64,000 nt of DNA from Escallonia rubra (taxonomy: Eukaryota; Streptophyta; Magnoliopsida; Escalloniales; Escalloniaceae): positions 62,001 through 126,000 of the forward strand of contig JAVXUO010000523.1 of NCBI GenBank assembly GCA_033065855.1. Reading direction: 5' to 3'. This document shows positions 1 to 64,000 of the stretch, one piece after another. How positions within the stretch are numbered: position 1 is the stretch's first letter; each line of letters opens with the position of its first letter. Position numbers and translations under genes: made by a program. The notes beneath the pieces are model-generated. The model saw nothing but the letters and a program-made list of their open reading frames with translations. It made no database searches and had not been told where the DNA came from.

Positions 1-544
1 ACGCATTCGAATAATTGAACTAATAATCGAATACGATACAATCACGTAATCCATGACTGTAAAGCATGTTAACCTAAGCAAGTGAAGGTTCTAAATTCAA
101 AGTTTGCATACTGGTAGCAATTACCATATGATGTCATGGCACTACGTTAACCTAAACAAGTGAAGGTTCTAAACATTGTTTCAATTCAAATGGGTCAAGT
201 GGACATCAAAGTATCTTAAAGGCACTGGAGCAATAAAGCATCAAAACCTTGAATTTGAAAATCGATAGCCTAATGATAATAGAAAATATTCGATTTTAGA
301 CTTGAATCGAAGATAGAAAAGGTTGGAATAAATTTCCAATCATATATAATCTTAGCACTACAAATAAATGATCGAAAAGTGAATGATCGAGCTAGTGAGT
401 GATTGAGTGAGTGAGTGTTTTAGCGTTTCAGAAGTTCAGGTGTTAGTGCTGTGAATTTTCAGGTCGTTACAACAACACTTGATGATCTTTCTAGATCAAG
501 CACAAGCCTTGATTATCCCTTTTAGGGTTGTTTTAATGGTTTCA

Positions 545-600
545 CTCTTAATCCTCCACCAACTCATTTTCTCTCTCCTAAGACACTTCGTTCTCTCCCT

Positions 601-651
<51 letters not shown>

Positions 652-736
652 AGAATGATGAACACACAATATATGATTTATATGCTTAATATGTGTGTCA
701 AGTCAAAATGAAGTAATTTTTTTGGGATGGAGGGAG
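545..736. mobile_element. Stowaway-type MITE, right-hand part only
   Basis: The right end GGGATGGAGGGAG is followed by TA (737-738), the usual Tc1/mariner target dinucleotide. The interior (AACTCATTTTCTCTCTC, then AACACACAATATAT) matches the interior of the better-preserved copies at 3573-3941, 13030-13400 and 25389-25759. No matching left terminal repeat is visible, so this copy is truncated or was rearranged by growth of the TC microsatellite inside it. Confidence 0.6.
601..648. repeat. (TC)n microsatellite
   Basis: About 24 TC/CT units with one G interruption near 609. It lies in the CT-rich interior of the truncated Stowaway MITE and probably grew from it. Confidence 0.95.
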
Positions 737-2079
737 TACAATTCATCGGTCCAACTCTAATTCAAATTTCAAAAAGTAAAGTCTTATCTTTAATTGTAGA
801 ATTAAATCCAAAGATCACCTGACCTTTTCCAAACAATTCATGTCAAAACTAAAATAACAATAATACTAGTTAGGGTTCAAACAATCACACTAATCTGAGC
901 ATTAGGTCAAACCATTTATACCTAAAGTATCATAATTTTATAACACCCATTATGCCCAAAATTAAGTCCATCTAATCCTAAATATGTAACACCCCAATTT
1001 TTTTTATTTATCGGTCTCCTTGTGTAAATACTAATGAGAATAGTATTGTGACTTTGGCTTAAATGGTGGGTCTAGAAACTATTTAGATCTTTCTTCTCGT
1101 CAAGGGGTTATATTTAGGATTTGATGACCAAATTTAAAATTGAGTTTTAGCTTGACCCATTTAAAAAGTTAGAAAATTACACACACGTGTGTGCGTGCGC
1201 ACACACATTCCTTTTAGATTTCTGATACTTTATGTATAATATATTAGGTTACCCTAGAAGCACTACAGACTTTTCAGGAGCCTCAAAACAACCTCTTGGA
1301 AGAGATCCATTGAAAATCTAGACACATGTGATAGTTTATTTCGATCTTAAAATTGAGGGTTGTTGTAAGAACCATATAATTATTTTGTGATTGTTGAAAC
1401 ACTAAAAACTTTTGGCTATGTTTATTTTAGGGCTTTTGATATAAATGGATTAAGGATATCAAGGCTTTGTAATTATTTATGCAATTAGAGGAGATCAAGG
1501 CTTTGACTTACTCTATATCAGATTATCAGTTGTTTCTTATCAATTTTTTATGATCTTAGATATTTTGAAAACACTAAGGACTCCTCTTCAACTTTCAAAT
1601 TTAGTTTTATTATAGAGTCATCTTGTACTAGTTGAATATGTGGACTCTAATATTTGATAAAAAGTATTGTTGACTTTACTAGTGTCTTTTTGAAATATAG
1701 AATATTATTATTTGAACTAGTGGAGTCTTTTCGAACTTAATTTTGTATTGTTTTTAATGCCTTGAAACCTTTTGACCCATTCTAAATGTAGTTATCTACG
1801 GGAATTGATTACTTTGACATTGTATTATTTGCGAATATAAACTATTTGATCTTGTTGCTATTCTAGTTTTTGAATTGAAAGTTAGTACATTGGTTTTTGG
1901 TATTCGTCATGCACTTTGGTGTTGTATTTTATCAACTCCAAGTACTGTTACCAATACATCGTGTTTTGTATTCTGTGGGTGAGTTTGTATGATTATCAGT
2001 CAATGTTGGGAATTGTGCAAAGGATTATAAGGCATGGATAAATAAGAAGTTTTTTAGTGAAGGATTTTCCTTTCATATT

Positions 2080-3354
2080 TGTTAACCCTACGGTTATTTA
2101 ACCTATGATTATATTTGATTTTGATGATAACTAACATTGATGATTATGTTGTCTAACATGCATTGAGTTGATGAAGCAATAGGAACAATCTCATACTCAT
2201 GCAAACGGATTATTAGACGAGCAACACGGTCAAAGACTCTCAACGGAACGCATCAAAGATGGAATTCGTCGATTGAAGTTTTCATGCTTTTATTTCCGTC
2301 TTTGTAAACTAGACATAGAGAGATGATCGTTACGATGACTGTATACCTAGAACTTGCCCATAGGTTTCCCTTGCATGCATAAAAGTTTTCCATGCTTTAA
2401 AAACAAGGAAACTGCATTTTCAGGAATGCAGTCGACTGCATTGGAATGCAATCGACTGCAAGTTGGGCAGTGAGGTATTACAGTCAACTGTAATTAGAAT
2501 GCAATCGACTGCAATACTTCCAGTAGCCTATTACAGTCGACTGCATTGCATTGCAGTCGACTGCAAGTTGGAAATTTGAATTTCCAACGGCTACTTTTGG
2601 AAATACAGTCGACTGCAATGGGTCGACTGCATTTACCGTTTGGCGCATTTAATGCTCCACCTAACTCCAAACGGTCATATTTATTCCCACCTCTATAAAT
2701 ATTCATTTTGGGCATTGGTTTGATTCATCAATTGCATTCAAAGCTCTCATAGCTTTCATATTCTCAAAGATCAAAGCAATTGTTCAATCTCTCTTGTTTT
2801 TCATTGATTTCTCATCCATTTTCGAGAGTGCATTTATTGTGAGCTTACATTAGAGAGAGATACACTTTCATAAGTCATCATACACTCATCTCTCTTATTC
2901 TAGTACTTCAACTTGTACTCATCTACTTATTGAGAGTGAAATCTTGTACACATTTCTTCATTGAAAGGTTCTTGTATCAAAGCTTGGGGTTGTCAAGCTT
3001 TGGAGCTTTGGGTTTGTCAAAGCTTGTTCTTGATGTGGGCATAGCATCAAGGGATTGTAAGAGGTTCGATCTTGACCCGTAAGGAAGATCATACTAGTGG
3101 ATTCTAGGGCCTTTCAAGGGACTTTCTTGAAGGGGTGGACGTAGGCTTGTGGGTATATCAAGCCGAACCATTTAATTCTCCTTGTCAAGTATCTCTAAAC
3201 CCTTTTCTCTTTACATTATCGTTTTACATTTGTGTTGAGATTGGTTGTTTGCTTATTTGAGTTATTGAGATTAAGGTTTGTTGTTTGTTAATTTTTAAAG
3301 TAATCTTAAAACCCTATTCACCCCCCCCCCTCTAGGGTTATTTTATTGGTTTCA
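2080..3354 (+). mobile_element. Solo LTR, Copia type (SIRE/Tork-like)
   Basis: The 1,275-bp unit starts TGTTAACC and ends GGTTTCA, and is flanked by perfect 5-bp duplications ATATT at 2075-2079 and 3355-3359, so both ends are fixed. A TATA motif CTATAAATA near 2692 places U3 on the left, giving + orientation. The 3' part has the string ACCCTATTCACCCCC followed by CTCTAGGG, which I recall from Copia LTRs of the SIRE/Tork group. No internal domain follows, so this is a solo LTR left by LTR-LTR recombination. The family assignment is from memory. Confidence 0.85.
2427..2632. repeat. Cluster of TGCAGTCGACTGCA palindromes
   Basis: About eight perfect or near-perfect copies of the 14-bp palindrome TGCAGTCGACTGCA (variants TGCAATCGACTGCA and TACAGTCAACTGTA) lie within 206 bp of U3 in the solo LTR, ending about 60 bp before its TATA motif. 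Spacing is irregular, so this is not a simple tandem repeat. Confidence 0.9.
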
Positions 3355-3572
3355 ATATTTATTATCGAATAGATTGTAATAGACAGTTAAGTAGCCTTTG
3401 TTGTATTTTGATTAAAATTTAATTTTGAAACTCCATTCAAGAATAATTTAGGGCAATTTACTTGTTTTAAGCCAGTGTGGCATTTATCGATGTTTTCTTT
3501 TAGAGACTTATGTTTAGATGCTAGATGGGAGACATTTGGACATTTTGAGGGTTTTTCTGACAATTAATTATA

Positions 3573-3941
3573 CTCTCTCCGTTTCACATAATTCGATCAA
3601 CTTTTTTTTGCACGTAGATTAATGATTTAAGTGATATATTGTGTGTTTTTTATTTTACCTTTAAAAGAGAGGAGGGGAAGAAAGTGAGTCAGGAGAGAGA
3701 AAATTAGTTAGTGGAGTATCACATATAGAGAGAGAAATTAATAAAAGAGCGTAAGAAAGTGACCATGAGAGAGAAAATGAGTTGATGGAGATTTAAATGT
3801 GGAGAAATATATAGAATAAAAAAGTGTAAAAGGGGTAAATATGTAAAAGTACATACAAAATCTTTCTTAATTTATAAATGAGCAATTTTTGTGGGACGAC
3901 CCAAAAAAGAAAGTTAATCAAATTATGTGGGACGCACAAAG
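3573..3941. mobile_element. Stowaway-type MITE
   Basis: The 369-bp element starts CTCTCTCCGTTTCACATAAT, ends ATTATGTGGGACGCACAAAG and is flanked by TA on both sides (3571-3572, 3942-3943). The terminal repeats are imperfect. Its interior is shared with the copies at 13030 and 25389. Non-coding. Confidence 0.85.
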
Positions 3942-3943
3942 TA

Positions 3944-5548
3944 CTCAATTAACATATCAAAAGTTTAGGTTGTTACAAAAAGTTTAACCACATTTTGAAA
4001 AGACCTACATTGTTTCTTAGGCCGAACTCAAATTAAAAGTATCGCTAAAGATAAAAGCTACAAATATTTGATATCGACCCTAACACATTTAAAGATTTTG
4101 GGGTCAAACCAAAATAAAAACGTAAATTGACTATAAAAATATACTAAAATTTACACGATTTGAATTGGACTAGATTTAGCTGGATTGGACCAAAAATCAG
4201 ATAAACTACAACAATGGGATGTCTACAAGAGGCCGCGCTCATATCAATATTGAGTGATTTTGGTAAGATGGTGGGCAAGTAATTTGGAGCATGCGCTCAG
4301 GTTGACAGAAGATATAACATTATATTTTGACCATTATATATTTAATAGCGTATCTTGGAAAATAAGATCCAAAAGCATTCAAAAGTGCATAACAAGGATA
4401 GACCAGCAAGACCAAGAAAAAAAAAAAGGAAGAAGAAGAAAGTGGCTTGACTTATGATTTTGAACAAGACATGGTAGAATAAAGTCAAACCCTCTAGATG
4501 TATAATTAATGTTGAGGTGATAGTAAAAAAACAAATTAGAGATTAAAGAGAAGTAAATGCAACAGTAGCCAATCTCTAGTGGAAGAGTACTTAATGCTGA
4601 GTATCTTTCGTTTCCATGACCAAACTAAATGTGCGTCTTATCTCTATCAGGAATGCAAAGAGAAATTAATGCAGAGTTACATTATTTGCGTCTTTTTCTT
4701 TTTGCAAAGTCTAAACTCATGCCTTATTTTGCCCTTTTACACCTTTTTTTTTTATTTCAAAATTTACTAGAAGCAAATTATGAGCACTTTAACAATCCTT
4801 TTGATTTTAATGTGATTCTTATTTTTGATAAGGTGACTTACACATTCATTATTCCACACTATATTTTGAAACCATAAAAATTATATATAAAAAAAAACAA
4901 ACTCAGGATATTCCACAATAAACACGGTCCCTGAACATCGCTCATCTCCATACTCTCATGCGATGTAACAGCTCCTTTGACATAGCCTATTATATCCAAT
5001 TTGATGAGTCCCACTTTTGCAATATTGGCCTTATGATTTTCTAATAGAGCCACAAACCTAATAAATCACAAAAAAAAAAAAAACTTCAGTTTTCTGTTTT
5101 TTTTTATTGGGAAAATCCTCAATGAAAAGTAATTATTGCAAGTATTTCAATTCTCGTGCTTATGATCTATGTTACATGGACTGTTCAAAATGCATGAAGC
5201 ACCCGTGTCAGACACCCGACACTTGGACTTGGATATGGATATGTGTTTGACACATCTTATAGGATGTGCCACTAAGAACATTATATTATAATGTTACCTT
5301 TAATTGGTTATTGCTTTGAGATGATACGATTTTGAATTGAAAAAATTGTGCATAAAACATCAAGTTAACAAAAGGAGTAAACTAAAAGTAATACTAATCA
5401 ATATGAATATTTTGCCAGGTCATGTTGTCTCGTGTCTTGAAATTTGAAAATCATACGAATCTGATACTCGTATCCTATTCGGACACTCGTACCGAGTCCA
5501 TGCCACATAGCTTATGGTCATAAAATTAAACATTCATGTACATTATGT
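3944..5548. other. Intergenic, nothing recognised
   Basis: AT-rich sequence with short unrelated open frames. I found no splice-bounded exon, terminal repeat or domain. Confidence 0.6.
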
Positions 5549-5811
5549 TTTCGAAATGGGCAAATTACACTTATATCCCTGAGGTTTGGGTATAATTACA
5601 GTCAAGGACAACGAGTTTCAAAATGTAACATTCCGTGACCAAACACTTTTAAAATGTATCAGCCGTGTCCATTCGTTAGGGTTCCATCCAAAAATTGTAC
5701 TTTTTGTATGATGTCATCAATATGTATTTTTAAAATGACGATACTACCCTTGTACTGTATATACTGAATATTTTAAAAAAATTTAAATTAAAATTTCAAG
5801 CCTGAATTTAA

Positions 5812-6043
5812 AGTCACAATTAGGATTTTATTGAAACCTTAATTTGCAAATTAGGATATTCTTGAAACCCTAATTTAAAAATTAGGATATTCTTGAAACC
5901 CTAATTTGTAAATTAGGATATTATTGAAACCCTAATTTGCAAATTAGGGTTTTCTTGGAACCCTAATTTGAAAATTAGGATTTTCCTAGAACCCTAATTT
6001 GCAAATTAGGGTTTCAGAAAACCCTAATTTGGAAATTAGGGTT
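5812..6043. repeat. 33-bp tandem array with CCCTAATTTGCAAATTAGGG core
   Basis: Seven to eight units of about 33 bp, each pairing AAATTAGG with a following CCCTAATTT, so each unit can fold back. The array lies inside the MULE, between its left terminal repeat and the captured GC-rich block. Confidence 0.85.
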
Positions 6044-6237
6044 TTATGTTCTCTCTCCCATTGCCGGTAAATCTGAAGTCCTCGCCGACCGTCGCCTCCC
6101 TCCCCCGCCCCCGCCGTCGGCAGTCCCTCCTTCCCCGGCCCCTCACCGCCGGCAGCCCGTGTCCACACCATTTTAGTGGTAGTCTTTCTGGTATTCAGAG
6201 GAAACGAGCTTTGGGTGTGCTTGTGCAAACAAAGGCG

Positions 6238-6410
6238 ATGGCGACGGACAGCAAATAAGAGATCCGAATGCTAGAAGCTCCTCTTTCCTACCGACCGACG
6301 TGGTCCACCGCAGCCGCAGACGTTATAGATGCACTGCCGTACATCGACGACGACTACGGCGACCCCAAAGTGAAACAAGAGGTGGACCGGTTGGTCGAAG
6401 AAGGAGGAGG
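6238..6410 (+). pseudogene. Captured first-exon fragment of SPF27/BCAS2 (MOS4-like) splicing factor
   Basis: The frame opens at ATG 6238 (MATDSK), meets a TAA, then continues in the same frame with MLEAPLSYRPTW and DALPYIDDDYGDPKVKQEVD-RLVEE. The string LPYIDDDYGDP plus VKQEVDRLVEE is the hallmark N-terminus of the SPF27/BCAS2 family (Arabidopsis MOS4), a subunit of the Prp19/NTC spliceosome-associated complex. Similarity ends abruptly near 6410, where G-rich low-complexity sequence begins. The fragment lies wholly inside the MULE bounded by TTTCGAAAT duplications, so it is a transposon-carried piece of a host gene. It encodes only about 55 of the family's roughly 250 residues and is interrupted, so it should make no functional protein. 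Confidence 0.82.
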
Positions 6411-6773
6411 CATGCGGGGTGCGGCGCGGGGAAGGGGAGCAGGCGGGGTGCGGCGCGGGGAAGGGGAACAGGCGAGGTGCGGCGCCGGGGAAGGGAAGCA
6501 GGCGGGGTGGGTGGGTGACGGGGAAGGGCGAGGGGGATGCAGATGGGGTGGGGGGTGTTTTTCTTTTCTGATTTTCTTTTCTAAAAAGAAACAATGGCAT
6601 TTAAAAAATTAACTTTCTAACATAAGGGCAATAAAGTCATTTTGTTAAAACCGTTAGGATTTTTAGGGTTCCGTTTGTCAATGGACACAAGTGTTACATT
6701 TTGAAACTTTGTGTCCTCGCGTGTAATTACCCCCAAACCTCAGGGATATAAGTGTAATTAGCCCTTTCGAAAT

Positions 6774-7872
6774 TTAACATACAATGGGAGAGTGAAAATT
6801 TGGTGAAGTAGGTAACTACCAAGTATAGATTGCTGAGATTCTTTTCATACCCTGTTTTAACGAGTTGTAGGTAACATAATCCAAACGGAAGTTTTGAAAA
6901 TTGATTACAAGTGGGTAGCATAAACCAAAAGTGGTTAAACTTGTCCTATTTAATTATTTGAGGATTACCCTACAAAGACAAATTCGTAATAACAGTGAAC
7001 TTAATGATAGAAGAGGATGCAAAATGTGTCAAGACAGTATGAATTGGAAATTTGAAATTGGAAAAACCTTTTTTTTTTTTTTTGGAAAGGAGATAGAAAA
7101 TTTGGAAAATCCTTGAATCAGTGTCTCCTTTAGGAAGACTCAACTTTAAACCTTATTGGACTAAAGCTTTAACCTTTCAACGTTGATAGTTGAGCCATAT
7201 CTTTGATTTTATCACAGCTTCATCAAATTGTTAACAACGTCATGTATCTTGGGCCAAAAAAAAAACAAAATTACTGGCCATGTAACCATGCTCGTGATCT
7301 ATGCTTTGAGAGCATTTTCATGCATGTATCATGAATGTTAAACTGGTTTTCATTTTAACTTTGATCAATCTTTCAAGAGATTATATGTCACTATTATCAA
7401 AATACCATCAAAATTTAGCTCGAGTGAGTAGCAAATGGGGAAATTTGATATTGCATGTTTCATGGCTATCAAAGGTTAGCGTTTAGTTGTAAATGATACG
7501 GAATACTTATCTAGCTATTAAACGCTATCTAGCCTTTTCAACGTTTGTGAATTTTAGTGATTCACATAAATGTTGATGAAATTTTTTATTAAAATTAAAA
7601 ATTGAAAAAAGTTACATCAAGATAAGTAAGAATCTTTTAGGAACAGATCAGTAACATTGAATTTTTTTGTTAAGCATTAAGTGAAGTATGAAACAATGTG
7701 AGAGAGGCACACCTAGCGCGCTATGAGTCAATAACTAGATGTAGTTGAGTTGGTGAAAAACTTTTGTTGCGTGTAACGCTTTTTATCACTTTCAAAATCA
7801 ACAACACTGCCACATATGCATGTGGTGGTGGCGGCACAGGAGAGGAGATTGACTTTGTAATGATGTCATGCA
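6774..7872. other. Upstream region of the GDSL gene
   Basis: AT-rich sequence between the MULE duplication and the TATA box of the GDSL gene. I see no exon. Promoter elements should lie in its last few hundred bases, but I cannot name specific ones with confidence. Confidence 0.5.
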
Positions 7873-7882
7873 TATATATAAA
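7873..7882 (+). promoter_or_regulatory. TATA box of the GDSL gene
   Basis: TATATATAAA lies 64-73 bp before the chosen ATG at 7946. With the usual plant spacing of about 30 bp to the start site, the 5' untranslated leader would be about 35-45 nt. Confidence 0.7.
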
Positions 7883-7945
7883 CCATCTCGTATTGGCAAA
7901 GCACAACACAAGATTCTGTATCTCTATTCCTTTGGTGACATTGCC

Positions 7946-10900
7946 ATGGGTAGCTCATCGCAGGTTTCTGTTACTACTCTTTGGGTGGTTCTCGGCCTTC
8001 TAGCAGCGGTTCAAGGTGTTGTCACTCCTCCTCAAGCAGCAGTGACTCCTCGTGCATTCTTTGTGTTCGGAGACTCTCTGGTGGACAATGGGAACAACAA
8101 CTACTTGGCTACGTCTGCCCGTGCGGACTCACCACCCTATGGCATTGATTACCCTACCCACCGACCCACTGGCCGTTTTTCAAACGGCCGTAACATTCCA
8201 GACATAATCAGTTCAGTTTCTTAAACTTACTTACCATATATATATTGTTTAACGATGATATGCGTGTGATAGTCTATGTATGTGTAAATGAGTAATCTAA
8301 AGTGTTACAACTAACTAATGTCAGGTGAGAGCATAGCGTCAGAACCCACGTTACCGTACTTGAGCCCGGAGCTCACCGGGCAAAAGCTACTTGTTGGCGC
8401 CAACTTTGCTTCTGCCGGAGTTGGAATACTTAACGACACCGGAGTGCAATTTGTAAGTTCAAAAAATCAGATTTTGCCTGCATGCATGTTGTAATAAAAG
8501 ATTAGGTCACATTTCTAATTGATAACTCTGGTGGTTGATGGTACTAGTTTTCTCAAGAATATGCATGCAATCTAATCTCTGATGGTTTCTCCATCATTTG
8601 AAACAGAGCATTCTTGACGACGACTGTAGGAAATATGCAACGGCCGAAATCTTTAGAAAATTTGAAAGTTCCAGACTTAAATTAATATCAATGAAAAACT
8701 TGAGGGCTAGCATTGGAGTTTCTTCACTTAAAATAAATGCGAAGGTTTGAATTACTTGTTCTATCTGAAATTCGACCGTTTACATATAGCGACCCTTTTG
8801 TTATCATTCAGAAATCCAACTCCGTCTCTTTCCTAGTTTTTTAGCCTATTTGCCCAAGCTCGCGTTCAGTAGTGTCTTCTTACGATACTTCAATGATAAC
8901 CATATAACTATGCTTTATATTCTCCATTTCTCATTGATGCCAAGGAAAGTGGGTTCGAAGTCAACGTGGAGGTGCCACAAAGAATGAAGTCCGAGTCAGA
9001 TGCCAAGTATGTTGAGGTAGGACACATCAAGGGTGGAAGGGCAGAGACCAAGAGCTTCCCAGACTGAGCCTGAGGGTGGCAGTGCTGCGAAGGCGATGGT
9101 GCAAGATGAATACACGACGACAGTCACAGTCCGATGCTTAGGTCCAGAGTCAGGGTCCTGTATGTTTCTCTCTCTAGAATTCTAGAGTGACAAAGTGAAA
9201 TATGTTCTGAAAATGTCTAACCGTCTAAATGAATTCTCAAGACCCCTATTTATAGAGGTTGAGATGATGATGTCATCAGCCGACACGTGGCGCTCCCCGG
9301 GAGTGACACGTCATCGAGGGGTCCACAGGTGCCGGTGCTCCACGGACTGTCGGATCGCATATTCACCCGGCCTGCCCCGCACAGCGTCGCTCTGTCTGTC
9401 TGGAAAGACTGGCTCCCACAGCGTCGGTGTGGCCAGAGAACCCCCTTGATCTAGCCACCAATCCAAGCCCTTGCAGAGTCCCATAGGCTTGGCAGCAGTA
9501 AGGAAGACCCAACGCCCAACTGCCAGGCGAAATAGGCGCGATGCCCTCCGAAGACCTGCTCCCATTTCGGAGTAACCCAGGGGTCATAGTTCTTAGGGGT
9601 GCCGACGCAAGCCCCCAGTGCCGGAGCACGTAGGCCAGTCACGCAGACACCCTGGCGGAGATAGTGTTCCAGAGGATCGCCTATTCCGCGGGTCGAGGTA
9701 GCATCCCAAAATAGCCATCTACCTGGCGGGCCGAGGTAGCATCCCAGAGGAGCCGTCTACCTGGCGGAAGGGGAGTCTTCGTACCGGAGCACTTAGAGCT
9801 CCCTGGCGGAGATAGTGTCCCGGAGGAGTCGCCTATCCCCGCGGGTGAGTCCTTGTGCCAGAGCACTCGGAGCGCGTCAAGGTAGCATCCTGGAGGAGTC
9901 GTCTACCTGACGGGCCGAGGTAGCATCCCGGATGAGCCGTCTATCTGGCGGAAGAGGAGTTGAAAAGCTCCCTGGCGAAGATAGTGTCCCAGAGGAGTCG
10001 CATATCCCGGCAGATGAGTCCTTGTGCCAGAGCACTCGGAGCGTGTCAAGGTAGCATCCCGGAGGAGCCGTCTACCTGGCGGAAGGGGAGTCTTCATGCC
10101 GGAGCACTTAGAGCTCCCTGGCGGAGATAGTGTCCCGGAGGAGTTGCCTATCCCTATGGGTGAGTCCTTGTGCCGGAGCACTCGGAGCGCGTTAAGGTAG
10201 CATCCCGGAGAAGCCGTATACCTGGCGGAAATGGAGTCTTCATGCCGAAGCACTTAGAGCTCCCTAGCGAAGATAGTGTCCCAGAGGAGTAAACTATCCC
10301 CGCGGGATGCTGTACACTTCAAGGAGTGGGTCGAAGCATGTTCCATGACCAAGGCAAGGTGCGCATGGTGTGGTGAATGAGTGTGGTGCCCGGGGGGCAT
10401 GTAACATGATTGTGGCGCATGGGCGCGATGAAGTGAGTAAGGTGTCGGGGGCACGTCTGTGTTAGTGGTGCGGCGCATGGGCGCGACGGAGTGAGTATGG
10501 TGCCGTGGGCACGATAGTGTGAAAGAGAGCCTGGGGGCACGGCTGTATCAGTGGCGCGGCGAAGTGTTAGAGTGCGGCGCCCGGACGCCAGTGACGGGGG
10601 TCGCGGAGTGACGTCCGACAACGGGGTCGCGGAGTGATGTACGGTCCCTTAAAGAGAAGTGAAGGTGTTAAGTATGGAGACCGAAGGCCAACCCTTAGGG
10701 GGAGGCCGAGGCCAACCCCCAAGGGAAGGGGGAGGCCGACCCCCAAGGGGAGGCCGACCCCCAAGGGGAGGCCGAGGCCGACCCCATGGGGAGGCCGAGG
10801 CCGACCCCAAGGGGAAGGCCAAGGCCAACTTCCTTGGGCAAGTGCCATGGCGCGCCGACGGACGATGTGCGACGGTCGAAACGTGATGAGGCGTCGCGTG

Positions 10901-13900
10901 AAAATGAGTTTTTTAGTGACAAAGTGACGTAACGAAAGTGAGAAATGCACGTGACTTGAGCGTGCATGCTTTGACCAGTTATGAGCGTTGAATATTGACT
11001 GTTGCTTGTGCGGACGTGTCATGGAAATGGTACCCCAGTGGGCCTTTGGGTGCGACCAGAATAGGTTGGGAACACTCATTAACCAAAACATTACTTCATG
11101 TGACCTAGAACTTTTACTTCCGCTTCTCTCCCTTAAAGCTGTCTCTAATGCGTGAGTTTTTCTGAAATGAGTTTGGATAAGGGTATATGTCAAACATCTT
11201 ACATTGTGGATGAACTAAAATAAAAAATATACTACATTAAAGATATTGTACAATATTTATTGAAATGCTGATAATATTGTCACATATTATCGTTTCTAAG
11301 ATGGGTTTGTCACGACAGAACTACAAAGTCTACATGTGATAGTGACTCTCATCACAAAGTTTTTTAAAAATATTTAGCACCACAATTTTATTTCAAGTAT
11401 TTTGCACCAGCTGACACCACATTATTCTTTTCCGTAGAACTCTTAGTTGGAGTGATGACATGACAATCGATATGGCTAAAAGACGACAACGATTTTTTTT
11501 TGTTTTGTTTGATAATCCATAAATATTCTCTTTTTTCTTTCAACAGATTAACCGACAAAACTCCGTCAATACATCTAAACCGTGCACCATTGCTAACAAC
11601 CATCTCTCCATACCCCCCGCCTTCTTTCTCTCTCTCTGTCTCTCAAACACAATTCACCACACTTAGGGTTGAACATCAAACCTTTCAAACCGAATTGATC
11701 CAATCTGAACCTTCCAAAAATCTTAACGGTTTGGTTTCACATTTTTCAAACCGACCTTGGTTCGGTTCGATTTACGTTTCACATTTTTGAACCCAATCAT
11801 AAACTGAACCAAACCGACCTATAGTATGCTAATTATTTTTAGTACCATTCATTGATAATGTTCACATACATAGTAGTAAGCAAATCCAAATAAACAAAAA
11901 ATTTTAAGTTAAAATAAATAAATAAACTAACTAGAGTAGTTATAATACAAAAAGTGGTGACTAATATCTCTGATCTTCTATATTTAGCCATTCTTTCTCA
12001 TAAATCAATCATAAAGGCATACTTGAGTTTTAATTGTAATACATATTTGGAATAACACTTACATCTTATGTTAACACGATCACTTATGTATCAAATGTAA
12101 CAAAATTATATACACTTTATAGAGAAAATAGAACTTCAATTTTTTTATATTTAGATCCAATAGTAGTGTGCAAAGGTACAACATCTTTCAATGGGCGCAA
12201 ATCGATCCAATTCAATTAAACCGAACCGTTTAAACCGATCCAATAGTGTTTTGGTCGGTTCACAATTTTTCAAACTAATGGATAACGGTTCAGTCCGCGG
12301 TTTGACCCTCAAATCGAACAGAACCATACTCACCACACCACAACTTCTAATGACGACTTTTCCTCCAACTGCCAGAGTGTGGCCAGAACAAAGCCTTCGA
12401 CTCCTTTCATCAAATTGTCACCATTATTACACCTAACACTACCACCATCACCAACCCAGCAAGAACTGCCATCAATCACCCATCACCATCGCTATTGCAC
12501 CCAACACCACCACAACCAAACTGACCGCCAACCATGAAACCCATAATCGCCATCACCACTGTACTCACCAATTCACACCATCCACTGCCACCACCAATCA
12601 GCATATCCACCACAATTAACTGCATGAATGCATCCACCTTCATTGATTTACCCTCGGCATCACCCATCACAACATATTTAAAAAATTGAGCCAAGATCGA
12701 CGGTAGTCCCCACCCACTCTCCCTACCCTCTTCTCTTGCAATTTAGTTCCAAAATTGATGGATATGCAATATATATGGAATCTGCATCCACCTCCAAATG
12801 TGTTTTCACACCCTCTAATTATTGATAGACCGAAGCTTGTGGACATAGCTATCCATTTTAAACAACATTCTAATTTTTAGAAACTACTATGCCCCCTCTT
12901 TCTGCCGATGACACAGGTGAGTTTTAAGGTTTACTTCTTTTCTTAGAGAGCTTTTTACACATGTTGGTCTTCTTTTCCTCATTTTCAAGCTTCTCACGTG
13001 TTCCTTGAGCAAAAATTACTGAGATACTGCTCCCTCTGTCCCACATAATTTGATCAATTTTTCTTTTTGGGCCATCCCACAAATACTGCTTATTTCCAGA
13101 TTAAGAAAGATGATATAGTTACTTTTATATATTTACTCTTTTTACACTTTTTTTTATTCTATTTCTCTCTCGACATTTAAATCTCCATCAACTCATTTCT
13201 CTCTCCTGGCCCATTCTCTTTATACTTTTTGTTCATTTCTCTCTCCACATTTAATACTCTACTAACACATTTTCTCTCTCCAGATCCACTTTCTTTCCCT
13301 CCTCTCACTAAAGGGTAGAATGAAAAACACACAATATATCACTTAAATTCTTAATCTATGTGCCAAAAATAGTCGATCAAATTATGTGGGACAGAGGGAG
13401 TAAGATTTATTAGGTTCAAGCAATTAATTGGCTGCCAAAAACCTAGACTTATCATTTATGTTCAAAGCAAATTAGAAAAGGCTGTATGTGTTTAAAAAGA
13501 ATAAGGAAAAATATTTTTGGATACAAAGAAAGAAAAAATAAAAAGGAACCAAAATTTTCTACAATTTACCAACAATACCCTTGATAAAAAAAAAAGGTCG
13601 TAAAATCACTTTGATGTGAAGCCATATATATGGTGCTAGGTGCAACAATAAGTAGATATTTTGGTGCAAAGTAACTTAAAAAGACTTTGTAGACCTTTCT
13701 TGTAATGATTGAATTATTATTATTATTTTTTTGAATTTCCCAAAGGGAAATACTAGAACTGCAAATATGGGTAACCGCAGGGGGAGGAATCGAACACGGG
13801 ACCTCGAGATCCCTTGCCAACTCAACCAACCCCCTTGGTTTGATTGAATTATTTTAAATGTCGCTTGTTGTAACATATGACACGTTATTAAAGTATTAAG

Positions 13901-16093
13901 CCGTCAATCGCATCAATTGTGACAATCTATACCTTTTCATGCCATATCTCATCAAACAATTATTGCTTAACCAAGAAATGGTGCGTGCGTAGGTAAATAT
14001 TATTCAGATACACTCACAGTTGGACTACTTCCAACAATACCAACAAAGAGTGAGTGCTCTTGTAGGAGCTGATCAGGCAAAACGGCTTGTAGAGCAAGCA
14101 CTGGTCTTGATTACCTTGGGCGGCAATGATTTTGTGAACAACTACTACTTGGTGCCATTCTCTGCAAGGTCTCGCCAATATTCTCTCCCAGACTATGTCA
14201 ACTATTTAATTTCAGAATACCAGAAAATTCTAATGGTAAGGGCTTTTTTCCTTTTTTCTTAATATCTTTCTCCCTTCTTATACTTTTTTTTTATTTTTAT
14301 CTTCAACCATTTTTACATAGTTATTTGATTAAGGGTAAAGCTAAATCCAAATTCTCTTATATTTGTTCACTCCTTAATTATTGCCAGATGTTAGAGCATC
14401 AGTCTCATGTATCTTATATGTGTTCCAATAACCATGAGTACAAGAGAACGGGGGACACAACAAAACTACTAAAGCACCATCATTATTACAGTAGCAAGGG
14501 AATCTGGTTGATATTTTTTAGGCCTTAATAATAGTTCTACAAACTCAACCTTTTACTCAGTATATGGTAGGTATATTTTGGCGTTTGGGCCGCATCATTG
14601 CACCCCTTTAGTATGTTAAAACTGTTTATGGTTGCCGGAATTAAATATTGTTCATTAAAATAACTGTTTTGGAAGCTGCTTACGAAGGCATAAATTTGGG
14701 AAAAGATTAGCTTCAATATGATTTGTACTATTCGCCAATATTATCTCTGCGATATGAATATTGCAGAGGCTATATGAACAAGGTGCTCGCAGGGTTCTCG
14801 TAACTGGTACAGGACCGTTGGGTTGTGTCCCAGCAGAGTTGGCAATGCGTAGTAGAAATGGCGAATGCGCGACTGACCTGCAACATGCTGCAGCCTTATT
14901 CAACCCGCAACTCGAGAAATTGTTAAGCGGGCTCGATAGTAAAATTGGCAGGAATGTCTTCATTGCAGCAAATACAAATGAGATGCACATGGATTTCATC
15001 AGCAATCCTCAAGCATATGGTACGTCTAGTACTTATAACTTCTTTTTGTTTTTCAGCGAGCCGTTATAATATGCCCCGACTATTCACAACTCATATCCTT
15101 ACACCACTAGGGAGCACTGAATGACTGATTCGTTACAAGCTTTCCTTTTCCTCGCTTGATTGGATCAAAACGTCATTCAAGTCAAATCCAATAATCCGGA
15201 TAGCATAAAGAAATTATTAAAAATTAATCCAATTGTTCAATATTCTCGTTTCACTTTTCAATTTGTAAAATGACTCGCTTTCTAGATGATCCCTCTAGAA
15301 GAGGGTACAATGCAACTATTCATATGAATATTACAACTGTATTGAGTGCCATACATGTAACAATTAGAGTGGGGATCATCGCTCCTAGATCCATTATTGA
15401 AATAACTAGAATTTCGATAACTATAAAAAGAACTTTCTAGTTCATTTTGGATTCTAGTTATGTAAGAAATCTGATGGAATCGGAATCACAAATAAAGATG
15501 GAGGATACAACAAAGTCTTTTGGGAATCTGCAAACAACAAATTCAAAAACTCCCTTTCGAATTTGCTTTGAAGCAGTGTACAATTTGGCTACAGTTATTT
15601 TACAGAAAGAAAAGAGTTTGAAATTATAAGTAAGTGGTCTGAAAGAATAGAAAATCTAGTATTTATAAAACTTGAAAGGGCGTGAATTTTGACATTATTA
15701 TAGACAACTCATAAGTACATAGAAAACGATGTGTTTATGATCAGAGCAAATCGTTACATTCCTTACGGGTTATACTTCCAGCTCAATTAGATTGCTACAT
15801 AAATAGATCTTAAATTACTAATTTAGCAATAACTTCATGACTTGTGTTATGTTTGGTTAGGGTTTCTTACATCAAAGATAGCATGTTGCGGACAAGGAAG
15901 ATACAACGGCCTCGGACTATGCACACCACTATCCAACTTGTGCCCCAATAGAGACTTGTACGTATTTTGGGATGCCTTCCATCCATCTGAGAAAGCAAAT
16001 AGGCTGATTGTACAACGGATCATGAATGGCTCCCCCAAGTACATGAAGCCCATAAATCTCAGCACCGTCATGGCTTTGGATTCTTGGGCATGA
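7946..16093 (+). CDS. GDSL esterase/lipase, cutin-synthase-like group (five exons)
   Basis: Exons read by eye: 7946-8210, 8325-8452, 13993-14235, 14767-15019 and 15861-16093, all with GT-AG introns and together one frame of 373 residues plus TGA. Residues 1-24 form a signal peptide (hydrophobic VVLGLLAAV), so the enzyme should be secreted. SGNH-hydrolase blocks are all present: [11 protein letters not shown] with Ser44 as nucleophile, GANFASAG with Gly113, GGNDF with Asn176, and DAFHP with Asp334 and His337. C-terminal ACCGQG and CPNRD motifs are typical of plant GDSL proteins. From memory the best match is Arabidopsis At5g33370, in the CUS/CD1 group that polymerises cutin from monoacylglycerol esters outside the cell; that substrate is inferred from similarity. 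The ATG is first after the TATA box and precedes the signal peptide. Intron 1 has a weak donor (GTTCAG). Intron 2 is 5.5 kb because of transposons. No disabling change seen. Confidence 0.93.
9640..10290. repeat. Tandem repeats within solo LTR (GTAGCATCCCGGAGGAG units)
   Basis: Units with GTAGCATCCCGGAGGAG-CGTCTACCTGGCGG alternate with units reading CTGGCGGAGATAGTGTCCC-GGAGGAG. A higher-order period of roughly 240-250 bp repeats about 2.5 times. Open frames across this block are by-products of its GC content. Confidence 0.75.
10690..10830. repeat. GGCCGACCCCAAGGGGA minisatellite
   Basis: About eight short units of 15-24 bp built on GGCCGACCCC-AAGGGGA. A block with the same GGCCGACCCC core sits in the related LTR at 20030-20212, so the minisatellite belongs to the family and varies in copy number and unit length. 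Confidence 0.85.
11664..12311. mobile_element. Probable hAT-type relic rich in AACCGA motifs
   Basis: The left end TAGGGTTGAACATCAAACC resembles the end TAGGGGTGAGCATTTAAACC of the well-bounded hAT element at 20242. The interior shares the AACCGAACC-type motif. The candidate right end GGTTTGACCCTC is only a weak inverted match, and I find no 8-bp duplication, so this looks old or rearranged. Confidence 0.4.
13030..13400. mobile_element. Stowaway-type MITE
   Basis: The 371-bp element starts CTCCCTCTGTCCCACATAAT and ends ATTATGTGGGACAGAGGGAG; the terminal inverted repeats pair exactly over 20 bp. TA follows the right end (13401-13402); the left flank reads TG, probably a later change. Same family as the copies at 3573 and 25389. 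Confidence 0.92.
13719..13840 (-). mobile_element. tRNA-derived SINE
   Basis: On the - strand this 122-bp unit carries a pol III A box (TGGTTGAGTTGG) and B box (GTTCGATTCC) about 30 bp apart near its start and ends in an A-rich tail with TAA repeats. Direct repeats TGATTGAATTATT flank it at 13706-13718 and 13841-13853, marking a 13-bp target-site duplication. A tail, the duplication and the lack of a cloverleaf beyond the box region argue against a functional tRNA gene. I cannot assign a named plant SINE family. Confidence 0.85.
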
Positions 16094-16801
16094 TGTTTCT
16101 TTTTTTTTTTGGTTCCTAAACTGATGGTGTTGTATCTTTCATGTGCCCACTTGATATTTCCTAAGTTGATTTAAAAGCTCTTTTTTTTCAAACGTAGTTT
16201 TGGTGGTAAGTTTGATTTACAACATAAAAAGTGTGACTGAAGAGACGCATCATCAATAAAAAACATCATCGATGTGTTGAGCAGATAATTATTGTGAACA
16301 TTTTCTACACATGCTAAAAATCTGTTTACCATTGTATGAAATCTATTCGCATATAACTATCCATTATCTCTTTCAATGTCTTTCAATTTGCTTCTCTCTC
16401 TCTCTAAACCTCTTTCTACATGTCCTTTCTCACAATATTTTTTAATCTCTTTTGTTTCTCCAATCTCTAAACAACCCCCTTTCACCCATCCAAAGTCCCT
16501 CTAGATGCACATGCAGTTTGTGTAATACTGTGGAAGATAAAATGCATTTTAGTCTTGTAGAAGTAGATGGGCAAAGCCAAATGTGTTCTCAAAAATTAAA
16601 GCGGGTTGTATTGCATCAATCATGTGCTTGTGTGTATCTTTGCAATGGAGTGTTTCTGTAAGAAAACTTGGGCTTGAAACAGATAAAATAACCCTATAGC
16701 TTTTTTTTTTTTTATATAACTAATGGGAAATCAAAAGCAAATATCTCAACTGTAACAGTAAACAAACTACTTTAGTTTGCTATTGACACAATCTCGGGCA
16801 T
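16094..16801. other. 3' flank of the GDSL gene
   Basis: Contains the probable 3' untranslated region and AT-rich intergenic DNA. I see no further exon before the LTR element begins at 16802. Confidence 0.6.
16255..16260 (+). promoter_or_regulatory. Candidate poly(A) signal of the GDSL gene
   Basis: AATAAA lies about 160 bp after the GDSL stop codon, within the usual range for plant 3' ends. Plant signals are loose, so this is only the best candidate. Confidence 0.45.
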
Positions 16802-17214
16802 TGTTGCTGATAAAAATATGCTCCGCGTATTTTCCGGAATCTGAACCTGAACTGATGACCTACAAGACAGAAAACGAGTGATCGCCAGGTGGGGTTCCCG
16901 GTGGAGAACTCTCAAATGCTTAAGTCAAAGCACAGTTACAGAATAATAACTCTGAAAAAGTATGAAAGACACAATGTGTATCTGTATGTGTGTTATTGTC
17001 CCATACCTGGGGGGTATACTCCTTTATATAGTGGTAGGAAGAAGAGTCCTAGTAGGACTGAGATGTGAACAAATCCAATCAGGATTGTATTAGGATCCTA
17101 GAGGATGATGTGTCTAACTCTGATGATAGAGTTAGAATCTTGATAAGATAATTATCAATCTCTCAGTTTGACTGAGATTGTCGGGTATTCCCCAATTTAT
17201 TAGGAGTTATATCA
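16802..17214 (-). repeat. LTR (left copy; 3' LTR by orientation)
   Basis: Starts TGTTGCTGATAAAAATATG and ends GGAGTTATATCA. A TATA motif (CTATATAAAGG on the - strand) lies near 17023. About 92-93 percent identical to the right copy by eye. Confidence 0.85.
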
Positions 17215-19489
17215 TAAGCCCCCCACTTCCTTGGCCAAAATGTTTGGCTGAGGAAGTTTATACCTGGTGTCTCGAGACACGCATCAGATTTGTAAGGGAT
17301 TCTCCATCTACTTGTAGGGGTAATAATATTTCTCTACTCCATGTGGTCGGACCTAAGCTCTTAAGAGCTTAAGCGATGGAACTTTGCCCAAGTAGGGCGC
17401 TAGAACCCTGGCTCTCGAGAGCTAAGGCTTAGAGTAGGGCCTGAGTAGGATATTCGGAATCATCTTTGGAAAGACGAATCATGGGATCTCGAGATCCTTT
17501 AGAGGCTGTGCCCCATGGTAGCCTCTCTCGGGAGAGGACACAAAGCTGTGCATGCAAGTTGTTACATGTGCTAAGTCTTTAAATGTCCCCTCGAGGGGTC
17601 ACCTCTCATTTGGAGGGTGTTCATTTTTTGCAAGTGTGTGTTCTTTAGCTCGAGCTGACCACTTCATGTTTGCATTTTACTTTGAAGCGAACTCTTACCA
17701 TCAGGTAAGAGCTGGCAAAGAAGCCTCGCACTCAGCTTGGCTGGGTTTTGAATTGGCAAAGAATGGTGGGGGGATGAATTCCCATAGTCCTTTGTCGTTT
17801 AACGGGTTAGAACTGTAGCTAAATCGTTCGGATATAACTTGAGCTCTATCCTGTCACCCTTGGGGGTGTTCGTCCCTCGAGGGATCGCCCTGGCTAGTGG
17901 AATTTAGAGTTTCGGTAAGTTCCCTTAAAGGCTGATGGAGCGCGGAGCTCATTTAAATATACCCTCGGGGGTTTGAAGGAACTTAAGAGTTCTCGTCGTA
18001 CGCGCCCTCGGGGACGGATGGAGCTCGAAGCTCATGCAAATACCCTCGAGGGTTTCGGTCAAAGAAACAAGTAATCGTTGTTGCGGCGCTAAATAAGAAG
18101 TCGCGGGGCATTGAGCCCGTAACATGGTCGCTGCGGCGATCCTCCATGTCTGATAAGAAACAAGGCATTAAGCATGTATAAGAATGATCTCGTAAAATAT
18201 AAAGCCCCCCCGACCTTTGAGAAGGCCTGGATATATAAAGATGGCTTCTCACCTTTATGTAGGGCGTGGCCGCAAGAAGACCTGGATGAGCAATATAGAA
18301 GACCATAATCCGCCTGCTTGATTGGACGAGCATATAGAGCTAGAGGACGCGGAGTCCGTCCCAGTTTATCAATATAATGAGAAGCAACTAGATTCAGTTT
18401 GCTGGTCGCATGAGCTTGAGCTTGTAATTATACCGGCATATTAGCGATGCTTATTAGCATAGACTGCTGATATGCTTTCACAATTGATAGAGGTCACTGT
18501 GTGACCGAATATCACGAGACAATAAGTAATGCCGAGTCGGCAAGATGCTGCAGCAGAAACCCTAGGCGTGACTTCAAGTCAGAGGGAGCTGTGAATTTGT
18601 ACCTCGCTTATGAAGTGGTTTATACGTCACTGTTGATGCCCGTAGGCATAGTGTGTTGCCGAGGAAAGATGGTTCGATGCCACGTAGAGGTGCCACAAAG
18701 GATGCAGTCTGAGTTGGCTTCTGAGTAGGCAAAATGGGAGACATCAAGGATGGCGTAAGGGCTGAGAGCAAGGCTCCTCAGGCAGGTCCCGATGGCTGGC
18801 AGTGCCGCGCAGGCAGGGTGACGACGAACAGGGCCGGCGGTTGACAGTCCGAGTCGAGAGTGCAGCGTCAAGAGTCCGATGTCGAGAGTTCAAATGTCTT
18901 TCTCTCACTAGAAATCCAGAGAGAATAAGTTTTAGAGAGAGAAAGTGAAATCTTGAAAATGAGAGAGAAGTCCTTGAATAAGCTCCAGAATCCACTATAT
19001 ATAGGCACAAATGCGCGCGTGTCATCATCCGACACGTGTCGTCCCCTGAGAGCGACACGTCACTAGGGGGTCCAAAGTATTGATTGTCCGTCGAATATGT
19101 CGGTCCCCGAGTTTGTGCCGCCCTGCCCTTGCAGCATCCCTCTGCCTGTCTGAGGAGACTGACCACACCGCGGTAGCATGGTCAGAGTAGCCCGTTGCCC
19201 CAGCCTCCAGTCCAAGCCCTTACTGAATCCCACGAGATGCGGCACGAGACGCGCAGAGATCCTGGCAGCGGTGAGGGTTGCCCCTGCAGCCAACTGCCAG
19301 GCGGACTAGGCACGATGCCCTCCGAGAACCTGCTCCCGTCCCGGAGTGACCCGGGGGTCATTGCCCTGGCGGTGTCGATGATCAATGGTGATATGAGTGC
19401 GCATGCTCACAGCTCGATACCCAGAGTCCGTGGCGTGGGGTCCTCGTGCCGGAACACTACGAGCGGAGCCCTCCCGAAGCCTGTCGATT

Positions 19490-19790
19490 GATTGTGAGGG
19501 CGAGGGCCGGAGCCCCCGGTTGATTGAGCCGGCGAGGGCATTAGGGTTACGAGCCCGTCCCGCGGCGAAGGCCGGAGCCCTGTCAGTTGATTGAGTCGGT
19601 GAGGGCTTCATGGTTGCGAGCCCGTCCCGCGGCGAGGGCCGGAGCCCTGTCAGTTGATTGAGTCGGCGAGGGCTTCATGGTTGCGAGCCCGTCCCGCCGC
19701 GAGGGCCGGAGCCCCGTCAGTTTGATTGAGCCGGCGAGGGCTTCATGGTTGCGAGCCCGTCCCGCCGCGAGTTTGATTGAGCCGGCGACA
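19490..19790. repeat. Tandem array, roughly 65-75 bp units
   Basis: Four to five units of GAGGGCCGGAGCCC, TTGATTGAGTCGGCGAGGGC and TTGCGAGCCCGTCCCGC, lying in the nested solo LTR. A related unit recurs near 19905-19990 after duplication of a neighbouring block that starts AATGAGCGTCGCGCTACTGA (19789 and 19957). Confidence 0.85.
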
Positions 19791-20029
19791 ATGAGCGTCG
19801 CGCTACTGAAGATAGCGGGGGTGTGTTGTTGGAGCGAGAAGCCAGTGCCGTGCAGCCCCCCCTAAGGACAAGGGAGGCCGACCCCCTTACAAAGTGGGAG
19901 GCCGACCCTTCATGGTTGCGAGCCCGTCCCGCCGCGAGTTTGATTGAGCCGGTGACAATGAGCGTCGCGCTACTGAAAATATCGGGGGTGTGTTGTTGGA
20001 GCGAGAAGCCAGTGTCGTGCAGCATGTTC

Positions 20030-20212
20030 CCCCCTAAGGACAAGGGAGGCCGGCCCCCTTACAAAGTGGGAGGCCGACCCCCTTATCAGGGGAGTGGCCG
20101 ACCCCTTTACAAAGTGGGTGGCCGACCCCCTTCTTAGGGAGGTGGCCGACCCTCTTCTTAGGGGGGTGGCCGACCCCCTTCTGGGGGGGGTGGCCGACCC
20201 CTCGGGGGGGGG
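20030..20212. repeat. GTGGCCGACCCCCTT minisatellite
   Basis: About eight units of 18-24 bp built on GGCCGACCCC(C)TT, alternating with ACAAAGTGG or CTTAGGGGG. Counterpart of the 10690-10830 block in the sister LTR, but the spacer has changed from AAGGGGA. Confidence 0.85.
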
Positions 20213-20241
20213 GGGGAATGCACATTCAATCGCCGTCTGAA

Positions 20242-20824
20242 TAGGGGTGAGCATTTAAACCGTTGAAACCGATCCAACCGTAAAAATCGAACCAACCAAT
20301 CCGTTTATTTCCAAACCGATCTAAAAATCAATCGGTTTGATTTTTTTTTTCCCAAACCGTACATTCAGTTTGGTCTGTTCGGCTTGAATTGTTTTGAAAC
20401 CGCATTAACCGAACAAACCATATATAATATAATATATCTATATTTTTACCTAATCCTAGTTATTTTTACTAACCCTAGTTATCTAACCACTCATATAAAA
20501 TAGGATAAACCTTAAATCCCTTAACGTAACACATCTTTTTCACTTGCCGCCTATATCTCACAAGTGTTATTAATTATGATAAAAAAATTAATTTTTTTGG
20601 AACTTATTAATATGTATAAGTTATTAATTTTTAGGCCTAAAGTTACTCAAAATTTAATTTGGCCCAAACCGATTAAACCGTCCAAACCGAACCGTTCAAT
20701 CCGTTCAACCCGCAGAAACCAAACCGTTCAACTACGATTCGGTTTTTTTTCCCAAACCGAGGTTGGTCGGTTCGGTTTGGTATTTAGCCTCCAAACCGAA
20801 CCAACCGAACCGTGCTCACCCCTA
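20242..20824. mobile_element. Non-autonomous hAT element with AACCGAACC-rich interior
   Basis: Perfect 12-bp inverted ends TAGGGGTGAGCA / TGCTCACCCCTA, flanked by a perfect 8-bp duplication CGTCTGAA at 20234-20241 and 20825-20832, the hAT signature. The 583-bp interior is AT-rich, contrasting with the GC-rich host LTR, and has repeated AAACCGAACCG-type motifs on both strands near both ends. No transposase. It is the youngest layer in the nest because it interrupts the solo LTR. Confidence 0.95.
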
Positions 20825-23258
20825 CGTCTGAATGCTTAAGGTGCGGAACACTTTGACCGAGCAACGATGTTGAGCATCAGAGCGCTTTGACCGAGCAATG
20901 ATATTGAGCATGTTTGACTGCCGAGCGGGTGACGTATCGTGCCACTGGGATCTCTTAGCGGGCCCCAAGGTACGGTCCGAATAGGTTGTGAACATAGTTT
21001 AAACCCTTGCAAGAAATAAAAGTACGTGACTCAAAGAATATCGTTGAAAGAAATAAAGCATATGAAAGTACGACTATGTTGTTAACACAGAATTAGAGCG
21101 GTGTTCACACACTGTGGCCCCATTAGGGTTTTGTCAATTAGCTGACAGGGGTGTGCTGCACTGCGTGTCGCAAGTGAGCTTAAAACGTCAAAGCAGTCAG
21201 AAGCCCCGACTTGTGACGTGCTTGCACCACTTGACGCAATAGGTCTAGCTATAAGCGCACTGGAAGTAGCCTTCAGAAGGCTTTGCTAGCGCTAAAAATT
21301 ATAGTCGCTTAATTATTAGCGACGGATATGCACTATCAAAAATGCGCAAATCCTTTTAAAGAATGCGCAGCATGTTCAGTTCAATTGTGCATTGCAAAAG
21401 CTTAATGCTAAAAATAGCTTCTAGCGTATGCCAAATATATTTGGCCATGTAGGCCTTAAATCTAAATAGGCCTTTGTTGACCGGTTAAAAGTTCAAAACT
21501 TTTAAACACAGACTCTTGGGTCTTTAAACATAAATAGACTTTTTCCGCAGGCAAAAAGCCTAATAGTCTTAAAAAATCTGGCATATGTCTAATAAAAAAG
21601 ACCATGTGGGTCAAAAATATAAATATGCGTTTCTTGTGGGCCATAGAGAATTTAAAAAGGAAGAGTGGACCTCCGTTTGTATTCTGCCCGTCTTTTCCTT
21701 TGACTGGCCATTGGCCCGAGGTGGCAACGGTGCAATAGGGCAAGCTTCGTGGCCGGCGACGACATGAGAGTTAGATTAGCGTGGACCTTTCACCGGCATT
21801 GTGCAAGTCCATGTAGATTGGATTTGGAGTTTGAGGGTCACTGGAGGGACAGTCGTACTGTGGTATGGCCGTGGTGCCGATCTGTTGCCTCGGTGATGGT
21901 GCTAATTGCGGCAGGATCGTGAGAGGCTGATGAAAGAGTCAGTGTTGTGGCGCCTAGCTCCGCGTTGCTTTTTGTCCCGGTGGACTGGATCTAGCGAGCG
22001 ACGGCAAGATGGCGACGTGACAACATCGTCACGGTGGTGGAGTCTTGACGGCGCGGGTCTCCTGGCGGCGCTGTTGTGGCATCTTCCTCTTCTCTTTCTT
22101 TTTATTTTATTTTTTGTCTGAATGTTGCCTTCGCTGCTCTGACGGCCTCACGGCGGTGGTCGGCCCCAACTGGTATGGTGATCGTTGTGGTGGCGACGGG
22201 TAGATCGGGAGTGAGGCCGCGATGTTGCGGCTCCGGTGCCTCGCTGGAGGGCCTGCCATAGTGATGATGGCGAGGTGTCGTGAGATCAGTGAGTTTTTCG
22301 ACGGTGGCAAAGTGTTTCTTACGGCTGCGGTGGCATAGATTTGGAGCAATGGAGCCACGGTGGTGGCGGTCGCTTGGAGGCGCCACTGTTGTATGGTGGA
22401 CAACGACGTCTAAGAGGTCACGACGGCTGTGCTGGTGCAGCGGTAGTGTGGCCACTAGTTGGCGGAGGGGACTTTGCCGAATGGTGCCTCTGAGAGTCGC
22501 GGTTATGGCGCTGATCGACGCAAATCTAGCCGTGGCTGTTGTGACTATTGTGGCCACGGTGGCGGCGTTGCTATTGTTTGGTTATCGGCACCGCCACTTA
22601 TGATCTGATTTTTTTTCGATGTCGTAATGGTAGCCCTATGGCGACTCTACGGCTGATTTTGGTGGCTGTGTCGGCGCGAAGGTGAAGGGGCTGTCTGTCA
22701 CGGCGGTGACAGCACCTGCAGGTGCTACTGTAAGTCAAGATCGACGCTGGTCGGTAAAGGGCGTTGTCGCCGTTTCCTGGCAGTGGACGACGCTGAGGGC
22801 TCTGCTGATTTATTTTTTCTTCTTCTTGTGTCGCTGCTCCGGCGGCTTTGTGACAGTCGTCGGCCGTTCATGGTGCCCGCAACCCTGTAGGTGATGAATC
22901 CGGTAGTGTCATGGTTGCACGGGCATGGGCCTGCCCACGTAGGTGATGTTGACATCCGCGGCGCCGCTGCCGCTTATGGTTTTACCCAGGACGGCAGAGC
23001 AGCATTGTGGTGTGCCTTCTTCCATGTTGATACTCTTATTTAGAGGTGCCGTCGATGACTCGAAGGCATTTTGTTCGTTCTGAATTTTCTTCAAACAATG
23101 CGTTGAATTTTTGTGACGATAATTCAATCTGGAAACCTACCACAGCGGCGATTCTGTCGGTGGTTCTGACACGTTGTTGCCGGCAGTTTTGGATACAACT
23201 ATTGAATTTTCTTGAGGTCGATTGGCTAGGCTGGTGGGTCCCACGGATGGAGCCAATC

Positions 23259-23670
23259 TGTTGCTGATAAAAATATGCTCCGCGTATTTTCCGGAACCCG
23301 AGCTTGGACCGATGACATGCAAGACATAAAACGAATGACCGTCGGATGGGGTTCCCGGTGGAGAACTCTCAAATGCTTAAGTCAAAGCACAGTTACAGAA
23401 TAATAACTCTGAAAAAGCATGAAAGACACAATGTGTATCTGTATGCGTGTCATTGTCCCATACCTAGGGGGTAGATCCCTTTATATAGTGGTAGGAAGAA
23501 GAGTCATAGTATGACTGAGATGTGAACAAATCCAATCAGGATTGTATTAGGATCCTAAATGATGATGTGTCTATCTCTGATGATAGAGTTAGAATCCTGA
23601 TAAGATAATTATCAATCTCTCAGTTTGACTGGGATTGTCGAGTATTCTCCAATTTATTAGGAGTTATATT
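23259..23670 (-). repeat. LTR (right copy; 5' LTR by orientation)
   Basis: Starts TGTTGCTGATAAAAATATG and can be aligned with the left copy through GGAGTTATAT. The last bases of the outer edge differ from the left copy, so the end is approximate. Confidence 0.82.
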
Positions 23671-25386
23671 TGAATTATATTAGACATTATGGAGCGATAC
23701 AATATAGGAGATAAAGTTAGAGATAGTTGGCGAGAGGATTTAAATGGTTTAGCTAAAGTTATATCAACAAGTGTATACTTAACCATCTTTTCCAGGTGAA
23801 GTCAAGTACATATATCTTTCAAACCATGGTAATACCTCCGCACCAAAAACAAGCCTAGAATCCACAAACCCCCCTAACCCCCCTACGACTCTGCAACTCA
23901 AGCCTTGTGATAATCACCTTTTACGATGACCAATTGTTTATGACTGAAATCTTCTTAACTTAGATGAGTACAAAATAGTGATTAATAAATTGAGAGTTGA
24001 GAGAAATAGTGATTTGAAGAATGTTCGCTCTCAACTTAGAATTTGCTCACATGGATACTGACTTTAATATATGAAACTCGTGAGAAAGAACATATATAAT
24101 TGAAATCTTGAGCGTGAAAGGTTTTCTAAGGAATAGAGGATTAGAATATGGTATGCAAAAAGATTTAATAACTACAAAGGAATAAATGTAAAAAGTTTGC
24201 ATTAAGTTTAGAAAAGCTCTAAATCATTTTGTAAGGTAAAAAATGAGTACTAACCATTATTTGGTGCCCAAGCATGATATCCTGAAAAACCAACCAATAT
24301 TCCCGCTCTTCTGGTTGATGTTGTTCGTTGATCAAATAAAGTAACATTTTGCATTTTTAGGCCTGACTATTTGGTTGCATTATGCTTCGCTTCTCACAAA
24401 AATAGGCTTTCCTAAAATGACCTCAACTTCTTCTAGAAAAATTAGATTTTGCACCATGTTTAAGTTGGAAAGCTAACAAAAAGGTCTATTGAATAATAAA
24501 ATAGTCTATTCCACCTTGTTACCATTTTGATATGAATTTTCAAAATCAAATAATGATAATACTTATGTTTTATGCTTTCTTCCAAAGCCATGTTGGTTAT
24601 GCTTGTGATTTCTTAGCTGTGCTTGTTGTACTTTGTTTCCAAGACCAAATATTAGTTTGTACTATTTTCATTTGTATATTATTGCCTTTGCAAATGAAAT
24701 TTCCATTCGACCAAAAAAGAAAATAATTAGATAGTCTTATTAATATCGTCCTTAGAGCATGAGTTGGCTTTAAAGTTGATATATTTGCAAGAAACGTGTT
24801 TTTTCAGAAATATAAACTCGATGGCAATGCCTAAGTTATTCTAGGGCATTGTCATCAATCAAAGCATAAACTAGGGCCAGTCACATAAGAGTAAAGGACG
24901 CTTACAATTGAAATTATTTTAGCATATGCAGTCCACATGTCCAAGTTCTCAAACATGTCTCCATGTGTATGTATACTATACCTATGGTGCATGCAACAAA
25001 AGCACATAATATAACACATTTACTATGTTGTTGTTATCAATATAAGATTTAAACTCAGGTCATCCAACCATTTTGAATGGGGACACACATTTTTGCAACA
25101 TGGCATCTATCTTATGATCATTTTTAACTTATAATCACTTCATAGTTACTCTTATGCTATTGCATGTTTATAGCATGTTCTGATATGTTTTCATGTATCC
25201 TAATCTTGAAGGATTGTTTTTTTATTAACAAAATTAGACTTATCTCTAGATTATCTTTCCACATACATATCATGACCCAGCTTTCGCTGAGTATCGGTTG
25301 AGATAATAAGGAATTCTGAAACTTGTTCCAAATTTGTCACACCTTTATTTTTTAATATAGTAAGTATTAGATAGAATCTAAATGAA
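23671..25386. other. Intergenic, nothing recognised
   Basis: AT-rich. The open frame at 24532-24726 is short, hydrophobic, without splice context or recognisable domain, and I do not call it a gene. Confidence 0.55.
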
Positions 25387-25388
25387 TA

Positions 25389-25759
25389 CTCCCTCCGTCC
25401 CTTAAAGAGTGATCCATTTTATTTTGCACGTATATTAAGGATTTAGGTTATATATTGTGTGTCTTTCCCATTTTACCTTTTAGAGAGAGGGGGAAGATGG
25501 TGGGCCATGAGAGAGAAAATTGGTTGGTAGAGTGTTAAATGTGGAGAGAGAAATAGAATAAAAAGGTGTAAAGTGGTGGGCCCGGAGAGAGAAAATGAGT
25601 TGGTAGAGAATTAAATGTGGTGAGAGAAATAGAATAAAAAAGTATAAAAATAGTAAATATGTAAAAATACCTACCGAATCTTTCCTAATTTGGAAGTGAT
25701 CATTTTTTGTAGGACAGTCCAAAAAGAAAATATGATCACACTTTAAGAGACGGAGGGAG
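25389..25759. mobile_element. Stowaway-type MITE
   Basis: The 371-bp element starts CTCCCTCCGTCCCTTAAAG and ends CTTTAAGAGACGGAGGGAG, with TA on both sides (25387-25388, 25760-25761). Best-preserved ends of the four copies here, and the same length as the 13030 copy. Confidence 0.95.
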
Positions 25760-26711
25760 TATTAAAGTAGTCTTTTACAGCTTCCCACAAAGTAGGCTTG
25801 AGTTTGACTTCAGATAAGGTAGAACCAAGCATCCAAAGTTGACCAAAAAATCTGACAATCATTATTTCAATTTAACAATAAGTATTAGCATCCCAATAAT
25901 ATGCTCTCTAACATACCTGTCTTTACACCATCCCTGAGACATAGCCAAAAGTCCTAGGTTCCTCGGGAATGGCAAATATAAGGGTTTTGGGTCTTTTGTC
26001 TCCTAAAGTTGGTTTCCTTAGCCTCCGAGCACTTCAAGGCTATAAAATGACTAATAGCAAAATTGTCCTTTGGACTATACACTGTTTTACACGTTGCTCC
26101 CTATAATTTTAACTTCGACAAACTTGCCCCTTATATTTTGCAAACCACTACAGATCGCTCCAAAACCTAAAGCTCGTTCATTTTCGAGCGTTAAGTATGC
26201 ATGTGCACATTACGTAAACTTTTTCCTTGGATAAATTGGTATAATCACCACCACCCACTAATCTCAAGTTGGTACAATCCTCTCCAAAGCACCAGATATA
26301 CCTAACAAACACATAGATTGATATGAGGCAGGTAGATCTGGTGTTCTAAAGACGAACTTGGGGTGGTAGAGTGGTGTTGCTAGGGAGATCGATTGCAGAT
26401 TAGTGGTTTTATAGGTGGTGGAGGGCACGACACCATCATCCTACCTAAGTAATTGATATGGTGGTGGGTTTTGGGGGTAGTAATAGTGAGAAATTGATGC
26501 AATGATGGTGGTGGCAAGTTGTAGTGGCGTTGGGTTAATGATGATCATCATTAGTGGTTGTGGCGAAACAACATAATTAATAAAAGGAAAGATAGAAAAG
26601 AGGGATGGAGATGGTAGTGGAGGTGGCTTCTAGGTGGCTTCTAGACAGGTGGCGGGTGTGGGGGGTTGAATGGTCTTGGTGGTTGTGATGGGTATGGTGT
26701 TGTAATGGTGG

Positions 26712-27430
26712 TGTTGGAAAAAATAGGCTTTGATTTGTATTTTTCACAACAAAAATATTAACAACACTAGATGATTAAACATAGCAAGAATAATATTAAA
26801 TAATTGAAAGTAATTTTGTATAAACTCTTGATAAAATTCTATAATATAGAGTAGTAAAATGATATAAAATAGCTCGTTCCTGAGAGTCGTGACATAGTCA
26901 CTGTCCTAAAGACGTTATCGCCTTCCTACGTGCAGGTGTTGACGGCAGATAAAGTCTCCAAGATAAAACCCATTGACGCAGCTATGTCTCCTCCATGTGC
27001 ACGTCCACAGGAAGACGGTATGAACCAGTCCACGATCACGTTGCCCAAGTATAAAATATATATAATAGATATAGAGAAAAATACAATATGATAGTAGGGT
27101 ATAAAACACTAAGTTTTGGAAGCATAGTAGCTTCAAGACTTCTATATCACACCCCATGTCCTTATATAGATGACCAATCATAATCCATTTATTAGCAACA
27201 TAAGTAAGCTTAAAAACCTTTGTAACTCATGGAATAATCATAACCATTCCCAATAATGCCAAATAATAAAGTATATTATATACACCATAAACACATTTGA
27301 GTTAATAATACTCATTATTGCATTTGTAACTTATTTCATAATTTACATGTAAGTAAATACATATAGCCATAAATTGCAATATAATAACAATGCTATAATT
27401 TACATTTTATTTTATTAAAATATTCCAACA
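26712..27430 (-). repeat. LTR (left copy; 3' LTR by orientation)
   Basis: Starts TGTTGGAAAAAATAGGC and ends ATATTCCAACA. The - strand TATA motif CTATATAAGGAC lies near 27160. It holds a segment of about 20 bp (TTTTGGAAGCATAGTAGC) that the right copy lacks. Confidence 0.92.
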
Positions 27431-30116
27431 ATCCCCCACTATTTTGATAAAATAAAATGATGATTTAAAATACTTAAAAAGCCACTGATGAAATGTATAT
27501 AAAGTCTCATAGTTCCAACAAAATTTAAAGCATTTAAAAAAGTATCAATGAAAAATCATGATAAATTAAAATAAAACTCCTTCATTATTTTTTTTTCTTT
27601 CGCGAAATAAAACCATGGTTTATAAACTCATAAAGTAATAAAAATAAAAAATACATAAATAAGATGGGCAACTTGTACTGTGCAATAGGTGTTGGTGCCT
27701 TCCGGGCTTGAACCAACACTTAGTGTCGACAACTTCCATTTGAGAGAGCCGTAATGGACTACGCCTTGAATTAGGTCCCTTGGCCAAACTTCAGTTGTCA
27801 CACACACAATACTGATATGAGACTTAGTTCGCGGGTTAGCGCTATTAATGGCCATGCGCTTTTATCTTGATTCTCATGAGAGTCTTTAGGGAATGGCCCA
27901 TGGTTCCCACAGTCGCGGCCTCACGACCACTCTCACTTAGGTGAGTTCTCCAAGGGTATGTGTGACATGTACCTCGCGAAAATATTCGCCTCGGGCTTAT
28001 TCAGGGAAAATCCCTTCCTGAACGTCACACTAAGTAGCACAAGCACCGCATGGATGGGGACGATACACTCTCGTATTAACAAAAGGGTGCTACTTTTATC
28101 ACGAGTCACGCTCTACGGGTTGTTTCTACCCATTGAACCTTCTTCATGGGATCTCCAATCACAAAGGATGGGTTACTCCCGCTGGTGACTCCATGTGGGC
28201 TCACCCTATCCGCCTCCGGTGAAAAAGGATCTAGCCACTGTGCTAGTCCCGAGGCAAGTGGCGCAACTTTTATAAAGCCTCTATAACTTATTTTCTCTTC
28301 ATCGATGAAGTATCACAAGTCTGCAAAATTTTAAGGGCCTAATAGTGCACATCGAAGCAACATTATGGATCTCATCAAGTAAATCAAGTTTCAGTGGTAA
28401 CATCCACTTCGCTTAGCATCAAAGATGATACTAGTCAGTAGCCTCACTACTAGGAATCAAACCTTTGATCAGTAGTCTACTACTAGGAACTAGTCTTTTA
28501 ATAAATTGTGACCAGTAGTCTTTCACCTACTAGGAGCCACATTTTCCTCAACATTCGTCATGCTTCGCATAACATAATATCATATCAATTGCAACTTCAT
28601 AAAAATCCTCTAATAAGTTTCAAGAATTTTTGAATTTCAAATTTTGAAAAAGCTAGATAAAACCCTTTTACAAATATGGTTTTGAATTTGCAATCGTATA
28701 ATAAATATTTGGTATCCAAGATTTGAAATACCAATATTCAACACACCTCGTATTCTAGAAACCAAAACTTAGATACCATTTGAAATAGATAAAATATCAC
28801 AACTATAAATATCAATCAAAACAGCCAAGATAATCAGAAGCCAAAGACTTCGGTTATCATGATTTAACATCTTTACCAAAATATAATTTCAATCACTAAA
28901 CTTTGGCAACACTCTGCAAATTATTATTTTTTTCTTTCACGTTTTAAGCTTAATTATACGAAACAACCATACATGCCTAGAGATCCAAGCTAGCAAAGCT
29001 AAGTGCGAGAAATAGAAATACATGCATGAGATATATTACATAATCTCACTACGCGTACATGCACGCGACATGCTAAAATTGTATATACATGACTCAAGAA
29101 ATCATAATTATCTTCAAATCATGTACCCCCACATTTCACAGTCATGTATTTATCAAAGAATTTAACATTGAAATAAGGATTTTCATAATTTTATCAAACA
29201 ATTTATTTCATAGACACACTCAGCAAAATAAAATCAGATTCAAGTTACTTGTTTTACAAAAGTCGATAATCCCATGAAAAATTTTCTCTCTTGAAAGAGA
29301 ACTCCACAAACACTGACTTTAAGTGGTTTATCAAACTATAACTCTATATGTAAAATCTCAAAAAATCATTTTTTTTTTCAAACCAAAACCATGTATCAAA
29401 AATTAAAAAGGAATAAATATAGGTATTATCCAAAATACAACTACTTACAGACAAACATAATAATCTACAAGTAAAGACATCTGTGTTATTGTCACTAAAT
29501 ATTATGTCCCGAAAAAGTCATGGTATCACTAAATCTAAATATCCAATTTTTATTTGCTTTAGCATAAACCTTTTGAAAACTATTTAATTTATTTGCAAAA
29601 TCGATTTTAATGAAGCCCCCCCTTTTTAAAAAAATATTTTACCAAAGGAAAAGTGTCCCTTTTATTACACCGCTATAAACTATTTTTAGGTGGTCTCAAA
29701 AACTAAATCATGTAATTTTCAGACATTACAAAATGAGCTCATTAGCACAAAGGTGAAGTCCAGAAAATTTACACAAATACAAATATTTCATACAAGACTG
29801 AATAGACACATATTGTTTCACAATAATGCCTTGATACGAGAAGTCAAATCAATTACCTTTTCTTTTTAACCATCACGTTACCAAATTTAGTAACTCAAAA
29901 ATTACTTGCATGTAATTAGCAAGGAACCACACTATGTCACATAGTGTCAATTCAAATAACTAGATAAAAGGGGACACAAACAACACAAGATCTATGCTAA
30001 TACAACTTAGCACAAGCACAAAGTAATAGATAATCCCCAAATTCTTTATTTCTCCTTTGCAATATGACTGCATTTCATATTACTTGATTAACATGTGAAA
30101 CTACCAACTCTTGATA
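27431..30116 (-). other. Non-coding internal region of the LTR element
   Basis: No gag or pol similarity seen. A more GC-rich block (about 27660-28280) sits near the polypurine tract and is otherwise surrounded by AT-rich sequence. The open frames in it are short and on opposing strands. Confidence 0.55.
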
Positions 30117-32649
30117 CACTACAAGAAAACCAGCTTATGCCTACGGTACAGTACCGTAGGTATAGGTGCCATTTCCCGTAGGCATAGCCTATCCCTACGG
30201 TACTATACCGTAGCCAGAAGTGGCGATGCCCTAGATCTATGCCTACGGGGTTGAAGGTTATGCCTACGGTTATACCGTAGCTGTACTACCGTAGGCATAG
30301 CTCCTTATTTGTCAAAAAAAATATTTCGGAAATCATTTCCATGCTACACAGCACACACTCACGAACAGCCCTTCCCTTCTCCTTGCACACACTCAAACAC
30401 ACACTTACAAACCCACTAAAAACACATACTCTTCCCCCCCTTTTACAACCATTTCACTCACACACAAACACACACTATACCCATAAATATGAACCCAAAC
30501 ACCTAGCTGCAATCACAACAGTCCGCACCAAGCACGCCGCATTCACAAACGCACGCCACCATGCTGCACGGACCTTCTTTTTCCACTCCCAAACACCATA
30601 TTTTTCCCACCTTCTCTCATCTGTTCTTCATGAACCCACTTCAACCAGCTGCCCCTTTCTATGTACAGAAACCCATGAGAGGCACCCAGAAAAATATACA
30701 CATACACAGTCCCTAACACAGCTATAGCAGCCGTGCAAACACAGCCATGGCAGCCCCTCTATGGCTGTCCTCACTCTCTCTCCTTCTCTCATACACTCAC
30801 ATGAACCCACATATATTTACACTCACATATACACCCATTACCTGTACACATCCCACCATTTTTTGCCAACCCACAACACCACCATAAACCTTTTGGGAAA
30901 ACATGTCAAGAGTGCTTTGCCCACTCGTCAACATTGCTGCAGCAGTAAAAACAGCTTTTGAAACTTTAAGTGGAAACAGCTCCATCGCATGTGAGATACA
31001 TGCACCGCCAAAATCGTGTCCTACCAAAATGACCTGCATAGATCAAGAAGAAAGGAAAACAATAATCAACTTACTTCCTTTTCCCACATAAAGAAAAATA
31101 TGATTTAGTTATTTGAAGCACAAATCCAGACCAACAAAACCTTATAGCCGCCACAAGAAGTTAATGTTTTGTAGAAGTTCAGAAAGTTAGACAATAAAGA
31201 AGAACATTGTTGATTCTCATTGCATAAGCATGACCTCGATCATATCTGCAGTCAGAATACTGTAAATATCGAAGGGAAAAACAATACATCACTGTCACAG
31301 GAATACGCATTTCGCTAGTGTCGATACAACAGTTCAATGCTGGGATGTTAGATTTCAAGGGGTGGTTTAATGAAGAATAACCAAGCTTCTAACAAGCTTA
31401 AGCACATCTTGTTTCTTCAGAACTTATGGAAAACTCGGTGGCAAATGGTTTGATTTACTAAGTTATAGTTTTGGAACATGATGGATTGGTCTGTTTTCAA
31501 TAATTAGTGCCCCTTCTAAACAGAATGAAATGTAGTAAACAGAGCATTTGTTCTAATTTTACTGGAAAACAGACTAATGCAGAAGTAATAAAATTTAGAA
31601 ACTTTAAAAGGAGAGTCGGAAGTTTTCCTCACGAAAAGCAAAAACCCAAAAACAAAGGTCTTTTTTTGAAATCCTCAATTTTTTGCATAACTTGAGATCA
31701 GATATAAAATTCAAAAAGTCCGAGATTCCAATTTTGATCTTTCATAAAACCGCACCTCGATACAAATGATTTTGGAAGAATATATTAGATTAGAAGATAA
31801 CCTTCTCTCCATCAGCAAGCTTTTCCAGAAAATCGGTAAGAGGCTTCACATATTGCGAGAGACTTGTGATGCTGTTTGTGTCAAATGAATGAATTCCAGA
31901 ACCCGTTAAATCAACGGCAGTAACTCTGAAACCACCTTCTTCTAAATTAGAAAAGCAACCTTGATGAACAATCGAAAATGCTCAATTGATAAGAAATGCA
32001 CAATCAACATTCCGAAATGCTCAATGACCTCAATTAACAATCTAAAAAGCTCAATTGGGAAAGCAAGTGATCAATTAACAATCTGAAATGTGTACCTAAA
32101 TCTGAAAATGATGAAGGCAGTTGATTAATTGACCGGTCACCGATCACCGGTCGGCGACGCGTCGTCGACGCGTCGTCGCCGGCAGTGGGTTCTTGGCCGG
32201 TGGAGTCCTCACCTCGAAGACCTCTTCGCCGGTCCATCTCCATCTCCTTCCATGGCTCCACTCCGACCACTCGTTCCAGATCTGAGCTCTCCTCAACAGA
32301 GAGAGTCGGCTGGTGGAGGTGAAAGCCCCTGCCGGCCGCCGTGTCGGCGTGTGAGCGTGTCGCCGTCGGGGGTGATGTCTGCCGTCTTCGGTTTGGTAGT
32401 GGGTGAGAGACTGAGAGACAAGTCACAGAGAGACAGAGAGAGTCGTGCGTCTGTTGGGGGGAAGAGAGAGAGAGAGGGAGTTGCCACACTTCTGCCCCCA
32501 CGGTAAGCACCGTCGTGACTGCTCTTCCAAACCGAAGCAGCACGAATAGCCACGGTACAAGTCGTAACCGTAGGCATACATAACTTGTACCTACAGTTCC
32601 TTTTATACCGTAGGCCTTCTCGTCACCATAGGACAGTTTTGGTGTAGTG
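30117..32649. mobile_element. Non-autonomous CACTA (En/Spm) element carrying gene exons
   Basis: Starts CACTACAAGAAAA and ends GGTGTAGTG, with 3-bp duplications ATA at 30114-30116 and 32650-32652. Subterminal blocks (30136-30300 and 32560-32640) are packed with TATGCCTACGGTA and its reverse TACCGTAGGCATA, the usual CACTA arrangement of transposase-binding repeats. At 2,533 bp it has no transposase. It carries two exons and the intervening intron of a methylesterase-like gene on the - strand. It sits inside the LTR element and is therefore younger than it. Confidence 0.93.
30890..31941 (-). pseudogene. Captured methylesterase (MES11-like) fragment, two exons and an intron
   Basis: Exon at 31802-31941 encodes EEGGFRVTAVDLTGSG... 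to KLADGEK, preceded by a pyrimidine-rich TTTAG acceptor and followed by a GT donor. Exon at 30890-31033 (144 bp) follows a GCAG acceptor, encodes VILVGHDFGGACISHAMELF and AAAMLTSGQSTLDMFSQK, and ends at a GT donor. These are consecutive exons of the plant methylesterase/SABP2-type alpha/beta-hydrolase family. The nucleophile elbow reads GHDFGG, with Asp where active enzymes have Ser; I recall this in some members of the chloroplast-predicted MES11-15 clade, so it may come from the parent gene. Retained introns show capture at the DNA level. About 95 of some 350 residues are present, with no start, lid or catalytic His. Confidence 0.88.
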
Positions 32650-32652
32650 ATA

Positions 32653-33171
32653 ATTTTACATCTTTGTAGGGATGCTACTATTTTAAAAAAAGCTTTAGAA
32701 CTATTACTAGTCTTCTAACCGGCATACCAAAATAATGATCCTAATAGTAATTAAACACAATGGAACCTCATGTGGTGTATAACCCAATTTTTTATTTCAA
32801 AAGTTGTATCGCTCCAAAAACATAACTCATAAGGTATGCATATTCTCTTACTCATTTTATTGCAAGTATCAAGTATGTAATTAGATGATTACAAGTTAAA
32901 ACTTACCTCGAAGTGATATGAAAATATCACTGTCTCGTACCAATATTCAATTTTGTTCGGAGATTTTCATGACCAACATAAGTGATCTTTACAAGTGCCG
33001 CCATCTGAACTTTGCGTCCAAGACTTTGACGTCTTGTATCTCGACCGTCGTACTCATGACAGGAGGCAAAAACTTGGTCCATGTGAAATTGTGTAAGCAA
33101 GAACACAATAGAGTTTGCCAACAGCCCAATAGTTGCCAATCTCTTGCGACACTTCTTTCCTGCTCTACCGA
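32653..33171 (-). other. LTR-element internal sequence, unassigned
   Basis: Lies between the CACTA insertion and the captured MYB-like fragment. I recognise no domain. Confidence 0.4.
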
Positions 33172-33330
33172 TCTACCGATCACTTTCTCTGCTAAGTGTG
33201 CCCACTTTCTCACTCCATGTTTCTTCACCAGCCTTATCAATTTCCTGTCTTCTTCATCTGTCCATTGGCCCTTGATCAGAGCCTGATCAAGGCTCGAATC
33301 CATCGGCCAAGAAACGCAGCTGCCACCCTC
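33172..33330 (-). pseudogene. Captured R2R3-MYB fragment (first repeat)
   Basis: The - strand encodes LIKGQWTDEEDRKLIRLV followed by KKHGVRKWAHLAEKVIGR. This is a MYB R2 repeat: GQWT-EED start, spaced tryptophans, and the GVRKW...LAEK helix characteristic, from memory, of the MYB64/98/119 group. The second repeat and C-terminus are absent. It sits inside the LTR element's internal region in the same orientation, so it is a carried host-gene piece rather than a locus of its own. Confidence 0.75.
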
Positions 33331-33522
33331 ATGGCCACCAATTACTTGGGCACCACCACGAGAAGGAGAGTCCAAAACCACAGGGAGTCATCGGTTGCTC
33401 CATCTCCAATTGCTCCATAATTTATAACGCTAAAGGAAGCAGATGATAAGAGGTCTTTTGTGGCACCCAAAGCAGAGGAGACCACCACCACCATGCATAA
33501 CACCAAGAAAACGGTCTAATGA

Positions 33523-33813
33523 TCCTCCATTGAGCCAAAGAACCAGAGGTTTAGAGAGAGGCTGGTCAGCTGACTCAGTGAGCCAATAGCAGAGGGCTCT
33601 ACCGGCGACTTCATTAACGGTGACATAGCCGGAGAACTGCTGAAAGAAGACTTTGGGTTGCCCAGGCGCCACTATTCTGTCCGCTTCTTCTTATTCTTCT
33701 TCATGTTGTTTTGCTTGATGAGCAGCATTACTGGTACTGGTACCCGCGTGCACAGTTATCAGCAACACAAGGACCATGGAGACCAGCATCTGTTCCTTGG
33801 CCATGGCCCCCAT
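33523..33813 (-). pseudogene. Captured N-terminus of a serine carboxypeptidase-like gene
   Basis: From the ATG at 33813 the - strand encodes MGAMAKEQMLVSMVLVLLIT, a signal peptide, then after an interruption [37 protein letters not shown] and [12 protein letters not shown]...FSGYVTV and PLVLWLNGG are signatures of the S10 serine carboxypeptidase family, secreted or vacuolar enzymes and acyltransferases. Similarity stops just before the expected PGCSS, so all catalytic residues are missing. It is carried within the LTR element, next to the MYB-like piece. Confidence 0.82.
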
Positions 33814-33852
33814 GGCCTTTGGCAAGAAGAAGAAAAGAAGGAAAATGGACTT

Positions 33853-34077
33853 CTAGGGGCCTGTGTGTGTGTGTCGTTTAACCACAAACTGTCGGCAAGA
33901 ACTTGTCTGGCCGAAGGATCTCGTCGACTGTGATGTACAGTAAGGCATCATCACCATGTGACTTGAGAAAAGTAATCTTGTGCTTAGGTGCCGGTGGTTG
34001 CCTGAGACCTTGTTTGCTTCAAGCTTCAGATCCTCCTCCTCTGCGTTCCATTTAACTTTCTCTAGAGGGATCAACAA
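33853..34077 (-). pseudogene. Unrecognised open segment, probably another captured fragment
   Basis: The - strand has IPLEKVKWNAEEEDLKLEAN in one frame and, overlapping downstream in another, ITFLKSHGDDALLYITVDEI ending VCG and a stop. Composition is protein-like and richer in GC than its surroundings, and it adjoins the carboxypeptidase piece in the same orientation. I do not recognise the family. Confidence 0.35.
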
Positions 34078-34146
34078 AACACAATTTTTTTTTTCAGAAA
34101 AAAAAAATTAAAGCTATATACAAATCAAAACCAAAACGACTTTAGC

Positions 34147-34843
34147 TGTTGAAAATAGTTAGGCTTTGATTTGTATTTTTCACAACAAAAATATTAACAA
34201 CACTAGGTGATTAAACATAGCAAAAATAATAATAAATAATTAAAAGTAATTTTGTATAAACTCTTGATAAAATTCTATAATATAGAGTAGTAAAAAAATA
34301 TAAAATAGTTCGTTCGTGAGAGTCGTGACAGAGTCACTGTCCTAAAGACGTTATTGCCTCCCTACGTGCAGGTATTGACGGCAGATAAAGTCTCCAAGAT
34401 AAAATCCATTGACGCAGCTATGTCTCCTCCATGTGCACGTCCACAGGAAGACGGTATGAAACAGTCCACGATCACGTTGCTCAAGTATAAAATATATATA
34501 ATAGATATAGAGAAAAATACAATATGATAGTAGGGTAGAAAACACTCAAGACTTCTATATCACACCACATGACCTTATATAGATGACCAATCATAATCCA
34601 TTTATTAGCAACATAAGTAAGCTTAAAAACCTTTGTAACTCATGGAATAATCATAACCATTCCCAATAATGCCAAATAATAAAGTATATTATATACACCC
34701 TAAACACATTTGAGTTAATAATACTCATTATTGCATTTGTAACTTATTTCATAATTTACATGTAAGTAAATACATATAGCCATAAATTGCAATATAATAA
34801 CAATGCTATAATTTACATTTTATTTTATTAAAATATTCCAACA
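34147..34843 (-). repeat. LTR (right copy; 5' LTR by orientation)
   Basis: Starts TGTTGAAAATAGTTAGGC and ends ATATTCCAACA. About 97 percent identical to the left copy outside one indel. I see no convincing primer-binding site next to its inner edge. Confidence 0.9.
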
Positions 34844-35272
34844 GGTCAAGGTTAGATATAGTGGCAACTATTGGATTATGGTTGTGGTGACGGATAGTGG
34901 AGGTTTGTGGATGTGGTTATGCTAGGCCGTGGATCTACATAAGATGGGGGGTGAACCAGTGGTAATAGAGGCAATAATGTTAAATCTCATGCTAGCAGTG
35001 ACAATGGTGGGCATGGTGGTGGTAGGTAAGGTGGTTATGATTGGTGGGGGTGATATGTGGTGTTCGGTAGTGGTTGGTGGTGATTGTACCAATTTGCTCA
35101 TGGGAAAAGGGCACATGTTGTTGACATGTATACTTAAAGCCAAAAAATGAACGGATGTTACGTTTTGGAGCATTTGCAATGGCTTGTAAAAATAAAAAGG
35201 AACAAATTTGTCAAAGTTGAGATTACGGGGAGTGACGCACAAAATAGTGTATAGTTTAGGGAACTAAGTTGT

Positions 35273-36550
35273 CATTCACACACTGTAATATAGGCCTTAT
35301 TCTAAGGGAGAGATTCATCATCATACATCGTCATACACCGTCATACTGCTTTGCCTTTCATTCATAAAACCTAGTCCTTCCTCATAGACCCTAAAAATCC
35401 AAGCCACCTCCAATCAATTTTACATTCATTGACGGCGTCCAAGGTGCACAACAATCAACTTTTTCACGTGAATAGAAGATCGATCGTGTAAAACAAGAAA
35501 TTAAGATCTCTACACTAGATAACATATTATTTGTTGCTAAAGGTAATACCTAATCATGTAGATCACACGCTGTAAAGTTTATCTTTGATTATTACATGGA
35601 AAGCCGTATTTAATGAAAGTCGTATGTACGGCTTGATCAACTTGCATTGTGATTGAATTGATATAATTTGTTTGTTAGAATTGCATGCTCTGGGGTTTTG
35701 CTGTGCACTATGTAATGATTTGATTGGCATAATTATCTTGCCATGGTGTCGTAGAACTCCAATTTTTCATCAAAGATTTTGTTCGCTCAAACACGTTTCG
35801 AACACCATATCTTATTTCATCAAAAGTCCAGTTTTCTAAGCAAACCCTTTTATAATAAAAAACATTAACTTTATAACCTCTTTTTTAGTGTCACAGAGAA
35901 TCATTTTTGTATCGATTGACTTGATCAAAGAGCTCATTTTTTTGCGGACAAATCTTCCATTGAGTTCTATGATAACAAATTTTGATAAAATTTTGAATGA
36001 CCACCATAGTTAAACAAAGTTAGGTCTAACTCTGATAGTCCAATCTAGGGTAATATTTTAAACCTTTTGTCTTCTAAAGACCCTAGGGCAATTCCACTAT
36101 GCTTTCACCATTGTAGCCATAATGCCAAAGCATTTTAGCCCTTAGTACATCAAAAGAAGTTGCACCCATGCTTTTGGCCATTCAAATTATTTTTATATCG
36201 TGTAACTAAGCCAAGAAAGGGATATCAAATTGAAACAAGTTACTACCAACAATGCTGGACCCGTTTGGGAGGGTATCTTATGACAAGTTTCACCAGTCAG
36301 TTTATTCTAAGTAGCTAGAGGACAAACCCATTCGGTACACCTATCTAGGGATTTTCTATCCTAATGGTCCCAAGTGTACTGGCAGGAATAGATTCCAAGT
36401 ATACTGGATATCACACATGGGAGCACAGATTTATCACACTACCATGCCAACCTTACACCCAACACCCACATATCAATATTGAACTTATTCCCTCTTGTTA
36501 CCTATTGAATACACTTTTGTGCATGGATGCGTTTATGTCGCCCTATGTAA
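35273..36550. other. Intergenic, nothing recognised
   Basis: AT-rich sequence between the long-TIR element and the LINE's left target-site copy. I see no exon or terminal repeat. Confidence 0.55.
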
Positions 36551-36564
36551 AGGTATACCCATTT

Positions 36565-39500
36565 ACAGGAGACTAGAGTTAGAGTAGAAAACATATCAAA
36601 TATTACCAAAAAATGGAGAAAGGAATGGATGTTTGTAAACAATGAAAATAAGAAAGGGGTATCCAGTATATGGATGGGGTGGGATACTAGGAAGGTGCAA
36701 GTGAGCTGTGTTCAAGTATCTGCACAACACATTACTGGTTTGGTTAAGCAGCTCAACACAGATCAAGAATTTTATTTGACCTTTGTTTATGGCAACAACA
36801 AGGAGGAAAAAGGAAAGTACTATGGGACAGCCTAAGGACTGAGGCAAATCACATTGGCCAAAAACCATGGATTGTAACTGGAGATTTTAATGTGGTGAGA
36901 AATGATGAGGAAAAACAAGGAGGAAATGCCCTGAATAGACAGAATGTTATTGATTTCAACAACTGTTTATACAATTGTCAACTATAAGAGCTACCAACTA
37001 CTGGCATGTTCTTCACTTGGTGCAATAAAAGGGAGGAGGATCCAATCATGTGCAGATTAGATAGAGCACTATAGAATGTAGGATGGTTATCTTAGAACCA
37101 CACAACTCAAGTGGAAGCTCATGCCCCTGGTCTGTCTGATCATTCTATGCTCCTAATCAAAGTAGGACAGGCAGCACAGCATAAAAATAGGCCATTTAGA
37201 TTCTTCAACTTTTGGATGAAGCATAAGAATTTCAAGCAACTACTGAAAGAAGTATGGGAAGAAAAGGTGGATGGTAAGTATGAGGAAATTAAAACATGTC
37301 CTGAAGAAACTGAATAAAGATTACTACAACAACATCTCAGAAAGAGCTGGAGTAAAATTCCAAGAGTTGCAGGATATACAAGCCAAAATATTGCACATGA
37401 AGGATTCTAGCTTGATTAAGCAAAAGAAAGAAGTGTATGCACAGTACTAACAACTCATACAAGCTGAGGAAGCTTTTTACTTCCAAAAAGCCAGAGTTAA
37501 GGATGTACAACTTAGGGATGGAAACACAACCTATTTTCACAAAAAAGTGCAAATTCACAGATCCCATAATTAGGTTTGGTCTATTACTACAAATGATGGG
37601 GAACAAGTAATAGGAGCACATGAAGTTCACCAATTGGCTATAAAGCATTTTGAAGAGTTCTTAGGCTCTCCTGTGACCTAGGATGAAGATATGAGAACTA
37701 GAATGCACAGGGTTATCAAACAGACATTGGAAAGCCAGGATCAGCAAATGTTGGAAGCCCATATAAGGGATGATGAAATTAAGGATGTAATGTTTTCCCT
37801 AAAGTCTAATAAAGCTTCTGGACCAGATGGGTACAATGCATAATTTTTCCAACAAAACTGGGAATTGGTAGAGAAAGATGTGACAAATGCTATCAAGGAG
37901 ATGTTCAATAAACAAGCAGGAGTGAAAGGGTTTAACAATACTGCACTTACTCTAATCCCCAAGGTAACTTGCCCTAATACAATGAGAGATTTTAGACCTA
38001 TTGCATGTTGCAATACTATTTATAAATGTGCATCTAAAATACTATGCACAAGGATTAAGAAGGTACTTCCCAAGTTGATATCAAAGAGGCAGTCAGCTTT
38101 TGTAGAGCAGAGACATATTGCAGATAATGTTCTACTAATGCAAGAACTTGTGAAGAATTACCACAGGGAGGGGGGTATGCCTAGATGTGTTATAAAGGTG
38201 GACTTGCAAAAGGCATATGACTCAGTTGGTTGGAAATTTTTTAAAGAAGCTATGGAATGTATGCAATTCCCTATACAATTTATAAAATGGATTATGCAGT
38301 GTGTTACAACTGCTAAGTTTTCCATTAATCTCAATGGCAGCATGGAGGGATATTTTGCAAGTGCTAAAGGGCTAAGGCAAGGGGATCCTATATCCCCCTA
38401 CCTATTTTTGATAGTAATTGAGGTATTTTCTGATATAATGGATGATTATGCCAATCAAGATCAATTCAAGTATCATCCTAAGTGTGAAGCATTGAAGATA
38501 AATCATGTTAGTTTTGCAGATGATTTGTTCCTCATAGCAGCCGCAAACACTGAAACTATTGTGCTTATCAATGAAGCCCTTCAAGAATTCAAAGTCATGT
38601 TAGGTTTGTCACCAAACCTTAGCAAAAGCTCTGTGTATATTGTTGGAGTAAACACTGAAAATGTAGCAAGTTTGATTGATATAATTGGAATCCCTGCTGG
38701 TACACTGCCTGCCACTTATTTAGGGGTACCTTTAATATCTACAAAACTTCAGTATAGGGATTGCCATGTGCTGGTGGAGAGAATAACTAAGAAAATTACC
38801 AGCTGGTCTACTAAGTATTTGTCATATGCTGGAAGAGTGCAGTTGGCCATCTTAGTCTTAATTAGTATGCAAGTTTACTGGTGCAGTATATTCATCTTAC
38901 CAAAAAAGATTATAAGGCTGATTGAGAGCAAGATTAGAGCTTTCATATGGCATGGTCAGGATGTTAAATGCTATGGGGCAAAGGTAGCCTGGGAAAAAGT
39001 CTATCTACCAAAAAGAGAAGGTGGATTGGGCATAAAAAGACTAGAAGAGTGGAATAAAGCTGCCATTTGTAAACATTTATGGGACATAGCTCATAAAAAA
39101 GACTCCCTATGGGTTAAATGGTGTCACATCTTCATTATAAAGGAGAAACATCTGTGGACATTCAAACCTTCAGCAAATTTGTCATGGACATGGTGCAAAC
39201 TACTGAAGATCAGAGACATTTTTGCAAAATTCTTTTGCTATCAGGTGGGTAATGGGAACACAATATGGTTATGGAAAGACAGATGGCTATACAATGATCC
39301 AGTGATAGAAAGATATGGACAAAGAATAGTATATGATTCAGGTATGCAGTTGGAAGCAAAAGTTTGTGAGATTATACAAGATGAGAATTGGCAGCTCCCA
39401 ACTCTGAGATCTCAGGCTCTAAGAGAACTTAACTATGTTATTACTGGAATTCCTAGACCTAACACCATGGTACAAGATAAGGTGATATGGACTCTGCATC

Positions 39501-40220
39501 CCAGCAGTGAATTTATAATTAAATCTGCATGGGATGGAATCAGATCTAAAGCTGCAGATGCAAAATGGTGGAAGCTGATTTGGTTTCCTGGGCATATACC
39601 AAAATGTGCAGTGATGCTATGGCTATTATGTAATGGAGGAATGAGAACAAAATCTAAGCTGAAAGCATGGAACCTTGTATCATATGACTATTGTGTACTG
39701 TGTTCTGGAAACTCAGAATCTGAGGAACATTTATTCTGGCAGTGTTCTTTCACTCAAGGTTTGTGGGGGTTGGTTATGAGCAAACTCTCACTGGATATAA
39801 AACTGAATTCATGGAAGGATATGCTTGAGTTTGCCTGCAAGAAGTTTCGAGGGAAGAGTTTTGAAGCAAAAATGTGCAAATTAGCAGTGGCTGTCACCTG
39901 TTATGGAATCTGGCAAGAAAGAAATGCAAGAATTTTCAACAATCAAGCAACTTCAATACAGAGGTGCATGTGTGTAATCCAACAATGGGTAAGGTATCGA
40001 ATCTACAATTGGGGAAAAGTTCCAGCAAGTGTAAAAAATGTGAACTTATGTACAGCTTGGGAAATTGATAAGAGGATTTTACTGTAGGAATGCATAGTAG
40101 GGGGAAAGCATAGACATGTGGAAATGTAGCTTTATACATTGTGTACAGGAAAATGGACAAATTGTAAATATATTTTGTGATTAATAATACATCTCTGAGA
40201 CCTTTAACCCAAAAAAAAAA
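36565..40220 (+). mobile_element. 5'-truncated L1-type LINE
   Basis: The 3.66-kb element ends in a short poly(A) tract (40211-40220) and is flanked by near-perfect 14-bp target-site copies: AGGTATACCCATTT at 36551-36564 and AGGTGTACCCATTT at 40221-40234. The 5' end falls inside the endonuclease domain, so ORF1 and the start of ORF2 are missing, as in most LINE insertions that stop reverse transcription early. Endonuclease remnants include IVTGDFNVV and LSDHSMLL (about 36865-37160), with one frame change near 36830 and several stops before the long reverse transcriptase frame. Confidence 0.95.
37844..40087 (+). CDS. LINE ORF2: reverse transcriptase and zinc-binding region (partial)
   Basis: An open frame runs from just after a TAA at 37841-37843 to TAG/stop at 40087; the first ATG is 37865 (740 residues) but the true protein began upstream, since SNKASGPDGYNA directly precedes the stop in frame. 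Reverse transcriptase motifs are complete: LIPKV, FRPIACCN, IKVDLQKAYDSVGW, KGLRQGDPISPYLF and the catalytic FADD (near 38515). The C-terminal part has the plant zf-RVT region (WLWKDRW, FPGHIPKCAVMLW, CVLCSGNSESEEHLFWQC). There is no RNase H domain. Role: target-primed reverse transcription of its own RNA. As the upstream endonuclease is broken it should not be active alone. Confidence 0.93.
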   Translation, partial: FFQQNWELVEKDVTNAIKEMFNKQAGVKGFNNTALTLIPKVTCPNTMRDFRPIACCNTIYKCASKILCTRIKKVLPKLISKRQSAFVEQRHIADNVLLMQELVKNYHREGGMPRCVIKVDLQKAYDSVGWKFFKEAMECMQFPIQFIKWIMQCVTTAKFSINLNGSMEGYFASAKGLRQGDPISPYLFLIVIEVFSDIMDDYANQDQFKYHPKCEALKINHVSFADDLFLIAAANTETIVLINEALQEFKVMLGLSPNLSKSSVYIVGVNTENVASLIDIIGIPAGTLPATYLGVPLISTKLQYRDCHVLVERITKKITSWSTKYLSYAGRVQLAILVLISMQVYWCSIFILPKKIIRLIESKIRAFIWHGQDVKCYGAKVAWEKVYLPKREGGLGIKRLEEWNKAAICKHLWDIAHKKDSLWVKWCHIFIIKEKHLWTFKPSANLSWTWCKLLKIRDIFAKFFCYQVGNGNTIWLWKDRWLYNDPVIERYGQRIVYDSGMQLEAKVCEIIQDENWQLPTLRSQALRELNYVITGIPRPNTMVQDKVIWTLHPSSEFIIKSAWDGIRSKAADAKWWKLIWFPGHIPKCAVMLWLLCNGGMRTKSKLKAWNLVSYDYCVLCSGNSESEEHLFWQCSFTQGLWGLVMSKLSLDIKLNSWKDMLEFACKKFRGKSFEAKMCKLAVAVTCYGIWQERNARIFNNQATSIQRCMCVIQQWVRYRIYNWGKVPASVKNVNLCTAWEIDKRILL

Positions 40221-40234
40221 AGGTGTACCCATTT

Positions 40235-41057
40235 GAACACTCGAGAAGGAATAGTCTCAAAACTAAGTACCGATCTACAAGCCTATACACTTAGAAACTA
40301 AGCCTAACATCAATGCTTTGTACTTGTTGACATAGTTTTATAGTGTAGTCTTTTATCTTTATGTGTTGGTCTATGGTATGATGTGTTTTATATATTTTCT
40401 TTACCACTATGATGACTTATAATTAAGTTCTCCTAAACAAACGTTGACTTTTTGGTTTTTGGTCGTCTTTTCAGATCCTATTGTTTTTTAGAGGGTTTCC
40501 ATACAGTTCGAGTCAACTAACATTTCCCTAGTAAGTCTAGGAGTGTATTGTTAGCAAGACAAGAGCACATGAAAAAATTTCAATCACGAAAAGATATTCA
40601 GCGCACTGTCAAAACAAACTAATTTTTCTATTGACCGAACCATGTCAAACTAGATGATTTTTAATTTAATTACAGTGGTGTCTGTCCTCAACACTTGTTG
40701 TTTGCTCTAAGAGAGTGATGATGGTTGTCTTTCAAACTTCAAACTGATATTTATCTTCTTGGAAATTTAATATCATAAACTTTATAGAAGATTTTGGTTT
40801 TCTAATCAAACATTTGACAAGAGATTCTGTTAAACTTTTCAAAAGGATAATGGGGCTAAGGATTCTTCTCGTCTATAACCACTTATTTTAACAGACAAGA
40901 GATCCACTAGGCTAAATGCAAAAAGTTAGGGTAAAAAAAATTAAAGAAAAAAATAACCAAAAAAAAATATGAAAGTTATGCATGTGTCTTTTGGAAAACA
41001 AGCATTCAAAATGATTAGAGACCCTCATTCGTCCACTACACATATGCATTTGTCCTA
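40235..41057. other. Intergenic, nothing recognised
   Basis: AT-rich sequence between the LINE and the fold-back MITE. No exon or terminal repeat seen. Confidence 0.55.
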
Positions 41058-41067
41058 TTTATAATAG

Positions 41068-41411
41068 GAGTTTTTGCCCTTAATAATCCATTTTTAGTAC
41101 TTTATTACTTCTTTATCCCATTTTGAACCTTATTTACCTATCTAACCCACTTATGGAAATCGTGATTCCAAACAGAGATTTCAAGGGAAGAAAACGTCGT
41201 TCCAAATAGAGATTTCAATGTGCCAACGTATGAAATCTCTGTTAGGAACCAAGATTTCTTTTGAAAACGTTGTTTCAAACCACGTTTTCTTCCCTTGAAA
41301 TCTCTGTTTGGAATCACGATTTTCAAAAGTGGGGTAGATAGGTAAATAAGGTTTAAAATTGAATAAAAAAGTAATTAAGTATTAAAAATTGATTATTAAG
41401 GGCAAAAACTC
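41068..41411. mobile_element. Fold-back Mutator-type MITE
   Basis: Starts GAGTTTTTGCCCTTAATAAT and ends with its inverse; each arm is about 130 bp, leaving a short centre, so the whole 344-bp element can form one hairpin. Perfect 10-bp copies TTTATAATAG flank it at 41058-41067 and 41412-41421. Long arms plus a 9-10 bp duplication point to Mutator. Part of the arm (AAATCTCTGTTTGGAATCACG) recurs inside the centre in altered form. Confidence 0.92.
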
Positions 41412-41421
41412 TTTATAATAG

Positions 41422-43440
41422 CCATCTTGCTAGGGATTTGAGCCTAATTGATTTAGCCTTTCTTTCATTAGCTTGTACTCCTAACCTTGGGATGGGCAAG
41501 TTCCTTTTTTTGTGCTTATGTTTAAGTATTTATGTGCAAATCATACACAACATGAAAGCTTCTCTCTCTGGGAACCAAACTTTTGATGATTTCTAATCGA
41601 TCAACTAGGACCCTAACACTTGTTAAGTGTAGCAATTGAGCCTAAAATCATCAACCCCTTAAATTTTGTAGTGGCCGTTTGAGCATGCAATGCACGTCAT
41701 GCTAGGAGGCATGTACGTAAAAACATTTTTCAATTTCCTCTTTCTCCTTTGTCTTAGCAACCAGTCTCCCTCTTTCGCACCACCACCACCACCCACTACC
41801 AACTAACACACATCGTTCGATTTGACTAGAATAACAAGAAATATACGATGTAATCATTTCTCTCCTCTTTCCCATTCTTCCACGCAAAGATCATCTTGCA
41901 CAACCAATTTTCCATGTTCTCCTACATGGTTGATTAGCAAGAAAAACTGTGTCGCTCCTTCAATTTGGCCATGTTGCTGCCAAATCACCGCATACAACCA
42001 ACATCAACAATTTTGACCTCTGCCCTTCCCTTTGTGTCTGTCTCTTTCTCGTTAGAAACATGAAAATTTGTACCTAAGTACACCCATATTCAAGCAAGCG
42101 AATCACTTTACATGTTGCTCCTTACATCCTATGAACCTCATTTGGCAATCCCAATCTCATCATACTCCCCATATTATAACAGTCATCAAATATTAACATA
42201 TTACACCATATATTTGGTTGACATAATTGTCAGTTTTGGGCTGGAACTAATGTTACACATATATTTGGGAGACAGGGATTTAATTACATGGTGGTGGTGG
42301 GAGGTGTTGATTCTGATAGCGGTTGAACTGTGAAGGCAGAGGTACCAATGGGTTATCATGTGGGGAAGAAGCGAGTAATGAATTAGAAAAAGGAAGAATA
42401 AACTTTTTAATTAATTTTGTCAAGAAAGCCACTGGCGATCTGATCAGTGTTTTTTTCATTTTCTTTTGTTAGTTTTATTGATTTACTTTACCGAAATACC
42501 CCTTCTAAAAAATGGCAGGTGCATACTCAAATCCTAATTTTCGCCCAAATTTTTTTACAATTGTTTGACTTTTGGCCCAAATGTGACTGCTTGAAAATGT
42601 TGAAGGGTTCGTTGCTTAATTTGAAACCTCGGGGTTTTATTTTCCAAAACAGGCAAACCACAAAGGCTAATGCCATTTAGCGTGGAAAAGTAGTAAAACT
42701 GAAAAAGGGTAAATTTTGCAGATAAAGATGGACATCCATTTGCTTGTGTATATCACATAATTGTAAAAAGGTTCCCTTAGCCTCTCTGATGATGACCTCA
42801 CCTCCACCACCACTCCTTTTCCTCTACCCAAATTGCAACAGCCTTCTTTGCACCCCCACCCCCCTTTGTCACTACCTTCTCTGCCTCCGCCTGATTTGCC
42901 CAGTATGATCTGCCTCCTCCACCACCACCACCACCACCTCTGTTCCACCTCAATATTCTTTTACTCCCCTTCTAACAGCCACATCCCCATCCTCCCCCCA
43001 ATACCTTCCCATAGTCGACAGGCAATCACCAGCAAGAAAAACCCCTTCTTTCCTTTTATTTCTAGTCCTTTATGCGTCCTTTCGCTTCTCCAAAAAATCA
43101 TTGCCCCATTAATTATCAATAGATCTCGGTCGAATCTTAGCAATTTCAGGAAGTTGTCAAGCGTAATGTTGTCGATGTGCTTAACAATTTTCTTTGTATC
43201 TTTGTCGATCTTTTTGGTGCCAGGCGAGTTGCCCAAAAAGTGACCTAATTCTCAGCTCTTTTTGCATTTTCATCTCCTTGAGATTCACTTGCTTCCATTT
43301 TCAGCTCCCTTCAAGCTTCGAGTAACACTTGCTTCAAGCTTCACTCAAGCAAGGTAAGTTTGTGAACGGTGAAGTTTTCTTTATGGATTGAATGAAAAAG
43401 AATAATTTTTTTCTAGAATGAATATATAGATATTTTTTGG
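41422..43440. other. Intergenic, low-complexity CCA/CAC stretches
   Basis: Contains CAC/CCT-rich blocks near 41775 and 42795-42950. The 42833-43243 frame ends in a hydrophobic stretch but its first half is codon-shifted CCA/CAC repeat. I recognise no domain. The left end of the Mutator-like copy A must lie near or within the end of this stretch but I could not identify it. Confidence 0.5.
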
Positions 43441-43559
43441 GTTTATGTTTGTTGGGATTTATCACTTTATTCATCAGATGCAATGATGACAGTGAGGACG
43501 AAATATGACATGCGCGGAGAAGACGGGACTGCTTTGCGCGCACGAATTGTCAGGTCAAG

Positions 43560-45208
43560 ATGTTCGTTAGCCATAAACCCAAGCAAGATCATTGGATTAT
43601 TACTAGCTTGGAATTGGCATACAATCACCCGTTAGTAACCCCTTCTAAGGCGAGTCAGATGCATCAATATAAGAAGATGGGTAAGGTCGCAATGAGCCTG
43701 ATTCACACAATGAGGAATGCACGGATAGGACCTACCGACATTGCCAATGTTCTTGCTGAACAGGTTGAGGGAATTCAGAATCTAGACTTTAACACAACAG
43801 ACGTTCGTAACGCGGTTCGAACCCAAAGACGAGCCGCGTATGACCTCAATGATGCTCAATCCACAATGAGCCAATTGAAGCGGATGCAGATGGAGGACTC
43901 GCAATTTACCTTCGATTATAGACTTGATGATGAGCATCGACTTAGCACAAATACCCTGATCGTATGCATCACGTGTATGCAAAGTATCTAGACTTTAAAC
44001 ATGATTTTGACAAGTGCGTTAACAAGTTGTTAACGATTGAGGAATTTGAGGAGAGGTAGGAAAAGCTTGTTGAGGAGTACTCATTGCAAGACCACGAGTG
44101 GCTCCAACACTTGTACGAGCTCAAAGAGCAATGGATTGGTGTTTACACGAGAAGATATTTTTCTGCGGGCATGAAAACGGCGGGCATGAATGAATCTATG
44201 AATGCCACATTTGATAGTTACGTGGGTACAACTACCAATTTGAAGAGTTTCGTCACATCCGCCCAAAAAGTGGTTGACTCGTTATTCGTGAAAGAAAGGG
44301 TTATAGACTTTGCAAGCACGTACAAACAAATGAGAAGGTTGCTTGAGACCCCGCTGGAGCTGAACGGTGCAAAAAGTCTATACGAAGGAGATCTTCATGC
44401 TATACCAAGTAGAGCTGCGAAAATCGGGACGATACAGTATAAACAAGGTAGCAAAAAAGTCTATGCGTGAGTACAAGGTTTATTCGCTGATGAATGACCT
44501 CGTCCCTGAGAAGTTGCGCATAATGTCTACGGTGCGCCATGATACATTGATGGATTTGGTGACATGTGTTTGCAAGAAGTTTGAATTCCATGGCATCCTG
44601 TGTAGACACAATCTGCGGTTTTTCACCCAGAAGAATATCAGGACAATCCCCGATAAATACGTCCTGCCACGGTGGACGAAAGGTGCAAACAGGTTGCACG
44701 GTACCATTGCCTTTCTGGAGCATCTGTATACTGACTTTGAAGAATCAGAGACACTGCGGAATAATCATCTGGTGAAAACGTTTACCCGTTTGTCCGTAAA
44801 GGGTGCTACTATAATGGCCGGATATAAAATCTCCTCGAGGTAGCTTAGCAGCAAGATCCCATCGTCGACCAGTTCGAATTAGTTTCAGTCAGCAATGCGG
44901 TGGATGACACTGAGCCTACAACGAAATCAGAAGATGATGAGTCGGTTAAGGAAGACAACAATGATATCCGGCCTTTGGATCCAATTATATCGCAAACGAA
45001 AGGCCGCAAGAGATCTACGCGGATGAAGAGCTCTATTGAACAAGCAACTCAACCTAAAAAGCTGAGAAGGTGTGCACTGTGCAACAAAATGACCGACCAT
45101 GACAAGCGGAACCATTACAAGTCACTGGGGATAAGTGTAGGGGGTTTGCAAGACAAGGAAGAAGATGATGCCGAAGATGAGGAAGAAGAAGATGGAGTGG
45201 ACCTTTAG
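43560..45208 (+). pseudogene. FAR1/FHY3-type Mutator transposase, decayed
   Basis: Similarity runs through three frames. 43560-43990 gives the end of the FAR1 DNA-binding domain and the linker (VRNAVRTQRRAAYDLN, SQFTFDYRLDDEHRL). Continuing near 44060-44470 is the C-terminal end of the MULE catalytic core (WIGVYTRRYFSAGMKTAGMN, ESMNATFDSYV). 44483-44843 holds a SWIM zinc finger (CVCKKFEFHGILCRH) and the usual IPDKYVLPRWTKGA. 44900-45208 is an acidic tail with a Cys/His cluster (CALCNKMTDHDKRNH). The middle of the DDE domain between 43990 and 44060 appears deleted, and there are at least two frame changes and a stop. It runs toward the PMD-Ulp1 gene, as expected for one composite element. Confidence 0.85.
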
Positions 45209-45287
45209 TTAGACTATTTGTGATAATTTTGTTGTAATAATCTTTTGTGACCATCTTCTTACATTTTATTTTTTTGTGATTTTGTCT

Positions 45288-46330
45288 CCGTCCGCCACAT
45301 AGTCTAGCGGACGGAGTGGCAGAAATCTTCCATTTCAACACTTAGCAGCAGAAGCAGCAGAAATATTAGATTTCAACACTTAGCATCAGAAGTAGCAGAA
45401 ACATTAGACTTCAACACTTAGATTTTTTTTGGTTGTTTAGGACGTCCGCTACACTTTATAGTGGACGGTGCAGCAGAAACATTAGACTTCAACACTTTGA
45501 TTTTTTTGGTTGTTTAGGACGTCCGCTACACTATCTAGCGGACGGTGGAGCAGAAACATTAGACTTTAACACTTAGAATTTTTTTGGTTGTTCAGAACGT
45601 CCGTTACGCTATCTAGTGGACGATGGAACAGAAGCATTAGACTTCAACACTTAGAATTTTTTTGGTTTTTTAGGGCAAGCACCAACAGTCTTCAACACTT
45701 AGAATTTTTTTGGTGTTTAGAATGTTCGCTACACTATAAAGCGGAGGGTGCAGCAGAAAGATTAGGCTTCAACACTTAGAATTTTTTTGGTGTTTAAAAC
45801 GTCTGCTACATAGTGTAGCGGACGGTGCAGCAGAGATATTTGACTTCAACACTTAGAATTTTTTTTAGGTGTTTTGAAAGTCCGCTATACTATGCAGCGG
45901 ATGGTGCAGCAGAAACATTAAACTTCAACACTTAAAAAAATTTTGGTGTTTAAAACGTCCGCCACATAGTGTAGTGGACGGTGCAGCAGAGTCGTTCGAC
46001 TTCAACACTTATAATTGTTTTGGTTGTTTAGGATGTCCGCTACACTATCTAGCGGACGGTGTAGCAGAAACTTTAGACTTCAACACTTAGAATTTTTTGT
46101 GTTTAATACGTCCGCTAAATAGTGTAGCGGACGGTGCAGCAGAGTCATTAGACTTCAACACTTAGAATTTTTTTGGTTGTTTAGGACGTCCGCTACACTA
46201 TCTAGCGGACGCTAGAGTAAAAACATTAGACTTCATTACTTAGAATTTTTTGGTGTTTAGGACGTCCGCTACATAGTGTAGCGGATGTAGCGGACGGTGC
46301 AGTAGAAACATTAAATTTCGACACTTAGAT
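45288..46330. repeat. 12-unit hairpin array (about 76-bp period)
   Basis: Each unit has a hairpin (GTCCGCTACA...TGTAGCGGAC or GTCCGCTA...TAGCGGAC, 8-10 bp stem), then GGTGCAGCAGAAACATTAGA, then CTTCAACACTTAGAATTTTT and TTGGTTGTTTAGG. Clean units start at 46035, 46110, 46188 and 46264; spacing is 75-78 bp there and more irregular to the left. In several units the hairpin arms have paired substitutions or alternate loops (CACTATC versus CATAG). The array lies between the 3' ends of the two converging genes of copy A and recurs, inverted, in copy B at 63820-64000. Confidence 0.93.
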
Positions 46331-46586
46331 TTTTTCTTACCACACCATAATATTTTCTTACGACCATCAAACCCAGCAAACATAAAGCTATCTCAATACT
46401 CAATAAATGCCAAAAATCCAGAACACACAAATGGCCATAATTCCAGAACACACAAATGGCCAAAAATCCACAACACACAAATAAACCACCACAACACAAA
46501 AAAAATACATGTCTCAATCGAACTTTGAATAAATTGGTATTTAAAATAAAATTAATGTCTTAAAAATAATCGTTTACAAGAAGGCC

Positions 46587-49500
46587 TCATTGAGTTAGAT
46601 TCTCATCCTTAGACGGATATAGAGTAAACCTAACTGGTCTAGGTCGGCCTCTATAAATTTGCCAAACTATTATATATCTAAAGACCTCTACTTCTGTTGC
46701 GCTCCAGATGGCTGCCTTGAGGCTCTCACCCTGACAAATATAGTCCATGTACATGCAGACGAAGACGCCGCAGTCTGAGGTATTAGCTTGCCTGGGCCTA
46801 CTCCTCTTCACTCGAATCTGGAGCCGCAGCCTCGCCGGTACGTCTAGTTCACAGAGATAGTGGACCATGGCACATACCAGATTCTGTGGAGAAATAAAAA
46901 ACGATGTAAGCTACAAGTTAACATTTACAATACGTAAATTACAATAAACATTAAACAACAATCGAAACATTACCACAACATCCAACTGGGCTTTCCAAAG
47001 CTGTTTCATGGGCATTTGTCTGGTATCCTCGTGGAGTCTGTCGAGGACTGATATGACCTTCTGTGTTGGTTCATAGCAAACCAAGTACCAGTGGTTATTA
47101 CTGAGAAATGGTATTAGGAACACGTCCGCATCACAGGCGCTCACCGGACTATCCCTAGTAAGAAATGCAAGGAGCGCATCAGACTGTTGCCACTGTCTCA
47201 AGGTTTTCTTCCCCTTCCTTCGACCCATTGTTTCCATACTGATACAAGAACGGCATGAAAATACGCACCGAACAGAAAAATGTGCGGACGGTCATTCGGG
47301 TTATCCTGACTCCGCTCCCTCAGAATCTCGACGTAGGCAGAGATAACAGTGTCGGTCAACCAAGCCCTCGGAGCTAGGCTGGACATCTCCCCCCACTCAC
47401 AAGTGTAATCCAAGCCATTCAGGCAAACCACAGTATAGTCCGCTTTGTCCCGATGGGCCGCGCTAAAGTAACGCTTGTGGATTAGCAGCGCTTTTACCGG
47501 CCCTAGAGGCTTAAACGGATGCCTCTTGGGATAAGCGGGGGGGGGGTCGACCGGGGGATTTTGTCCTTCGGGAGGGGGCGAACAGGGGATATTGCCCGCC
47601 AGGGGCTTTGACCGGCTGATATCCCCCTTCGGGGGGGGGCAAACGGGGGATATTGCCCTCCCAAGGCTTCGACTGACTGATATTGCCCTTTGGGGGGGCA
47701 GGAAGGTCCCGCCCATGAGATGATGGGCATTGACTCAGAGAGTTTGATGTCAACATTTTGCCAGTCTTGTGTGACTTGACTCTGAGATAGGGGTATTGGT
47801 TCCGACCTCGGAGGAAGCAAAGCAAACGAGGGGACACTGTACTCGTCCCATGGCTTTTGATCCTGTCCCGCTACAAAGGGACCACCAACCCCCTAGCTCA
47901 CCCCCGATGTCAACCCCGAGGGATCACTGTATCCCTCGCTCACATGGGGAGGCTGCCACCCCGAATAGTCCATCCCTGGGGAGACACCCGGAGCGGTCCC
48001 CGTATAAAAGTGCATAAAATTCCCATAGCCTTGGGCCAATGCATCAGCCCGTTGGCGAAGTTCCGATACCATGGAATTCACCAGATCTTATTGCTCACTC
48101 AATTTCTGGAAGAATGCGAGCAAGGCATTAACCTACATCGAAATAGATAATAAGCATAACCACAAAATAGATGAGATTGAATGTAAATTAAGAATCAAAG
48201 TATCCAATTAAATGCAACTTACGAGACCAAATGCCCACTTCTCATCGATCTGACCCCTAGGGTGGTACCTCCGCTCTCGTTCAAACCTTATCGGGGCTAT
48301 ACTTTTCCGCGTGATGCTGTAATACCACTCGTTGTACTGCTCGATGCTGATCACGGGGTCAGGCTCGGACACAATGGTCGCCAGCGTGTCCTGCCAAGAA
48401 TTTCAGACCTCAATTTCTCGTGTGCACAAGTTGTGCACATTCACCTTGCCAAACCGTCCGACACCCTGCGGGTTCCTGTTAAACCTCATATCTGGGGCAT
48501 CTTCTGGCAAGCCCTACAGGCAGTCAAAATGGCGCATTGCACTATCTGGCAGCTACCACTCCGTAACCTCGAAGTGGATCAGGGGTGTGCGCTGCAACCC
48601 GGAGAGCACGAAGACGAACGACTCTGTCACCCGTCGCTTGAGACGCTTGTACGGTGCCCAACGCACTTGGCCATGAGATAGCAAGTCGAGCTCCCCCCGA
48701 TAGAGCGTAATGTTGTGATGGGGATCATCTCTCCGCGGGTAGTGGCTCTCCCTCCGGCTGTACTCCCAAGCGCACAATCGAGGCCACACATTATCGATTC
48801 CGTCCCTATGGTTGGGTGCACCGGTAGCAATGTGTTCATGAGATCACACCTGAAAACAAAGACAAATTATATTACTACCAGAACGTCAAAATTTATTGTC
48901 AACCGACTAATAAAAAAATTTCAATAACATAATCAAGATACGAGAGACATGCACATATAGCTTTGGAGTCGGGTCTCGTTGCCTTGTGCAATGCTCGATA
49001 TAAGTATGCAAGAGTTGATGCACCCCATGTGTACTCCCCAACCTCTTGCAGGTTACCCAACAACGGTACATATTTGCTGCTGACCGTATTCTTTGACGTC
49101 GTTGGGAATAGAATTGCCCATATCACCCACAGCAGGAAAGCCTTTGTGTACAGCACAAGCATCCCATCCGTGTAGTTTTTCGGCAGTTCCCTATAGGTAT
49201 CTACCAACCATTTCAACTTTACCCCACCAGTGCTAAACTGATCTTCAGGTACGAAGGTAAAGAAGTCCCTAGCGGCTCTCTTATTCGTTGCTTCCAACGG
49301 AGGAGCAATTACCGGCCACCGGTTACCCTAAGATGAACCCTACATCTTCTAGGGTAATAGCCATCTCTCCAAAAAGGAAGTGAAACGTATTCATTTCACT
49401 TCTCTACCTCTCAACAAGGGCACCTATCAAGGCCCGGTCAAGTTGTTGAAAGATCTGGCCGTGCGTGCAAACCACAAACCCAATTCCAGGCAGCAATTTT

Positions 49501-49696
49501 TTTTTGTCGTTTATTCAATTTCCAGGCTACGAAATTATCGGACACTTCTAATGCGAATGCAGAATATACAATGTTCGTGAGAATAAGGAAGTTGATAAAA
49601 TAAGTATCTTATTTCGCCATCCCATATGAGCGTACTGATATGGTTTGCGTGGTCGTATAATACGGAGGGATCTTCTGGTCCAGGGTTAAACTCTAT
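46587..49696 (-). pseudogene. PMD-Ulp1 protease gene of copy A
   Basis: Exons on the - strand: about 49613-49696, 48942 to about 49575, 48223-48849, 46974-48132 and 46587-46883; the third is exactly as long (627 bp) as in copy B. Domains: plant mobile domain (aminotransferase-like; GEMAITLEDVGFILG, LYTKAFLLWVIWAILFPTTS), a Tyr/Pro-rich repeat linker, then a Ulp1 C48 cysteine protease with WLTDTVISAY, His in NNHWYLVCYEP, Asp in VLDRLHED and Cys in NTSDCGVFVCMYMDYI. Damage includes ATA for the start codon, loss of the first donor, TGA at the start of exon 3 (GTGTGA for copy B's GTGTGG) and frame changes in the linker. The Trp codon mutated to a stop in copy B is intact here. The expected biochemical role is SUMO-type isopeptidase activity; its use to the element is unknown. 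Confidence 0.85.
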
Positions 49697-49789
49697 TTTT
49701 TTTCCAACTGAAAATATGTCAAAACGTCAAGTTTGTAAGCTTTTGAAAATCGCTCGCAAATTACCAACGCTAGCACATGCATAATACGC

Positions 49790-49790
49790 A

Positions 49791-49826
<36 letters not shown>
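49790..49826. repeat. (TA)n(CA)n microsatellite
   Basis: A TA run followed by a CA run, in the leader side of copy A's PMD-Ulp1 gene. Copy B has a longer TA run at the matching place (59909-59938). Confidence 0.95.
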
Positions 49827-49827
<1 letters not shown>

Positions 49828-50318
49828 AATTCTCAACGCTAGCACATGCTCAATACATAATCGAAATCATGCATAGGACGCAATACTCATAATAACTCTA
49901 GATTATGAACAAATAAAGGATTGGTTTGTGAACTTACGTGAATGATGAGACTATTAAAAGATTTCTTGGAAAGAAATTGCGCAGATCTGCTTGCCAATGT
50001 CGCTAGAAAAATTTGTGAGAAAAAGGAATGAATACGAGTATTCGAAGTTAGGTTTTTGTGTATATATATAAGCCGTCCGCTACATAGTATAGCGGTCAGT
50101 GGGGATGTGGATGACTTGACCACCGTCAAGCAAAAAGTCATCCGCAAGAAAGTGTAACGGATGACTTTTTGACTGACGGTTGTCAGGGTCAAACAGTCGT
50201 CCGCGGCACTGTGTCGCGGACGGCTGACAGCTTTTGAAAAAAAAAGATCTGAAAGGATGGACGGCCAAATCGCGCTTGCAACCTCTCATATTTTGCTAAC
50301 GCTATCAACGAATCAGCT

Positions 50319-50360
50319 TATATATATATATATATATATATATCTCACACACACACACAC
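50319..50360. repeat. (TA)n(CA)n microsatellite at the end of copy A
   Basis: TA run directly after the terminal repeat of copy A, followed by a CA run. Because the element ends at TA repeats, its target duplication cannot be read. Confidence 0.95.
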
Positions 50361-50489
50361 AGGTTAAAAGAAGGTAAGTGGTGCATACAAGAGATTGGAA
50401 GTTTATGATGGAATCCCGTGAAATAGGGGTCCAATTTTGGTAAGCTTTAACCCCTTTTCTTTTTCTTAATTTTTTTTGTGTATGAGGAG

Positions 50490-50896
50490 AGCCCTGAAAT
50501 AGTGTATGTAATGTGCAAGTGTGTCTGTATAGTGGTGAACGGGAAGTGAAACAACGGTGATCGTAGTGTGTGTGGTGGGGGGGGATAAGGGATAATGACT
50601 GAGTCTAGCTGTGTGAGGGTATTTGGTATGTTGTGAGTGTGTGTCTGTGTCAGTGTGTGTGTGTGGTAGTAGAAGGGCTGTGGCAGCCTTGGAATGTTGT
50701 GTGTGTGTGTGTGTGAGCATGCAATATGTGTGTATGGAGCTGTGTGAATATGTGTGTGTTACTGTGGTACATGTGCCTGCATATATATAGTGTAGTGTGT
50801 GTGCCCGTGTGTGTGTGTGTGTATCGTGTACAAAGGTGAATGTGTGTGTGCAAGCGCTCGCTCGCGCTATGTGCGTGAGTGTGTGTGGGTGAGTAT

Positions 50897-50930
<34 letters not shown>

Positions 50931-51150
50931 GAAGGGGGGTGGGTGTGCAAAAGTGTGTGTGTGTGTGTAGTGTGCATAGAAAGTACGTCTACCGGGGAGG
51001 GGGGTGAGTTGTGTGTTCTAGGAATGGGCTGTTTGGCAGAAAAGGGAAGAAGAAAAAGTGGGTATGTGCAATGGAGTAGTACCCTATGCTTAGTGTGCCA
51101 CATGCACGAGTTTGTGTTCAGTGCATGCGTGGGATGCACGCAATGATTTT
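50490..51150. repeat. TG-rich degenerate microsatellite tract
   Basis: About 650 bp dominated by TGTG and TGTGAG variants, with pure TG runs near 50808-50821 and 50899-50927. Open frames on both strands (50650-51146) are by-products of the repeat. Confidence 0.9.
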
Positions 51151-52161
51151 TGGCTCGTTAAATTTTGCAGTAGGGTACTTTAGGCCATATTAGAATTTTT
51201 GGCCAATTTCATATCTTTTTTTGAAATCGTTTAGTATTTTTAATATTTTTCACAAGTTTCATTTTTCTAAAATTCTTTTTGAGACTTTAAAGTTCATATT
51301 AAATTCTGAAAAAATTATAATGATGTTTTTATAGTATAGAGAAGTCCCAGATTAAGTTTGAACAATTTCAGGGTTAAATAAGTTATCTTTAACTGTATCG
51401 CATTTGATTTAGCAAAACGAATAATCTAAAAGTGGTTTTAGTACTTTTAAAATTATGATTTCAGTTTCTATAATTTTAAGATATGAAGCTGTTAAAAAAG
51501 TTACGGGATATTGATTTAAGTTAGAAGCATTTATGGGCTTTTATTGCATTTAAAGAAATTATTTTTAATTTGAAAATATTCTAAATTTCACAAAGTTAAT
51601 ATTGTGACTTTATATGTTGTTTTAAGCCATGAAAGTGTTTTATGATAATTTATTACGAACTTTGGGTTGCTTTCTGCCTAGGTTTGGCTCGTACGTGGGT
51701 CACGCTTGGGTATCCTTATTTTAAGAGTAGGAATGAGAACTGTTTAGGGAGTTAATGTCGAGTTTATAACATCATAGTGTAGATCGTGTACTAATAATTA
51801 ATTTGTCCAACTTAGGTTAGCGCAAAGAAATTCTAATCGAGGTAGCTTAGCTTCGGACCGAGCTAAGGATTTCTATCTGAACCCTTAATTTATTCGCTTG
51901 TATTAGTTTATGTTTCTTCATTTGTTTGTAGATATCATTGAACTCTAAATTATGAATCAATATCAATCGTTTTCATTGCCATTGTGACCCTATTATTGAG
52001 CCTTAATCGATTACTGAAATTCATGTTGATGTTCATCATCTATTGCCCATCGAGCATCGATTTACATGTTGATTTAGCGATTATTGTTTTGTTGCAAATT
52101 GAGATAAGATAATGTATTGAGGCTTTATAAGGATGGTCTGTATTGGGGGCCTTATTAAGAA
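51151..52161. other. Intergenic, nothing recognised
   Basis: AT-rich. A GC-richer block near 51670-51870 has no recognisable domain. Confidence 0.5.
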
Positions 52162-53180
52162 GGGAAATGACAAATAACCCCCCTCATGTATTTTGGGTTT
52201 GCATGTCGACCCCCTCGGGTAGTAATTTTTACAATTGACCCCTTTAACTATCATTTTTTTTGCAATTGAGTACAATTGATCAATCCTGGACAATTAATTG
52301 TTGAATTGGCATGGAAAAAGACACAATTGCCCCTTAGTCCTATAATTCTCATTCGTCGTCTTTCTTCCTCAATTTTTCATTCCAACTAAAGCACCACCAC
52401 TACCGCCGCCGCAACACCTACAACCACCCACAACTCAAGCATCAACACCACCACCAATGCCAACCACCAAACCACCAAACACGAAACAGGTCAAGCCCCA
52501 CCACCCCCACCAACAAACCACCAACATACGGCTCCCATCACCAAACCAACAACATTGCACGCCGCCACTCACAACCAACAACCACAAAATAACCCATAAT
52601 AACCAACCTACCACCATAAAATGATGTCCGCATCTCAACCCACAGCCACCAAAACCCAGATCAGTGGGGTGAGATAGGAAAGAGGGGGAGTGGTCGATGA
52701 TGATATCGGCAGGTGAAAAGGAGGGTGTTGCCCATTGTTTCTGGTAGCGGGATGGCGTGGCACATCAGTGGATAGTCCGACGGTGGGAAAAGAGGGAGGG
52801 GCGTTACATTTTAGTAGTATCTCTACCGGGGGGATGGGGTTAACGTGGAGGGAGAAAGGCATCAGTCTATTGACAAGGGGCTGACGGGGGGTACTAGGGG
52901 TTTGACGGGGAAGGGGGCAGCAATGACGGGATGGGGAAGAGAGGGCGGTGGGCAAGGGGGGCAGGTGGGGACTGGTTTAGTTAGATTTTTATTGTGTTGT
53001 TTTTTTCCCTCTCATTTTTCAGATATCCTTTCGCATGTTAGTGAATGTAAAGGGTATTTTCACGTCAAAATTTAGTCGGGTGTAATTATTGATAGATGAG
53101 GGGGTCAATTGTCAAAACTTATACCCGAAGGATTATTCTGCAAACCTGAAATACATGAGGGGGACTGTTTTTCATTTCCC
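52162..53180. mobile_element. Non-autonomous Mutator-like element
   Basis: Left end GGGAAATGACAAATAAC and right end, reversed, GGGAAATGAAAAACAGT belong to inverted arms of about 100 bp that share CCCCCTCATGTATTT and GACAATTGACCCC-type strings. Flanks TATTAAGAA and TTATAAGAA are an imperfect 9-bp duplication. The interior is a CCA/CAC-rich stretch (52385-52620) followed by a G-rich one, with no domain I recognise. Confidence 0.75.
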
Positions 53181-53227
53181 CTTATAAGAATGGTTTGTTA
53201 CTGCGTGGGACGTATGCTAGTACTTTG

Positions 53228-53290
53228 ATGGCTTTGCTTAAGTGTTATTATGGCTTTGCTTAAGTGTTATTATGGCTTTTGTGGCTTTGC
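53228..53290. repeat. 24-bp tandem duplication
   Basis: TGGCTTTGCTTAAGTGTTAT occurs twice in tandem with a third partial unit (TGGCTTTTGTGGCTTTGC). Confidence 0.9.
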
Positions 53291-55797
53291 TACGTATTAC
53301 CATTGCACTGCCGGTGTGGCTTTGCAATTGATCATGCTCAATATCATATGAACTAGTTACAGTGTATCAAAAAGTGTTCGTATTGATAACTAATAGAAGG
53401 GATTGGGTTAAAACTCTTTCCCATATTGCCATCGAATTGAACCTTTAAATTGTTTGTTATCACTCTGTTTGGTTCTTGAGCGAGCTTAGTGAGCTCTTAA
53501 AACCTCACCCTTATTTGTTCCATTCTGCATGTAATAATCATTAGTAGAATACTTTGGGATGATGTAGATCCTTAATAAGAAGTTGGAGCACTTTCATATT
53601 TTGTTTAGTTAAGCCCCTACGAGGGAACCAGTGTTTACTTAACCCTCTCGACTACCTAGTTTTTTCCATCTAAGACATTTACTTTCGAGAATGTAAGTTA
53701 TCATATATATTAGAAGCTCTAACGTATATTAGGGTTGTTTATTCAATGGAGGGTATTCGTGTCATTAAGTTAACGATTGAATGATTGTCTTATATATGCT
53801 CCAGAATTTCCAGGTTGTTACACGCACACACTCTCTCTCTTCGTACCAACACCACCATTGACCACCTTTGTACCGCCACGAAGATTCCCGCCCCGCCACT
53901 ATGCCACCATGAAGAACCACGACCCCCACTGCAGCCACCACGTCACCATAGAACACCGCATATCTCACCTCCTTTGGACACATCATGACCATAAAAGCCA
54001 CCATAAAACCACAACTCGCTCAGCCCCTACGCCAGATCAGATCTCCATAACAACACAGTTGTGCCCACACAACTGCCACTTCACCATAAAACCACCGTCC
54101 ACCACCATACACGAGCCATTACCATCAGCGAACCATTGCAACACTGTCCTCAAATAGCAATACAGCCTCACCCAGAACCATTTCTTCTTCTCTCTTCCAC
54201 CATCTGCAATCCATGATCGGTGTTACACCATCCTCTACCATTAACACCATCACAGCCTCAATAACATCACTCAACGACCAATTCAGCCTATAGATGATGG
54301 AGGTAGTGGTGGATCTTGGGGTTTGGGTGAGCAAGAAAAGGAAAAGGGTGGGGCTGTTGTCAGATGCAGTGGGCCATGATGTGACAAATGGTTGACAATT
54401 TGAGGCATTTTTGGTGTATTCTTGTACCTTTACACATAAATAACGAGGATATTTAGGGGAAATGCAAATAAAGTAGCTGAAGAATGGAAATGAAAATGGT
54501 ATAACGACACAAAGCACGTAAAATAGTAGTTGGAAAGAGCTAACCAAAATGATAAAAGTACACACTCATATTCCCTAACTGGATAAAAATATATAAATAG
54601 TATTACAATACAAAAACACAAAACGAAGATGGTAAACAAGTAGGCCTAAGTAACCGAATGGTTTCCTACCTTAAATCTTGTTCAATAACCACTAATTAAA
54701 TGGGTTCCCCGATCCAACCTCAAACAAGTAGTCAAACAAGTAACAAAAAATTGCAAACATCTAAGAAAAACTAACCCTTTCAAACCAAACATACAAACCC
54801 AAGGCTAAACGCACAGAATCAACTCCTGAGACGCAGCCCAAAAACTAAATTTAGTCTCTTAAACAATTCATTCGCTCGCAAGCTTCTATAGGTTTTTCGA
54901 TTGCTAAAATATTAAATTTGTTGCTAAAACACTATAACTTAATAAAGTTGACGATACTAGTTAAAAATAACCGGTAGTGGTAAGAGGTGCAACTTGCGTG
55001 TGCTGGTTTGGGTTGGGTTTTAACCTGACCCAAGTAGACCCATGTGCTTTTAGAACTTAACTTACTTTAACCCCACAAATTTTTTTTGAATGTGTTGAGT
55101 ATGCAGGTAAGTTGGGTTGGCATAATTGACAAAAATAAAGCTGAAAATTTTCATTTTAAACCAAAAATAAAGTGGTGGTGGGTGATGGATGGTGGTGGTG
55201 GCCTTGTCGTGACTACCGGTTGCAATGACCTGCGACGAAAGGTGTTGCAACAGGTAACTGCCAGAGGTTGCGAACAATGACAAACATGCAACTAACTGCC
55301 ATCGTGTGGGACTGGCGGTAACCACTAGCATCTGGTGTTTGTAGCAGTGGCATTGAAAAATAGTTGATGGTGATGGTGGGAGACCAGCGGTGGTGGTGGT
55401 GGCAAGTGATGGTGGTAATGGTCGACGATGCTAGTAGTAATGAGCTGTCGGTACCGACGTGGTGGCTGGCAATGTCAAGCGACAATGCCGGTTGTGACAG
55501 TGGTGGCCGGTGGCGGTTCCAGGTGATGGTTGACTGGCTGACAGTGGTGGGTCTAATGTGACAATGGCGATGGTCAACAGAGGTGGCGGTGGTGGTTTGA
55601 TGCTTATAGCATGATGGTTGGGTTACTGTTGACGCTAAAGTCAGTCCAACATGAGGCCTTTGCCATTAGGAAATCGTCTAAAAAAATGTTAACATTAAAA
55701 ATAAACCTTCCAGTATTTTAGTCTGGAGTTCAGGTGTAACAAAAAAAATTCCCAGAATGTTAAGGGAAAATTTATATGTTCATGCAATTGATTTGCG
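53291..55797. other. Intergenic with CCA- and GGT-rich blocks
   Basis: CCA/CAC-rich near 53840-54150 and GGT-rich near 55170-55600. Open frames there (for example 53777-54157) are low-complexity and unsupported. Confidence 0.5.
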
Positions 55798-56125
55798 TGG
55801 CTCTGATACCACATGTTAGATTAGATTATTCATCTTGACCTCATAATCAAGACATTTAGAATCTTACAATAGTATAAGCATAGGAACAATAAGGGTTCAA
55901 ACTCACTAAATCGAAGGAAGCCATAGAGTACCAAAAACTTTATTCCGATTATAAAAGAACGTAAAGATGCGAAAGCGAATGTGTCCCTTTTTGGTATTGA
56001 TCTTCACTACTCTTCTCTATTCTTTAAGATGGAATAGAGTTGTGTATTTTTCTACTAGTCTAGTAGGCCTTTTTTTCCTTTGTTAGGAAAAGGTAGCCAA
56101 ATTATTAATACACTAGCGTCTAAGA
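55798..56125 (-). mobile_element. LTR fragment with initiator-Met primer site
   Basis: On the - strand an LTR end CTAACA is followed after two bases by TGGTATCAGAGCCA (55798-55811), complementary to plant initiator tRNA-Met and typical of Copia elements. The LTR-like part runs from 55814 to about 56125, where it meets TA repeats and the miniature element. Almost no internal region remains. An old fragment; the outer edge is uncertain. Confidence 0.65.
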
Positions 56126-56140
56126 GAAAAATATATATAT

Positions 56141-56374
56141 ATGGGTTGTGATCCATTACTAATGCGGGTAACTTCCGCGCAGTTGCCCGCGCGATCTGGC
56201 GGTCCATCTGGCCCGATGGCGGGCAAAATTTTGTCGTCCGCTACATTATGTAGTGGAGGACGAAAAAATGGCCGTCCGCACGCGCGATCTGGCCATCCAC
56301 ATCTCGCGCGTGCACGACCAGATCGCGCTGGCAACTGCGCAGAAGTTGCCCGCGCGAGCAATGGATCACGACCA
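56141..56374. mobile_element. Miniature relative of copies A and B
   Basis: Inverted ends ATGGGTTGTGATCCATTACT and, reversed, ATGGTCGTGATCCATTGCTC, then GCGATCTGG-CGTCCATC and a hairpin GTCCGCTACATTATGTAGTG shared with A and B. At 234 bp it is non-coding. TA repeats lie on both sides (56131-56140 and 56375-56393). The termini differ from those of A and B, so it may be a sister family that shares the subterminal part. Confidence 0.75.
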
Positions 56375-56393
56375 TATATATATATATATATAT

Positions 56394-59300
56394 CACCACA
56401 AGAAAATCTACTTTTAGAGACGGAATTTTGTGTTACTAAAAGTGGATATTCCGTCGGTAAAACTTTTAGCGACGGACTGTCCGTCGCTAAAAGTTTGTTG
56501 GTCTAAACCCTGTGCTAAAAGATTAGCGACGGAATTTGGTAGTCCGTCGGCAAAAAGTACTTTTACCGACGGAATTAAATGCCTTTACCGACATAATATT
56601 CAGTCGGTAAAGATATTTTCTAAAATTTCTTAATTTTTTATAAAAATGACAAAAAAATTATTAACGACAGATTTGTCGCCGCTGTCGCTATAACCAGACA
56701 TTTAACAACATAATTTCGTCGTTAAAAGTTTAAAATTTGTCGCTAATTACTTTTAGCGACAGATAATTAGTGGCTAAAAACATGTCATTGAAAACAAAAA
56801 CCTTTTAGTGACTTATTTCCATCACTAAAAACCGCATCCATTTGTTTGAAATACATTTAGCGACGAAATTTTATCACTAAATGTCCGTAAGCAAAAGTTA
56901 TAAAAAGAGGAGCTATTTTTTAATCCACAGACAATTAATCCTAATTATCAAATCTATCAACAATTTCATGCTTATTTAAGCTAGCATTCTTTCTTTACCA
57001 AATTTCAAACAATACAAATAAAATTGAAAATCATACACCCTCAACTAAAACTCAATACTCAACAACAAAAATTAGATATTCAACAAGTAGAATACATCAT
57101 ATCGTACGAATCCCAAAACAAAATTACAAGTTATAATAGGAACTTTTGGTAGCTCTATGTGAGTAATACAATAAAGCATGTGGCTGAGGAACATTGCTGT
57201 AAGATCTCTGGCTTGAATGTGGTGCCAAAAAAAATCTGCAAGAAATGGAGAGGACAAAAAATGCACTAATTGTAGAACCTCAGTAAAAAATCCTAGCCAT
57301 TCATCCTTGTCCTCAACATAATTTGTGGTTGACTCAAGCCCCTGCATTAATACCTACAGCAGCCATACCATAACTGTCACCCTGGAGGACTTCACCTTAG
57401 AGTACAAATATATAACTGAAACACAATTCACCAGACTCTTGACAAGAACTATTAGAACATTGCTTAGTATCAAAAGATAGCTTGTTTTGCGAGTGTGTCC
57501 ATATAATGATTTGTTCATAAACAGTTACAAAGGTAGTTCCAAATGGAACTGAAGGATAAAGGTTTGGTGGGTTAGGGGTAATGGGAGGGAGAGGAAGAGG
57601 AGGAGGGGGGTGGTACCTTGAAGATGACGGCCTGCACAACGCCATCAACATGTACCGAGTACCCGAAAGTCATCTAAGTTGGAAAAGACCACGCTACAAG
57701 CATAATTTTGGAGTATGCGTATGTTATTAACAACAAGGGGAATGAAAAAACCTAGTAAGCTTTATTTCATGTCATATAGCTGGCATTGGAAGGCACGGTG
57801 GCCATGAGATGCATTCCAACAAGATGCACATGTTCATGAAGAAAAACTCACAAATTGGAAAAAGAAAAGAAAAGGAAGAATATTTATGATATATAAGACA
57901 ACAAAAACCACAAGCCCCACAAGTAATAGAAAATAGTCCTCAGGTCATGAACAACATCTTGTAATATAAAAGGTTACCTCATGCGTCATGCACATTTGCT
58001 GCTTCCAAAGCTTGAAGTTCTTGCTTCAACCTCTCAGAAAAGGCCTCTGCTTCACCAATACCCATGACATAACTGCAAACGACATGTTTAAACTCATTTA
58101 CAAGAAGGAATGAAGAGACTGAAGCATTTACCAAAAAAAGAAAAGATCGAGGGAAGACAATTGGTACGCCGTTGCACCAACGCAAGTTAGATACATAGTC
58201 GCAATCTCCCATCTAGCATTTTCACCTCATTAGTTGAGCCGTGACATCATGACCACCAGACATCTAGACAAATCTTAACTAACCAAAAGCCCAGTATTAT
58301 CTTTTTCGGTAACCCATCACCAATATTCTCATTAACTCTAACTTCAGAAGGAATTGAAACCCAAACCAACCAAAAAAGATCTACAATTTTAGCATGAAAA
58401 AATCAATTTAATTTATTTATTATGGGTATGTCGTGGGTAACATTGAATGTAAAAGTGCAGACTAATATCAAATAAACACCTAGTTGTGCTTAGATGGGGA
58501 AACCAAGCCATTTGATCTCAATCTCAATTGGTACTACAATCAGTGTAAAATGGAAAGAAGAAGACTTACGTGAGGTAAAGAGAGAGGCGGCGGGAGCTTG
58601 GCGGTGACGTGGGCTTCGCAGATCCGTGGACGACAACATCATGCCCTTGTCAGCAACGAAAGGCCTTTTCTTTTTAATGAAAGCCCTAGTCAAGTGGAAA
58701 AATAGCTTAATCGGTCATCCTATGATATATTAGAGTAAGCAATAGGAGTTGAATGACTTCATTCACACAAACTATGAAAATACTTGTCTCAATCTTGTCG
58801 CTTCGGCCCTCAGTCTGTTGGTTCTTCCTTCTCATCTCTTTTTCTCTCGAATCGAATGTGTACGGTGGTTGGGGTGGTAGGGAATGGGGAGAGAGGGAGG
58901 TGGCAGATGTGTGGTGAGTAGGAAGTGAGAAAGAGAGGTTTCAGCGTGGAGTGGCGACAACGGCGCGGTGAGTGCATTGGGTGGGGGGCCAGCGGTAGCA
59001 AGGGTGGGTGGCGTGGGAGGTGGTCGTCAGAATGGGTGACGGCCGACGGTCGGCTATGTGATAGAAAGAAGAAAAGAGGGTTAGGAAGGGGAGAAAGAAA
59101 CAAGCGGCGGGGGAGATGAAAGCAAATTAGGGTTTGCTTATGCATATATACTCTTTAGCGAAAAATTAAAAAAAATTCGAATAAAAAAATTCGAAAAAGG
59201 GAGAAAATAGGAAAAATACATTTAGTGACGGTTTTCTCCTTCGGTAATAGTCCGACAGTAAAATTTCGTCACTAAAGACCTTTACCGACAGAATATTCCG

Positions 59301-59472
59301 TCGGTAAAAGTCTTTCCCAACGGATTTTTATCGACGGAAAAATCCGTCACTAAAACTAGGTATTTAGTAATGGACTTTTATCGACGGAAAATCCGTCGGT
59401 AAAAGCGACTTTCAGCGACGGATTTTGTTCCATCGCTAAAAGTCCGTCGAAAAAGCTATTTTTCTTGTAGTG
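56394..59472. mobile_element. Non-autonomous CACTA (En/Spm) element carrying SEC3-like exons
   Basis: Left end CACCACAAGAAAA (one change from the canonical CACTACAAGAAAA) and right end TTTTTCTTGTAGTG, flanked by TAT and TGT (a 3-bp duplication with one difference). Subterminal regions (56410-56900 and 59215-59460) are full of TTTTAGCGACGGA and TTTACCGACGGA on both strands. No transposase. The interior has - strand exons of an exocyst subunit gene and GC-rich unassigned sequence at 58790-59110. It is inserted in a TA microsatellite between the miniature element and copy B. Confidence 0.9.
57279..58072 (-). pseudogene. Captured exocyst SEC3-like fragment, two exons and an intron
   Basis: Exon 57978-58072 follows a TTTGCAG acceptor and encodes [20 protein letters not shown] then LEAANVH, ending at GAG/GTAACC. 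Exon 57279-57341 follows an ATGCAG acceptor and encodes GLESTTNYVEDKDEWLGFF, ending at a GT donor. Both match, from memory, consecutive parts of plant exocyst subunit SEC3 ([20 protein letters not shown] ... GLEAATNCVEDMDEWLGIF). About 635 bp of intron lies between them. The first exon has gained a stop near its end. Only about 50 of nearly 900 residues are present. Retained splice sites show DNA-level capture by the CACTA element. Confidence 0.82.
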
Positions 59473-59901
59473 TGTGTGTATATATATATATGTGGAGCTG
59501 ATCTGTTGAGAGCGCTAGCACAATAGGAGATTTTGCTAGCGCGATCTGGCCGTCCATCCTCAAAGGATGGACGACCCAGATCTTTTTTTTTCAAAAACTG
59601 TCAGTCGTCCGCGACACTATGTCGCGGAGAGTATTTTTTACCATTTTGCCCCTCTTCCCCTGTCCGCTACACTGTACGGCGGACGACTTTCTTGTCCTGA
59701 CATGTGTCAGGAAAAAGACGTCCGCTACACAGTGTAGCGGACTACTTTTCGACTGACACATGTCAGGAAATGTCCCGTCAGTTCTTTACCCCCACGACGG
59801 TTACCTTGTCCTTATCTGTCACGTCAACAGTGTCCGCTACACAGTGTGGCGGACTGTTATTAATGAAAAATTGTCCGCGATATAGTGAAGCGATCAGAAT
59901 T

Positions 59902-59908
<7 letters not shown>

Positions 59909-59938
<30 letters not shown>
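59909..59938. repeat. (TA)n microsatellite in copy B
   Basis: About 15 TA units upstream of the PMD-Ulp1 gene, in the place of copy A's 49790-49826 repeat. Short unrelated TATG variants follow to about 60070. Confidence 0.95.
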
Positions 59939-59946
<8 letters not shown>

Positions 59947-60145
59947 TTGTTCATGTGCTAGCATTTGTAAAATCCGATTCCTTGTATGTATATATATCTA
60001 TTATACATATGAGTATATGCTAACATTGTATGTATTATGCATGTGCTTGCGTTATATGTATTATGCATGTGCTAGCGTCGTATTTTTGCGAGCGATTATC
60101 AAAATCCAAACTGAGAAGGTTTTTCCATAATTTCAGTTGCAAAAA

Positions 60146-63100
60146 ATGGAATTTAACCCTGGACCAGAAGATCCATCCGTGTTATACGACCAAGCCAACC
60201 ATATCAGTACGCTCATATGGGATGGTCAAGTAAGATACTTAGCGAATAAACTTTCTTATTCCCGCAAATATTGTATACTTTTGCTTTGCTTAGATTGTAT
60301 TTATTAATTCGTAGGAAAGAGCACTTCTCACCACAGTAGAAGTATCCAATGAGTTCACAGCATGGAAATTGAACAAGTCCCAGAAAAGGATACTGCGTGG
60401 AATTGGGTTTGGAATTTTCACGCATGGGCAGATCTTTCAACACCTTGACCGGCACTTAATAGGTGCCCTTGTTGAAAGGTGGAGAAGTGAAACGAATACG
60501 TTTCACTTCCCTCTCGGAGAGATGACAATTACCCTAGAAGATGTAGGGTTCATCTTAGGGTTATCGGTGACGGGACGGTCGGTAATTGCTCCTCCGCCGG
60601 AAGCAACGAATAAGAGAACCGCTAGGGACTTCTTTACTTCGATACCCCAGGATCAATTTATTAGTGGTGGTATAAAGTTGAAATGGTTGGTCGACATACC
60701 TACAAGGTTTTACCGGAAAACTATACGGGCGAGATGCTTGTGCTGTACACACAAGCCTTCCTCTTGTGGGTGATGAAGGCTATTTTATTCCCAACGACGT
60801 CGAAGAACATGGTCAGCGTGAAATATTTACCGTTGTTGGGTAACCTGCGGGAGGTTAGGGATTATGCCTGGGGTGCAGCGGTCCTTTCGTATCTATACCG
60901 AGCATTGCACAAGGCAACGAGGCCCGACTCCAAAGCCATATGTGCATGTCTCTCGCTATTGTAGGTATATCATATAAATCCTGATTTCGTTATTGTTTTT
61001 TTTGTTTTTGTTGTTGAATCGGCAATATAAATATAATTTGCCCATGTTCTCAGGTGTGGTCTTATGAACACCTTGCTACCGGTGCACCAACGCGTAGGGA
61101 TGGAACCGATAAAGTGTGGCCTCGGTTGTGTGCTTGGGAGTACAGCCGGAAGGAGAGCCACTACCAGAGGAGAGTCGATCCCCATCACAACATTACGTAC
61201 TATCGAGGGGAGTTCGACCGTCTATCTCCGGGCCAAATGCGTTGGGCACCGTACAGCCGTTTGGCGCGACGGGTGGGAGAGTTGTTCATCTTCACGCTCT
61301 CCGGGTTGCAGCGCACACCCCTGATCCACTTCGAGGTTACAGAGTGACAGTTTCCAGACTGATCAATGCGTCATTTTGACTGCCTGCAGGGGTTTCCAGC
61401 CGATGCCCCAGATATGAGGGTTAACAGGAACCCACCGGGTGTCGGACGGTTTGGCAAGGCCAATGCGCACGAATTATGCGCGGCCGAAATAGAGCTTTGG
61501 AGTTCTTGGCAGGACACACTGACGGCCATCGTCTCGGAACCTGACCCCGTTATTAGCATTGAACAGTACAATGAGTGGTACTACCGCATCACGCGGAGGA
61601 GAGTAGCCCCAGTAAGGTTTGAACGCGGGGAGAAGTACCACCCTAGGGGTCAGATCGATGAGCATATGGCATACAATCTCGTAAGTTGTCCAACAAGTGT
61701 TCTTAATTGAATTTGATGATTATAAATGTCTGATTGAAGTTACTTATTTTTTATCTCTTTGGATGTAGGTTAATGCCTCGCTCGCATTCTTCCAGAAGTT
61801 GAGTGAGCGGAAGGATCTGGTGAGCGCAATGGGCGAGGATCTTCGCCAACAGGCTGCTGCATTGGCTTTATGCTACGAAAATTTTTTACGCCAAGCATCG
61901 GGACAGTCTTCGATTGTCAGCCCGGGAATGGGTTATACGAGAGTCAGCGAGGGATACGGTGATCCCTCGAGACAGGCTTCAGGGGTGAGCCAGGGAGTTG
62001 GTGGTCCCTCTGTAGCAGGGATGGGACAGGCTCAAGCGTCGTGGGACGATTACAGCGTCCCCTCCTTCAATTTGTTCCCGGAACCCCAACCCCTCTCTCA
62101 GAGTCAAGTCACGCAAGACTGGCCTTTCAGAAACTACGGTTTCTCCGAGGCACTACCCATTATCCCGTGGGTGGGACCACTTGGCACCCCCGGAAGGGAA
62201 TATCCCCCATTTGATATCAGCCGACGGAAGAAATGGCCGAAGAGCAATATCAGCTTGTCGAGCCCCCCGAAGGACATTACCAGCCGACCGAACCTCCCAA
62301 AAGGCAATATAAGCCGGCCGAACCAGGAATTAGAGGCCAATATCCCATGCTCGAGCCCCCCGGAGGAGGGCAATATTTGCCGACTGACCCCTCCGAACGA
62401 GGGCAATATCCCCCGGTCGACCCCCGAGGGCAATATCCCAAAGGGCATCCAGCCAGGCCCCTAAAGCCGCATAAATGCGAGCTAATCCGAGCCTGTTATT
62501 TTAGCGGGCCCCCCCGAGACAAAGCGTCGTATGACGTGGATCACCCGGAGGGCTTGGATTACAATTGCTCGTGGTCAGAAATGGCTTCACTGGCTCCGGG
62601 AGCTTGGTTAGACAACGGTGTCATCTCGCACTACATGCATATTCTGAGGCAAAGGGGTCGGGAGCAGCCGGCCGACCGTGCGCGTTTTTATCTTGGATGC
62701 TTATTTTCATGGCATCCTAGTACAAGACTGGCATGATTGGGTCGCTTCAAGGGGGAGGAGAACCTTGACTCAGTGGAAACCGTCCGCGAACCTATGGGCA
62801 TATCTTGCTAGGGATAGTCTAGTGAGCGCAAGTGTTGCCGACGTGTTTCTAATCCCATTTTTAGGGAATCACCACTGGTACTTGGTTTGCTATGAACCAG
62901 TAGAGAAGGTCGTATCAGTCATCGACAGTCTCCACGATGATACCCCCGAGATGCCTGTGCTTCGTATGTACAAAGGCCTAGGCCAGTTGGATGCCATGGT
63001 AAGATCTTGTTTAATTCTTATTGTAACTTACATATTGTAAAACTGATTAATGCTTATTCTGTTTGCTATGTTTAATGCTTATTCTGTTTCTAGCAGAATT

Positions 63101-63408
63101 TATTTTTTACCTTGGTCAATTCTAGGCATGACGAGAGAGTACCGGGCAGGCCAAAGCTCCATTTCCGATTGAAGAATAGGAGGCCCAAGCAACATAATTC
63201 CTCGGACTGCAGCATCTTCGTCTGCATGTACATGGATTACATTTGTCGGTCTGAGAGCCTCGAAAAGACCGTCTGGAGCCGAGAATGCATACAAGGCTTT
63301 AGGTATAGGATAGCTTGGCAAATTATGAAAGGTCGGCCTAGAGCTATTAGGTTTATTGAAAATCCGTGTAATGACGAGAATCGCGCAGGAGATGAGGGCC
63401 CCAATTGA
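60146..63408 (+). pseudogene. PMD-Ulp1 protease gene of copy B
   Basis: Exons: 60146-60229 (MEFNPGPEDPSVLYDQANH...), 60315 to about 60960, 61054-61680, 61769-62999 and 63097-63408, with GT-AG introns and boundaries matching copy A. Plant mobile domain covers exons 1-3 (HLIGALVERWRSETNTFHF, GEMTITLEDVGFILGLSV). Exon 4 begins with a helical stretch, then the repeated GQYP/GHYQP linker, then the Ulp1 domain (WLDNGVISHYM, His in NHHWYLVCYEP, Asp in VIDSLHDD); exon 5 has Cys in NSSDCSIFVCMYMDYI. The C48 triad is intact, but the gene is interrupted by a frame change near 60690, TGA at 61345 (Trp in copy A), and frame changes near 62225 and 62680. Ulp1 proteases cleave SUMO; the PMD resembles that of MAIN/MAIL proteins. 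No RNA-copy signs: introns are kept. Confidence 0.85.
62225..62460 (+). repeat. Coding minisatellite of the Tyr/Pro linker
   Basis: Units of about 27-36 bp with CAATAT or CATTAC at the core encode a repeated (G/R)(Q/H)Y-x-P-x-(E/D)-P-P pattern, about seven copies between the mobile domain and the protease. Copy A has the matching block at about 47525-47700, with different unit number. Confidence 0.8.
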
Positions 63409-63819
63409 CATTGTAACATTATATTCATTTTATTAATAAACATTTATTATCTTTACGAAAGTTGTTCTTAATTCATCGGGTTTGAATTGATTTGTGTTGA
63501 CATCAGTTGATCGGTGTTGAATGCGATTGATTTGACTGACCGATTTGTGTTGAAATCAGTTGAGTGTTTGATTTGTGTTGAGATAGCATTGGCATTTTGA
63601 CTGATTTGTGATTTGCTTTGAACGGTGGGAAACAAAGTGTGGGTAAGTGTTGGAGCTTTAAGATTGCGCAGGGCCAAAAAAGTTCTAAGTGTTGGAGTCT
63701 TAGATTGTAGTTGACATTTGATTTGGGTTTGAATGATGATTGGAGTTGACATTTGATTTGGGTTTGAATTTACGAATGGTGGGAAACAAAATTGTGGGAA
63801 AGTTCTACAAAATGTTTCT

Positions 63820-64000
63820 GCTGCGCCGTCCGCTACACAGTGTAGCGGACGTATAGGGAACAAAAAATTTTCTAAGTGTTGGAGATCAAAGTTTCTGCTG
63901 TGCCGTCTGCTAGCGGATGTATAGGGAACAAAAAAATTTCTAAGTGTTGGAGATGAAAGTTTCTGTTGTGCCATCCGCTATACAGTGTAGCGGACGTGTA
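63820..64000. repeat. Start of the hairpin array in copy B
   Basis: Three hairpins at 63828-63850, about 63905 (shortened) and 63973-63996, separated by ACGTATAGGGAACAAAAAA-TTTCTAAGTGTTGGAG and TTTCTGCTGTGCC, the reverse of the copy A unit. The array is cut by the window end. Confidence 0.9.

Follow-up and report, generated by a model that had tools for sequence, protein, structure and literature searches.

Does a Mutator-like element (MULE) of Escallonia rubra encode a single protein in which a mobile domain (PMD) is joined to an Ulp1 protease, and what could such a protein do for the element? The question comes from 64,000 nucleotides of contig JAVXUO010000523.1 (positions 62,001 to 126,000), here called the window, in which a first-pass annotation described two copies, A and B, of a family pairing a FAR1-like transposase with a fused PMD-Ulp1 gene. 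What the PMD does is stated to be unknown in section 2.7 of PMC8616336, and a recent review (PMC13317346) says the same of the role of Ulp1 in such MULEs. Having both in one gene, beside a conspicuous candidate target motif, would make both functions testable.

Both A and B belong to a MULE family with many copies, hereafter family 1, and both have decayed. They lie in opposite orientation, as had been described, and give inverted pairs of up to 659 nt at 83% identity in a within-window comparison. Pfam models identify FAR1 and SWIM in the transposase remnant of A, PMD in both copies, and C48 in exon 5 of both. The limits first given for A, about 43.4-50.3 kb, hold at the right end; homology to a complete-looking element, C9, moves the left end from 43,440 to 43,248, where the copy begins without a terminal repeat. 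A gap against C9 indicates that about 330 bp, containing the entire MULE domain, are gone from the transposase of A. The features of copy A are as follows.

43248..50318, minus (orientation of the PMD-Ulp1 gene): copy A, family 1, truncated at the transposase end; C9 homology stops at 43248 and at about 50318-50331
43480..45210, plus: transposase remnant with SWIM (E 3e-4) and a FAR1 match under the cut-off (E 8e-5), convergent with the PMD-Ulp1 gene
45272..46315, no strand: central array of tandem ~77-bp units, which carry the 23-bp palindrome GTCCGCTACACNNNGTAGCGGAC or close variants of it
46587..46883, minus: exon 5, end of the Ulp1 domain with the catalytic Cys; C48 E 2e-6
46974..48132, minus: exon 4, coding for the Tyr/Pro linker and the part of the Ulp1 domain that holds His and Asp
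48223..48849, minus: exon 3 (627 bp), PMD C-terminal half (E 6.6e-6, under the cut-off), 73% to exon 3 of L037
48932..49554, minus: exon 2, N-terminal half of PMD (E 2.7e-17), weakly also DUF1985 (E 7e-4)
49613..49696, minus: exon 1, ATA replacing ATG
50075..50318, no strand: palindrome-bearing terminal region that borders on (TA)n

Copy B starts at 59,494 and runs past the window end. Its features are given below.

59494..64000, plus: copy B, family 1, (TA)n at the left end, leaving the window and reaching ~126,535 of the contig (position ~535 of L009, the next 10 kb)
59494..59892, no strand: terminal region, palindromes at 59607, 59662, 59720 and 59832; 91% to the C9 element end
60146..60229, plus: exon 1
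60315..60964, plus: exon 2, N-terminal half of PMD (E 2.7e-23), frameshift near 60,696
61054..61680, plus: exon 3 (627 bp), PMD C-terminal half (E 9.8e-10), two TGA codons
61769..62998, plus: exon 4, coding for a linker built from (X)GQYPPVDPP-like tandem repeats and for the part of the Ulp1 domain that holds His and Asp
63097..63408, plus: exon 5, end of Ulp1 with the catalytic Cys; C48 E 1e-5
63828..64000, no strand: central array, extending to L009:535, with 6.9 copies of the 77-bp unit in L009

The shared exon 3 length of 627 bp, first noted for A and B, recurs in 29 of the 31 family-1 copies examined. The His, Asp and Cys of the C48 protease are present in both copies, and the differing lesions were found as reported: TGA at 61345 in B against TGG in A, ATA at the start codon position of A, and TGA in exon 3 of A against TGG in B. 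The idea that A and B decayed separately from an intact parent stands as to separate decay, and a relative with an unbroken gene exists in the same genome, but none of the 31 copies examined of their own family is open in all five exons. Pairing with a FAR1-like transposase holds for the family and for A, but for B no transposase half was found, the next 10 kb containing second-family-like transposase pieces only. What had been called a shared hairpin array is present in both copies and is corrected here to a ~77-bp tandem unit carrying the 23-bp palindrome, which also occurs in their termini.

Family 1 and a second, sister family are terminal-repeat MULE families in TA microsatellites, and their full elements contain two convergent genes. 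The second family includes the C818 element (L042+L041) of the same genome. In A, C9 and L041, the Ulp1 gene is in reverse orientation to the transposase. The C9 element ends in terminal inverted repeats (TIRs) of about 250-270 positions, which match each other at 77.5% over 271 aligned positions. The MULE domain PF10551, missing from A, is found in C9 (E 2.4e-28) and in L041 (E 7.5e-33). In lists that were each limited to the 40 top candidates out of more than 1,000, a listed convergent transposase lies downstream within 8 kb of 23 second-family gene copies, with none upstream, and of seven family-1 copies. Two-gene pairing is a general feature of these elements. At 7/13 loci with a recognisable end, the 40-bp flank has at least 60% TA/AT steps, compared with 0.05% of random window stretches. 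The target site duplication of MULEs is 9-11 bp; in C9 it is indistinguishable because both ends lie inside (TA)n. The L041 transposase has a 725-codon stop-to-stop frame with FAR1 (E 9.5e-13), MULE and SWIM, and its C-terminal tail, matching the transposase of A, sits in another frame. The tail stretch is one base longer in most relatives listed, which points to a probable break in the reading of L041 at this place. L041 was rejected as a fully autonomous element because of this interruption, and no fully autonomous element is thus demonstrated.

The C818 element provides evidence that the PMD, linker and Ulp1 exons belong together. It has an unbroken PMD-Ulp1 frame of 917 aa in four phase-0 GT-AG exons. 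In the predicted protein, PMD (PF10536) occupies 72-421 (E 8e-71; 239.4 bits, gathering cut-off 34.9) and Peptidase_C48 occupies 691-896 (E 2.7e-18). The best solved relative is SENP2 (E 4e-7), in an alignment spanning the His/Asp/Gln/Cys motifs. Full-length copies of this gene, L041 among them, make up 28 of the 40 scored, at 94-100% identity; the 40 are the top-ranking of over 1,000 candidates. The unbroken gene belongs to the sister family, which is 36-51% identical to family 1 in the PMD exons. The fusion had been said to fall if no genome copy joined PMD and Ulp1 exons; at the DNA level, the open L042+L041 frame joins them. Two adjacent genes might have been mistaken for one, since the single-gene reading is drawn from DNA, read-through of intron 3 leads to a stop within a few codons, and in-frame Met codons appear early in exon 4 of family 1. 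However, the spliced L041 frame lacks a stop between PMD and Ulp1, its junctions are phase-0 GT-AG, and its exon 4 has no Met in the first 225 codons. In family 1, the exon-3 donor is GT in 28/31 copies and the exon-4 acceptor AG in 29/31. Two misread genes are therefore very improbable and were rejected on the unbroken frame and splice junctions of L041, and the prediction of one PMD-linker-Ulp1 gene is well supported. Two copies in the 31-copy exon survey, L031 and L039, lack exon 1 completely and exon 2 in part, and no PMD exon was detected in the flank of L003.

MULE capture of Ulp1 and PMD has been published (PMC2528002, PMC5418596), and each of the 31 copies examined in family 1 is broken, as might be expected of transduplicated passengers, that is, captured host PMD and Ulp1 genes without function for the element. 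The dN/dS values of PMD speak against this origin. Their medians are 0.33 and 0.43 for the family-1 representatives (range 0.20-0.89) and 0.40 and 0.39 for family 2 (range 0.26-0.55), and PMD has undergone fewer amino-acid changes than expected. The two families, despite their distance in the PMD exons, have an identical two-gene layout, the open frame sits inside an amplified family, and the catalytic His and Asp are kept even in decayed family-1 copies (35/35 each). Functionless passengers are thus already disfavoured and quite improbable. The Gln and Cys have been lost in some decayed family-1 copies, being present in 28/31 and 27/31. Median dN/dS is high in the N-part of Ulp1 (0.62 in family 1, 0.85 in family 2), so constraint on the protease is weak there. 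The family-2 linker median of 1.03 is only indicative because the repetitive linker aligns unreliably; its repeats comprise six 60-bp units in L041 and one unit more in L049. Exon 3 gave 0.72-0.89 among A, L001, L004 and L006, and the codon-model omega over all 36 family-1 exon-3 copies was 0.748, indicating mostly decay. Pairwise values for family 1 were computed from up to eight chosen representatives. Family-1 rows with less than 70% of codons covered were dropped; of 36 rows, this left 33 for exon 2, 36 for exon 3, 35 for the exon-4 Ulp1 part and 31 for exon 5. In the other set of 10 rows, those at most 60% covered were dropped, keeping 4, 8, 9, 9, 10 and 9 over six regions.

By sequence comparison, PMD looks homologous to the DUF1985 domain of VANC proteins. 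The DUF1985 model matches the second-family PMD at E 9e-8 (exon) and E 2.1e-6 (spliced), below the Pfam cut-off of 35.1 bits. A separate locus, L050, with DUF1985 at 41.5 bits and over the cut-off, matches PMD at E 1.6e-6, so that each cross-match stays below the other model's cut-off. The frames of L050 and of the second-family PMD both end at a similarly placed '...LL[QE]' splice donor. The C922 PMD gene of the same genome gave no DUF1985 match at E up to 1. A tentative extension, which we consider somewhat improbable, is that DUF1985 corresponds to the N-terminal half of PMD, so that host MAIN/MAIL1 and transposon anti-silencing factors would share one domain. PMD-Ulp1 elements would then keep its full form, in a SUMO protease that guides itself to the palindrome arrays of its own element and removes SUMO from the silencing complexes present there. 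If true, the homology would connect silencing by host MAIN/MAIL1 with anti-silencing by VANC. That PMD proteins made by transposons could act against silencing was suggested earlier (PMC8616336, PMC5418596).

The distribution of the palindrome bears on what the protein might recognise. The window contains 36 matches at 19 sites, of which 18 lie in A and B and the remaining one belongs to a small element (56,236), and 100 dinucleotide shuffles of the window gave 0 matches. At 30 loci, the palindrome was absent from 96,896 bp of gene body and occurred 103 times in 42,150 bp upstream and 227 times in 45,000 bp downstream, giving 330 flanking sites; six loci had none upstream and one had none downstream. 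Thirteen other loci had none in 43,529 bp, five family-1-like loci outside the 30-locus count had 0 (L046) or 4-11, and the genome as a whole has about 8,000. In L041, no word was convincingly common to the central array and both ends. Array words shared with either end were matched by 1/200 shuffles at k = 8 and 9, from a null stretch shorter than the data, which favours apparent sharing. For words common to the array and both ends, significance was lost at k = 9 and above. The palindrome motif was accordingly rejected as a general trait of all PMD-Ulp1 elements, and the motif argument applies to family 1 only. A related palindrome, CAACCGCTACACTNNGTAGCGGTTG, is found in another second-family end (159 and 127 matches in the genome, 0 for the reversed control) and is absent from the central array adjoining that end.

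The tandem-peptide linker, the DUF1985 likeness and the motif arrays lead to a VANC-like reading, which we hold at about an even chance. From its architecture, the PMD-Ulp1 protein would be a VANC/KIU-like, sequence-specific anti-silencing factor with PMD where VANC has DUF1985. PMD, perhaps with the fast-evolving linker, might recognise the motif arrays of its own element, where Ulp1 might then strip SUMO from silencing proteins. Release from silencing would then be limited to the element's own copies. Against this reading, the transposase could be what binds the palindromes at the element ends. A second gene is frequent in MULEs, and mudrB of MuDR is apparently required for integration (PMC6446971). 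The PMD-Ulp1 gene could be a comparable transposition accessory acting on the transposase or on integration, the palindromes being binding sites of transposase or accessory, which would suit their presence both in the central array and in the terminal repeats. A tandem array between two genes, far from the ends, is however no obvious layout for transposase binding, and the variable linker and DUF1985 homology point to VANC; an accessory role is therefore unlikely, though it deserves consideration. The predicted fusion, which the first-pass annotation could not place, fits the VANC/Kaonashi-KIU anti-silencing architecture, fast-changing tandem-peptide linker included.

Among the matches listed in a literature search, no earlier description of a PMD-Ulp1 fusion was found. 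MuTAnT and other TA-microsatellite MULEs also insert in (TA)n (PMC4486113). AutoMuTAnT is described with a single Jittery-like transposase gene, whereas two genes are present here, and the terms Ulp1, protease, FAR1 and mobile domain appear nowhere in that paper. PMD-bearing MULEs, Gypsy elements and MAIN/MAIL1 share the same Pfam domain, PF10536, with the elements described here. The host proteins act in silencing, and the MULE PMDs of grasses and Amborella are described as transposase fusions (PMC5418596, PMC8616336), whereas here PMD is fused to Ulp1. In Kaonashi/KIU of Arabidopsis and the Ulp1-MULEs of melon, grapevine and rice, the Ulp1 gene faces the transposase gene as it does here (PMC2528002, PMC13317346). 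Kaonashi is a non-TIR MULE, whereas the C9 element has TIRs. KIU is regarded as a VANC gene bearing Ulp1 in the recent review (PMC13317346). In the genes described here, the N-terminal domain is a complete PMD that scores far above its cut-off, while DUF1985 stays below its own on the spliced protein. VANC proteins combine conserved domains with variable tandem peptide motifs and target tandem motifs in noncoding DNA (PMC5735166). Like VANDAL/VANC, the present elements have a second MULE gene with a conserved domain and variable tandem peptide repeats, and in family 1 alone a motif specific to the family was also found in noncoding tandem arrays. The VANC21 motif is a 9-bp word, YAGTATTAY (PMC5735166), whereas that of family 1 is a 23-bp palindrome. 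Binding of the motif and removal of DNA methylation are features of VANC, to which the PMD-Ulp1 protein is likened by its architecture.

From the genome, the eight best C48 matches (L001-L008) were retrieved, and in seven of them an exon encoding a plant mobile domain (PMD) lies upstream of the Ulp1 protease (Peptidase_C48) in the same layout; no PMD exon was found within the flank of L003. L001, L004 and L006 fall in or near family 1, that of copies A and B, the two inverted and decayed Mutator-like (MULE) copies of the window, with 72-75% in PMD exon 3. The window is C2458:62001-126000 of a 566-Mb assembly whose genes mark it as a plant's. L002, L005, L007 and L008, at 36-42% in exon 3, represent a second, sister family, in which the linker differs from that of family 1 and exon 2 of other members stands at about 50%. 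A genome search for an open PMD-Ulp1 frame, proposed in the first-pass annotation, did yield one, but in the second family: the element on contig C818 (L042+L041) carries an unbroken, stop-free gene of 917 aa.

Features of the second-family PMD-Ulp1 gene of L041 (Pfam matches in the protein)
Exons: four (732, 630, 1,089 and 303 bp), each in phase 0 and joined at GT-AG junctions
Residues 72-421: PMD, E 8e-71
Residues 101-221: DUF1985, E 2.1e-6
Residues 691-896: Peptidase_C48, E 2.7e-18
Also matched: DUF7745, E 6.6e-8

The solved sequence nearest to the L041 protein is SENP2 (E 4e-7), in an alignment spanning the His, Asp, Gln and Cys motifs. The linker is made of tandem peptide repeats, six units of 20 aa in L041 and one more in its relative L049, whose first three exons are open (732, 630 and 1,149 bp), the third exceeding that of L041 by one 60-bp linker unit. 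By length and identity, at least 28 full-length second-family copies, L041 included, were found at 94-100% identity among the best 40 of 1,155 candidates. Tandem repeats of about 310 bp, detected with TRF on L041 (5929-7494) and by eye on L042 (1-1300), flank the second-family element on both sides in inverted orientation, and some units contain GGGATTTTTCGTCAAAAAATCCC, a short palindrome, or the reverse of it.

In L041, the PMD and Ulp1 parts are separated solely by an intron, and no Met codon occurs in the first 225 codons of exon 4 (exons numbered 1-5 in family 1). Early Met codons are present in exon 4 of family 1. Reading through intron 3 meets a stop within a few codons, so that an intron-retained, PMD-only product is conceivable from the sequence. 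Judged on gene structure, PMD and Ulp1 very probably form a single fused gene. Ulp1 and PMD are each already known in MULEs; no description of a fusion between PMD and an Ulp1/SUMO protease was found among the open-licence papers listed, which does not prove novelty.

Among family-1 representatives, median dN/dS was 0.33 (range 0.26-0.61) and 0.43 (0.20-0.89) for the PMD exons, the top of the latter range lying among the decayed A, L001, L004 and L006, and 0.62 for the Ulp1 part of exon 4. The corresponding medians in the second family were 0.40 and 0.39 for PMD, 1.03 for the linker, 0.85 for the N-terminal part of Ulp1 and 0.47 for exon 5 with the Cys. For the 28 copies resembling B, the ratio of means was 0.45-0.77, matching the expectation for decaying copies. 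Family-1 copies retain the catalytic His and Asp in 35/35 cases, Gln in 28/31 and Cys in 27/31; 21 of the 162 columns in the Ulp1 residue comparison are fully invariant.

Direct comparison of A and B bore out their earlier description: both share the exon layout, a third exon of 627 bp, the linker and the three protease residues, and their disabling changes differ. Their ends were redrawn by comparison with the C9 element (L014+L043), a complete-looking family-1 reference of 9.83 kb.

Elements in the window and in L009, where copy B ends
Window 43,248 to about 50,318: copy A; missing are its transposase-side terminal repeat and some 330 bp spanning the whole MULE domain
Window 59,494 to about L009:535: copy B, running beyond the window
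L009:1553-4784: second-family PMD-Ulp1 piece beyond copy B; behind it come a 167-bp tandem array and the end of a convergent transposase
L009:9494-7037: another such second-family piece
Window 37844-40084 (+): open frame of 747 aa with reverse transcriptase and zf-RVT domains, which we read as a LINE-type remnant

The search for a transposase in the 10 kb of L009 after copy B found second-family-like pieces only. As a DNA query, copy B matched at least 40 places, at least 29 of them (B included) with the whole query in one piece; the best 40 of 1,503 candidates were scored, and both counts are lower bounds. In a sample of A and 30 fetched copies, exon 3 was exactly 627 bp in 29/31, with GT at the exon-3 donor in 28/31, AG at the exon-4 acceptor in 29/31 and GT at the exon-4 donor in 31/31. 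None of these 31 copies has all five exons open (exons 1, 2, 3 and 5 are open in L037), and family 1 therefore looks old. The intact parent of A and B, thought possibly still present in this genome, was not found among them.

The C9 element runs from terminal repeat through PMD-Ulp1 gene, central array and convergent FAR1-type transposase to terminal repeat. Its two ends align to one another across 271 positions (77.5%) and both adjoin (TA)n; its genes are decayed, with stops in the PMD-Ulp1 gene (L014) and a transposase spread over several frames. TA-targeting MULEs were already known (PMC4486113). In the 5' flanks of L023, L027, L028 and L037, (TA)n at the element is followed by an apparent inverted end of another (reading 'GGATCAGCTCCC' or nearly so), as though both had landed in the same microsatellite. 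Among the matches listed, a convergent transposase accompanies 7/40 family-1 gene copies. In the second family it lies downstream within 8 kb for 23/40 (at 6.6 kb in one case) and upstream for 0/40, likewise among the matches listed; two same-strand matches within 8 kb stem from two neighbouring elements on C1638. The L041 transposase has a stop-to-stop frame of 725 codons (FAR1, E 9.5e-13; MULE, E 7.5e-33; SWIM, E 2.3e-7) and is probably broken, since its C-terminal tail sits in another frame; the C818 element was thus rejected as a whole intact autonomous element.

Family 1 also carries a 23-bp palindrome, GTCCGCTACACNNNGTAGCGGAC. With up to 3 mismatches, 30 family-1 loci hold 103 sites in the 42,150 bp on the upstream side of the gene (24/30 loci) and 227 in the 45,000 bp on its downstream side (29/30). 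None fall in the gene bodies, which together with their introns make up 96,896 bp, nor in 43,529 bp from 13 loci of other types. Genome-wide, in all contexts and with at most one mismatch, there are 8,003 forward and 8,098 reverse matches, many of them one site read on either strand; the reversed control pattern has 0. Many of these roughly 8,000 sites may lie in small MITE-like elements like the palindromic one at window 56142-56390, which sits in (TA)n and holds one near match (56236-56258, 3 mismatches). In the C9 element, the central array and both ends have words in common at k = 8-14, in numbers reached by 0/200 shuffles; in the L041 element such an excess is not seen from k = 9 on. A sister palindrome, CAACCGCTACACTTAGTAGCGGTTG, which shares the core but not the flanks, occurs in a second-family end in L009.

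Positions 25-138 of the 141 in the DUF1985 model align with second-family PMD exons (E 9e-8, below cut-off). A separate locus, L050:1992-2516 (-) on C2826, has a DUF1985 frame above the Pfam cut-off (41.5 bits) that also matches positions 35-179 of the PMD model, where it stays under the cut-off (E 1.6e-6). The two frames appear to end in a like-placed '...LL[QE]' splice donor. From the Pfam models and these loci, we take DUF1985 to be homologous to the N-terminal half of PMD. At C922:1278226-1296817, four full-length PMD frames free of stops (373-384 bits) lie next to one another and are likely host MAIN-like genes; the C922 PMD gene gave no DUF1985 match at E up to 1.

MAIN and MAIL1 are host PMD proteins acting in silencing, and an anti-silencing use of MULE-captured PMDs was suggested earlier (PMC5418596, PMC8616336). 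Kaonashi elements are non-TIR; the C9 element, tested on this point, has TIRs, and the family is thus not filed as Kaonashi. The VANC proteins of VANDAL MULEs are described as combining DUF1985 with variable regions bearing tandem peptide motifs; they bind short motifs that recur in tandem in noncoding parts of the element, and they bring about methylation loss there (PMC5735166, PMC10398659). VANC genes bearing Ulp1 have been named KIU (PMC13317346). The PMD-Ulp1 gene resembles KIU in layout and in its Ulp1, and VANC in pairing a conserved domain with a variable tandem-peptide linker, to which family 1 adds motif arrays. Given this likeness, the best explanation of its product would be a VANC/KIU-like anti-silencing protein with PMD as N-terminal module, a role to which we give about even chances, and in which the protease would act on the SUMO of silencing proteins.
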